Shown piece by piece: positions 1 through 64,000 of a stretch of DNA of 64,000 nucleotides. The position numbers and the translations under genes were made by a program. This DNA comes from Sipunculus nudus. Taxonomy: Eukaryota > Annelida > Sipuncula > Golfingiida > Sipunculidae. Every line of letters begins with the position of its first letter. Within the stretch, counting starts at the first letter, position 1. A model generated the notes under the pieces. It saw only the letters and a program-made list of their open reading frames with translations. It was not told the origin of the DNA and ran no database searches. The stretch lies in contig CM049315.1 in the NCBI GenBank assembly GCA_026874595.1, positions 15,132,164-15,196,163 of the forward strand, written 5' to 3'.

Positions 1-415
1 AAAATCCAAAGGCAAACTAGAGTCAGTCCGCATTAAATCTGTATAAAATCCGTTGAATATATGACATCACTGCAAATCGGAAAATATCCCAAAACTGATG
101 AAAAAGTAGCACTCTTAGTGCTCGCTGGTATTTTTTTATTTTCTGCCAGCTCTAAACCCAGCCCCTAATTTATAGCTTCTCGCCCGAAAATTCTAGAAAT
201 GGAAAATTCCAAAGAACAATACACATGCGCATAAACAGACCTGAAACATCTAGAACAAAGAACGCTATGACTTTACGCTTCAGACCCCACACAAGAGCCA
301 GCGCCCAACAAGCGAGGTTCCAATAGCAACGAACCGTGCTTGCGCTACACGAATCAGAATGTCAACAAACTCATGCAACACTCCTGCGCACAATAAAACA
401 GACACCTGTAACAAT
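1..415 (-). mobile_element. LTR-like fragment, minus orientation
   Basis: Read on the minus strand, this stretch starts with TGTTACAGGTG next to a TA tract. Further in it shares blocks with the LTR at 9,170-10,023 and the copy at 63.3 kb: a 'gagaaatggaaaatt'-type block, then 'gagaagttataaa', then 'tttagagctgg'. Similarity is patchy, so it is a diverged family member, and it runs off the window start. No protein-coding part of a retrotransposon is visible beside it. A solo or truncated LTR is the simplest reading. Confidence 0.5.
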
Positions 416-435
416 ATATATATATATATATATAT
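414..435. repeat. (TA)n microsatellite
   Basis: Short uninterrupted TA tract at the end of the LTR-like fragment and the start of the duplicated segment. Confidence 0.95.
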
Positions 436-2529
436 GGTGATTAAAGAAATAATTAATAATATTTACCGTTAAGGAGCTTAAGTCTTCATACGAATCTGTC
501 TATCATTAGGATTACGCAATATCTCCTGGAGTTTTATATAAACCGGTTAGTCCCGGATAAAGAAATATGCGATGAATACTGCTTGTCATTCAAGTTATTA
601 TTGTTTTACTTTGTAGTAATTGTTGAAGATCTTGTACTCTGTGAAATGTCCTGGTGTTTTCAACATCAGATGCCAGGTACAATTTTCAAGAGTTATTGAG
701 TGTTAAGTCGATCAGGTGTTAATTAGTGCAAGTTAATCATGGGGTGTTGACGGATCTGTCTGAAGTATAGGTTCCATTAACTGTTGATGGCACTATCACG
801 TTATCAACTCCATTTTTACAACAAAATACTATAGATAGGGTTGAGTGTTGTTGTTAACACAGAGAGAGTCCATGAGGCTGTTTGACACATCCTTGTCAAG
901 TGCATTTCATCTTGGGTTAGCATATTCGTATTTGTTTTTAAAACAGGTCAGCAGGCAAAATATTGTGAAAAAATCCTGACATCTATTCAAATTTGCTCGC
1001 ACGAGGTTACAGCTTTTGACCCGTTGGCAATAACTTCTGCTGTCACGTGCAGGGGGAGTTGCCTGTTAATATCATTTATACCTATGTGAAGGATTGGTTT
1101 GTGAATGTGGGCCAGGCAAGGAGCCATGGCAGGTGTTAGTGTAACTGCTGTGATTTTATTCTGTAGAAAAAGAAATAGATTTCATTATACATAATAACTC
1201 CTTGGAAAAAAAACATGTTTATAGTTCTCTCTTGTGATAAAATCGGTCAAGGGCTTCATTGGTCCCAGTCTCCAGCTGTCATCTTTGACGTAGCTTTATT
1301 TCGCCGTGTACTTGGCTCTAATGAAATGTATTGGTGATATAGACAGTGTTTACACCAAGTCCATAGGCATAGATCCCGGGGGGGGTATATATACCCCCAA
1401 TATTTGACAAGGGGGGTATGGCCGATCGTATTATAACCCCCAATGTTTTGAACGTGTGTGGGATAAAATGGGCATTTTCACACTTTAAAACCCTGCCACA
1501 GAATTCATAATAAAAATGGCATATCTTCAGTTTTTGCTACCAAAATGCTTGGATTTTACAGAACGGAAGAGGAAAACCCACAAATATGCTGAAAGAAACA
1601 TAAATCAGTAAGTTACCACATTAGTCAATCAGGGTCGGTCACCTTTGGCTTAAGAACGCCTAATAGCCGCCTATACCTGAACTAAATCAAAGAACGAAAC
1701 CAATTATTTTGTAAATCTTTAAACCCTTTGCATGCCGGTGATCATTATCATAGACAAATTGTAAACCCATCATCTAATAAGCAAACATAAAAGATCACAT
1801 GCTTGACAAGATCATAAGTTAAGAAAATCTGCTTACTTAATAAGTGTAGCATATTTCTTCCTAAGATATGTAATGATTTCAACAAATTTAAAAAATGACT
1901 CAATGTATACAATTTCACAAATCCTTCTTTCACAAAGTTTACAACAATTGCCCATAATTCAAATAGGTTTTCTAATGAGATTTCTTAGATAATATGTGGA
2001 AGTGATGTGAAAACTTTGATACTAGAAATATTTTGCAATGTCTTATGGGTTTACCAGAAATAAGAAATAGCATAATTTTGGTGTTTTATATAAATATATA
2101 TCGATTTATGCACGTGACGATTATATGAAATATAACCCATTCGGGTTCCATCCAGGACCTTCCAAACATAAATAAAATTTGTGAAATCATTTGACCCCAA
2201 GGCTGGTCAGTAGTATGGGACTATTGGTCCTGTGATCAAAGCTTGATTGATGACTGAACACTTCCCATGAACCGACGGTGGTTTTTTTTTTTACTGAAAT
2301 TTTCTTAACAAGATGCGCAAGCTCATGCAAACACTTCAGGTCACTGGATAATCCCTTGTATATTTTGATACATTTATATTGCATGCATTATTGCTCATCT
2401 TCTGTAAACTCGATTATAAGGTTGAAAAAGGCATTTTAGATACAGCCCCACGGTAAGCCAACACTTGATGTTGATACGAGCGAAGTCAGCCTCAAAGCCT
2501 TGTTGGCCATTGCCGGAAATTGTCAAACT

Positions 2530-2575
2530 GCGTCAGCCATGGGTATAAATACTGCTACATTAGAGAGATCCATGT
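2530..2575 (+). promoter_or_regulatory. TATA-like block shared by both duplicate copies
   Basis: 'gggtataaatactgctaca' here and 'gggtataaattctgctaca' in copy B (about 10,242) keep a TATAAAT core within the better preserved part of the duplication. It could be a core promoter of a repeat element. No downstream gene is recognised, so the assignment is weak. Confidence 0.25.
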
Positions 2576-3295
2576 GCAAGCGAATGCCAACATACCCAAC
2601 TAACCCAGCTCGTGTTACTTGTTGTTGTGCTGCTTCTACTAAATGTTTATGTTGGAAGCATTTTTTCCAGCGAACTTAACACACCCGACGAAATAATATA
2701 TTAAAGAATTTAAATAACACAACAATACATTTAGCTGATAGGGTCAGGCAGCGGTGATTAAGATGACCACGTGACCATGAACTTATTTTTTAAGGTTCGA
2801 TTTGGATATTGATTTATATTACACAGGTGACTTGAAATAAAGTACACTCTTTATCTGTCTTCATCTGTCATTTCATTTTCACGTATTTTACCAGGCAAAT
2901 AATTACGCGTATATAACAGATGACTGTTTTCTTTTGGACTGACTTGCAGTTTAATTTTGTTTTTGTAATTTTCCATGTTGGGTCTTATATTCGCTTTCTA
3001 CGAATTAATTATTTTTGTGTGCTTAAATAGAATATTGGAAAGACCGAGGTCCTGTCCTGTTCATTGCGCCCGATGCATACATTCTGGTAACTGTATACTC
3101 ATTGTTATCAGAAGCACAATGTGGTCGTAGGTGCAATATGTGTTGTTGAATTGAACATACATGTCACTCATAACAGTCTCTGAGACAGGTATAGACATGG
3201 GGACATTCCGTCTGCCTTTTTGCCACTGCGGACCACTATGAGTCTGTAAGGACCCGGAACTAAGTTCCTTCTAATATAGATATACGTATAACTTG

Positions 3296-3298
<3 letters not shown>

Positions 3299-3331
<33 letters not shown>
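3299..3331. repeat. (TA)n microsatellite
   Basis: Uninterrupted TA tract of about 32 bp. Confidence 0.95.
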
Positions 3332-3337
<6 letters not shown>

Positions 3338-3359
3338 CGAGGAAAATAAAATTTTGAGA

Positions 3360-3575
3360 TTTTGTGATGACCTTGACCATGACCATCTCCTTGACCTTGA
3401 CCTTTGACCTATTTCGAGAAAAAGAAATGACTTCTAGGACTTTTGAATTTCTTTCAACTGTATAAGTTTGAGAGCGACTGATTCAGAATTGTGACCTGTA
3501 GAGTCTGTACAGACAGATAGACAGATAGAACTTACCAATATGCTTGCCGAAATCGAAGATTTTCGGCAAGCAATA
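3360..3575. repeat. Degenerate dispersed repeat with CCTTGACCTTTGACC motif
   Basis: This block runs from 'ccttgacctttgacctattt' through 'acttctaggacttttg' and 'gagagcgactgattcag' to a 'gacagatagacagataga' tail and 'gccgaaatcgaagatt'. The same order of blocks appears several times at 22.5-23.9 kb, which marks it as a member of a dispersed repeat family. The TGACCTTTGACCT core has the form of a nuclear-receptor DR1 element. Confidence 0.6.
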
Positions 3576-3779
3576 AAATCCACCTTCCTGGGCAATATCT
3601 TTGTATTCATATGAAAGATCGCACATGCCTGTATTCAAAGCACTATCATTTCATTAATACTCACGAACGGACGACTCTGCTGTTTTAATTAATATACTTA
3701 TTTATTTTACATCGATTGTACAAGTAGTTATTTACTAATCAAGGCACTCTCCATGGCTCAAATGATAGCGTTCTGTAGT

Positions 3780-3935
3780 CTTTAGGGATGGAGGAAACCG
3801 GAGAAACCAGAGAAAACGACCGACCTTGGACGGGCATCTACAACCCACTCTCATGGCAACACCAGGGATTGAACCCAGGTCGCCAGTGGAGGGAGCCGAG
3901 CGTTTTGCCCCTCGACTGTCCAGGATTGAGGTTTA
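3780..3935 (-). mobile_element. tRNA-derived SINE-like element
   Basis: On the minus strand, 'GGGTTCAATCCC' (about 3,864-3,875) matches the RNA polymerase III B-box consensus GWTCRANNC. It is preceded by a tRNA-like stretch and followed by sequence ending in a purine-rich 'ggatggaggaaaccgg'-type block (plus-strand reading), which is widespread in animal SINEs. The A box is not clear. A plus-strand open frame across this block (3,788-4,087) is best explained as incidental. Confidence 0.5.
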
Positions 3936-4172
3936 AGGAACCATTTCTATACAATACACTGGGGTTCCTCAGTGTAGATGTGGATATTGGTACGATAGGG
4001 TATATCACCCAACTTCAATATGCCTTTCTCGAACAGTTTTTAAAATTGAACATTTGCAATACAGGGCAATTTTTTATCTTTATATAACAGGCTTTTTTAT
4101 ATTACAGGCTTTTAAAACCATGCCAAAGAAACTATAAACTATTTTTATATTGTAACAAAATACGCCATTTAC

Positions 4173-4176
<4 letters not shown>

Positions 4177-4204
<28 letters not shown>
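4177..4204. repeat. (TA)n microsatellite
   Basis: Uninterrupted TA tract near the end of duplication copy A. Confidence 0.95.
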
Positions 4205-4208
<4 letters not shown>

Positions 4209-5966
4209 CTGGAACAGTTCAATTTATCAGTTTAGGTCTTCCATTTAAATACACACACATATATTTACACTTTAAACATCGGTTCAGACCCTTAAATGCG
4301 TATGTATGTTACCTTGCAGATGTGTCAAGAAGTACAACGAACAACAAAATAACAAGTCCTTCTATTAGCAAGGTTAAGGGAGCTACGGGCCGAGGGACCT
4401 TGCTCTATCGAGAAGTTCTGCCACCTATTTCACGCATTATGATCAACACCGCACGTGATTAACAAAATTATGCAGTGCATTGCAGTCAAAACTGTTCAGA
4501 CACTGTATCAACAATTTATATTTTTCAGTTTCAGAGGGCAATCTCCGTGCTTTTGCCTTTTAAGCCTTTGTCAGTTTGACTGATCCATATATTGTAAACA
4601 TCATACTGAAAACATCTTCTGAGCGATGTCATCAAATGCAGCCACAATACAGGTACGAGTATGGCTACGGACATGCTGACTGTGTGTCCATACAAATGGT
4701 TTCACTGATTTTTCACAATGTGTTAATGCCTTTACCAATTTGAGTGACAATTTATCTGTGTGTCTACGAATATGTTCCTCCAAACGGAAACGCACCAAAT
4801 TCTCTGTGTATTTTAAGGTGACACAAACTTCCGGTAAATGGCCTACGAATAACCTAATATAACGTGTCTTCTATGGAAGGCCAATTACATGTTTACATAT
4901 AAGATGCATTCCATTCAATTTTGTTTTCTAATGAAATACAATAACCTAACGAATTATAACAATGTTGTGTTTTGCAGGCCAATAATAAATGTTTCCCGTA
5001 GACCCCCTTTCTAAAATTTGAGAGAATATAAGCACTTCATGTTATTAACAGAAATCATACATTTTCGCAGATTTTACCTTGGAAATCAAGTGTATGGTCG
5101 TCAGTTTTTTTTTAAATTCTCCGAAAACGGAAATAATAAATACAGATATTTGACATGAAAAAATTGACAGATAGTAGATCAGCATAATTTATTTATATAT
5201 AAGCCTTGAAATATTTACTCATAACAAATTATAAAACAGCTTTCCTGATTGCATATAAGTATAAAACAGCAACATTGAAGACAACCAAAGTCTATATCTT
5301 TCTTATAATAAAGGTGGGTGCGACCCATGGCAGCCTTGTTATGCCTTAATGAAACCGGCCCCTGATTAAAGAAACATGGGCTAAAAAAAGAGGTGAGACT
5401 TTTCTCATGGAATTTATCCTTTAGGTCACCGAAAAAGGTTAAACAAAGGTGGCATCAAATATATGAAAACTTTAATTAGAGCCTAGTTCAACCAAAATTC
5501 CCAAGATTGCAGCCTTGACTAACATTAAGATAAAATTTAACGACAACGCTTGAACAGCTTTACAGAATGTATGAGAAAAAAATCTAAGATCGCTGTCTGA
5601 AGGAAATATTAGATTCCAGCTATTTTGTTTTAAAATTACAGTTCTTCCCATAGGTGCCAATCTTCTTATAAAACGCCAGCTCAATAGCTTGAATTGTTCT
5701 TGAGATTATGCTTCCTAAAGGAACAATCTCCCTTAGAGGTAACTATACCGACTCTAATAAAGGCTCGCTATTTTATACAACACCGGATGTATATTCATCA
5801 AAATTCATTTGTAAAGCTTATGTATAAAATATTTTTCACATGATGTACCCCGAGTTAATTCTATTAATATTAAAATATTGTGGATTTCAAGTCATGTATA
5901 TAAGGGAACTTTTATCTTGCATTATATAAAATAAGATGTATCAATACAGATATATAAATTCCTGAC
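4205..5966. other. Intergenic, possible zinc-finger relic
   Basis: No convincing gene. On the minus strand 4,601-4,798 there is an open frame with 'EEHIRRHT' and 'QHVRSHTRT' spaced like the His halves of C2H2 zinc fingers, with only one Cys ('THCEKSVKPF') in between. It may be a decayed zinc-finger fragment, but Cys pairs are missing and no neighbouring fingers are seen. The rest is AT-rich with no structure I can name. Confidence 0.3.
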
Positions 5967-7336
5967 CTGAGGCTGCGGTTGTTGGTCTTATGGGTGACAT
6001 TGTAACGTGGAGGGAAGGTGTTACAGATTCTGTGGTAGTCTCCGTCACAGCGCTCACGGCTGTCACATAGGTCGTACTAGCCATTGTCGCATTTACATTG
6101 TCTGAGGAGGTCGTAATGACGACACTTGCCATTGTCGCATTTACATTGTTTGAGGAGGTCGTATTGACGACAGTTGCATTTGTCTAGTTTACATTATATG
6201 AAGAGGTCGTATTGGCAACATTTGCCATTGGAACGTTCGCATTGTATGAGGAGGTCGTATTGTTGACACTTGCCATTGTCGCGTTCACATTGTAGGAGGG
6301 GGTTATATTGGCGGCACTTGCTATTGTCGTGTTCACATGAAATGAGGAGGTCGTATTGTTGATACTTGGTATGGTCGTGTTCACATGGTATGGGAAGGCT
6401 GTATTTGCGACACCTGCCAGTGTCGCGTTCACATTGTATGATGAGGTTTTATAAGCGACACTTGCCAATGTTGAATTCACATTTCAGGAGGAGGTCGGAT
6501 TGGCGACACCTGGCATTGTTGAATTCACATTGTATGAGGAGGTCGTATTGCTGACACTTGCCGTTGTCTCATTTACATAGTATGAGAAGGTCGTATTTAC
6601 GGCACTTGCCATTGTCGCGTTTACATTGTATGAAGAGGTCGAATAGGGGACACTTGCCATTGTTGCATTCCTACTGTGTGAGGAGGTCGTAATGGCGACA
6701 CTTTCCATGTCGCAACGACATTGTATGAGGATGTCGTATTGTCGACACTTGTTCCTGTCGCATTCACAATGTATTCGGGGGTCGTATTGGAGACACTTGC
6801 TATTGTTGTGTTCATATTACATGAGGAGGTCATATTGTTGACACTTGCCATTGTTGAATTCACAGTGTTTGAGTAGGTCGTATTTGCGACACTTGCCATT
6901 GTCGCATTCACAGTGTATGAGCAGGTCGTATTTACTACACTTGCCATTGTCGAATTCACTTTGTACGAGGTCTCATTGGTGACACTTGCAATTGTCGCAT
7001 TCACATTGTATGATGAGGTTGTATAAGCGACATTTGCAATTGTCGAGTTCACAGTATATGAGGAGGTTGTATTAGCGACACTTGTCATTGTCGCGTTCAC
7101 ATTTTATGAGGAAAGTGTATTGGCGGCACCTACACGTGTCGTATTCACATTGTATGACGATGTTGTATTAGCGACATTTGATATTGTCGCATTCAAATTG
7201 TATGAGCAGGTGGTATCAGTAACGCTTGCCATTGTTGTTTTAACGAAGCTTGCTTGGGTTGTATTTTTACAAGCGATACCAGCCGTTGTCGCATTCAGAT
7301 CGTATGATGACGTACGTGGTAATTAATACCACAGTG
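5967..7336 (-). pseudogene. Mucin-like 16-residue repeat exon, disrupted
   Basis: On the minus strand this stretch encodes about 25 tandem copies of a 16-residue unit (48 bp) close to NATMASVANTTSSYNV. Most units hold two N-X-T/S sequons plus many Ser/Thr, so an intact product would be a heavily glycosylated extracellular mucin-like domain. The array ends in a non-repetitive Thr-rich tail and a possible donor (G|GTCAGG, last exon base 5,967, phase 1). An acceptor CAG at 7,337-7,339 would keep the repeat frame in phase with the signal-peptide exon at 12,308-13,082. However, the repeat frame contains TAA at 7,323-7,325, TAA at 7,104-7,106, TGA at 6,484-6,486 and TAG at 6,184-6,186, plus a frameshift near 6,710. 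I therefore call it a decayed coding array. Assembly error is possible but would need several independent faults. Confidence 0.6.
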
Positions 7337-7339
7337 CTG

Positions 7340-7839
7340 TTTTACCACGCGGTCATTGCTGCAAATAATAATATTAAGCAGACCATGCCAAGTGAAGTTT
7401 TTTTATAAGATATAGCTTTATTTTTTCAGTATTGACTAATTAAGAAACAATTTTTATTATGTCTACCCTGATTTACAAATTATATCAGATGTATGAGGGC
7501 AGCAGAAATAAAGACGTTCACCCTCTGGGCTTCGTTATGGTTTGTTTATTCAATCCATTCGTGAAGTAGTGGCATATATCAAAATATTCTTCACGTATAA
7601 TAAAATATTAACGTATGCACAGTCTTTATGTTACAGAACAGAAAGAAGTTAAGAGAAGACTGGTATTGTTAGCTAACCTAGATTGTCCATTTTATTTATT
7701 ACGTCCAATGAAATATGAAGCGAGATTAAAATTCGAGGAAGGATATGAATTTATTAACACAAAATTCTTTCATAAATTCAAACGTGATTACACATGATTA
7801 AAAACTAGTACACATTTCATGTCACCGAACGCTTCATGT

Positions 7840-7845
<6 letters not shown>
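7340..7845. other. No gene seen; likely intronic if the mucin-like locus is one gene
   Basis: AT-rich sequence upstream (minus sense) of the repeat exon. A second possible acceptor, TTTGCAG, lies at 7,359-7,365. A 60-residue open frame on the plus strand at 7,615-7,797 has no recognisable features. Confidence 0.5.
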
Positions 7846-7919
<74 letters not shown>

Positions 7920-7920
7920 A
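7846..7920. repeat. (TA)n microsatellite
   Basis: About 75 bp of nearly pure TA bordering duplication copy B. Confidence 0.95.
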
Positions 7921-9093
7921 GGGTGATTTAAGAAATAATTAATAATACATGTATTTACCTTTAAGAAGCTTAAGACTTCATACGAATCTGTGTATCATTA
8001 GGAATGCACAAAATCTCCTGGAGTTTTATATGGACCAGTTAAGACCGCATAAAGAAAATGCGCTGAATACTGCATGTCATTCAAATTAATATTGTTATTC
8101 TCTGTAATTATTACAATAGTTTCAACTGAAACCGGTTTAAACTATATATTTCTTGAAGATCTTGTACTCTGTGAAATGTCCTTGTATTATAAACATCAGA
8201 TGCCAGGTACAATCTACAAAAGTTATTGAGGGTTATTAAGCCGATCACGTGTTAATTAGTGCAAGTTAACCATGTGGTGGTGACAGATTTGTCTGAAATA
8301 TAGATTCCATTAATTGTTGATGGCACTGTCACGTTATACACTCCTTTTTTACAAGTGAACTAATGATTAGGGAAAACATCTATTTTATTGACTATAGATA
8401 GCGTTGAGTGTTGTTGTTAAAACACAGTGGGAGTCCCTGAGGCCGTTTGAAAAATTCTTTGTCAAGTGCATTTCATATCGGGTTAGCATATTCGTCAGCA
8501 GGCAAAATATTGTGAAAAAACCTGACATCTCTTCAAATTTACTCGCACGAGGTTACAGCTTTTGACCCGTTGGCAATAACTTCTGCTGTCACGTGCAGGG
8601 GGAGTTGCCTGTTAATATCATTTATACCTATGTGAAGGATTAGTTTGTGAATGTGGGCAGGCAAGGAGCCATGGCAGGTGTTAGTGTAACTGCTGTGATT
8701 TTATTCTGAAGAAAAAGAAACAGATTACATTATACATAACATCTCTTTGGAAAAGAAACATGTTTATAGTTCTCTCCTGTGATAAAATGGGTCATGGGCT
8801 TCATTGGTCCCAGTTTCCAGCTGTCATCTTTGCCGTAGCGTTATTTCGCCGTGTATTTGGCTCTAATGAAATGTATTGGTGATACACAGTGTTTACACCA
8901 AGTCAGCATGATATGTACAGCTAACATTGAGGTCGAATAGAAAATAAAAGGAGGGGCGCGATTAACAGAACATTAACAGAAAGTGTGTAATTCGCCTGCA
9001 CATTCCGTATAATTGTTTGCAATGAATGACATTCCCGAAGGTGCAACGAAAGAGAGCAAGATATAACCTACTGGTGACATATAAAACGTTATG

Positions 9094-9095
<2 letters not shown>

Positions 9096-9170
<75 letters not shown>
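9096..9170. repeat. (TA)n microsatellite at LTR junction
   Basis: TA tract of about 75 bp directly abutting the solo LTR. The LTR probably inserted into it. Confidence 0.95.
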
Positions 9171-10023
9171 GTTACAGGTGCCATTTTAATTGTGTGACAT
9201 GGGCGTAACTCGTGTTATAGCGGCCTGGCCTGGCCGCGTGTTGCACTCTCAGTTTAATCCGTACCGGTTGAACTCTCTTTGTCATGCTAGTCTGGGGGTT
9301 TTCTCGCCTGGCCGGGCCGGGCCGGCTCACGGTTGAACCCTGGCGTGTAGATACACAGTGTTCTTTGTTCTAGTATGTTCTTTGAGCGTGTTTATTATGT
9401 TAGGTTCTTTAGATTGTTCGAGAAATGGAAAATTATCGGCTTGAGGTGAAAAGTTATATAAAGATGCTGTGTTTTAAAGCCGAGAGAGAGGTGAGAGAAT
9501 ATTCCAGCGGACAAAGAGGCGTGTATGTTAGTTTGTGGGACCTATTACGATCAGTGCGGCAATTATAGATTTTCTTCAGATTTTCTTCTGGATTTGTGAC
9601 GAATCTTATTTGGTCTTCACTTTACTTTCGGAATTGTTAGAAGAGCTTTATATTGGACTGTTATTCTCCGAGAGAACTTGTGTGACCTGTTCGTCCGGCT
9701 TATACATTTTAAAGGACTTATCGCTATGACAGTGGTGGTATCCAGGCACTGTGCATTTTGTTTATTTTACTGTGTGATTGTATTGATTTGTTGTTATACT
9801 GGTGTTATACTGTGTAATTGTATTGATTTAGTGTATTGTAATGTTAGGGTTGTTTTAAGAATAAATTATAGTTATTTGTTAACAAAAAACCACTGGCTTC
9901 TTTATTCATTCCCCTAGATATTTCACGCTGCCTAGTGTTACAGAATCTGATTTTTTTTTTATTTCCTTGACAAAATTTATGTTTATCACGCATACATGAT
10001 CTGTTGATATTAGGTTCCGTTAC
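9170..10023 (+). mobile_element. Solo LTR
   Basis: About 850 bp bounded by TGT(T/A)AC-type ends: 'gttacaggtg' on the left and 'ggttccgttaca' on the right. It has the regulatory layout of an LTR: a TATA box (about 9,452, 'gttatataaaga'), a transcribed-looking middle and a polyadenylation signal 'aataaa' (about 9,859). A related copy, rearranged, is at 63.1-64.0 kb and a diverged one at 1-415. No gag or pol sequence, primer-binding site or second LTR is visible within the next several kilobases. I therefore read it as a solo LTR, probably of a Ty3/gypsy-type element, though the superfamily cannot be shown without internal sequence. Two short open frames inside it (9,535-9,917) are not convincing genes. 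Confidence 0.6.
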
Positions 10024-10982
10024 AATATATTGTTATATTAATAATAATAATATTCCTTTGTATATTTAGATACATTTCTATTGCATGCATTATTGCGCAT
10101 CTTCTGTAAACTCGAGTATAAGGCTGAGAATGGCACTCTAGATACAGCCCCACGGTAAGCCAACACTTGATGTTAATATGAGCGAAGTCAATCTCAAAGC
10201 CTCTGTGGGCATTGCCGGGAACTGTCAAACTGCGTCAGCCACGGGTATAAATTCTGCTACATCAGAGACCCATGTGCAAGCGAGAGCCAATAAACCCATT
10301 AAACCTAGCTCGTGTTACTCGTTGTTTGTCCTGCTTCTACTAAATGTTTATGTTGGAGGCAGTTTTTTTTTCTTGCGAACCCAACACATCCGAAGTAATG
10401 ATGTATTCAAGAATTAAAATAACACACCAATACATTCAGCTGCTAAGGCCAGGGAGCGGTGAATAAGATGACCATGAACTAGTTTCTGACAAGATTTGAA
10501 TTGGATATTGATTTATATCAAACAATTTTAATTTCACATTATTTGACTTCAAATATTGTACACTCTTTAACTGTCTTCATCTATCATTTCTTACTCATGT
10601 CTTTAAATTTAACATTCAAATAATTACGCGTACATATCAGATGACTGTTTTCCTTTAGATTGTATGGCAGTGTAATTTTGTTTTTGCAATTATCCCTGTG
10701 GGTTTTACATTCGCTTTCTAGGGGTTATGTATTCGGATATTATTATGTGCTTAAATAGAATAATGAAAAGACCGAGGTACTGGCCTGTTCATTGCGCCCG
10801 ATGCATAAATTCTGGTAACTGTACACTCGGTGTCAGAAGCACATTGTGGTCTAATGTGCAATATGTGTTGTTGAATTGAACATATATGTCACTCAAACCA
10901 GTCTCTGAGACAGGTATGGACATAAAGGATATTCTGTCTGCTACTGCTCAACACAATGTGTCTGTTTGATTTCTCTAAATAT

Positions 10983-10985
<3 letters not shown>

Positions 10986-11014
<29 letters not shown>
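10986..11014. repeat. (TA)n microsatellite
   Basis: Uninterrupted TA tract. Confidence 0.95.
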
Positions 11015-11016
<2 letters not shown>

Positions 11017-11480
11017 TTGGGTGTACCACTTTAGGCAGAAGATTAAGTTTAAAATTATGTGTGCTTTAAAAGGTCTGCTATAATTCAATCATAATATTTC
11101 TATAAAAAATGACATGATTAAGTCACGTTCATGATATATATTTTAAGTGCCATCGCGGGATGTGTGGAGAAGTTCCGCGTTAGCTGTGTAGTAGGGAAGC
11201 GAACTCCCTGCTCATTTAATAAACTCTACCTTCCTTAGCCATATTTGTTATTCATTTGAACATATCCTACTCACAAGAGTACGACTTCATTGTTTATGGA
11301 TCGGGGGTTAAGGAACCATTTCTGTGCAATGGATTTCGGCTTCTCAATGTACATGTAGTGAAGGGTAGGATATATCACCCCACTTCAATAAGATGTTCTT
11401 TTTTATGCCTTTCTCGATAAGTTATTAAAATTGAACATTTGCATTAGAGGAACATCTTTATCTCCTTATGTACCAGCCTT

Positions 11481-11550
<70 letters not shown>
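11481..11550. repeat. (TA)n microsatellite
   Basis: About 70 bp of TA with one interruption, near the end of duplication copy B. It corresponds in position to the TA tract at 4,177-4,204 of copy A. Confidence 0.95.
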
Positions 11551-11552
<2 letters not shown>

Positions 11553-11640
11553 GTGTTTAAACAATGCCACAGACATTATAAACTATTTGTGATGTAGTAA
11601 CAGAGTACGCCGATTGCAAACATTTAAAATTGAAAGTGGA

Positions 11641-12307
11641 ACCGGCTACAGAATGCTAAACAAAAGATATACTGATATACTAAACAAAAAATAAATGGAC
11701 TGAAGTAAATTTGCCTGGAATCCCTTAGTTTACTCATACGCAACAAAAGCGTCACACAGGTTAACATATATTTAATTAATATACATGCATGTATATATAC
11801 AATAAGCTTGAGGGCAAAAGGATTTAACACAGTCACTAAAGCAAATGACCGATATTTCATTCACACTAGCGTGCACGCGAACATAGGTTTAAGCTCATAC
11901 AGTTGATTTAAGGGTCACAATTGTCGACACGTCGTCACCCGAGATAATGTATGTGAAATAATGATGGGTCAGGGTTACCACTTAGGATGGTAACTATGAC
12001 ATTTAACTGCTTGGGACTGCTTGACCTCATGAACTGAAATAAATCCCGAAATATTAGAGCGCAGTGATAGAATTGATTAATTGTATTATGATATCCATCC
12101 ATCTCTACACCATACGGCTCAGCTGGGGGTTCAAGTGATTGTGAGTGTGCGCAATTCTGAGGTAAACAACAACAACAACCCCTTTTTTCCAGAATAACAC
12201 GTAAAGACGCAATAAGGCATCATTCTGTTTTTCATTCTGTCTATGTGTGTGTGTGTTTCTCTGTATTCACCTGCATTCCCATCTACATATTTGCATTAAG
12301 CACTTAC
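11641..12307. other. Probable intron sequence, no gene seen
   Basis: Lies directly downstream, in the minus sense, of the splice donor that ends the mucin-like first exon. No exon-like or repeat structure beyond a short 'acaacaacaac' run near 12,165. Confidence 0.4.
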
Positions 12308-13082
12308 CTATGGTTTCGTTTACTGCTGATATGTTTCTAGTCGACCATACTTTTGCATTTATTTCAGTAACATTAAGAATCACTTCAGGTACGCTCACGG
12401 TCACACTCTGTTGAGTAACTGAAACCGCATGCGTCATTTCCGGTATTTTCGCAGATTCATAGACTTCAGTAGTGACGTCAGAATGGATTTCCTCTGAAGT
12501 TTTCACCCACTGAGCAAATGCGCTCGGCGTAACACGTTCTTGATTGAATGTCTCACGGACCCACCGTGATGTCGTCGCTTCCGAAAGTGCAACTTGGGTT
12601 ATAGCTTCTTCTGTTTCTAATTCTGGAATTTCAGTCGACTTTTGAATGATTTGCTGCTCGTTTAAACCTCCCAACGTAGCATTAACAGCTTTGTTTTCAG
12701 TACCATTTAAAGCATTGAGTGAGAAAATTTCATATTCCGTAACGCCAAGAACCGAAAGGGAACTTGCGTTTAGGTCTGCTCCTATGGCTTGTGATGTAAT
12801 GTTTGTGTTTGGTGTAGTAATCTCTTCGGTCGAACTTAGTTTCAAGCTACCATTTATCTTTAAGCCTTCAGGTATTATGGTTTTATTATGGGTTGAGGAA
12901 GTTGTCCTTATCACAGGCAATATAGTGTTTGTTTCTTCTGCCATCAGCGATGCGTTATACGGCTCCGTGGCCGTGTCCATAAAAGTGGTATAATTCCCGG
13001 ATGTCACCATAATAGAAAATACCGGAAGCATGAAAGCTGCCGTAATCACAGCGGTCGCCATATTGGAAAACATACTGAGCAT
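12308..13082 (-). CDS. First coding exon of a secreted mucin-like glycoprotein
   Basis: A long open frame on the minus strand encodes about 258 residues before a consensus splice donor (ATAG|GTAAGTG, last exon base 12,308, phase 1). Reading on past the donor reaches a stop at 12,267. The N-terminus holds a hydrophobic stretch, 'MATAVITAAFMLPVFSIMVT', that fits a signal peptide. Three in-frame Met codons precede or start it (13,082, 13,073, 13,061) and I cannot choose firmly. The rest is rich in Thr, Ser, Glu and Asn with about ten N-X-S/T sequons (for example NYTT, NASL, NITS, NATL, NETI) and almost no Cys. It has no transmembrane segment or recognisable folded domain. This fits the N-terminal part of a mucin or mucin-like surface protein. 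The Asn/Thr repeat array at 5,967-7,336 has the same composition and strand and a compatible intron phase, so both may belong to one locus. Confidence 0.6.
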
Positions 13083-13819
13083 ATACCCTGTTATGTGATT
13101 ATTAAGTCCTGGACAGGCTGGTCTTATTTCAAAACATCTCTCTCAGCACTGCCAGGCTTACTGTGTCGTCTGCACTGTTATTATCAAGGCAATTTTACCC
13201 GGCGTCCTTGGGAGCATATATTTTTTAACCTTGGCATACTACAAAATGCTTACTCGTAAAAACGTCACCAATGTTAATTGTGCTACCGTCACGTTAATAT
13301 AGTAATAATCGTCTATTAATCCTTATGTTTTAAAGCATATCTAGTCTTCGTTCGGAAATACATTTTTAACTTAATATAATAATACACAAAACATATATTA
13401 AACACACAAAAGGCAGCATTTATTGATTTTAATTTAGATATGTTATTTTTCCTTATGTGTAAGGCACCCAAGTGCCTGCATTTTCCCGAATGATCAGGGT
13501 ACAGCCGCTACGACACCTTTTTTTAGAACATAGGTGGACCTGGGTGGCGATAATGTGTGACAATTAAATTTTAAATATTGGTGATTGAAAAAATTGTCCT
13601 GGTGATTATCAGTAAAATTTCGTGTGGGGTGACCCTGGAATATATTCAGCTTCACCCGGACCAAGAACATGTCCAGGTCCAGAGTATATCTAGATAAAAA
13701 GTTTGTCCAATTCATGATAAGAGTTTAGCTAGATCCTCAGTTCTTCAAGATTCAAAGCTCATCCAAATCCAGAACACATCGAGACTTTAATTCGAATGCA
13801 CGGATTTATTCCGGATCCT
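13083..13819. other. Upstream region of the mucin-like exon
   Basis: Would contain the promoter or 5' UTR of the minus-strand exon. No clear TATA box or initiator could be assigned. From about 13,660 the sequence has loose repeats of the type 'aagttcatccaaatccagaa', which grade into the satellite that follows. Confidence 0.4.
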
Positions 13820-16800
13820 AAATTTGCTTGGATCAGCATATTTCAAAGTGTCTGTGTTACTATTTCCAAGCTTTATACTCAGTAGGCCTACTCTGCATTA
13901 TACTTGCGTAGACCTATTCAGCATCATACTTATGTACACCTTCCCAGCTTCATACTTAGTAGGCCTACTCAGCACCATACTTGTGTTGGCTTATTCAGCA
14001 TCAGACCTATAAAGGCCTGTTCAGCATTTTACTTATGTAGGCCTTTTTAGAATCATTCTTATGTAGGCCTACTCGGAATATGTAGCCCTACGCAGGATCA
14101 TACTCCTGTAGACCTACTCATCATTATACTGATGAAGGTCTGTTTAGAATAATATTTGAGCAAGCCTACTCAGCATCATACTAGTGTAGGCCTACTCTGT
14201 ATCATACTTGTGTAGGCTTACTGAGCATCATACGTATGTGGGCCTCTTCAGCAACATACGTTTGTAGGCCTACCTAGGAACATACGTATGCAGTCTTACT
14301 CTGCATCATACTTGTGTAGGCCTACTCAGCATCATATTAATTAAGCCCTGCTCAACATGATAATTATGTAGACCTAATAAGTATCATACTTTTGTATGCC
14401 TACTAAGAAACCCTTTTGTATGCTACTTATACATACTTTTTTTGGCCTTTTCTACATCATATGGTGTAGGCCTACACAACAAAATACTTGAGTAGGCCTA
14501 CTCAGTATCATACTTATGTATCAATCTTTCGTAGGCCTATTTAGCATCACACTTTTGTTTGCCTCCTTATACATATCAATGTAGGCCTACTTAGCATCAT
14601 ACTTATGTAGGCCTACTCAACATCATACTTGTGTAGGCTAAATGAGCATCACACGTTTGTATGCGTACTTATACACACTTATTTAGGCCTACTCAGCATC
14701 ATACTTATATCAGCCTACTCAACATCATACTTGTGTAGGTTAACTGAGCATCATACTTGTGCAGGCCTGGTCAGCATCATACTTATTTAGCCTTACTAAA
14801 CATTATGATTATGTAGGCCTTTTCAGCAACATACATTTGTAAGCCTACCTAGGAACATACGTATGCAGTAGTACTTAGCAACACACAAACAACAACACAC
14901 TGTAAGACTACTATGCACCATACCTGTGTAGACAGAATAATACATATTTATGTAGGCCTCCTCAGCATCATACTTTTGTAGGCCTATTCAGTATCATATT
15001 AATTTAGTATTCTTTAACATCATACTCACGTAAGTCTACTTTTGAAATTTGTGTAAGCCTATTCAGCATCATACTGTTGTTGACTTTCTCTGCATGATTT
15101 TTGTGTGAGCCTACTCAGCAACATACTTATGTAGGTCTACTCAACATCATACTTATGTAGGCCTACTTAGCATCCCATGGGTGTAGGCTAACTCAGCATC
15201 ATATTTATGTAGGCCTACTCAGCATTATATTTGCCTTGGCTTACTCGGCACCATAATTATGTAGACCTAGTCAGCACCATATTGTTGTAGGCCTAATCAG
15301 CATCACACTTTGGTAAGCCCGCTTATACATGCTTGTGTAGGCCTATTCTGCATCATACTTATGTAGGCCTACTCATCATCATACTTATGTAAACCTACCC
15401 AGCTTTATACTCAGGCCTACTCTGCATTATACTTCGTAGGCCTATTCAGAATCATACTGATGTACACCTTCCCAGCTTCATACTTAGTAGCCCTACTCAG
15501 CACCACATTTGTGTTGGCTTATTCAGCATCAGACCTACATAGGCCTGTTCACCTTTAAATACTTATGTAGGCCTTTTTAGAATCATATTTGTGTAGGCCT
15601 ACCCAGCATCATATTTATGTAGGCCTACTCAGCATCAAACCCTTTGTAGGCCTTATCAGCGTCACATTTTGGTAGGCCTGCTTATACATGCTTGTGTAGG
15701 CCTATTCTGCATCATACTTATGTAGGCCTATTCTGCATCATACGTATGTAGACCTACCAAGCTTTATACTCAGTAGGCCTACTCTGCATTATACTTGCGT
15801 GGGCCTACTCAGCATCATACTTGTGAAGGCCTAATAAGCTTTATACTCAGTAGGTGAAGGCCTACACAGAAACATACTCATCTAGACCTTTTCAGCAACA
15901 AACGTTTGTAGGCCTACTCGGAAACATACTTGTGTAAGACTATTCAGCAAGATACCTGTGTAGACCTACTTTTACATTCTTATGTAGACCTACTTAGCAT
16001 CTCTCTTGTGTAGGTATTCAGCATGATACTCGAGTAGGCCTACTTAGACACATACTGATGAAGGTCTACTCAGCTACATACTTTTTTAGGTCTACCTCGA
16101 AACATACTTATGTAGGCTGACTAAGCATCATACTTATGTAGGCCCACTCAGCAATATAATTTTGAAGGCCTATTCAGCACCAGTGTAGGCCTACTCGGAA
16201 GCGTTTTTATGTATGCTACGTAGGAAAATTTGTGTTGGCCTACTCTGCATTATACTTATGCAGGCCTACTCAGCGTCATACTAATTAATTCCTACTCAAT
16301 ATCATAATTCTGGGGAGCTAATCAATATAATACTTTTGTAGGCTTAGTGGAACATACTTATAAAGGCCTACCTAGCGTCATATTTGTGTAGGCCTACTCA
16401 GCACCATACTATGTAGGCCCATTCAGTATTATACTAATTTAGTATTATTTAACATTATACTCATGTAGGCCTTCTTTGGAAAATATATGCAAGCCTATTC
16501 AGCATCATACTTTTGTAGGTCTACTTTTACATGCTTGTGTAGGCCTATTATTCATTTTACTTATATAGGCATACTCATCATCAAAACTGTGTATGCTTAC
16601 TGGGCATCAAATTTATGTTGGCCTAGTTAGCATCATAATTATTTAGCCCTACTCAATATTATAATTATGTAGGCTTACTAAGGATCAAACTTTTGTAGGC
16701 TAATCTGCATCACACTTTGGTAGGCCTACTCTCGATCACACCTTTGTAGGCTTACTCAGCATCATCCTTATGAGGTTAATCTCAGTATCATATTTATGTA

Positions 16801-18795
16801 GGCCTACTTAGGATCATACTGGAGTAGGCCTACTTTTCTTATGTAGGGTTACTCTGCGTTATACTTGCGTAGGCCTACCCAGCATCATATTTATGTAGGC
16901 CTGACCAGCTTCATACTCAGTAAACCTACACTGCATCATACTTCTGCAGGTCAACTCAGCATCACACTTGTGAAGTCCCACACAGAAATATACTTATGTA
17001 GGCCTTTTCAGCAACATGCGTTTGTAGGCCTACCTAGTAACATACGTATTTAGCCCTACTCAGAAACATACTTGTATAAGACAATTCAGCATCATATATG
17101 TGTAGACCTACTTATACATACTTATGTAGGCCTACTCAGCAACATATTGATGTATGCCATCTCAGTATCATACTAATTAAGTATAACTTAGCGTAATCCT
17201 CATGTAGGCCTTCTGAGGAAAATATGTGTTATCCTATTCTGCATCATACTTGTGTAGGCCTTCTCTGCACCATATTTGTTTAGTCTTACTCAGTACCATA
17301 CTTGTGTTGGCCTATTCAGCATCAGACCTATGTAGGCATTGTAAGCATTATACTGATGTTGGCCTATTCAGAATCATATTTGTGTAGGCCTACTCAACAT
17401 TATACTTATGTAGACCTACTCAGAAAGTACTTATTTAGTATAACTTGGCATCATACTTTTGTAAAATATGAAAATATGTGTTGGCCTATCCTGAATCATA
17501 CTTGTGTAGACCTACACAGCATCATATTTGTGTTGGCCTACTAAAAACATACTCATGTAGTCCTGCCTACTCAGCATCATACTTGTGTATTCCTACTCAG
17601 TATTATAATTATGTAGGCCTACTCCTTATCATACTGATATAGGCCTGCTCAATATCATTCTAATGAAGACCTACTCAGCATCATACTTGTGTAGTCCTAC
17701 TGAGCATCATACTTGTGTATTCCTACTCAGTATTATAATTATGTAGGCCTACTCCGTATCATACTGATATAGGCCTGCTCAATATCATTCTTATGAAGAC
17801 CTACTCAGCATCATACTTGTGAAGGCCTACTTAGAAACATACTGATGTAGGACTACCTAGCCACATACTTTTGTAGGTTTACCTAAAACATATACTCATG
17901 TAGGCCTACTCAGCATCATACTTATGTAGGCCCAATCAGCAATATAATTATGTAGGCCTATTCAGCAACATGTTTGTGTAGGCCTTCTCAGCATCATATT
18001 TATGTAGGCACACTCAGCATCATAATTATGTAGGCTTTCTTAGCATCATATTTGTGTTGGCATACTTAGAAACATACTTATGTAGTCTTGCTTACTCAGC
18101 AAAATACCTATGTAGTCCTACTCTGCATCATACTTGTGTTGGCCCACTCAGCAATATAATCATTTAGGCCTATTCAGCAACATGTTTGTGTAGGCCTACT
18201 CAGCATCATAGTTATGTAGGCACACTCAGCATCATAATTATGTAGGCTTTCTCAGCATTATATTTGTGTTGGCATACTTAGAAACATACTTATGTAGTCC
18301 TGCTTACTCAACATCATACCTATGTAGTTCTACTCAGCATCATACTTATTTAGGCCCACTCAGCAATATAATTATTTAGGCTTATTCAGCAACATGTTTG
18401 TGTAGGCCTACTCAGCATCATATTTATGTAGTCACACTCAGCATCATAATTATGTAGGCTTTCTCAGGATTATACTTGTTTAGCTTTACAAAGCATTATA
18501 CTTTCCTTCTCAGCATCATAACTGAGTAGGCCTTCATAGCAACACATTTTTGTAGGCCTTCACAGCATCGTATCTCTGTAGGCCTACTCAGCATCGTACT
18601 AGTGTAGGCCTACTCAGCATCATACTGATATATAGGTCTTCTCAGGATCATACTTGTTCAGTCTTACTCAGCATCATACTTGTTTAGCCCTACTAAGCAT
18701 TATACCTGTGTAGGCCTTCTTATCGACATACATTTGTAGGCCTTCTCAGCATCACACTTGTGTAGGCCTATTCAGCATCATACCAGTGTAGGCCC
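13820..18795. repeat. 5-kb satellite of 26-bp units
   Basis: About 190 degenerate tandem copies of a 26-bp unit whose core reads AGGCCTACTCAGCATCAT followed by ACTT(A/G)TGT. The AGGCCT palindrome (a StuI site) recurs in most units. Because 26 is not a multiple of three, all frames stay open in places and give short Leu/Tyr/His-rich reading frames (for example 16,865-17,053 and 17,302-17,544), which I do not regard as genes. Units range from near consensus to heavily diverged. Local higher-order periods are present from about 17,560 to 18,480. Confidence 0.95.
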
Positions 18796-19332
18796 GTTAA
18801 AGTTTGACCATAGAGGAGATTTTCCTTCTATTTATTGAGCAAATATGAACATTTCATTACGTCATTATTTATGAGAATGCCAACTATCTGTGGTTCAGGC
18901 CAAGTGGGTAACACTTCGTATCAGTTTTATCATTTAGGACGAAACACCCTACTTGTCAAACCGCAAGAATGTTGCTTCCCTCAGCATGTCTGTTATTGCG
19001 CTAAGTACTCAAATCTAGGACGAGTTACGACGTGTACCTATAGCATGCTGCTGCTTTTTATTTCACTTCTGATTCCTGTAAATAGGAATGCTTGTGGTAA
19101 GAGTGACCTTGGAAAAACGGACATAATAATTGCATTGACACATGAGGTGTAGGATTTCTAGTTGCAAACACTTAAGCCCAAACACATTACCATATCTATA
19201 TATAGAACTGTTGTCGACAGGATGATAGTGTGTGAAACTTATAACATTGGACTATAAATGATGATGTGCAACCACTGTCACAGTTGCCTGTGGCAACCCG
19301 GGTTCCCTATAATTTCAGATCCCGGAAAACGT

Positions 19333-19334
<2 letters not shown>
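18796..19334. other. Unassigned; one 105-residue open frame
   Basis: A plus-strand open frame at 18,835-19,152 encodes 105 residues with several Cys and one hydrophobic stretch ('MLLLFISLLIPV') near residue 70. I recognise no domain. The Met start sits just after the satellite ends, with no visible promoter or splice-site support, so a gene call is not justified. Confidence 0.25.

Positions 19335-19400
<66 letters not shown>
19335..19400. repeat. (TA)n microsatellite
   Basis: About 65 bp of pure TA. Confidence 0.95.
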
Positions 19401-19404
<4 letters not shown>

Positions 19405-19667
19405 CTAACAAACAGGAACAGTTAGGCTTAGAGTGAACACATACGGCGGTCCCTGCGCCAGGATTGGGGTGAACAAGTACAATTTACTATATAGTGCACA
19501 TTGGTGTATTATAACGTGATGTGACTTGATGGCATACTTAATAGAGCTTTCTGAGAAGAAATGTTCTTGTTTTCTACTTATACAGAATATTGTGAATATT
19601 GTACTCAACCACCCACGCCTCTCTCATGGAGTTTGTATTACAAAGATAACCTCGACCACATGGAAAA

Positions 19668-19871
19668 AATACCTGGGCAGATGCGGATCAAGAGGGGGGT
19701 CCCGGGGTTCACCCTTTTTAATTCAGCCGCTACTAACTGTTTTTAAAGGTTTCAGGCCAATTTTTGCGACCTAGAGCCCCTTTAAAAGAACTGAGGACCT
19801 TTCATAGGATTTGTCATTAGACCTTCTGAGTTGGACTCCTGGTTTTCCTAAATCCTGGATCCGCCCCTGTA
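19668..19871. mobile_element. Possible hAT-type MITE remnant
   Basis: The right end reads, on the minus strand, 'CAGGGGCGGATCCAGGA', which has the form of common invertebrate hAT terminal repeats. The left end ('gggcagatgcggatcaagag') is a partial match to it. The interior of about 200 bp is non-coding. A clean 8-bp target duplication is not visible, so the element is either decayed or mis-bounded. Confidence 0.4.
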
Positions 19872-19994
19872 TTTTACCTGTTGCCACGTCAGCAACGTCA
19901 GCAGGGCACTGCCGAAGGGTCGCCTACACTTCCCTGGTATGTAAGGAATGTTGGTGGTCTTGTGCGATACCATATATATATATATATATGTATG

Positions 19995-20150
19995 TATATT
20001 GTTACGGGTTTACATAAAAGCGGACACCGACGACATGGGTTCGAATGCCGGATCGGCCCAATATTTTCCCCTGAGCAATTTGTCTTCCTAACAAATGGTG
20101 GCTCGTCCAAAATGAAGGCAAGCTTTGTGGCACGGGGAATGGTGGTTTGA
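19995..20150 (+). mobile_element. tRNA-derived SINE-like fragment
   Basis: 'gggttcgaatgccgg' at about 20,037-20,051 resembles a pol III B box with one mismatch. It is preceded by a tRNA-like 5' part and followed by 'cccctgagcaatttg' sequence. A second, related fragment is 230 bp downstream. Both are too decayed for a confident family name. Confidence 0.4.
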
Positions 20151-20269
20151 AGTAATAGGGTTACCGCCACCTAGTTCACAAAAAGTTAGACATCTTGTTC
20201 TGATAGCAGAATGTTCTTAAGAGGAGGTGTGTTACAGGGAGATAAAAAAGCAGACCAAACACCCTCGCA

Positions 20270-20350
20270 AGTGAAGCTTGCTTTTTTGTGAAGCGGTTGG
20301 AACGCCGGACACGTGCGCCACCGATATGGGCTCGAATCTCGGATTTTTCT
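20270..20350 (+). mobile_element. Second tRNA-like SINE fragment
   Basis: 'gaagcggttggaacgccgga' followed about 20 bp on by 'gggctcgaatctcgg' has the layout of a tRNA half with a B-box-like motif (one mismatch to GWTCRANNC). It ends in a CT/TA microsatellite. It does not fold as an intact tRNA gene that I can verify. Confidence 0.4.
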
Positions 20351-20843
20351 TCGTAACTCTCTCTCTCTATATATACATATATATTAATATAATATATATA
20401 CATGTATGTATATATAAATATATTTGGTTTCATTTCATCTTGAAAAATAATTCCCATATATATGATGTGGTCACTTGCTTGCAATCTTAAGGAGGGGAGG
20501 TGTTGTTTTATGGTCAGTAGATCCACCGTTTATGAAGTACCGTTGCTACCGACTTCAGGAAAGACGGGATCGACTACGCAAAATATTATTTATTTAAACT
20601 CTATTTCACTGAAGTAAAATCTCGAGTGGACGTGCAGGTCATAGATTTAACGTGATCATTCACAGTTTATCAATAAAGCTACAAAACGAATTTAAACTTG
20701 CGTCACTGATCACATGCATACCCTGGGGTTGTAGGTGGAAGTTATTAGGCGTTGGTGATATCTCGATTAGTTAGACCTGAAATATTTACGAGTACATCTA
20801 AACGACAGGTTATTATTTTTTTTCTTGTTTTAATCATTCTCTT

Positions 20844-21200
20844 TGTTGGAGGTAACCGGCTCCATTTTTGTTGTTTGCCTAACCAGGTATATATATGTAC
20901 GTCTGAAGATTTCCGATCCTGTTTCAGGCTATAGTACCTGACAGGGCAGAAGCACAAGCTTCCTCTCATTGAATGTCCTGCGAAGGACCCTGGGTGTGTA
21001 AACGGCCCCACTGAGGAACCCCCCTGAAGGAAGCACTTGTTTGTGGATGAAACGCAACCGTACGGCACGACCTTCCCAATAAGCCTGCATAGCCCTCACC
21101 TTAGGTGGGGACCGACCGTGAATAAATCTCATCATCTCGGCTGATTCGATCCCATCACCACCAAGCTTTAAGTCCTGTGTTCTAGCACAGAAGCCGGTTA
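20844..21200 (-). mobile_element. tRNA-derived SINE, decayed head
   Basis: Minus-strand copy of the same SINE as at 33,591-33,947. Shared blocks include the 5' 'AACCGGCTTCTGTG', the central 'TTCACGGTCGG' with 'CCCACC', 'ATGCAGGCTTA(A/T)TGGG' and 'CACCCAGG', and the 3' end 'GGTTACCTCCA'. Its A-box region is damaged ('TGTGCTAGAACACAGG') and its B box reads 'GATCGAATC'. Length of about 357 bp matches the better copy. Confidence 0.75.
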
Positions 21201-22520
21201 TGGCCACCTGATTAATCCTAGCATCATGCAGATGAAACCCAGAATCCAGGAGGCCTACTCATAAATTACACGTCGACCCTAACACAGAATAATCCTCATT
21301 CTCTTTCAAAAGAGATTGCCACGAGAGGCCATAGGCCTATCCTTTAAAACATTGAGCTTAATCAAACAAGCCAACTACGTTTTGATGGCTTATGTATCGC
21401 AGGTTCCCTATACCTGTTGATGCATAATGTCATGGAGACTGGTTTATTTGGGGCAGAAACAAGTCTGTTACGTCATAGTGCTGGTAAGCCGTATTTCCAG
21501 CCCCTCTCTTAAAACATAAATTGCACCTCGTCACTGGGAGAATCATCCGTTTTCACGTTTACGGTAAACGTTCACGCTAAGTTCTAATCAATTGATGAAT
21601 GTGTTTTAAGTATAGCTCAAGCTGGAACAAGGGGTTTATTACCAGCAATCACGCATAACCACTGTTTGAGCCACAGCATCAAGGCCGTCCGCTTTACTGC
21701 AGAGTGTAGGACATTTACCTTTTGTATATTAATTATTTGGTAACGTGGATAGGTCGATCTTTTGATCGACTCACTGTAGGTACTATAAAACTCATTATAC
21801 TACAATTTCTTTGCTTCTAATGTAAAAAACATTCGCATTATGTGGTTTTAAAGGGTGATCACTCTTTCAATCTTGGGTCAAACAGGTACGATGTATTTTA
21901 CTGAAGAACTGAGAGGGATAAGTGATTCCAATTTTCCATCTTTGTAGACACGTTATAAAAACAAACTAGTGCCTTTATCACACTATGACGGGTTCATTCC
22001 TCGTCAGACACTGCGCAGACTCGGACTCACATGAGTACCCCACTTCTGTTTAGGCTCAAGGGCGTCACAGTCTGTCCCATTCAATGCACCGCGGCTTCCA
22101 CATGCCAGGCGGAATCGGTAAAAAAAGGTGAAGAGGGTTATGTAGTCGGTTCAAATAATTGTTTCAAGGCAAGTTATATAAACATGGTCGTTTTGTAGTA
22201 AAGACTTCACGAATAAAATAATATTTTGTTAGCATACGCATGTGAAATATAAACAGTAAACAGAGTCTCAGACTGAATAAAGACTCTTTAGGTGCAGACC
22301 ATTGAAAACGTGAACAATAAGTCGCCAAACCTTCAAACTATCCATTTCAAGAAATGTCCGAAATGATTCTGAAGAACTGATCCTTCCAGTTATCTTCACC
22401 CGAGGAGGATGCATTTTCTTTTATATTAATTAAATTAGAAATTTGAACCCAGAGAGCGTCAAGGAAGCCCATTACCCCAAGATCGCATTGTCAGAAATGT
22501 AGCATTTTTCCTGGATCCAG
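21201..22520. other. Intergenic, nothing recognised
   Basis: No exon-like frame, tandem repeat or transposon end could be supported in this stretch. Confidence 0.5.
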
Positions 22521-23900
22521 TTGGTGATCCGGATCACCCTCGAAATTTAATTAATCCTTTCTGGTATCATTACTGAGCTATCCTGAAAATTTCATGAAAA
22601 CCCGTTTGTAAATTTTAAGTATCATTGCTAACAGACACACAAACAAACTGCGATTGCCGGAAGTTGAGATAAGACAGACAGACAGTCGGAGACACGGAAA
22701 GACAGGCGAACATGTGATAACAGTCACTTGAATGAACAATGTTCTAGGAGAGCAGAAACAAATAGCACCTTTAAGTACTTGAGGTGATATTGAAAAGACA
22801 CAGACGAACGGACAGACAGACAATCAGAACATATTTCCTGGTTTTCTTGTAACTGGATTCCTTCCAGATGCATTGTTAACCTACGAGACCTTGATCTTTA
22901 ACCAATATCGACCAAAAGCAAAATCCTTGTAGGAGAATTGTTTTTTCTACTAAGTACATACATTTCAGAGAGATTACTCAAGTTAAAAGCAAAAACCTCG
23001 TACAATCTTGTTTGGTGAGTTACGGTACGGGATTTTGCGAGACTTCGCAGAAAAAGGGTGAAACTGATCCTAATGAAAAAAATAGACCGTGTAAAGTAAG
23101 AAAGTAACTAATTAGTACAGTAAGACTCCATATTTTTGAATATCTTTAGATAACCGTAATTATGGAAACAGCAGATTGACGCTTCTACACATGAGAAGAA
23201 AGGCCTTGACCGTTGACCTATTAATTTACACTAAAAGATTACATACTTGTTGAACTTTAGGTACTCTATCAACATTATACCATTCAGAGCGATTGCTAAA
23301 AAATTCTGGCCTCTAGACTGTCATATGTCAGACAGAAGAACATTCAGGGAGGCGAATTAGACGACAACGTATGAACAGACGGAAATACTGACAAACTGAC
23401 ATATCTGGGATGACAGATGACCAAACATGCTATGGGAATACATTAAGGAACAGAATGAGGTATTTTTTCTGTAGATAGGATAATTTTTGACGACGGTATT
23501 TAAAAAAATAAGATATTGAGGTTTCAAGTGAATTTGACATTTGACCTATTTGGACCAAAAACAATAGGCTTCTAGGACTTTCGGATGTCTATCAACTCTG
23601 TGAGTTTCAGAGCGATTGGCTGAAAATTCTGACCTGTTGACCAGACTAGACCACCATAGGTCGAGGGCTTGCCGAAATTGGAAATAAGACAGACAAGCAG
23701 ACAGACAGCAGGCAAGCAGAGAGACAGGGAACATTTGGAACTGATCGAATGAATACTCCTATTCTGGGGGGAGGAGAAATTATTTTTTGTGTTTTTATGC
23801 TGATTTTCAAAAGTCGCAGACGAGCAGACAGAGAGAGAGAGACGGAAAACACCAGGTCAAGGCCATGTACTCATGTCATAGAAAAAAGAAAGCCGAATCA
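22521..23900. repeat. Cluster of degenerate 'CCTTGACCTTTGACC' repeats
   Basis: At least three or four diverged copies of the repeat seen at 3,360-3,575. Each runs from a 'ccttgacc(t/g)ttgacctatt'-type head (about 22,889, 23,206, 23,530), through 'ttctaggac' and 'gagcgattgctgaaaattctg' blocks, to tracts of 'gacagacagacag'. Short Cys/Val/Leu-rich open frames on the minus strand here come from those purine tracts and are not genes. Confidence 0.65.
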
Positions 23901-24130
23901 AATACGGTATGGTTTATAACAATAAATCTCCATATTTTGAACTCCAAGATTTGCAACCTATACTAAGTCACCATGGTAACTGCAGAATGTGACAACATGG
24001 ATAAGCCTATTAAATCTACTTTCAGATGCTGCAATCAAAGTTGTAGGACTATTTATTGTTTTGGAGATACCACCCCTGGTGGGTATTTCTAAAATGAATC
24101 ACAAGTTTTGGGATACCTTATATTTTATTA

Positions 24131-24166
<36 letters not shown>

Positions 24167-25713
24167 TACAGTTGATGTATAATTTATATTTAACTCCTAC
24201 ACCCAACTGCAAAATCCGCGAATCGTCACTGGTTTGATAGTTTTCAAGTGGTTCCTTGCAACACAATCACTGCATTCACGAACATTCAGGGGAGTCTCAA
24301 AGAATTTAAGGGGTTATCCAGTGAGTTTTAAATGCCGGGAAATCCTTAAAGATACTCCATACAAATCGTGAAAGGGGCAATAATAAAAATCACAAGTGCG
24401 TTCATAGACCACCGCACATGTTCCCAACTGTCAACTGCTTTGCCCCTGCCGCCACTTACGGTCACTCCCTGTCGCCACTTATGGTCACGGCAATGGGATG
24501 TATTTTCATCATTTGGTGAAAAACGATGCGAGATTTGACGAGATTTACAAATAAATCACTGAATATCACTTGAAATTATTTTCGTTTGCTGGGAAAAGAT
24601 GAGAGATTTGGCTAGATTTTAAAATTTATCATGTCAAGCTTCTCAAATGCTACCAAATGAAATGAAAACTGGTCCTCTTTAGCTTAAAATGAGATCGAGT
24701 TATAAGCATGTCTGTGAAACCTCGTAGATTCTCCGTTACGGCAAACCGTACGAGATTTGCCGAGAGCAACTAAATGACTTAGACCTAAGAAAATGCTAAC
24801 TCACACAAAAATAAAACTATACCTCTCTAGCATAAAATTTGACAGAGATAGATAAAGGCAGAAATAATTAAACCTTAGCTAAAAGAAATGCGTGTCATGG
24901 TTTATTAAGTCGAAGACTATATAACAAGTCACTTTGAATCTGACCTCCAAAACAAAGACGGCTGCTCTTAGGTTGTACCTGTGCTCATTCATCCCGATGA
25001 ACACTTTAAAGTTCCATTTTATGTATTTTTATGGCACAGCTGTCGATTGCCTTATTTTAATTGAAGAATCCTTTAATCAAGAGCACATAATGATCCAGGT
25101 TTCACCCAATGGACTGTTCTTTGGGAGTTACCTTAACCTTTCACAGAAAAGAAAAATCTGTTGATAACCTTTGAGTAAAGTTGTTAAAAGAACACTCCAA
25201 TCATCTAGCCAACCGACCAACCAACAATCCACCCAACAAACAGCAATAAAACATAATATCTGCTAGTTAAAGTCAAACTATAACTATGCTGCCCAGTGTT
25301 CACTGCTAATTACCCACTTAACACCAATAAAATGGACAATGCTACTTTGTGGAAACCACATATTTATAGCTGGAAGATCTTATTTAAGCATGTTAATCAT
25401 TTCAAAAGTGAAGCGAAAATGTCAGAATTGACCTTTATTTTGTAGGAATGTAACTGGAACTTTCTTAAACCTCTGACACATGCCTCACCACTCGGATATC
25501 CACGAGGTAAGAAGAGTGATGCGTATCAGCCATTAATTGCCCTCTAGTGGCAGTGAATGGGGTGAGGGTGATATTCTTCCACACCCCACCGGTCAACTTA
25601 GCTGAAACGGACTACAGTTCAGTCTTCAGTTGTGATTAAATATTCTGAAGTGGGTTATCATCATAGTTGTCTCTGACATATTTATAGAAACTTGCTCTCT
25701 GCTAAATGAAGAG
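23901..25713. other. Intergenic with a short TA tract
   Basis: Holds a TA tract at 24,131-24,167. A 76-residue open frame at 24,934-25,164 (plus) has no recognised features. Otherwise nothing could be supported. Confidence 0.45.
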
Positions 25714-26168
25714 AGTGCTGTTACAACCCATAATGTAATAACCGGCCCATAATGTAATAACGGCCCATATTGTAATAAAAACGACCCATAATGTAATAAT
25801 CATACCCTGCCCATATTGTAATAAAACTAGCCCATACTGTAATAACGGCCCATAATGTAATAAAAAACGGCCCATATTGTAATATCGGCTCATATTGTAA
25901 TAAAAACGACCCATATTGTAATAATCATACCCTACCCTTATTGTAATAAAACGGGGAGTGGGAAATACGACCCATATTGTAATAACATATTTATACTGTA
26001 ATAACATATGTTTAAGCTAAAGAATGACAGGGCACACGCTTAGTGTCATTTACATAATTTCCTGCCCCCTCCCATACCCTCTCCATGAACCTGTTACTAA
26101 CCTTAATGAAACCATGGTTCACAATTGAATAAAAAAATCATATTTTCATACACTAAAATATAACGTAT

Positions 26169-26169
<1 letters not shown>

Positions 26170-26241
<72 letters not shown>

Positions 26242-26270
26242 TAATAATTATTATTATTATTATTTTAATA
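26170..26270. repeat. (AAT)n microsatellite
   Basis: About 70 bp of AAT units followed by a short inverted ATT tract, which could form a hairpin. It lies inside the foldback element. Confidence 0.95.
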
Positions 26271-26433
26271 ATAATAATATATATATACATATATATATAT
26301 ACACGTATATATAACAGTTTTCATAGTACCCATGTATGCATATTAGCCCCCCCCCCCCTACAACTTTCGAATTTCTAGATCCGCCACTTATCATGGCCCC
26401 CTGCCCTCCCTCAAACCTGGTTACGCCCCTGAA

Positions 26434-26482
26434 TCTCCCCGCTCTGCGCCCTATGCTCTACCTCTAGAACACAGAAACCGGC
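26434..26482 (-). mobile_element. SINE head fragment
   Basis: About 49 bp matching the tRNA-like 5' end of the SINE at 33,591-33,947, from the 'gaaaccggc' end through 'ctctacctctag' to 'gctctgcgcc'. It sits directly beside 'ggttacgcccctg', a hAT-terminus-like motif (26,419-26,431), which suggests nested insertions inside the foldback element. Confidence 0.5.
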
Positions 26483-26881
26483 ATTTTCAAATTGTTGTTT
26501 TGTTGTTTGGGCTAATTATTTTTAAAAATTAAATTGTAAACTCTTGAATCGCACGAATGACGCATCCAGGTTTTAACTTCAAATACGTGCGTTGAAAGCT
26601 CTTTATCTATGCGACGTGTTATACATGTTAACCTAAGACATCTTAACCAATACATATATAGGCACCAAAAATTGCAGCAGTACCTCCATTTATAATTTCC
26701 AAATCTCGGGAGGTTTCGAGAGATCATATAAAATATTCTCTATGATACATTGAGCAAAACGCACTGAAATTTAAACTTTCATTTATATTTTAAAAAGAAT
26801 TAAAATACATTTAAATGAATCGATAATGAGAGTTTTGTATATTTTATCTGTTAAAATTGACAAAATATTTACATTTTGGCG

Positions 26882-26887
26882 ATATAC

Positions 26888-26918
<31 letters not shown>

Positions 26919-26926
26919 AATATATA

Positions 26927-26961
<35 letters not shown>
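26882..26961. repeat. (TA)n microsatellite with AAATATAT interruptions
   Basis: About 80 bp of TA repeated in blocks separated by AAA or TTT. Confidence 0.95.
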
Positions 26962-26963
<2 letters not shown>

Positions 26964-27415
26964 TTATATATATTATCTTGTTTAAATACTTTATCACCCT
27001 ATTTAAACACTGATTCAACAAAAGGATAATCATGAATCATGGCCATATTTCGCTCATATTAGCTTGGTCACCGTTTTAAACAAATAGTCATTATGTAATC
27101 CAGTGGTTTTTCATACTTGTACGTTCACTTACACATTCGTGTCACGAGAAGTCAATATTTGAATTGTCTAAGTTAATTTGCATGAACTTTGATTTATAAA
27201 ATTATTGGCCGTTTTACCCACCTTCGATTTTATTACAATATGGGCCGTTTTACCCACTTGCGATTTTATAACAATATGGGCAGGGTATAGTTATTACAGA
27301 ATGGGCCGTTTTTATTACATTATGGGCTATTATTACATTATGGGTCGTTTTTATTACAATATGGGCCGTTATTTCATTATGGGCCAGTTAATACATTATG
27401 GGTCGTTACAAGTGC

Positions 27416-30220
27416 CATATGATTTTTTCTTTGGTGTCAGGGATTCTAAATCCATAGGAATAATAGAAAAATTAAAACCAGTATCTGAGATTCTCTACAG
27501 ATTCCATCATGTTTGTCCAAGGCAACAAAGACAGGTATAGAATAAAAACCTTCAACTCCAAATTATAACGCCTATAATTATACCGGTACAGTTTTTTTTA
27601 ATGATGTAAGTATTTTAAATATTTAATTTTCTTTCCTTAAATGTTATATCTATAGATAAAATTTAAACAAAAAGTTAACGCAAGGTACTTTTAGTTAGTT
27701 CGTGTTAGACTAAAGGAAAACCGCACCAGTATGGTTCCCTTGTATACCACCATGCATATTATTTATTTTTTTTTTTAAATGTTAAAAATAATATAACAGG
27801 TTGATCTATAATCTCTATTTGTTATGGATTTTAATAACTGGTTTAGTGGGGTGTGCTTCCTAAACCACAATAAGCGACGGTCTTCCCAACATCGCCTTGT
27901 ATGAGAAAGGGGGTTCCAACAGCTCAGTTGTGTGGTTACATTCCAAGGTCTTTTTTCCATTACAAATAATTTATCATCTCACTCAAAGAATATATGATGA
28001 TGTATATTAACTAAAGGAATCATATTCGTATCAACATCATAAAAAGGGCTTTATAAAAAACTTTGTTTTTATATTTTGGAATCCCTTTCTGCAGGTCATG
28101 GTAAAAACGCTAAATGCCAAATTAATGTCGCTGTTGAGCAACGGCACTATTGTTCATCCTTATTTACTACGTCACTGAGGACGTCACTCATAATCGTAAC
28201 ACAAATGTCACCATCGTGTCTCCAATAGCCAGGCTCTGAGAAAAGGTGGCCTACCGTCTGTCGGGGCATCGCCTGGACTGTACATCAATATCCACGAGGT
28301 AACCCGAAGTTCATCTAATATCATCATCTGTAGAAAAAGAGCAATGTGATTTATTACATCAAACACCCTCACTGGCAAATACACAAACACTCAATAAAGC
28401 ACACACACACGTTGAAATAGAATAGCTCATGGGACTCACACAGAACACCTGAAGATGCATACAGAAGGACACACAAGTGCATAGATAGCGCAATTTCGGC
28501 CCTCTGACTTCAGTATCTATACGACCAGCGTACTACCGTCAGAGTGTATTTACATCTTGCAACGAGGACCCCACTGTGATGATGATGCAAATATTTTCGT
28601 CATTTTTGGAAAGCCTCATGGTCTACAAGTACGCTCTCATTTGATATAAACCAGACCTATCATTAGCTTTTTAGTATACATTCTAACAATGATACCATGT
28701 GTTAGGAAATTTCCGTTTGAACTCCGCCTATTAGTAAATCCCTCTGCATGATTGTTGGTTCTAACAGCATGAATATAAACATGGCTCGCACGGATGACTG
28801 GACAATTGCCAATTTTTGCGCTATACAGGAAATGACCATAGCCATTGACATTTTGTTTTGTTTTTGAGGTCACATGTATAAATTTGTGTTTATTCATCAT
28901 TCGTGACCTAATGTTAAGATTACCACGGGATCAATGACATTTCATTATTTGCAGTACATTCCCCCGTATGACTTGCCTCACGACTCATGTTAGGCTTACC
29001 AGCCCAAAATAAATGTCTGGGATTGCCTGGTGAGTCGTGTATTTACGGCTGGTGCACATTACGTACAGTTATTCAGGTCATACCCACTCACCACTCACGC
29101 TTTATCTCTACTTGAAATAAGGTCGAAATGTCTGTTTAGTCGTTGCATATGTTATGAAGGAAGCCGTAGCGAAATAATGTAAAGAAAGACGCCATCTATG
29201 TTTCTGTGTATTTGACTGTATGTGTGCTTGTGTGCATGTTTATTAATTTATATAGCTTAATATATCTCGGTGTTTGTTTGTGCAAAGGATATCTCAAAAA
29301 GCTGCGGATGTACATGTACTCCCAGGAAATATGACAGAGAGCTAGGCGTTATTCCTAGAAAGCTTAAACGATTAAAACGTGGAGCTAATTGAGATTTAGC
29401 GTATATGCTGGATTAATCTTCCGTGTGTCTGTCGGTGTGTCTTGTACAAGGTATACATCTAAAACAGCCATGTTGCAATATTTATGTACGAATCCATTTA
29501 TGTCGCCAGTGATAATGCAGGGAAAATATAAGACTTACCACTTAAAGTTGTATACAGGACTCCTTTTGAAGACTTGACCAAATTGTATGTTTTTCGTTCA
29601 TGTCCGCCTTTATAAATGGAAAGCTACTGTATCTTTCTGAGGCAATTTTCACCGAAAATTAGAGGATTTCCTGTTCCTGAAAAAAACTCTTCCCCTATAT
29701 CTTTGTGTCATGTAGTCAAACTGTAGAGAGGTTAAATATTTACTATTTATATTTCTTCCAAATTAGTATATAAAATTTCAATATTTTACAACATGTTAAA
29801 GTCAATGGCGCAAAGGCACATTTACGTTTATAACTTGCATAATATTATCTTCTAAATGTAATACTCGGAGTGAAAAAGCTGATATGTTGAAGTCTTATGT
29901 TAGGCCAAAGAATATGGGTTGGTTCTTAGGCACCTTTTTTCCAGAAATCACCACGGCCAGGCGATATTTTATTTTTACCTTTTTTGTATGTTTTGATAAA
30001 AAGTCATATGATAAGGTAAAAGCTTGAAAATAACAGAAATTTTTGCTGAACAGGTAAAAGCACTACATAACAAAAGAAATCTTATCAAAATTGTATTATT
30101 TTATCTTCTTGAAAGATGAAAATCAAAATACGACATTTTGATGCGGGGAGTAAAAATTGTCGCGGGCGGTGCTTGAGAACCATACCTTTCATTATTTATT
30201 TTTTGGCCTTAAACTTTGCA
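27416..30220. other. Intergenic, nothing recognised
   Basis: Short open frames at 27,775-27,960 and 28,637-28,900 (minus) and 29,389-29,577 (plus) lack recognisable domains or splice support. No tandem repeat or transposon end stands out. Confidence 0.45.
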
Positions 30221-30224
30221 TTTT

Positions 30225-30350
30225 ACCGGTGTCCGTGGTCTCGACAGCACGCAAGACTCCTAAGAGCACAGATCGCGAGTTCGACTACCGGTATCACCAG
30301 AGGAGCCGTGTTCACGGTCGATCCCAACCAGGGTCTTGTGCTCTGCAGTT
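30225..30350 (+). mobile_element. tRNA-derived SINE-like element
   Basis: 'gtgtccgtggtctcgacagc' followed by 'gactcctaagagcaca' and 'gatcgcgagttcgactaccg' has the order of a tRNA 5' half, anticodon arm and B box. The B box matches except its last base. Downstream 'gaggagccgtgttcacggtc' extends beyond a tRNA, so this is a SINE relic rather than a tRNA gene. Confidence 0.5.
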
Positions 30351-30514
30351 TTTCTGCAGCTGTTCATTAATATCCTCATCCTCAACTAATGAATTTGAAA
30401 GTAATAAACTGCAGATAACTTAAATAAAATCTGATTGCTAATTAATAAAGAGAAATATAAAAAACGAAAATTAATCACAACTATTGGGATATTAGATGCA
30501 AGGAGAGACATTGC

Positions 30515-30583
30515 AGCTCAGCGGGGGCCGCGCGCCGAAGGCGCCCCCTCCGGAACCGCCACTGATAGCAAAGGCCATTTTTA

Positions 30584-30649
<66 letters not shown>

Positions 30650-30750
30650 CCTAAGTGAAATTCCGAAAGGACGGCGAGGACTGGATTCGAACGGGGTAGG
30701 GGGGTGGGGCATGGCCCCCTGCGCCCCCCCCCCTGGCTACGCCCCTGATA
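30515..30750. mobile_element. hAT-like terminal remnant with internal TA tract
   Basis: The right end, read on the minus strand, starts CAGGGGCGTAGCCAGGG, a terminal sequence form common in invertebrate hAT elements. A GC-rich block 'ccgcgcgccgaaggcgcccc' lies near the left. A TA tract of about 60 bp (30,587-30,647) occupies the middle. The left terminus and target duplication are not resolved. Confidence 0.4.
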
Positions 30751-32760
30751 CATCTTCAGTCAGGGTCGTTCAACATAGTCTTTATCTGATGGTCGTGGAC
30801 ACAGCTCTCAAGCATTGCGGTAAACTGGAACGTGTCATATGGGCTAAGCGGTCTCCAGCCTAGGGCCTTCAATTGTATAAGGGCCTCGGCCACCCACTAA
30901 CAAATAAATAAATTGTTATTTAATTTATTTTATTCGTAAATATTGATAAAAATAAGGCCATATGTTCATAAGGCCATAAGTTTTTCAATAAAATCTTTGA
31001 TTAATTTGCATAAGAAAAAGCTGAAAAGAATCGGTTACTGCAATCACTTTATGGAGACTGGAGCACGGCAATGGATGTATTGTATATTAATATTTATACT
31101 TATATAATAATGTTAAAGTTAGTCATTTTCTTCTGTTATTTCCAAACAAAAAAGGCAGTCGCTTTGTAAGAATCAGAGAGGGGGGGGGGGGGGGGTGTCT
31201 TCGGTTTGGTCTTCCATTTACATTACTCAGGCAATGACATTACCAGCTGCATGGGAAGGGGTATAGCAACACACTGGTAACTTCACTGGTGCGGAGGTAG
31301 TCTGTAATACAAAACAGGTAGAACAAAAGAACTCTCAATGATATGCTTATTAAGTCTCCCCTGTAGAGAGTGGGGTGGGGTTTGGGGTAGATGAGTTCAT
31401 TTTAATATCCATGCTTGGTGGTGGTGGGGGGGGGGGGGGGGTCAGGGTAAACTTTTTTTAGATTCTCCCGTGTGCAAAACGAATGATTACAATACTTTAT
31501 TACACTATTTATTTTTTTATTTCTGACTTTCTTCGGCCCGTGTGTTAATTAAATAAAAATGGTTGTTGTCAGAGTACTAGTCACAGGGAGTACTTTGTAA
31601 TTCATATAATTCTGGACCTTTGCCTGAGCTCCAAGCTACTCCAAAGGACATTGAGGCATTTCGTCGATGATACACCACCATTTGAATATAGTTGTACTCC
31701 CATCACTCCCTGGCAGAACATGTCTCATTCATAATAAGGCACACAAAAGATAGCACAAATAAATAACAAAACACCTAAATTCATGCCCTTGAAGTCCTAC
31801 TGCATTAAATGAAATAACAGTACTCTAACTGCTGGCCAATGGAGAAAACAAAGATCGCTCCGTCTTCATTCAATTAAAGGTTCTAGACTAGTGCCAAAAT
31901 TCCTATGCATTTTATTGAGTTATTTGAGGGTTACTGATTTTAAGGTTAGGATGAGGCTGATATCGACCCTTGCATACTAAACATATGATATAAAGTGACA
32001 AAACTCCTTGTTTGTATTTTATCTTCCGGGAAATTTTAGTTTTTAAAGGTTACGAATAAGAGTTAAGGTTAGGGTTATATAATCTCAGGTCTGCTGAACA
32101 GGGAAAACAACATGCCGGTTTGTGTTACGTCTTTAGGGAAGAGAGGTAGTGGGCCACCTTATTTCCTCTCACACCAACAAAATCATGCCCCTTGACGGAG
32201 CTAATACTCAAAGATGCCAGTGGAAGATTCTTGAATCCATTAAATAAATGTTAAATTTAAAGTACTGAAAACTGACTAAAAAACTCATAAAATTGTCAAA
32301 AATTAAAAAAAATACGTCCTCCGATTTACCAACTGAAATGCTTTCATCATGTTCATTATATGTGCAAAATAAAGTGATAACTCCTACAACCTTTGCATTG
32401 AAAAGTCATTATGTGTGTCTGAGTTTGATTGAAAAGGCCGACCAAGAACCAGAGCCAAAGTACCAATGTGTCAGGTTGGGAAAATTTCTTTAAAATTCGC
32501 ATGATGACAGGGATATATATACCAGTATGATAAACGTACTTTCATTTTTTATTAGTTTAACAAACCATAAATGCATCAGAGGCCAGAATGTGCGTTTTAT
32601 GGGCCTAAAGACACAAAAACGCATATAAAATCACCAAATATGTCGGCTAATTTTGGTCGCCAATTTTGGTATGTGGGCTAATTGGTTAACTTTACATATA
32701 TATGCACAATTTCTAGAGGATCTGTCCAGGCATTGTTAGGCCAAGCTGTTGAGCTTCACA
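30751..32760. other. Intergenic with long G runs
   Basis: No gene. Two G homopolymer runs stand out, at about 31,181-31,195 and 31,425-31,441 (preceded by GGTGGTGGT), plus a C/G-rich block near 30,700. These could form G-quadruplexes or be sequencing trouble spots. A 66-residue open frame at 32,293-32,493 has no recognised features. Confidence 0.5.
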
Positions 32761-32762
32761 GA

Positions 32763-32763
<1 letters not shown>

Positions 32764-32807
<44 letters not shown>

Positions 32808-32808
32808 A
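32764..32808. repeat. (CA)n(TA)n microsatellite
   Basis: About 30 bp of CA followed by a TA tract. Confidence 0.95.
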
Positions 32809-33558
32809 AATAAATACTCAACGAAATAAATAAACATACGATTTGTGTTTTCTAATGGCTTATGACTAATACAAATAGTAGAATAAATCTTATCTATTTA
32901 AATCTATGATACATTTTCTATCGTTTAGAATGACAGCGTACAAGAGCGGTACTGATAAAAGCGATATAAGTACAGGTACTTTACGATTTGCACGACCAGA
33001 ACTAGCTTGTTTGTATTGATACGTTTCATCATAGCAACCACTCGAATACATGCTACCTGTGAAGGTCAAGGGGCCAGACTGTGAAAGCGTTTTAGTGCTA
33101 CGTTCTGGTATACAGCTGTGTGTATACAAAGGAGTGACATATACAAGGACCTCATTTGTTCTTCTTCTCAAGTGTTTCCTCAAAATGCGCCGACAGTTCT
33201 CGAGTATCTCGTGTATATCATTGCGAGGGAGTGTACAGTTGTTTGATTGCTAAAAATAAGCTCAAGAGTAGCTTTTGTTGAATATGATTTCTGTTCGAGG
33301 ACGTGGTTATATGGCCCTGCGTGACTGAGCTCTCACGTGGTCGTGAAGACAATTGATCAGTATTGAAAAATGAATCCTTATCAAACCTCAGCCAGGTGGC
33401 CTAGTATTACATGTTCCCCCTTGTTGGTGTGTATGTTAGCAAATTTACACAAAACATCAGGCAAAAAAAAATCCAAAAGATTTTGATCGAATTATGTTTA
33501 CGGTTAGGTTATCACCCCTTGGAAAATCAATTAATTTTCGCTTGTATTCTCAGTCATC
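32809..33558. other. Intergenic, nothing recognised
   Basis: Overlapping open frames on both strands (32,890-33,183 minus; 33,050-33,253 plus) read the same bases and neither has recognisable features. Confidence 0.4.
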
Positions 33559-33590
33559 GATAATATATATATATATATTTAAAGATTTTT

Positions 33591-33947
33591 TTGGTGGAGG
33601 TAACCGCCTCCATCTTTTTAATGCTTGCTCAACTAAGTATGTACATCTGCAGAACTCCATTCCGGTTTCGGACTACGTGACAGGGCTTACACACGATTTT
33701 CTGGCGTCACCCAGGCTCGGTGAACCACTCCTGCGGGTCCTGGGTGTGTCTCCGAGGAACCCTCGAAAGGCGCACTCGTTTGTTAGTGAATCACGACTAT
33801 TGGGTACAGTCTCCCCATTAAGCCTGCAGATCGCTCACCCTGGGTGGGGGCCGACCGTGAAAAATCTCACCGGCTCGGCTGAGATTCGAACTCACGATCT
33901 CCCGGCTTTGAGCCCTGCGCTCTACCCCTGAGCCACAGAAGCCGGTT
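33591..33947 (-). mobile_element. tRNA-derived SINE with intact A and B boxes
   Basis: On the minus strand the element starts AACCGGCTTCTGTGGCTCAG. It carries TGGCTCAGGGG (33,925-33,935), an exact fit to the pol III A-box consensus TRGYNNANNNG. About 34 bp on is GTTCGAATCTC (33,881-33,891), an exact fit to the B box. A non-tRNA body of about 290 bp follows and ends in 'GGAGGCGGTTACCTCCACC', a short hairpin-forming tail, then A/T-rich sequence. The 10-bp direct repeat GATAATATAT at 33,559-33,568 and 33,948-33,957 may be the target-site duplication, although TA-rich context weakens that. A second, more decayed copy is at 20,844-21,200. The 145-residue plus-strand frame across it is incidental. 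Confidence 0.8.
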
Positions 33948-33957
33948 GATAATATAT

Positions 33958-35589
33958 TTTTAATCAAAAAGACGTTGCCGAATGAGTGGCTATTTGTTGG
34001 TTTTAAGACCTGGTTTGCTCCAAAAAGCTCACATGCGAACTGGGGAACAGCGATATTGTATGTAAAAGAGCACAGGAACATTTTAATTTACATCTTGGCT
34101 GAGGTGTATGTAGGCACTGACTGTGTAGGCACTGACTATGTAGGCACTGACTACAGTTCTAGTTTAGACTTTTGCTGAGTCTTTAAATAACGTAGAGACC
34201 GTTTATTATCGACAACAGCCAACACATCCAGGGAACAAACCGAGGTACAGATCTGTCACCCTGCTTGGAAAGACGGATTTGCACTCCAACAGCTGTGCCC
34301 TTTCGACACACTCGTAGTACAATTTATCAATCAATACACTTAGACTAAATGTTAATATATGCAGGCCCAAATACTACTATATGTAGCTGATGGGGTAGAT
34401 TTTCTGTAGAGATGTCTTATAAGTGAATTTACAATAAATCTAACAAATAACAGAACAGTTCATTCTGGAGCTTTTCAATTAACTGTTCGAAGCACCTTCC
34501 CCGACGTCTCCAAAGTCAGAGCGTGTCGGTCATGAGTTAGGGTAGCACTGTAAACTATATTCATTCACACAGTACTTTCACCCTACTTCAATACATACAT
34601 ACCTACCTGTTAATACAGATTAGGTTTGCATATGTACAATGTTAACTAGCCAGGCCAGGTAGGAGGTTTAAGCCTATTTGAAAGCAAGCAATGTACAAGT
34701 TAGATCACGGTGAATGTGCGTGGCCACGAATCCTACTGCCCTCCCTCCGCCTTAAATATATAAAAGACCACCTTTATTGTTCTTTATATCAGACCTCGCT
34801 GAGATGCCACTATATCGAGGTCCCGTTGGTGGTCCCAATATCATGTTTCACTGAATATATATATATATATAAAGGATAAATATTATCAGAAAAATACAGT
34901 ACATAACAGTAATATTTCAATTTTTGATATTGTGATATTATAAGAGGCACAGTCCTCACCAGCTAACGCACTGAATGACCGAGTCAGATAACACAGTTAA
35001 CCCATGAGACCTCTCAGAGTGAAGCATTCCCCGATCAGGACGACACTTAACCTCTTTCACACAACTGATATTTTAATTTGTCATTGTGAATTCATTGATT
35101 AAAGTCCAAAGAGTGAGGACCGAGGACCACTTTGATATGTTAATGGGCTTGTTTACCTCGAGACAATGTTTAGGTGTATCATAAATTTCTTCCAGTTTAC
35201 CTTTAAAAATCTTGCTTGCAAAGTGAGTGCGTCAACACGACACCATGTAACATGCCCTACCGAAGTCCAGGTGCTTATGTGTTCGTGCATTGAAAGGAAA
35301 TTCAGGATTTTACATCACATAAACTTGGGTTACCGGGTGTCTTGCTTATTGTTACTGCATTAAGACCCAATTCACCGTCATAATTAACAAGCGATACCAA
35401 AATCTCATGTGATCATTTCAACCGAGATACGTAACTGATGAGTAACAGCAACCGCAGCATTGCTCCCACGAAACAGTACTGTAGTACCAATGGATGAAGT
35501 CAAACAAACTGAACATTGGTTAATTCAAAACGCTCCCATATATTAGAGCACTTTACCTGGATGTATTGAATGTTATGTGAACAATGCGA

Positions 35590-35591
<2 letters not shown>
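33958..35591. other. Intergenic; small 15-bp tandem repeat
   Basis: Three tandem copies of 'tgtaggcactgacta' lie at about 34,108-34,152. Nothing else could be supported. Short open frames at 34,691 and 35,166 have no recognised features. Confidence 0.45.

Positions 35592-35645
<54 letters not shown>
35592..35645. repeat. (TA)n microsatellite
   Basis: About 54 bp of pure TA. Confidence 0.95.
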
Positions 35646-35648
<3 letters not shown>

Positions 35649-36960
35649 TTTTAGTGAGATTGACTGAGTCACTATATTCTCGCCAGTTTAATCTGCCCTG
35701 TTCTTAGTGAACCTCTTCATTCAATTTGTAAAAAGGATATAAATACAGGCTATTCAAGAACTGCAGCACTGACATTCTGTGGGTGGGCTTCGGGGTATAT
35801 TTTGGACCAGGGCAGATTGGTCATATTTGTTCCCGCTTAGCTTTGCACACAGAACTAACTGGTGCTTTCCAGAACATTTGTAACATCCATGATATTGCAC
35901 TGGATAACATCCATCTTATATCTAGTTGTCTTTCGTTATCAATCACTTCTAGGTTATTTTGTACCTAACCTCTCTCCGGTACATGACTTCTGTAGAATCA
36001 ATAATATTACTTGCATTTCTGAAACATGGTCAAAAATGAAATAAAAAACGTATTTTGAAATATCCGATTCCCGATGGCATGAAAGGAACAGTATAATTTT
36101 ACCCCTTTTTTCGTTGACTGGAGCGTTAATCCTCGAAGGAGACGCATAAAAACAGAAATATGTCGACACATCGCCATCGTTATCGGCGCCTTATGGTGTC
36201 CAAGGTATAGACAATTTGTGCATAGTTCATATTTATCATATATGATATTGGAGTTGGTGGTAATATATGATCGAGTATGCATTTTTTTTTTGTAAGCAAT
36301 ATAGTCGTGCAAAGTCATCTAGTCGCTTTAAAGGATGTTCAAGGCTCTCCTCCCCTTGCAGGACATTTGTTAGATGAGAGGGTCACTAGATGGCGCTGAT
36401 TGTCAAATCAGTTTCGTTGTGCCGTGAACTTGAGACAATTTTAAAATGAATATATTGGTAACCAACTATAATTTGAGAAATCTTCTTCTGAAAATTCGTA
36501 TAGTAAATTTTATACACACCGATAAGCAGGTAAGCGGTTAAAGTTGACACAGATCACAATAGGTGAATGCTGACAATAGTATATTAATAGTTTGTGGCGT
36601 GTTTTTAAAATACTAACAATAGTATATTAATAGTTTGTTGTCTGCTTTAAGAACGAAATGATGCATTTATTTGACATGTTCGAATACATCCGCACGTATG
36701 AACTCCTGAATCTTCATTGAATAATCTAACAGTCTAAGGGAACATTATTTTCAAAATGCCTGAGGTGTCTTTCCAAGTGATATTGAAAACAAACAAACAT
36801 ACACAATACAACGTCAGTGGAAACCTCAGCTCACTCAGGCAGCTAGATTTCCAGATCATCATACACACAGAGATAAAAAAAATCTTATCAGCTTGTAAGT
36901 AATGATTTTATTGTTTTATGGCCTTGTGTATGGCATTGATTCAGTGAGAAAGGTGCATGT
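35646..36960. other. Intergenic, nothing recognised
   Basis: Contains a pair of direct repeats 'acaatagtatattaatagtt' at about 36,575 and 36,615, and 'cactagatggcgctgat' near 36,386. Overlapping short frames on both strands have no recognisable domain. Confidence 0.4.
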
Positions 36961-37245
36961 TTATGACTGCTTTGTTTGTGCGTCACGAACCGCATTGTTA
37001 AAGGGAGACGCGTGGTCAACATCAATGTTAATGAGACAGGTGTCATTCATCTGATAACACTATACCAGCGTCATTAGACGCGCGTGTATCCAACATGGTT
37101 CGAATGTAACAAGCGACATGCTTTTGATTACATTGTCAGGGCGTCATGAAAACGCCACTCAATAGCGGCGCATGTCCAACACCGTTTGAATGCGATAGGC
37201 GTCGTGCTTTTTATTGCAGAAGGTGCGTGGTTTATCCGAACACCG
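36961..37245. repeat. Degenerate ~90-bp tandem repeat, first cluster
   Basis: Two to three diverged units share 'gcgtcat...gacgc', 'cgcatgtccaacaccgtttg' and 'aagcg(a/t)c(a/g)tgcttttgatt' in order. Each unit begins with a 'gcgtcatgaaaacgcc'-type short inverted repeat. Related units recur at 38,650-38,860. Confidence 0.55.
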
Positions 37246-38649
37246 TTTGTCGAAAAATCATTTATTCTAAATTGAAAACTGAGGGTTGAAGTTTGGCAAT
37301 GAAATAAATACGAAGAGTTATCTTATTTATAGGGATAAGCAGAGAAATGAAATGCAGAGAAATTAGTGCACTCCATTGATGGTAGTATATATGAAAAAAC
37401 AACGTCCCGTTGGTCCGTATTGTCTTTAAAGGGGTCCAATCACCTCTAGAGCATGTTGAATTGACACGAAAAATAGCTTCTTTCCTTCAAAATAAACCTC
37501 TACCTACCAAAATATTGCCTTGAAACCGTTTGCTTACTCCTGTAAACGAGTTTTAAAAACAGTGGACATGGCGTCAACATTAACACAGCGCGTTTGGCCG
37601 TATGCATCTGGGATCCACAACACGTTTCAATCAGGAGATGCCCTGACTGATTTGGCCCAAAGATATAATATACATATTCCGGCTGAATCACCGCGTCCTG
37701 CGGTTCACAATCGGACCTACGATCACGTGGCCTTTTTATTGTTAACATACACGTGGACTGTGTTTATCAACATGCATAGCTATAAAAATGTGTCAAACAG
37801 CTTTATGCGAGGTAATGAGACTGTGTGCTGGGATGGTTTTCCTGGGGAAACCTTTGTATAAAGCAAAACTGACATGATAGTATGAAAGAATAGGGTGAAT
37901 GGGTTAGTATAGAATTCGACCATGCGAAGATTTCGTGCTTATGTGCGACTGTTATTAACTCACACGTTCTATTGACAAGATTATTTCTGCAGAAAAAAGT
38001 TAATTTCTATTAGTAAAAATCACTTCGAAATACTGATCATTCTAATTTTTCTTTGCTGTTTCATAGCTGTTTATTAATTTTTATCAAGCTATTGATTCTG
38101 ATGACATTTTTCCTGATCAGTTATTCCATGTCAGCAGATCACCTTTCAGCGGCAAACACCTAGAATTAATGACAACGTTGTCAGACAAACGTGTCCCAAA
38201 GACTTGTTTTAAATGATTTTTTTTTAAACATTGTTATTTAACCCTCGAGTTCTTCCGGTCCTCTCACTTGAAAGGTCAACTAAAGTAGTAAATCTGTCCA
38301 CCGAGAGATGGCACCACGTTTTGGGTCACTGGAGGTCATCTGAGTACATGGCGTTCATGCAACGATAGTCACTACCAGTTGAATCTGATCTTAAGGGACT
38401 AACAAGCATTAATTTAAATATAATTTTCATGATTTAAAAAAATAAAAAGAAAAACTTAAAATATGCTGTTGCCAACATTTATATAGGACTAGCTTCATTA
38501 AATCGTAAATTTCAGTGTATGGTAAAGTCTGATGCTCACCGGCAGGTAGGAAGTAATGCTAAATCTTGTGCAATCGTCTTTCCGAAAGTTTGATTATCCG
38601 AAAAAAAATTTGCCTCTTAGCCCTTCAGATAAACGACGCTCTACTGTAC
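37246..38649. other. Unassigned; one 113-residue open frame
   Basis: A plus-strand frame at 37,520-37,861 encodes 113 residues (internal Met at 37,568 gives 97). It has a hydrophobic patch ('HVAFLLLTYTWTVFI') near residue 75. An overlapping minus frame (37,500-37,748) also exists, so openness alone proves nothing. No domain is recognised and no promoter or splice site was found. Confidence 0.3.
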
Positions 38650-38860
38650 GTTGTTAGGGCGTCACGTGAAACGCCATTAAAGAGCAACGTATGCCCTACA
38701 CCTTTTAAATGCAACAAGCGTCAAGCGTTTGGTTGCTTTGTAAGGGCATTAAGAGACGCCAATTTGAGAAGGACATATCTTCAACAATATTTGAATGAAA
38801 CAGTTCCATGCATTTGATTGCATAGTTTAGGGGCCATAAGAAGCATATTTGGAGTCATTA
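38650..38860. repeat. Degenerate ~90-bp tandem repeat, second cluster
   Basis: About two units related to 36,961-37,245: 'agggcgtcacgtgaaacgcc', then 'gcaacgtatgccctacacc', 'aatgcaacaagcgtcaagcg' and 'ttggttgctttgtaaggg'. The two clusters flank 1.4 kb of non-repetitive sequence in the same orientation. Confidence 0.55.
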
Positions 38861-39246
38861 ACTTGGTTATTTTGTTTGGCCGCCATAAGTTGCAGTTTTG
38901 AATAAAAGAACAACAATGGAGGTTACCACAAATAATTATGAAATTGTTATGATTTTTTATCATTTAATAATAATAATAATTGATACTTTTTGGTAAATGA
39001 TGTGCTCTAAAATGCTATTACAAGCAAACAATTGCATAGATAATGAATGACTATGAAAAACATAATTGTTAAAATAAAGACACAGGATGTCTTGAGCATT
39101 TTTCAAAAGCCTAGGCTCTCAGCTAGTCTTAGTTCCAAAGGTAATGAATTATACAAAGTAGGACCTGCCACATAAAATGCTCTGTTGACAGCTGTAGCAG
39201 ACTGTACGTTGTACAAAGAGTAAGTACTGAGGCATTTAATAAATTT
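38861..39246. other. Unique sequence before the 9-kb tandem units
   Basis: AT-rich with no features seen. The match to the later units begins abruptly at 39,247. Confidence 0.6.
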
Positions 39247-39690
39247 GTGAACATTGCTCATATGTCAGAAGTGGTTCAATTTATAGGTCTGAAATTTGTC
39301 ATGATCATCCATCTTGGGAATTCCTTATACACCAGACATGTGGCGCCATCTACCTTCCCGTTTTTGTAGAATACATTTATGCCCTTTCTTTGGGAGTGGT
39401 TTGCCGCATTGGCTTGAAATTGTGCATACCCATAGATACCTCAATCTCGTTATTAAGACTGGTGGTGACATCTGCAATCGTTTTTGCGTGGTGTCCATCT
39501 GTCCGTTTGTGTATATGTGGAGTGGATGGATGTCTCAGCCTTAAATTTTGCATATTTATCTGTCTTGGATAGCTTTTTTGTAGACCAGACAGGTGGCGCC
39601 ACCTGCTGTTCCGTGTTTTAAGAATACATTGATGCACTTTTTTCTCAGTAGTGGATTGGTGTCTTGGCCTTAGATTTTGTTTGGTTTATC
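39247..39690. repeat. ~140-bp minisatellite, unit 1 head
   Basis: Three to four diverged copies of a 127-150 bp unit marked by 'gctcatatctcagg(a/g)', 'tggttcaatgtat', 'ttgaaattgtgcat', 'ctcgttattaagactggtgg' and 'ggcgccatctgc'. The same array is complete at 47,560-48,690. Confidence 0.8.
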
Positions 39691-40864
39691 TTCTATAGAC
39701 CTGTTTTTGGTGAAAATTGCACATATATGAGGAGATTAATTGGCATCACTGATGCAACAAATTTGTGTCATGTCATGGCAGGGACATTTAATGCCTTACT
39801 TTACCCATGCCTCTGTGATTTGGCGGAAACACGTAGTCGCTTGTCGCCTTCCCATATTCTATTTTTATGTTAAATTATAATAATGATGATGATAAAAATA
39901 ATAATTATAAAAATAATAATAATAAAAAGAAAGAAATAAATAGAAAATTAATCAATGTTAAAAAAAGTTTGTCGTCACGAAATAGTCCTCTCTGCCTCAC
40001 AAAATACTTTTCTTGGCAGCCCCGGCGATATATGGTGTGACGATTCCTCAAAGCTCCCATCATCAAGAACAGGACCAGGTACATGCGACATGCCTAGCTA
40101 CAGGTCCGGGTGAGGTACAGGATTTTAGAGTATCCAGGTATAGGGTCAGTAGTTTATCAAATATATGGCAACAGAGAAATAGACCTCCGATCAATTCAAA
40201 GACACTTTAACAAAAATAATTGCATGATTTCATCTATATGTATGTCATCATGTGAACTTTCAGTATTATACCAGCACCTAGAATACATAATACCCGATAC
40301 ATATAGAGGTATCAGGTACCGCCTACTCTGACATCCAGGTTGAAATACTCTTTATCTGGTACCTGCATCAAACCTGATCGTCATAAGACAAGTGGCGCCG
40401 CCTTGCGTCGACACAACAAGATAACCGGGCATACCGCACTCGGACAATGTGTTCGACAGCTTGAGTAATGTATATTAATGTCCCTGTGTGATCAGTCGTA
40501 GTATATAATATCTATTCACTGACGGGTGAGATTGTCATTTTTTGTATTCAGAGACGACTTTATTTTTGATGCCGCTATTAATATGTAACGGGTATTTGTT
40601 TTTTACATCGCCGGGACAAAACAGTGTTTCTTGCATCGCAGGACAAGACCGACAGAACAGTGTTTTGTTTAAACTGGTTGCAAAAATGAGTGGTCGTTTA
40701 AACACAAGACCAAAATGCACTGGGTCGTCAACGACTCGCTTGTTTGTTGCTAAGTCCGGCCTATGTTATTTAAATTATTTAAATAAGCTTCATTAACAAT
40801 CAAACTAACACCTGACAGTGTGCAGAGTGGCGGAAACCCCGGACCAGAAGTCCGTTCAGCCGTC

Positions 40865-41370
40865 ACTCTGCCATAGGACTCTGTTGAAACCGCACGTTTC
40901 ACTACACTGGTCTGTTTTCATCATCAGGTGAGAATTTTTTTTTTTCATTCCTTTAGTTTCTTACAGTTGCCTTGCTAATTTCAGTCATTCATTCCCTTTT
41001 CTTCTAATATTTCATCCAACAGGTCTTAAGACTCACAAAGTCATATTTTAGTGTTTTGTACAAAATTGTACATGATGCCTTCATTTGAAGGTTTGGTTTA
41101 AGCTGTTTTCTCAAATGGTACATAATGCCTTCATCGGAAGGTTTAAGGTTTAAGCTGTATTCTAAAATGGTACATAATGCCTTCATCGGAGGTTTAGGGT
41201 TTAAGCTGTTTTCTATGTGTTTCTGTGTTTTAACTCTGTATCGCTTATATGTAATTTATTTTGACCGCTAGCATTAATGTTCATCAGGTCACTATGTATA
41301 TAAGACTCTGCCACAGAGCTTTGTGGAAACCACACGTTTCACTACACTGGTCTGTTTTCATCATCAGGTC
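40865..41370. repeat. 65-bp direct repeats and 49-bp triplet repeat
   Basis: A block with core 'cactacactggtctgttttc' plus 'atcatcaggt' occurs at 40,865-40,929 and again at 41,306-41,370 (440 bp apart), about 85% identical over 65 bp. Between them, 41,069-41,215 holds three tandem copies of a 49-50 bp unit starting 'ggtacataatgccttcatcg'. The arrangement recurs in units 2 (from 49,759) and 3 (from 58,951). Confidence 0.8.
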
Positions 41371-41482
41371 CATTAAAGGATTCCATTGGCAATAGTCATT
41401 TGTCCTTGTTTGTCGAGTTCGGAGAGTGGTCACGATCGGTGACGAATTCCCGCAACATCGGTCTGAGCACAGGCACCTGTCG

Positions 41483-41490
41483 TATAAATA
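41483..41490 (+). promoter_or_regulatory. TATA box before the unit 1 open frame
   Basis: TATAAATA, an exact TATA consensus, lies 139 bp before the ATG at 41,629. Copies are at 50,377 and 59,569. No transcript evidence is available. Confidence 0.4.
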
Positions 41491-41628
41491 GTGTCTTTAC
41501 GGGTATATAGAGGGTTAACGGGTATATAAGGCATGGGACCCCCGGCCCTACTATACTAATAATAGAGAAAGGCACACCACTTTTCCAGGCGACCGCTGTG
41601 ACCCGGCCACTTCACCAGCTGAATTTAT

Positions 41629-42094
41629 ATGTTTACCTTAGTAAAATGCACAAGAAACACTGATCGTTACAAAGCAGAAGGATTGTTGCACCTACTGAAA
41701 CCAGCAATAGGTTCATACAAGCTCGCTGTTATTAATTCCTTGTCTGGTTTGTTGACGAAATCCGTCAGATTCTGTCCAAATGCATGCCGGGTCCCATGTT
41801 CACTTGACTTCTTGCATTATCACAATCCGGCATCGTACATACGACATCCCGTTTTTTCGTGTATACCTCAAAAACATCAACAAATATCCACGTGCATACC
41901 CATTGAGCCCGGAACTTTTATCATCAGTGCACCTAAACCGGAAGTTTGCACTGCATGGATTATTCATTTGGACAGAATCTGACGGATTTCGTGTGGGTCT
42001 GAGCCCCGCATCGGAGCTGGACCGTTACAAATATACTACGTTTGACCTGGGTGATTGCATACGCCTGATTTTTCTTTACATGTATCAGGCATAA
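41629..42094 (+). CDS. Uncharacterised open frame in unit 1, frameshifted
   Basis: A plus-strand ATG frame runs 117 residues (to 41,982). An overlapping frame continues to 42,094, so two frames together correspond to the single 154-residue frame of unit 3 (59,715-60,179). The change is one A in an A-run (near 41,883): three A here and in unit 2, two in unit 3. The predicted product has no signal peptide, no transmembrane segment and no domain I recognise. A TATA box lies 139 bp upstream. The two arms of a 28-bp inverted repeat lie inside the frame, so it may be transposon-related sequence rather than a host gene. Coding status is uncertain. Confidence 0.3.
41755..41992. repeat. 28-bp perfect inverted repeat, unit 1
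   Basis: 'gaaatccgtcagattctgtc' lies within the left arm 41,755-41,782, and its reverse complement lies within the right arm 41,965-41,992. All 28 positions pair. The 182-bp loop shows no further long pairing. The same pair is kept perfectly in units 2 and 3. It could be the ends of a small MITE, though a target duplication is not clear, or an RNA hairpin. Confidence 0.85.
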
Positions 42095-44491
42095 AAAAGT
42101 TCCGAATCCTCATATTTGTCAACATAATGTCGTATAATTTACTCTATGCGAGTGAAGGTGCGCGCTCGCGTGTGTGTAATGGTGTGTGTATGTGTCTTTT
42201 CACGGAGCGAGTATAGAATCCGGTCTACTTGAACGAGGTAATGGGTGTATACGGACGGACTTAATGATGATTAGGATTCATGTAATGGAGAAGTTAGAGG
42301 CAGGTCGATGTCATATCATCAGGCATGTCATGGCTTATGCTGATTACTACTTGCATGAGACGGTCCAGTCAGTTTAGACCCATCTTGGAAATGAAGACCG
42401 TATTCTGTACTCGGGCCCTTTTGACTATAAATGGCATTTTGTACCAACTGACCTTGGTGATAAGACATGACCTTGTTGTATGATGACTGGTGTTGTATGT
42501 AACGTATACAGATGACTGGTGGCACATCCGTAATAACAAAGGTCTGTTTCTAACCACAGACTTATCAATTACAACTGAACTTAGCAAGGTAAATACTTCC
42601 TGGTTTCGAACAATCATCTCGACGCAATAGCACAGTTTAACATTAAGATAAGACGGGGCACTACTCAGTGAGCGCATACCTCTTCCAAACCAGGGTAAAC
42701 TCGATTTTCCTTTTTACAGGGAAAGTAGCTGTTTCTTACCGCAGACTGATGTACAAAATGGACTAAAATGACTCTCTATCAATATTCTGATTGTAACTAA
42801 TAAGGCCAGCTATATGTTTAAAAATGCCTTGCACAGGATTAGACAGACGCACACACAGGCATACAGAAAATGGAAACAAATGGATTGCTGTTGGTTAAAA
42901 AAGAGGGAAATGAGAAACTGCCGACAGTCCACATTAACACGACAAACTAAACCTGTGAAAACAATATTAAAGTGTGTAAAGGTGATATAAATGAGGGTGT
43001 TTCATAACCAGCAGTCAGATTGTCATCTGGATTGCTTGTCTGTATACACAACTGAGTTTAAAAGAAATTAAACATATAAGAAGTCATAACATATCTTTTG
43101 AACCAAATAAAGTGAGGTAATCAGGTCCCATAAATCACTGGCTTATAGACGCTTCTTGCTGTGCTGGCAGGGGTGGGGCTGCTTCCCCATAAAATGTAGT
43201 ATGCTGGCTTATTTCAATTCGAACAACGGTATCAAAAACTCATCAGTCCAGAGCTGCTTGGTGTTTCGCCTCAGTGGTTAATTAAGAGATGATCACCTGG
43301 ATCACTTTGCCTTTTTGTGGGACCACTAAACTCACTGATCAACCATTTATTTAATACAGCAATAAACTGTCCGGCGATATCAGAATGACATCTGCAATGA
43401 TCCTCAATGTTACCATTTGCCCTTGAAATATTGATTATGGAGAATAAGTATAGCGGCAGGTGTCATCAATAAAACTAATTAACCCTAATTAGCCTCCCAG
43501 GGATTCTCAGGTTTTACAATTGCTGACACCGGTGACGAAGGTGACGAGATAAATATGTGCCCGTGTACAGCGAACTGATAATGTTAGCACTACGGTGACT
43601 GATATAGGACACAGAAAAAAATATTTATCTCGAGATCTCGATAATACCTTGTGTACAAGTAGCCTGTGGATAAAATGTTAATATGTCAAAGTGGCGTTAT
43701 AAGAACCTTTCCCAGCCAGGATTACCTTCACTTCTTTAATATGTATATGCAGAGTTAGCCGGTATTACAAAAAAATCTATAAATATGGCAGGTATATAGT
43801 GACTTTAAGACCAAAGCAGAGCATTTTGTCGAAATAATTTAACCGTTTATTTATGAATATAAATCATTTATGAAAATAGGTTGACTTAAGGTAAGGCGCT
43901 GTTTGTTATGACCTCGTATCCTGCATTGCAACACCAGAGGGGAGCACTGTATTTTTGTCCAATCAGATGAAACTTTGTGCTGGAAGACAAAGCCAAGCGA
44001 GGAATACACGGAGCCAATCATATCCATTTCTTTTTGAGTGACAGCTCATCCCCCAGCGTAACCGTCTGAACAGGCCACAGGCTCAGAGAGAATTGCCCCT
44101 GACGTGGTTTGCTTAGGGCCTTGGGCACATAGGATGCTCGGCCGGTGAGCTGTAATTCAAACGAAACGTAACAACAAAGGCTGCGTGCACAACTCGCTGG
44201 CTGGTTTTAGTTCTGCAGACAACAGATACATGGCTACGCTAAAACAGTCATAATGTCATAATCGAATCGGTCCATGATGCGAGAATGCAGAGGGAGCAAT
44301 TTAAATTCGACCGGAAACTCATCAAACGGCGCTTGAAGCGCGGCAATGGGCGGAGCCAGGATGCCTGTCGAGTGTTTGTTTATTGGCATCTGATTGGCTG
44401 CTTGTCACATCGTACGCACGTTTATTTCAGTGGACAACAAACCGCCATCTGGTGTCTAAATATATCATAAACGGTCAAAGCTGGCAGCGTG
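42095..44491. other. Unassigned part of unit 1
   Basis: Minus-strand open frames at 42,328-42,525 and 42,369-42,677 overlap each other in different frames. Neither has recognised features, and unit 3 changes their upstream ends. Around 44,350-44,400 a GC box (gggcggagc) is followed by two inverted CCAAT motifs (tttattggc, gattggctg), which could be a promoter for a plus-strand transcript. The 61-residue frame at 44,285-44,470 overlaps it and is not convincing. Equivalent sequence is at 50,989-53,385. Confidence 0.4.
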
Positions 44492-44514
44492 AAAATCAGT
44501 TGCTTCTTTAGAAG
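44492..44514 (+). repeat. Truncated left arm of an inverted repeat, unit 1
   Basis: 'aaaatcagttgcttctttag' plus three bases pairs with the distal part of the right arm at 46,521-46,572. In unit 2 the left arm is complete (53,386-53,437). The truncation coincides with the 308-bp segment missing from unit 1. Confidence 0.75.
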
Positions 44515-44843
44515 TTTTCTTGCCGATAAACAACATAGGTTCGACAGCTTCATTGCTTGGGAAATATGGTAGATTTAACGATTGTCTAAAGAAGCATTCT
44601 ACCGTGAAATTATATGAAACATGCTTGGTATTATGAAGCTCAGGGGACATCGTGAAACACGATGTTTATTCAGCTGAGGGTATAGTCTTAGGCATGTTTA
44701 CAGACACATGCGTTATTTGTATACAAAATGTGACGAAATTTAATATACAGATTTTGCTAAAAATTTGTCATGTGGTCTTTGGATAAAAATCTTTACTTCT
44801 TTTTTTAGAAAGAAAATTCCTTTTGAGGCGTGGATATGGGAGA

Positions 44844-44959
44844 TCAATGGGGATTATAGTGGACCCGAGTGACCGCGTATTGCACGGAAATGCCTTTTTG
44901 GCAGGACATGCGCGCTGGCCACGGTCTTAAAAGGCCAGTGAAAATCCCCGAAGCGCCTC
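44844..44959 (-). CDS. Candidate second exon after the signal-peptide exon, unit 1
   Basis: On the minus strand an acceptor CTTTTTCAG|GAGGCG ends at 44,960 and would join the donor at 45,281 in phase. The frame then stays open for 37 residues, contains one Cys and two Pro, and ends at TGA (44,844-44,846). The resulting secreted peptide would be about 85 residues with a 321-bp intron. Unit 2 has the same exon (54,046-54,161) with one Val-to-Leu change at 54,066. At least one other AG in the intron also gives a short open frame, so this join is only one option. The true second exon may lie elsewhere. Confidence 0.25.
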
Positions 44960-45280
44960 CTGAAAAAGCGTCACAGGCGTGGAGGTCCTTGCAGCACAAA
45001 AGAAATAGGGGCACCTTATGGGGGAAATATTAAAATTATTAATTATTCAGCTTTGTGGGGCATATTACCGCAAAATAAAACAAACTTGTCCTAGAAGAGC
45101 ACACCAACGATACGTCTGCCGAATTTGGAGAGTCAAATCAGAACGGAAGCAGGTAAACCGTGGTCTGGAAATCTCCGTATTAATTATATTGATCAGTAAT
45201 GATGTTATAATTATATATTTTAGTTTTGAATTTCATTATTATAGTTATGACCTTTCAAATTATATTTCCGGAGAACTTAC

Positions 45281-45422
45281 CGTACTCGTTAACGGATACA
45301 GCTAGACTTCTTTCAGAATCGTCTTCACCGCTTCCTTCATCTATTAAGCTCCCTGAATCGGCGCTCTTGACATAAAACAATAAAGCCAGAAGGAGAAGCG
45401 AGGATGCACGTCCGCCAGACAT
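45281..45422 (-). CDS. Signal-peptide first exon with Ser-Gly GAG-attachment motif, unit 1
   Basis: On the minus strand, ATG at 45,422-45,420 opens 47 codons plus one base before a strong donor (TACG|GTAAGTTC, last exon base 45,281). Residues 1-20, MSGGRASSLLLLALLFYVKS, form a classical signal peptide. They are followed by 'SLIDEGSGEDDSERS', where a Ser-Gly pair is embedded in acidic residues as in glycosaminoglycan attachment sites of syndecans and other proteoglycan cores. I infer the N-terminus of a secreted or membrane proteoglycan-like protein. Syndecan is one possibility, but no transmembrane or cytoplasmic exon was found. Upstream (minus sense), TATATTTTGCAG at about 45,449 could be an acceptor for a 5' UTR exon. 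The exon is duplicated at 54,483-54,624 without any change that I can see. Confidence 0.6.
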
Positions 45423-46019
45423 CTCTAACAGCTAACTGCCTGGAACACTGCAAAATATACCGGCAATCTTTTATTTAAGTCATATCATACAGAGGTTTGC
45501 TTGTGTAACTCAATGAAAGATTTTTTTAAGGTTTGAAAGACACCTATAAATCACAGAAATTGGTTTTGGAAACTGGATCCGTCATTTGTATTGGCAAGGT
45601 CGTGTACCTTTACAAAGAAGTTTCATTCTATCTGAACATATCGTACATATCAGGTAACACTCTGGTGTTATGCATGCCATGAAAGAGTACTCGACATATT
45701 CAGTCGCCCAAGTATTTAGGATTATGTATTAGCAACATAGGAAACATATACACACCTTTCTTCATATACTTATGTAGATATGGAAACATGTAAATATTAG
45801 TTATTTAATTACCCGTTATTACTATATAGTCGGATATATATATCAATATTTATCAAGGCAGAACGCTTTATTTTTTACAAATATTGGTATTATTGTTTTA
45901 ATGTATTGTATTTCATTATATTATTCAATTCAATAAATACAAATGCTCCACAAACAACAACCAAACACACATAGACACTTTTAGCGATTATATTAAACGG
46001 CCTAATACTAACCTATATA

Positions 46020-46460
46020 GGAAGCCAACGGAGCTACACATTGACAAGGTAGGTGTCGAGGATGTCTGGGCAACGTTCAGAGATGTAGTCCAATCCACCT
46101 CATTGGACGTCCTTGGACCAACAATTATGAGGCACCAGGACTGGTTTGATGAAAACAATGACCAGATACAAGAGCTCTTTTCAGAAAAACACAGGCTTCA
46201 TCTTGTGTATTACAGAAACCCACCTCATCCTCAAAGAAAGCGTCATTCACAAATATCCACCGTTTGGTCAAGACTAAACTGTGCAACATGCAAGATAGCT
46301 GGCTCAGAGACAAATCAGCAGAGATCACGACATATGCAGATATGCATGACTAAGAGATGCAAGGACGCTCTCAAAGTGTATGGACTGCAGTCTTCTGACA
46401 CATCTCCTCTCCTGACTGCTGATAGATCGGCCTTGATCACTCACAAGTCACATATTTATA
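46020..46460 (+). pseudogene. Non-LTR retrotransposon (LINE) ORF2 relic, unit 1
   Basis: The plus strand encodes 'HQDWFDENNDQIQELFSEKH', typical of the linker between the endonuclease and reverse-transcriptase domains of invertebrate LINE ORF2 proteins. After a frameshift it gives 'MQDSWLRDKSAEITTYADMH' (about 46,288-46,349, another frame). It then returns to the first frame with 'DALKVYGLQSSDTSPLLTAD', which precedes the RT domain in such proteins. At least two frame changes and the absence of endonuclease and RT domains show it is a dead fragment of about 145 codons. The family is probably of the Jockey/CR1/RTE-like range but I cannot assign it more closely. Confidence 0.75.
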
Positions 46461-46520
46461 TAAATATATTTTTATCTTGATAAACACATATATAAAATTA
46501 AGATATATATATATATATAT

Positions 46521-46572
46521 TACGCCCCCGAGGCAGCAGAAATCTTGCGCTTCTAAAGAAGCAACTGATTTT
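46521..46572 (-). repeat. Right arm of 52-bp inverted repeat, unit 1
   Basis: Runs from 'tacgcccccgaggcagcaga' to 'gaagcaactgatttt'. Its reverse complement forms the left arm at 53,386-53,437 of unit 2 with a few mismatches. In unit 1 the left arm is truncated. Confidence 0.8.
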
Positions 46573-46612
46573 ATAGGAAGTAGCCCTATAGGTAAAGCGC
46601 TGTGTAAAGAGC

Positions 46613-46613
<1 letters not shown>

Positions 46614-46696
<83 letters not shown>
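46614..46696. repeat. (TA)n microsatellite, unit 1
   Basis: About 80 bp of TA with one AAA interruption. The unit 2 counterpart (55,817-55,891) is shorter and uninterrupted. Confidence 0.95.
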
Positions 46697-46698
<2 letters not shown>

Positions 46699-47559
46699 TG
46701 TAACAGCTCAGTTTAAGTGTTCCATTCAAACCCCCTTAAAAAATTCTAATAGAAATAGAGTAATCATAATTATATTTCATTGACATGTTTCTATATGGAT
46801 AATTATAGTTCTTCCCGAATGAAGTTTCTAACGATTCGTTGAATGAAGCCGATGTTAAAGCGTGCATGTGACATTTGTGACAGACCTATATGACCCGAGT
46901 AAAGATCCTGTCATGTCTGATTTATGAATTATTTCACAGTTATATAACGGGGTGTGTAAATAACTATGTTATCAATATGAGCAATGTAAGGCTTTATACT
47001 GATTAAAAGTGTCACTGCTGCCATTAAGAGAACACTCCGTAAATATAGAATATCCTCTCTATAGATTTTCTAATCAATTTATATCATGTGTAGGTGATGA
47101 AAATTACTCAGTGAAAGGTCGTTTTTATTCTATACTATTAATTTCAGAATTCAGATCATATGATCCCTTCACAAATTAAACCTATGTAAGCAATGCTAAC
47201 AAATAGCTCGTTAAACTGCATGAATACGTCAGGGCAAGTGCAAATGTGCTTTGGAGCTGAGAAATAGATGAAAATGAGTAATAAATATGATATAAAAATA
47301 GATTTTACTGGTGGTAGTTTACAGATATAATGAGACTGGCCCATGAGAGTCGTAAGGTTGTTGTGTTTAAATCAGATCCTAATTGTATCCGCCAAAACAG
47401 TTTTGTGGATATTATATATTTACGCGGGTTCCGTCGCCGCCGCGCGTTCGTTTCCGGAGACCTTCTCTAAGACCCTTAGACCGATCTTTCCCAAAAAAAA
47501 CCCGGGGTAGTTATTCACTCACATGTGTAGATGTGCGTAAGAAAGACATGTGGCGCCAA
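46697..47559. other. Unassigned part of unit 1 before the minisatellite
   Basis: AT-rich and without recognised features except a short GC-rich block 'gtcgccgccgcgcgttcg' near 47,433. A 62-residue minus frame (47,156-47,344) is not convincing. The unit 2 counterpart is 55,892-56,739. Confidence 0.45.
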
Positions 47560-48690
47560 CGGCAATCCTCTCTGTGCGGTATGAATCTTGGTGTCTTTGT
47601 GATAACTGCCCATATCTCAGGAGTGTTTGAATGTAATGAGCTGAAATTTTGTATGTCCATAATTGCGCCGCATACAATCATTTTTGCATGGCGTCCACCC
47701 ATGCATTTGCCATCTGTTAATTTAAATGAATGGTTCAATGTATCGGGATGAAATTGTGCATGTCTGAAGTTTTTGGATAAGTCCATCTCGTATTCAAGAC
47801 TGTCGTATTCTGTAATCGTTTTTGCCTAGCGTCCATCCGTTCGTCTGCTTTGGGGAAGATAGCTCATATCTCAGGAATGGTTCAATGTATTTGTCTAAAA
47901 TTTGACATGTCCATCCAGCTTGGATACCTGCATCTCGTTCTTAAGACTGGTTGTGCGATCTGTAATCGTTTTTGCGTAACGTCCATCCGTACGTCTGCTT
48001 TTGGTAAAAATTGCTCATATCTGAGGATTGGTTCTGCAATTGTACATATTCATAGATCTTCAATATCTCCATCATGTACTTATGACTGGTGGCGCCATCT
48101 GCAACCTACTATGTGGCATCCATCCGTGCATTTGCTTTTCGTGAACATTGCTCATATGTCAGAAGTGGTTCAATTTATAGGTCTGAAATTTGTCATGATC
48201 AACCATCTTGGGAATTCCTTATACACCAGACATGTGGCGCCATCTACCTTCCCGTTTTTGTAGAATACATTTATGCCCTTTCTTTGGGAGTGGTTTGCCG
48301 CATTGGCTTGAAATTGTGCATACCCATAGATACCTCAATCTCGTTATTAAGACTGGTGGTGACATCTGCAATCGTTTTTGCGTGGCGTCCATCTGTCCGT
48401 TTGTGTAGATGTGGAGTGGATGGATGTCTCAGCCTTAAATTTTGCATATTTATCTGTCTTGGATAGCTTTTTTGTAGACCAGACAGGTGGCGCCACCTGC
48501 TGTTCCGTGTTTTAAGAATACATTGATGCACTTTTTTCTCAGTAGTGGATTGGTGTCTTGGCCTTAGATTTTGTTTGGTTTATCTTCTATAGACCTGTTT
48601 TTTGTGAAAATTGCACATATATGAGGTGATTAATTGGCATCACTGATGCAACAAATTTGTGTCATGTCATGGCAGGGACATTTAATGCCT
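47560..48690. repeat. ~140-bp minisatellite across the unit 1/unit 2 junction
   Basis: About eight units of 127-150 bp, each with a 'gctcatatctcagg'-type block (for example 47,608, 47,862, 48,012, 48,150), a 'tgaaatt(t/g)tgcat' block and a GGCGCCA block. The junction of the 9-kb units (48,141) lies inside it. Open frames of up to 137 residues on both strands here reflect the repeat and are not credible genes. Confidence 0.85.
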
Positions 48691-50522
48691 TACTTTACCC
48701 ATGCCTCTGTGATTTGGCGGAAACACGTAGTCGCTTGTCGCCTTCCCATATTCTATTTTTATGTTAAATTATAATAATGATGATGATAAAAATAATAATT
48801 ATAAAAATAATAATAATAAAAAGAAAGAAATAAATAGAAAATTAATCAATGTTTAAAAAAGTTTGTCGTCACGAAATAGTCCTCTCTGCCTCACAAAATA
48901 CTTTTCTTGGCAGCCCCGGCGATATATGGTGTGACGATTCCTCAAAGCTCCCATCATCAAGAACAGGACCAGGTACATGCGACATGCCTAGCTACAGGTC
49001 CAGGTGAGGTACAGGATTTTAGAGTATCCAGGTATAGGGTCAGTAGTTTATCAAATATATGGCAACAGAGAAATAGACCTCCGATCAATTCAAAGACACT
49101 TTAACAAAAATAATTGCATGATTTCATCTATATGTATGTCATCATGTGAACTTTCAGTATTATACCAGCACCTAGAATACATAATACCCGATACATATAG
49201 AGGTATCAGGTACCGCCTACTCTGACATCCAGGTTGAAATACTCTTTATCTGGTACCTGCATCAACCCTGATCGTCATAAGACAAGTGGCGCCGCCTTGC
49301 GTCGACACAACAAGATAACCGGGCATACCGCACTCGGACAATGTGTTCGACAGCCTGAGTAATGTATATTAATGTCCCTGTGTGATCAGTCGTAGTATAT
49401 AATATCTATTCACTGACGGGTGAGATTGTCATTTTTTGTATTCAGAGACGACTTTATTTTTGATGCCGCTATTAATATGTAACGGGTATTTGTTTTTTAC
49501 ATCGCCGGGACAAAACAGTGTTTCTTGCATCGCAGGACAAGACCGACAGAACAGTGTTTTGTTTAAACTGGTTGCAAAAATGAGTGGTCGTTTAAACACA
49601 AGACCAAAATGCACTGGGTCGTCAACGACTCGCTTGTTTGTTGCTAAGTCCGGCCTATGTTATTTAAATTATTTAAATAAGCTTCATTAACAATCAAACT
49701 AACACCTGACAGTGTGCAGAGTGGCGGAAACCCCGGACCAGAAGTCCGTTCAGCCGTCACTCTGCCATAGGACTCTGTTGAAACCGCACGTTTCACTACA
49801 CTGGTCTGTTTTCATCATCAGGTGAGAAATTTTTTTTTTCATTCCTTTAGTTTCTTACAGTTGCCTTGCTAATTTCAGTCATTCATTCCCTTTTCTTCTA
49901 ATATTTCATCCAACAGGTCTTAAGACTCACAAAGTCATATTTTAGTGTTTTGTACAAAATTGTACATGATGCCTTCATTGGAAGGTTTGGTTTAAGCTGT
50001 TTTCTCAAATGGTACATAATGCCTTCATCGGAAGGTTTAAGGTTTAAGCTGTATTCTAAAATGGTACATAATGCCTTCATCGGAGGTTTAAGGTTTAAGC
50101 TGTTTTCTATGTGTTTCTGTGTTTTAACTCTGTATCGCTTATATGTAATTTATTTTGACCGCTAGCATTAATGTTCATCAGGTCACTATGTATATAAGAC
50201 TCTGCCACAGAGCTTTGTGGAAACCACACGTTTCACTACACTGGTCTGTTTTCATCATCAGGTCCATTAAAGGATTCCATTGGCAATAGTCATTTGTCCT
50301 TGTTTGTCGAGTTCGGAGAGTGGTCACGATCGGTGACGAATTCCCGCAACATCGGTCTGAGCACAGGCACCTGTCGTATAAATAGTGTCTTTACGGGTAT
50401 ATAGAGGGTTAACGGGTATATAAGGCATGGGACCCCCGGCCCTACTATACTAATAATAGAGAAAGGCACACCACTTTTCCAGGCGACCGCTGTGACCCGG
50501 CCACTTCACCAGCTGAATTTAT

Positions 50523-50988
50523 ATGTTTACCTTAGTAAAATGCACAAGAAACACTGATCGTTACAAAGCAGAAGGATTGTTGCACCTACTGAAACCAGCA
50601 ATAGGTTCATACAAGCTCGCTGTTATTAATTCCTTGTCTGGTTTGTTGACGAAATCCGTCAGATTCTGTCCAAATGCATGCCGGGTCCCATGTTCACTTG
50701 ACTTCTTGCATTATCACAATCCGGCATCGTACATACGACATCCCGTTTTTTCGTGTATACCTCAAAAACATCAACAAATATCCACGTGCATACCCATTGA
50801 GCCCGGAACTTTTATCATCAGTGCACCTAAACCGGAAGTTTGCACTGCATGGATTATTCATTTGGACAGAATCTGACGGATTTCGTGTGGGTCTGAGCCC
50901 CGCATCGGAGCTGGACCGTTACAAATATACTACGTTTGACCTGGGTGATTGCATACGCCTGATTTTTCTTTACATGTATCAGGCATAA
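50523..50988 (+). CDS. Uncharacterised open frame in unit 2, frameshifted
   Basis: Copy of the frame at 41,629-42,094 with the same extra A, so it is also split into a 117-residue frame (50,523-50,876) and an overlapping 104-residue frame (50,674-50,988). TATA box at 50,377 and inverted-repeat arms at 50,649-50,676 and 50,859-50,886. No recognised domain. Confidence 0.3.
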
Positions 50989-53408
50989 AAAAGTTCCGAA
51001 TCCTCATATTTGTCAACATAATGTCGTATAATTTACTCTATGCGAGTGAAGGTGCGCGCTCGCGTGTGTGTAATGGTGTGTGTATGTGTCTTTTCACGGA
51101 GCGAGTATAGAATCCGGTCTACTTGAACGAGGTAATGGGTGTATACGGACGGACTTAATGATGATTAGGATTCATGTAATGGAGAAGTTAGAGGCAGGTC
51201 GATGTCATATCATCAGGCATGTCATGGCTTATGCTGATTACTACTTGCATGAGACGGTCCAGTCAGTTTAGACCCATCTTGGAAATGAAGACCGTATTCT
51301 GTACTCGGGCCCTTTTGACTATAAATGGCATTTTGTACCAACTGACCTTGGTGATAAGACATGACCTTGTTGTATGATGACTGGTGTTGTATGTAACGTA
51401 TACAGATGACTGGTGGCACATCCGTAATAACAAAGGTCTGTTTCTAACCACAGACTTATCAATTACAACTGAACTTAGCAAGGTAAATACTTCCTGGTTT
51501 CGAACAATCATCTCGACGCAATAGCACAGTTTAACATTAAGATAAGACGGGGCACTACTCAGTGAGCGCATACCTCTTCCAAACCAGGGTAAACTCGATT
51601 TTCCTTTTTACAGGGAAAGTAGCTGTTTCTTACCGCAGACTGATGTACAAAATGGACTAAAATGACTCTCTATCAATATTCTGATTGTAACTAATAAGGC
51701 CAGCTATATGTTTAAAAATGCCTTGCACAGGATTAGACAGACGCACACACAGGCATACAGAAAATGGAAACAAATGGATTGCTGTTGGTTAAAAAAGAGG
51801 GAAATGAGAAACTGCCGACAGTCCACATTAACACGACAAACTAAACCTGTGAAAACAATATTAAAGTGTGTAAAGGTGATATAAATGAGGGTGTTTCATA
51901 ACCAGCAGTCAGATTGTCATCTGGATTGCTTGTCTGTATACACAACTGAGTTTAAAAGAAATTAAACATATAAGAAGTCATAACATATCTTTTGAACCAA
52001 ATAAAGTGAGGTAATCAGGTCCCATAAATCACTGGCTTATAGACGCTTCTTGCTGTACTGGCAGGGGTGGGGCTGCTTCCCCATAAAATGTAGTATGCTG
52101 GCTTATTTCAATTCGAACAACGGTATCAAAAACTCATCAGTCCAGAGCTGCTTGGTGTTTCGCCTCAGTGGTTAATTAAGAGATGATCACCTGGATCACT
52201 TTGCCTTTTTGTGGGACCACTAAACTCACTGATCAACCATTTATTTAATACAGCAATAAACTGTCCGGCGATATCAGAATGACATCTGCAATGATCCTCA
52301 ATGTTACCATTTGCCCTTGAAATATTGATTATGGAGAATAAGTATAGCGGCAGGTGTCATCAATAAAACTAATTAACCCTAATTAGCCTCCCAGGGATTC
52401 TCAGGTTTTACAATTGCTGACACCGGTGACGAAGGTGACGAGATAAATATGTGCCCGTGTACAGCGAACTGATAATGTTAACACTACGGTGACTGATATA
52501 GGACACAGAAAAAAATATTTATCTCGAGATCTCGATAATACCTTGTGTACAAGTAGCCTGTGGATAAAATGTTAATATGTCAAAGTGGCGTTATAAGAAC
52601 CTTTCCCAGCCAGGATTACCTTCACTTCTTTAATATGTATATGCAGAGTTAGCCGGTATTACAAAAAAATCTATAAATATGGCAGGTATATAGTGACTTT
52701 AAGACCAAAGCAGAGCATTTTGTCGAAATAATTTAACCGTTTATTTATGAATATAAATCATTTATGAAAATAGGTTGACTTAAGGTAAGGCGCTGTTTGT
52801 TATGACCTCGTATCCTGCATTGCAACACCAGAGGGGAGCACTGTATTTTTGTCCAATCAGATGAAACTTTGTGCTGGAAGACAAAGCCAAGCGAGGAATA
52901 CACGGAGCCAATCATATCCATTTCTTTTTGAGTGACAGCTCATCCCCCAGCGTAACCGTCTGAACAGGCCACAGGCTCAGAGAGAATTGCCCCTGACGTG
53001 GTTTGCTTAGGGCCTTGGGCACATAGGATGCTCGGCCGGTGAGCTGTAATTCAAACGAAACGTAACAACAAAGGCTGCGTGCACAACTCGCTGGCTGGTT
53101 TTAGTTCTGCAGACAACAGATACATGGCTACGCTAAAACAGTCATAATGTCATAATCGAATCGGTCCATGATGCGAGAATGCAGAGGGAGCAATTTAAAT
53201 TCGACCGGAAACTCATCAAACGGCGCTTGAAGCGCGGCAATGGGCGGAGCCAGGATGCCTGTCGAGTGTTTGTTTATTGGCATCTGATTGGCTGCTTGTC
53301 ACATCTTACGCACGTTTATTTCAGTGGACAACAAACCGCCATCTGGTGTCTAAATATATCATAAACGGTCAAAGCTGGCAGCGTGAAAATCAGTTGCTTC
53401 TTTAGAAG

Positions 53409-53716
53409 CGCAAGATTTCTGCTTCCTCGGGAGCGTAGTGGAAAATCCAAGGCTCTGTCTGATGCATATTTTTGTATTGAGCAGATACATATGAACTAAA
53501 TGACGCATATTTTAATCCCAAGGTTTTTGCAGGAACTTTTGTCATGTGTTTCACTTATATGATATAAAGATTACTTCTGCAAGAATTATCCAGGAACACC
53601 CTCCCCAAATATCAACACAGAAAGAAAAATTACCTTATTCCAGAATCTCACAAAAAATAAATTTTGGAAAGAGACGTAAGGCATATACAGGGAGTTACTA
53701 ATTTTTAAGTGAGAAG
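53409..53716. other. 308-bp segment present in unit 2, absent in unit 1
   Basis: The segment sits between two AGAAG motifs. Unit 1 has a single AGAAG and continues directly into 'ttttcttgccgat'. Because the segment includes the rest of the inverted-repeat arm whose partner exists in both units, unit 2 probably keeps the older form and unit 1 has a deletion between the 5-bp repeats. The deletion alters the overlapping minus-strand open frame (44,465-44,650 against 53,586-53,852), which I do not consider coding. Confidence 0.8.
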
Positions 53717-54045
53717 TTTTCTTGCCGATAAACAACATAGGTTCGACAGCTTCATTGCTTGGGAAATATGGTAGATTTAACGATTGTCTAAAGAAGCATT
53801 CTTCCGTGAAATTATATGAAACATGCTTAGTATTATGAAGCTCAGGGGACATCGTGAAACACGATGTTTATTCAGCTGAGGGTATAGTCTTAGGCATGTT
53901 TACAGACACATGCGTTATTTGTATACAAAATGTGACGAAATTTAATATACAGATTTTGCTAAAAATTTGTCATGTGGTCTTTGGATAAAAATCTTTACTT
54001 CTTTTTTTAGAAAGAAAATTCCTTTTGAGGCGTGGATATGGGAGA

Positions 54046-54161
54046 TCAATGGGGATTATAGTGGAGCCGAGTGACCGCGTATTGCACGGAAATGCCTTTT
54101 TGGCAGGACATGCGCGCTGGCCACGGTCTTAAAAGGCCAGTGAAAATCCCCGAAGCGCCTC
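54046..54161 (-). CDS. Candidate second exon, unit 2
   Basis: Same acceptor, frame and stop as 44,844-44,959, with one coding substitution (Val to Leu codon at 54,066). Support is limited to a compatible phase and a 37-codon open frame. Confidence 0.25.
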
Positions 54162-54482
54162 CTGAAAAAGCGTCACAGGCGTGGAGGTCCTTGCAGCACA
54201 AAAGAAATAGGGGCACCTTATGGGGGAAATATTAAAATTATTAATTATTCAGCTTTGTGGGGCATATTACCGCAAAATAAAACAAACTTGTCCTAGAAGA
54301 GCACACCAACGATACGTCTGCCGAATTTGGAGAGTCAAATCAGAACGGAAGCAGGTAAACCGTGGTCTGGAAATCTCCGTATTAATTATATTGATCAGTA
54401 ATGATGTTATAATTATATATTTTAGTTTTGAATTTCATTATTATAGTTATGACCTTTCAAATTATATTTCCGGAGAACTTAC

Positions 54483-54624
54483 CGTACTCGTTAACGGATA
54501 CAGCTAGACTTCTTTCAGAATCGTCTTCACCGCTTCCTTCATCTATTAAGCTCCCTGAATCGGCGCTCTTGACATAAAACAATAAAGCCAGAAGGAGAAG
54601 CGAGGATGCACGTCCGCCAGACAT
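54483..54624 (-). CDS. Signal-peptide first exon with Ser-Gly GAG-attachment motif, unit 2
   Basis: Second copy of the exon at 45,281-45,422, 9,202 bp away in the same orientation. ATG at 54,624-54,622, donor after 54,483. The 47 codons look identical to unit 1, as do the flanking upstream sequence and donor. Two identical first exons in tandem could act as alternative promoters for one downstream gene, as the starts of two gene copies, or could reflect an assembly that kept two haplotypes. If the downstream gene has only one set of later exons (below 39 kb), the unit 1 exon would be the nearer start. Unit 3 ends before it reaches this exon. Confidence 0.6.
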
Positions 54625-55221
54625 CTCTAACAGCTAACTGCCTGGAACACTGCAAAATATACCGGCAATCTTTTATTTAAGTCATATCATACAGAGGTTT
54701 GCTTGTGTAACTCAATGAAAGATTTTTTTAAGGTTTGAAAGACACCTATAAATCACAGAAATTGGTTTTGGAAACTGGATCCGTCATTTGTATTGGCAAG
54801 GTCGTGTACCTTTACAAAGAAGTTTCATTCTATCTGAACATATCGTACATATCAGGTAACACTCTGGTGTTATGCATGCCATGAAAGAGTACTCGACATA
54901 TTCAGTCGCCCAAGTATTTAGGATTATGTATTAGCAACATAGGAAACATATACACACCTTTCTTCATATACTTATGTAGATATGGAAACGTGTAAATATT
55001 AGTTATTTAATTACCCGTTATTACTATATAGTCGGATATATATATCAATATTTATCAAGGCAGAACGCTTTATTTTTTACAAATATTGGTATTATTGTTT
55101 TAATGTATTGTATTTCATTATATTATTCAATTCAATAAATACAAATGCTCCACAAACAACAACCAAACACACATAGACACTTTTAGCGATTATATTAAAC
55201 GGCCTAATACTAACCTATATA

Positions 55222-55662
55222 GGAAGCCAACGGAGCTACACATTGACAAGGTAGGTGTCGAGGATGTCTGGGCAACGTTCAGAGATGTAGTCCAATCCAC
55301 CTCATTGGACGTCCTTGGACCAACAATTATGAGGCACCAGGACTGGTTTGATGAAAACAATGACCAGATACAAGAGCTCTTTTCAGAAAAACACAGGCTT
55401 CATCTTGTGTATTACAGAAACCCACCTCATCCTCAAAGAAAGCGTCATTCACAAATATCCACCGTTTGGTCAAGACTAAACTGTGCAACATGCAAGATAG
55501 CTGGCTCAGAGACAAATCAGCAGAGATCACGACATATGCAGATATGCATGACTAAGAGATGCAAGGACGCTCTCAAAGTGTATGGACTGCAGTCTTCTGA
55601 CACATCTCCTCTCCTGACTGCTGATAGATCGGCCTTGATCACTCACAAGTCACATATTTATA
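55222..55662 (+). pseudogene. LINE ORF2 relic, unit 2
   Basis: Copy of 46,020-46,460 with the same frameshifts, which shows the relic was already dead before the 9-kb duplication. No additional LINE domains flank it. Confidence 0.75.
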
Positions 55663-55814
55663 TAAATATATTTTTATCTTGATAAACACATATATAAAAT
55701 TAAGATATATATATATATATATTACGCCCCCGAGGCAGCAGAAATCTTGCGCTTCTAAAGAAGCAACTGATTTTATAGGAAGTAGCCCTATAGGTAAAGC
55801 GCTGTGTAAAGAGC

Positions 55815-55816
<2 letters not shown>

Positions 55817-55891
<75 letters not shown>
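55817..55891. repeat. (TA)n microsatellite, unit 2
   Basis: About 75 bp of TA. Length and purity differ from unit 1. Confidence 0.95.
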
Positions 55892-55892
<1 letters not shown>

Positions 55893-56739
55893 TGTAACAG
55901 CTCAGTTTAAGTGTTCCATTCAAACACCCTAAAAAATTCTAATAGAAATAGAGTAATCATAATTATATTTCATTGACATGTTTCTATATGGATAATTATA
56001 GTTCTTCCCGAATGAAGTTTCTAACGATTCGTTGAATGAAGCCGATGTTAAAGCGTGCATGTGACATTTGTGACAGACCTATATGACCCGAGTAAAGATC
56101 CTGTCATGTCTGATTTATGAATTATTTCACAGTTATATAACGGGGTGTGTAAATAACTATGTTATCAATATGAGCAATGTAAGGCTTTATACTGATTAAA
56201 AGTGTCACTGCTGCCATTAAGAGAACACTCCGTAAATATAGAATATCCTCTCTATAGATTTTCTAATCAATTTATATCATGTGTAGGTGATGAAAATTAC
56301 TTAGTGAAAGGTCGTTTTTATTCTATACTATTAATTTCAGAATTCAGATCATATGATCCCTTCACAAATTAAACCTATGTAAGCAATGCTAACAAATAGC
56401 TCGTTAAACTGCATGAATACGTCAGGGCAAGTGCAAATGTGCTTTGGAGCTGAGAAATAGATGAAAATGAGTAATAAATATGATATAAAAATAGATTTTA
56501 CTGGTGGTAGTTTACAGATATAATGAGACTGGCCCATGAGAGTCGTAAGGTTGTTGCGTTTAAATCAGATCCTAATTGTATCCGCCAAAACAGTTTTGTG
56601 GATATTATATATTTACGCGGGTTCCGTCGCCGCCGCGCGTTCGTTTCCGGAGACCTTCTCTAAGACCCTTAGACCGATCTTTCCCAAAAAAACCCGGGGT
56701 AGTTATTCACTCACATGTGTAGATGTGCGTAAGAAAGAC

Positions 56740-57880
56740 ATGTGGCGCCAACGGCAATCCTCTCTGTGCGGTATGAATCTTGGTGTCTTTGTGATAACTG
56801 CCCATATCTCAGGAGTGTTTGAATGTAATGAGCTGAAATTTTGTATGTCCATAATTGCGCCGCATACAATCATTTTTGCATGGCGTCCACCCATGCATTT
56901 GCCATCTGTTAATTTAAATGAATGGTTCAATGTATCGGGATGAAATTGTGCATGTCTGAAGTTTTTGGATAAGTCCATCTCGTATTCAAGACTGTCGTAT
57001 TCTGTAATCGTTTTTGCCTAGCGTCCATCCGTTCGTCTGCTTTGGGGAAGATAGCTCATATCTCAGGAATGGTTCAATGTATTTGTCTAAAATTTGACAT
57101 GTCCATCCAGCTTGGATACCTGCATCTCGTTCTTAAGACTGGTTGTGCGATCTGTAATCGTTTTTGCGTAACGTCCATCCGTACGTCTGCTTTTGGTAAA
57201 AATTGCTCATATCTGAGGATTGGTTCTGCAATTGTACATATTCATAGATCTTCAATATCTCCATCATGTACTTATGACTGGTGGCGCCATCTGCAACCTA
57301 CTTTGTGGCATCCATCCGTGCATTTGCTTTTCGTGAACATTGCTCATATGTCAGAAGTGGTTCAATTTATAGGTCTGAAATTTGTCATGATCATCCATCT
57401 TGGGAATTCCTTATACACCAGACATGTGGCGCCATCTACCTTCCCGTTTTTGTAGAATACATTTATGCCCTTTCTTTGGGAGTGGTTTGCCGCATTGGCT
57501 TGAAATTGTGCATACCCATAGATACCTCAATCTCGTTATTAAGACTGGTGGTGACATCTGCAATCGTTTTTGCGTGGTGTCCATCTGTCCGTTTGTGTAT
57601 ATGTGGAGTGGATGGATGTCTCAGCCTTAAATTTTGCATATTTATCTGTCTTGGATAGCTTTTTTGTAGACCAGACAGGTGGCGCCACCTGCTGTTCCGT
57701 GTTTTAAGAATACATTGATGCACTTTTTTCTCAGTAGTGGATTGGTGTCTTGGCCTTAGATTTTGTTTGGTTTATCTTCTATAGACCTGTTTTTGGTGAA
57801 AATTGCACATATATGAGGAGATTAATTGGCATCACTGATGCAACAAATTTGTGTCATGTCATGGCAGGGACATTTAATGC
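56740..57880. repeat. ~140-bp minisatellite across the unit 2/unit 3 junction
   Basis: Counterpart of 47,560-48,690 with the unit junction at 57,333. Same unit order, a few substitutions. Confidence 0.85.
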
Positions 57881-60800
57881 CTTACTTTACCCATGCCTCT
57901 GTGATTTGGCGGAAACACGTAGTCGCTTGTCGCCTTCCCATATTCTATTTTTATGTTAAATTATAATAATGATGATGATAAAAATAATAATTATAAAAAT
58001 AATAATAATAAAAAGAAAGAAATAAATAGAAAATTAATCAATGTTAAAAAAAGTTTGTCGTCACGAAATAGTCCTCTCTGCCTCACAAAATACTTTTCTT
58101 GGCAGCCCCGGCGATATATGGTGTGACGATTCCTCAAAGCTCCCATCATCAAGAACAGGACCAGGTACATGCGACATGCCTAGCTACAGGTCCAGGTGAG
58201 GTACAGGATTTTAGAGTATCCAGGTATAGGGTCAGTAGTTTATCAAATATATGGCAACAGAGAAATAGACCTCCGATCAATTCAAAGACACTTTAACAAA
58301 AATAATTGCATGATTTCATCTATATGTATGTCATCATGTGAACTTTCAGTATTATACCAGCACCTAGAATACATAATACCCGATACATATAGAGGTATCA
58401 GGTACCGCCTACTCTGACATCCAGGTTGAAATACTCTTTATCTGGTACCTGCATCAACCCTGATCGTCATAAGACAAGTGGCGCCGCCTTGCGTCGACAC
58501 AACAAGATAACCGGGCATACCGCACTCGGACAATGTGTTCGACAGCCTGAGTAATGTATATTAATGTCCCTGTGTGATCAGTCGTAGTATATAATATCTA
58601 TTCACTGACGGGTGAGATTGTCATTTTTTGTATTCAGAGACGACTTTATTTTTGATGCCGCTATTAATATGTAACGGGTATTTGTTTTTTACATCGCCGG
58701 GACAAAACAGTGTTTCTTGCATCGCAGGACAAGACCGACAGAACAGTGTTTTGTTTAAACTGGTTGCAAAAATGAGTGGTCGTTTAAACACAAGACCAAA
58801 ATGCACTGGGTCGTCAACGACTCGCTTGTTTGTTGCTAAGTCCGGCCTATGTTATTTAAATTATTTAAATAAGCTTCATTAACAATCAAACTAACACCTG
58901 ACAGTGTGCAGAGTGGCGGAAACCCCGGACCAGAAGTCCGTTCAGCCGTCACTCTGCCATAGGACTCTGTTGAAACCGCACGTTTCACTACACTGGTCTG
59001 TTTTCATCATCAGGTGAGAAATTTTTTTTTTCATTCCTTTAGTTTCTTACAGTTGCCTTGCTAATTTCAGTCATTCATTCCCTTTTCTTCTAATATTTCA
59101 TCCAACAGGTCTTAAGACTCACAAAATCATATTTTAGTGTTTTGTACAAAATTGTACATGATGCCTTCATTGGAAGGTTTGGTTTAAGCTGTTTTCTCAA
59201 ATGGTACATAATGCCTTCATCGGAAGGTTTAAGGTTTAAGCTGTATTCTAAAATGGTACATAATGCCTTCATCGGAGGTTTAAGGTTTAAGCTGTTTTCT
59301 ATGTGTTTCTGTGTTTTAACTCTGTATCGCTTATATGTAATTTATTTTGACCGCTAGCATTAATGTTCATCAGGTCACTATGTATATAAGACTCTGCCAC
59401 AGAGCTTTGTGGAAACCACACGTTTCACTACACTGGTCTGTTTTCATCATCAGGTCCATTAAAGGATTCCATTGGCAATAGTCATTTGTCCTTGTTTGTC
59501 GAGTTCGGAGAGTGGTCACGATCGGTGACGAATTCCCGCAACATCGGTCTGAGCACAGGCACCTGTCGTATAAATAGTGTCTTTACGGGTATATAGAGGG
59601 TTAACGGGTATATAAGGCATGGGACCCCCGGCCCTACTATACTAATAATAGAGAAAGGCACACCACTTTTCCAGGCGACCGCTGTGACCCGGCCACTTCA
59701 CCAGCTGAATTTATATGTTTACCTTAGTAAAATGCACAAGAAACACTGATCGTTACAAAGCAGAAGGATTGTTGCACCTACTGAAACCAGCAATAGGTTC
59801 ATACAAGCTCGCTGTTATTAATTCCTTGTCTGGTTTGTTGACGAAATCCGTCAGATTCTGTCCAAATGCATGCCGGGTCCCATGTTCACTTGACTTCTTG
59901 CATTATCACAATCCGGCATCGTACATACGACATCCCGTTTTTTCGTGTATACCTCAAAAACATCAACAATATCCACGTGCATACCCATTGAGCCCGGAAC
60001 TTTTATCATCAGTGCACCTAAACCGGAAGTTTGCACTGCATGGATTATTCATTTGGACAGAATCTGACGGATTTCGTGTGGGTCTGAGCCCCGCATCGGA
60101 GCTGGACCGTTACAAATATACTACGTTTGACCTGGGTGATTGCATACGCCTGATTTTTCTTTACATGTATCAGGCATAAAAAAGTTCCGATTCCTCATAT
60201 TTGTCAACATAATGTCGTATAATTTACTCTATGCGAGTGAAGGTGCGCGCTCGCGTGTGTGTAATGGTGTGTGTATGTGTCTTTTCACGGAGCGAGTATA
60301 GAATCCGGTCTACTTAACGAGGTAATGGGTGTATACGGACGGACGTAATGATGATTAGGATTCATGTAATGGAGAAGTTAGAGGCAGGTCGATGTCATAT
60401 CATCAGGCATGTCATGGCTTATGCTGATTACTACTTGCATGAGACGGTCCAGTCAGTTTAGACCCATCTTGGAAATGAAGACCGTATTCTGTACTCGGGC
60501 CCTTTTGACTATAAATGGCATTTTGTACCAACTGACCTTGGTGATAAGACATGACCTTGTTGTATGATGACTGGTGTTGTATGTAACGTATACAGATGAC
60601 TGGTGGCACATCCGTAATAACAAAGGTCTGTTTCTAACCACAGACCTATCAGTTACAACTGGACTCAACAAAGTAAATACTTCCTAGTTTGGAACAAACA
60701 TCCCAGAAGCACAGTTTAACATTAAGATAAGACGGGGCACTACTCAGTGAGCGCACACCTCTTCCAAAACAGGCTAAACTCTTCTTTTTTACAGGAAATG

Positions 60801-62094
60801 TAGCTGTTCCTTACCGCAGACTGATGTACAAAGCGTACAAAAATGACTCTCTATCAGTAATCTGATTGGAACTGATAAGGTCAGCTTTATATTTAAATGC
60901 CTTGCACAGGATTAGACAGACACACACACAGGCATACAGAAAATGGAAACAAATGGATTGCTGTTGGGAAATAAGGAGGGAAGTGAGAATCTACCGACAG
61001 TCCACATTTACATGAAAAAAATAAACGTGTGGACACAGTTTTAAAGTGTGTCAAAATCCCCTGCGTGTTGGTGGTCCTAACTACTTGTTATGATAAAATT
61101 GAAATGCAGGTATGACAACGCTGAGTATAACTGAACACGATTATATTGCTGTTAAAAACCTTGATTAAGTGTTTTAAATGAGGGCGTTTCATAACCAGAA
61201 ATCATTATGTAAGGTTTGAATTGTCGTGCTAGTCAGTATACACAAGTGAGTTAAATAGAAATTAAACTCATCGAAAGTTATAACATATCTTTTGTGCCAA
61301 ATGAAGTGAGGTAATCAGGTCCCATAAATCACTGGCTTATAGACGCTTCTTGCTGTGCTGGCAGGGGTGGGGCTGCTTCCCCATAAAATGCAGTATGCTG
61401 GCTTATTTCAATTCGAACAACGGTATAAAAACTCATCAGTCCAGAGCTGCTTGGTGTTTCGCCTCAGTGGTTAATTAAGAGATAATTACCTGGATCACTT
61501 TGCCTTTTTGTGGGACCACTAAACTCACTGATCAACCATTTATTTAATACAGCAATAAATTGTCCGGCGATATCATAATGACATATGCAATGATCCTCAA
61601 TGTTACCATTTGCCCTTGAAATATTGATTATGGAGAATAAGTATAGCGGCAGGTGTCATCAATAAAACTAATTAACCCTAATTAGCCTCCCAGGGATTCT
61701 CAGGTTTTACAATTGCTGACACCGGTGACGAAGGTGACGAGATAAATATGTGCCCGTGTACAGCGAACTGATAATGTGAGCACTACGGTAACTGATATAG
61801 AACACAGAAAAAAATATTTATCTCGAGATTTATCTCGATAATACCTTGTGTACAAGTAGCCTGTGGATAAAATGTTAATACGTCAAAGTGGCGTTATAAG
61901 AACCTTTCCCAGCCAGGATTACCTTCACTTCTTTAATATGTATATGCAGAGTTAGCCGGTATTACAAAAAAATCTATAAATATGGCAGGTGAATAGTGAC
62001 TTTAAGACCAAAGCAGAGCATTTTGTCGAAATAATTAAACCGTTTATTTATGAATATAAATCATTTATGAATATAGGTTGACTTAAGGTAATCT
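57333..62094. repeat. 9-kb tandem unit 3, partial (4.76 kb)
   Basis: Matches units 1 and 2 from their start to the equivalent of about 43,896, then leaves the alignment at 'gacttaaggtaa' (62,094). It lacks the part that carries the signal-peptide exon and LINE relic. From 57,333 to about 60,645 it is almost identical to the others. From about 60,646 to 61,310 it is strongly diverged and carries about 115 extra bases (around 61,040-61,170). After that it is moderately diverged. Confidence 0.95.
59715..60179 (+). CDS. Uncharacterised 154-residue open frame in unit 3
   Basis: The uninterrupted version of the frame seen broken in units 1 and 2. It begins MFTLVKCTRNTDRYKAEG and ends at a TAA just before 'aaaagttccg'. 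It is mildly basic with several Tyr and Pro residues and a hydrophobic C-terminal end ('CIRLIFLYMYQA'), but no domain, signal peptide or Cys pattern that I recognise. A TATA box (59,569) precedes it. An open frame of this length could still arise by chance, because the inverted-repeat arms (59,841-59,868 and 60,050-60,077) dominate its middle. Confidence 0.35.
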   Translation: MFTLVKCTRNTDRYKAEGLLHLLKPAIGSYKLAVINSLSGLLTKSVRFCPNACRVPCSLDFLHYHNPASYIRHPVFSCIPQKHQQYPRAYPLSPELLSSVHLNRKFALHGLFIWTESDGFRVGLSPASELDRYKYTTFDLGDCIRLIFLYMYQA

Positions 62095-63027
62095 GAGCTA
62101 TAGTTATGGTTATAGTGGATAAAGACTGGGGCTTTAGGTGCTGAAGCACCTCCCCCCCCCCCCAACGTACCTAACAGTAATAATTTTTAGCATATTGACA
62201 GCTGAAAAAAATTTCACAAAAAACGTTTCTATACCAAACTCGTATTTGTTTGTATTTTTTTAAATAATAAGTTACCAACAATGCATGCATGCAAACTTAA
62301 ACATTTCTACTTGAGTGATTTCTTAGCCATGGCTTCGAATCCGCCTTTCAGGTAGAATGTTTCATTTTCTTGAGGCTTTGACATCGTTCTTATGGATATG
62401 AATAATTAAATATTGACTTTTTATTTTGAACATTTCTTCACCTCGCCTTATCTTAGGGGAAATACAAACTTTATTGATTTTAAATTAATTATATTGTATT
62501 ACCGTACAGTTAAACACAGTATTTATGGTCTTTGTTTTTATAATTACAATAGTAAGCACTCTTAACGTATACTGCCCCTTAAACGTTGCTTCGCTTTATA
62601 TGTCAATTCAGCATCGAACGGTTCATACAAATGTGAATTTTTATATCGAGATCTCGAGATATTGATATGGCCTACTCCTGTTATGGACTACCGCAATGCC
62701 ATATGTGAAGTACCTATTTATTATATTTCGAGTTGACCGACGTATGTTTACGGACTGTGTGCTGTGTAAGCTATGTAAATTTAAAACACCGATGCATTGA
62801 TTATTGGTATCGAATTGTCCTGTGTCATATTCAGGTAGGCCAAGTAAGTAAGAAATGCAATCTTTTCCACAGGTTTTTGTTTTATCCACCTCCATATCAA
62901 CAGGTGTATGCCGCATCATGATTAATAATATAGACGCACCCACCCACCCACACACACATGTACATATTGTGAAGACTGTGTACACACAAACACACATCAT
63001 CTTACACACCCACCCACACAAACACAC

Positions 63028-63030
<3 letters not shown>
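62095..63030. other. Intergenic after the tandem units
   Basis: A C run of about 14 bases near 62,151 follows 'ggtgctgaagcacctcc', a short palindrome. A CA/CACCC-rich tract starts at about 62,936. The 128-residue minus frame at 62,641-63,027 runs through that low-complexity tract and is not convincing. Confidence 0.45.

Positions 63031-63110
<80 letters not shown>
63031..63110. repeat. (TA)n microsatellite
   Basis: About 80 bp of TA with TTTA interruptions, directly before the rearranged LTR. Confidence 0.95.
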
Positions 63111-63114
<4 letters not shown>

Positions 63115-64000
63115 AACAAATTTTGTCATGGAGATAAGAAAATACAGATTCAGAACATCAGGCAGCGTGAAATGTCTAGGGGAATAAATAAAGAAGTCAA
63201 TGTTTTTTTTTTGTTAACAAATAATTATAATTTATCCTTAAATCAACCCTAACATTACAACACACTAAATCTTTGGATTTTTCGAGAAATGGAAAGTTCT
63301 TGGCTTGGGGTGAGAAGTTATAAACAGTGGGCTGTGTTTTAGAGCTGGGAGAGAGAGGAGAGAAATATTCCAGCGGACACAGAAGCCTGTTAGTCAGTTG
63401 TGGACCTTTTCCTGTAATTGCGGGAGTTATAGATTTTCTTCTAAATTTGTGACGGATCTTATATAGTCTTCAGTTTACTTTCGGAAATATAACAAGAACT
63501 TTACTTTGGGATTAAAATGGATTGATTTTTCGAAAGAACTGGACTGTTATTCTCTGAAGATTTATGTGAACTGTTCATCTGGGTTGTACATTATAAAGGA
63601 CTTGTTATTGCTGTGACAGTGGTAGTATCCAGGTACTGTACACTTTATTCATATACTTGTATTAAATTTGCTGTTGTAATGTTGTTATACAGTGAAATTG
63701 TATTGCTTTAGTGTATTGTAATGTTATGATTGTTTTAAGAATAAATTATAATTATTAACAATAAACCATTGACTTCTTTATTCATTACCCTAGACATTTC
63801 ACGCCGCCGAGTGTTACAGAATCTGTTTTTTTTTTAATCTTCATTACAAAATTTATGTTCGTCACGACTACGTGATCGGTTGTTATTAGGTTCCGTAACA
63901 CCAGCAATACATAATACTCACGCGCCCAAAGAACAGACTAGAGAAAAGAACGCTGTGTTTCTACATGTCAGGGTTCCCACGTGGGCCGGGCCAGTTCGCT
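63115..64000. mobile_element. Rearranged LTR with segments in both orientations
   Basis: 63,276-63,903 matches 9,416-10,022 of the solo LTR in the same orientation, ending at 'ggttccgtaaca'. To its left, 63,117-63,275 is an inverted copy of the LTR 3' part (equivalent to about 9,827-9,990). To its right, 63,904-64,000 is an inverted copy of the LTR 5' part (about 9,310-9,400) that runs off the window. The 3' part is thus present twice, in opposite orientations 420 bp apart. It may be the edge of a larger element or an inversion between two LTRs. Confidence 0.65.

Follow-up and report, generated by a model that had tools for sequence, protein, structure and literature searches.

The closest well-described parallel that we found to the locus described here is provided by the CUP1 arrays of Saccharomyces cerevisiae, for which the part of the published account used here gives unequal crossover as one way in which an existing array alters its copy number (PMC4232551). 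Also relevant are false duplications in genome assemblies, whose marks, as far as the portion of PMC9516828 used here describes them, are half depth, gaps, discordant linked reads and single-copy k-mers. Our locus lies in a window of 64,000 nucleotides (the whole stretch of DNA that was analysed), corresponding to positions 15,132,164-15,196,163 of the 79.6-Mb contig CM049315.1 in the 1.43-Gb, 153-contig assembly of Sipunculus nudus. We regard it as an ordinary tandem segmental duplication with a corrected anatomy, in which an older join and a younger exchange can be told apart. It illustrates that the point where a tandem array visibly "restarts" is not necessarily its junction, and that dispersed relatives of the flanking repeats can separate native from new joins in one assembly, without reads or an outgroup.

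Copies and unit phase

Near-identical direct copies, arranged head-to-tail, are seen directly by self-BLAST and unit alignment. They start at 39,244, 48,137 and 57,329, and the third ends at 62,091; the preliminary description had already recognised them, with starts at 39,247, 48,141 and 57,333 and an end at 62,094. Divided in that phase, the copies are 8,893, 9,192 and 4,763 bp long, and same-strand matches within the window extend over 5,272 bp at 99.7% and 7,367 bp at 98.8% identity, far above chance. Units 1 and 2 differ over 8.9 kb by 23 substitutions and five indels (308 bp, an 8-bp change in a TA tract and three 1-bp indels), which agrees with the earlier statement that few substitutions, TA-tract length and one 308-bp segment distinguish them, the three 1-bp indels being additional. 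The 64,000 bases of the window contain no N. A probe from 40,001-41,000 has three full-length matches genome-wide among the 40 of 110 candidates scored, all inside the array, and its remaining matches are partial and come from a dispersed repeat within 40,576-41,000. A tandem LTR retrotransposon or another transposon spanning the whole unit was rejected because none of these scored candidates matches the full probe outside the array.

We refer to 39,244-43,894 as segments a-c, to 43,895-48,136 as X, to X without its transposon as X', and to the flanks as L and R. Four joins can then be considered: L/a (39,243/39,244), X/a (48,136/48,137 and 57,328/57,329), c/X (43,894/43,895 and 52,788/52,789) and c/R (62,091/62,092). 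The unit had been described as restarting at 39,247 and 48,141, a phase that we revise, as X/a is native, with a 147-bp repeat running across it, and 43,894/43,895 is the new join. Judged from the repeats at these joins, the true unit order is transposon fragment, X', 147-bp repeat, a, c, giving three copies in the assembly:

39,244-43,894, plus strand: copy 1 of the true unit, without its left part, starting abruptly inside the degenerate 147-bp repeat (the likeness to the repeat starts at 39,244)
43,891-52,788, plus strand: copy 2 of the true unit, full apart from a 308-bp loss (self-BLAST, unit alignment, comparison with the transposon)
52,785-62,091, plus strand: copy 3 of the true unit, full, ending at the native right flank (alignment, comparison with a dispersed repeat)

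Native and new joins

The right edge of the array lies within a repeat that is dispersed in the genome:

61,842-62,657, plus strand: dispersed repeat, unbroken through 62,091 into the right flank and cut at 43,894 and 52,788 in the other copies (genome probe, base-by-base inspection)

A probe from 61,700-62,700 finds this repeat over about 61,842-62,657 (825 candidates, 40 scored). Of the 37 scored places outside the array, 23 have a first match that, judged by its listed range, crosses 62,091, and 14 have one that begins to the right of this position; the two array copies of the repeat stop exactly at the point equivalent to 62,091. Because the repeat runs through this position in all five dispersed copies inspected, with continuous likeness (42-47 of 50 columns identical on the left, 37-44 of 50 on the right), c/R at 62,091 is a native join. 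Two different continuations of c exist in the array, the transposon and the right flank.

A second dispersed repeat bears on the X/a join:

47,596-48,762, plus strand: degenerate ~147-bp tandem repeat, crossing 48,136/48,137 in phase (repeat finding, alignment, relatives)
56,788-57,954, plus strand: second array copy of the degenerate ~147-bp repeat, crossing 57,328/57,329 (coordinates are those of the first plus 9,192)

Initial repeat detection placed this repeat at 47,596-48,540, and the likeness in relatives reaches 48,762. The stretch over the join aligns to an internal copy of the ~147-bp repeat straight across it, and the last 150 bases of X, compared with the repeat to the left and to the right of the join, outscore all 300 base shuffles in both cases. 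In the genome, where 40 of 4,585 first-look candidates were scored, the repeat is dispersed; all three relatives inspected keep their likeness across 48,137, over 47,735-48,762, 48,084-48,760 and 47,861-48,608. Since the repeat crosses the "restart" at 48,136/48,137 in phase, as it also does in three dispersed relatives, X/a only resembles a unit boundary; it is native sequence and not a duplication junction.

The left edge of the array, L/a, appears to be of another kind. Likeness to the 147-bp repeat begins at 39,244, the left edge of copy 1, and the last 150 bases of L score 16 against the repeat, compared with shuffle medians of 17-18. For the last 300 bases of L the score is matched by 8 of 300 shuffles on one side and by 167 of 300 on the other, a likeness that we take as chance. 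Among the 40 scored of 4,585 candidate genome matches of the repeat, none but the self match enters 38,700-39,243. These comparisons suggest that 39,243/39,244 is not native and represents a second break, a truncation inside the 147-bp repeat. An exact-pattern search of the assembly for the ancestral left side gave two matches, in neither of which it was recognised: one is an independent transposon insertion with its own matching 9-bp duplication, and in the other the 3' end of the transposon was not found within the 3,023 bases examined, with no match to X' beyond the transposon.

The c/X join is where a transposon begins:

43,891-43,894, plus strand: novel junction between c and the transposon, first occurrence, with the 4-bp microhomology GTAA (sequence comparison)
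52,785-52,788, plus strand: novel junction between c and the transposon, second, identical occurrence (sequence comparison)
43,891-44,509, plus strand: transposon fragment that lacks the first 46 bp of the element and has lost roughly the last 33 bp to a deletion (comparison with genomic copies)
52,785-53,437, plus strand: transposon fragment with intact 3' end (..GAGCGTA), without its first 46 bp (comparison with genomic copies)

The microhomology is directly visible: the flanking repeat, which continues through 62,091, reads AAG GTAA TCTGAG, the transposon reads TATC GTAA GGCG, and the junction reads AAG GTAA GGCG, GTAA being the sole sequence common to repeat and transposon at the join. The sequence around both junctions is identical (43,835-43,954 equals 52,729-52,848); the copies have in common a single novel junction with few shared bases, at 43,894/43,895 and 52,788/52,789. 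Outside the array, the transposon likeness starts exactly at the join, since all 38 of the scored matches have their first base at query position 192, which is 43,891 (40 of 2,851 candidates scored, the other two being the array itself). Eight fetched copies of the transposon are ~700 bp long and extend 46 bp upstream of the array start to a terminus of their own; the ends are TACGCTC and GAGCGTA, the 5' one being slightly altered in two of the eight, and target-site duplications of 8-9 bp could be read by eye in seven. We place this high-copy element, under a general label, among those MITE-like non-autonomous DNA transposons that have short terminal inverted repeats and are flanked by target-site duplications of 8-9 bp. 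Its fragments in the array start at base 47 of the element and match one full copy at 610 of 619 and 638 of 650 positions. On this evidence c/X is the new join, at which the dispersed right-edge repeat meets base 47 of the transposon.

In copy 3 the 3' end of the transposon sits cleanly within another repeat, four inspected relatives of which continue without it. The likeness of these relatives starts at 53,438, right after the transposon end, in three and at 53,442 in the fourth, and ACTAGCTGCTCCC or a close variant precedes the start of likeness in each. The clean 3' end in a host repeat, together with the cut at base 47, therefore indicates that the transposon entered by a normal insertion and that the duplication join cut it afterwards. 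A simple transposon insertion at c/X was rejected, as the element is truncated at base 47 and nothing in the native right flank matches the sequence that follows it. The relatives inspected for these comparisons are few, namely eight of the transposon, five of the right-edge repeat, four of the host repeat and three of the 147-bp repeat, and come from one assembly. As a separate observation, an internally deleted short copy of the same transposon lies in the opposite orientation inside a TA tract, with both termini present, at 46,521-46,615 and 55,723-55,817.

The transposon also bears on the largest difference between units 1 and 2:

53,404-53,716, plus strand: segment partly absent from unit 1, which has lost the 308 bp flanked by AGAAG direct repeats (53,404 and 53,712) (alignment, comparison with the transposon)

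An insertion of a transposon with a 5-bp target duplication was rejected here, because the 308 bp hold the last 33 bp of an element that begins outside them. For this reason, and given the flanking AGAAG repeats, the difference is a deletion from unit 1 and not a gain in unit 2, the presence of the segment being the older state.

Divergence among copies and content of the window

Unit alignment shows uneven divergence between copies: most of the length differs by 0.2-0.3%, the right end by ~1.8% and a single block by ~14%. The label "very recent" in the preliminary description fits most of the length (about 0.25%), but fits neither the right end (about 1.8%) nor this block (about 14%). Copy 3 differs from unit 1 by seven substitutions in 39,244-42,105, two more at 42,106 and 42,261, 78 in 42,562-43,109 and 14 in 43,110-43,894.

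The three copies are visibly mosaic. Unit 2 is the odd copy at six sites (39,308-39,960) and unit 1 at the next six (40,108-41,197, with one unit-3 site between), and after 41,197 unit 3 is odd at nearly all sites. The separation of six and six is perfect (probability 0.002), and the first 1,954 bases hold 12 of the 23 substitutions between units 1 and 2 against 5.1 expected (p 0.0016), both tests having been chosen after the data were seen. This is the pattern left by unequal exchange or conversion among copies in which the outermost right end takes no part, and haplotype switching in an assembly could leave it as well.

The block of high divergence is delimited as follows:

60,646-61,303, plus strand: divergent block of copy 3, relative to 42,562-43,109 and 51,456-52,003, including a 113-bp extra segment (alignment, realignment)

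Its edges are sharp, in surroundings that are otherwise 98-99.8% identical, and realignment of 42,500-43,250 gives 36 transitions and 36 transversions. A search of the assembly for a donor, with all 34 candidates scored, returned besides the array only stretches of ~50-65 bp at 78-85% identity, and conversion from a dispersed copy was rejected on that ground. An old lineage or a local burst of mutation could be proposed; otherwise, we have no good explanation.

The array segment is rich in repeats and holds no recognised gene. None of 40 open reading frames of unit 2 (38 of the 40 of at least 60 aa lying wholly in the unit, two frames in the TA tract being omitted, and two that cross the unit ends) matches Pfam at E 0.01, leaving the suggestion that the array duplicates the first exon of a gene with no support, although a small exon or one of a novel type is still compatible. 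For ten frames of the window, Pfam searches with E up to 1 gave three weak matches, all under the curated cut-offs. The longest frame of the unit has no convincing relative among solved structures (best E 0.36), and Rfam gave no match at gathering scores within the window, in which the one tRNA-Leu called by ARAGORN, at 33,871-33,942, lies outside the array. Probes covering part of the unit revealed dispersed repeats in roughly one third of it, and the frame at 45,902-46,477 resembles a remnant of a LINE-type retrotransposon. At 53,439-54,400, two high-copy repeat pieces (probe 1-532 and 531-957) are adjacent in the array; in some genomic copies they are ~1.8 kb apart and in others their order is swapped, an arrangement suggestive of an element with terminal repeats whose interior has been lost.

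Elsewhere in the window, 13,875-18,794 is a degenerate 4.9-kb minisatellite with a ~26-bp unit (consensus ATGTAGGCCTACTCAGCATCATACTT), and two short-repeat arrays ~1.3 kb apart, at 25,727-25,924 and 27,193-27,421, have the reverse-complementary units CCCATAATGTAATAA and TTATTACATTATGGG. The minus strand of a 48-bp tandem repeat at 6,076-7,235 reads as a 16-residue repeat rich in Ser, Thr and Asn, with open stretches of up to 160 aa, and 5 kb from it on the same strand, at 12,270-13,142, is a Ser/Thr-rich open frame of 291 aa with no Pfam match. The two are possibly exons of a mucin-like gene.

Origin of the array and known systems

We suggest that the array quite probably arose by microhomology-mediated tandem segmental duplication of a repeat-rich 9-kb segment, followed by unequal exchange. 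The ancestral order would have been P, transposon, X', 147-bp repeats, a, c and right flank. A break or a replication switch might then have fused c, at the position that corresponds to 62,091, with base 47 of the transposon lying upstream, GTAA serving as the microhomology, and so have produced copies in head-to-tail order. Unequal homologous exchange or conversion at a later stage would have multiplied the copy that carries the junction and turned the copies into mosaics, and the last copy would have retained, next to the native flank, a right end that had diverged. One undated deletion would have taken away the left part of the first copy, and another took the 308 bp of unit 1 between the AGAAG repeats. 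The order of these events, the repair pathway and the former existence of the left part of the first copy are what we infer from the joins and copies. Two points count against this explanation: the non-native left edge at 39,243/39,244 demands an extra rearrangement, and the ~14% block, for which no donor was found, is far more diverged than its surroundings.

To our knowledge, assemblers do not join sequences that overlap by only 4 bp, so the join of c to the transposon most likely comes from a real molecule. It is therefore very likely, as read from this join, that the tandem duplication is real and comprises at least two copies of a-c. How many copies are real is what the best-surviving alternative disputes, a partial assembly artefact that we hold possible, if rather doubtful. 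Under this alternative a real two-copy duplication (a-c-transposon-X'-a-c-right flank) was walked twice around a loop, once per haplotype, making units 1 and 2 alleles and one full copy false; the junction mechanism would be the same as in our preferred explanation and only the copy number would differ. Units 1 and 2 are separated by only 23 substitutions, the 308-bp deletion and four small indels, as alleles might be, and we reason that a loop in the assembly graph would copy both junctions exactly. However, the window contains no N, whereas gaps between pairs are among the marks of false duplications in the part of PMC9516828 used here, and the sites are mosaic among three copies rather than sorted into two clean haplotypes, although haplotype switching could also give a mosaic.

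More tentatively still, the array could combine an older duplication join (about 1.8%) with a younger exchange involving the third copy (about 0.25%), and be an array actively changing its copy number with the ~14% block as an old hypervariable lineage kept at its edge. If the array is actively changing, individuals would differ in copy number.

Very recent amplification and stacked haplotypes were the options named in the preliminary description, and these were the right pair; between them, the presence of GTAA within the transposon, the identity of both junction occurrences and the lack of any N favour a real duplication. Pure stacking of haplotypes in an organism without a tandem duplication seems very unlikely, since c has two different continuations and its join to the transposon at a 4-bp overlap most likely reflects a real molecule, although stacking is a general risk in heterozygous genomes according to the portion of PMC9516828 used here. 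Stacking leaves the c/X join unexplained but could account for one extra copy.

We likewise think it improbable that a circle of the unit, sealed at the c/transposon join, was cut out and then reintegrated by homology next to the original. Circularisation at this microhomology would yield the same array, and such intermediates have been proposed for human segmental duplications in the part of PMC7450558 used here; however, nothing in the sequence demands one, the right edge is native and the copies stand in simple head-to-tail order. Non-allelic homologous recombination (NAHR) between two copies of the same transposon at both unit ends is hardly credible even though the unit does start with a transposon fragment, as the sequence that faces the transposon at the join belongs to a different repeat (61,842-62,657), which shares GTAA there, the transposon is cut internally, the native right edge has no transposon, and different repeats rather than long homologous direct repeats occupy the two ancestral unit ends.

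Microhomology-mediated duplication followed by unequal exchange is thus the explanation with which we compare known systems. No gene or function is known to be affected by the array, and the exact joins given here are places at which misassembly can be tested. The element at the left of each full unit is like MITE-like transposons in its ends, TACGCTC and GAGCGTA, and in the 8-9-bp duplications of seven of the eight sampled copies; the array copies differ in having no first 46 bp, so the element is a breakpoint marker and not an insertion that explains the array. With false (heterotype) duplications, as described in the part of PMC9516828 used here, the array shares adjacent near-identical copies in one assembly, but it has no gap between copies and its join lies at a microhomology inside a transposon. 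The CUP1 arrays, in the part of PMC4232551 used here, differ in amplifying the gene for a copper-binding protein, whereas the array in S. nudus contains no recognised gene, and in having a starting state seen in one-copy strains, which here is reconstructed from dispersed repeats and with a non-native left edge. What the two have in common, within that same part of PMC4232551, is that a single junction, formed by sequences from the two ends that share little homology, defines the repeat: at most 3 bp in CUP1 types 2-5 and none in type 1, compared with 4 bp in this array.
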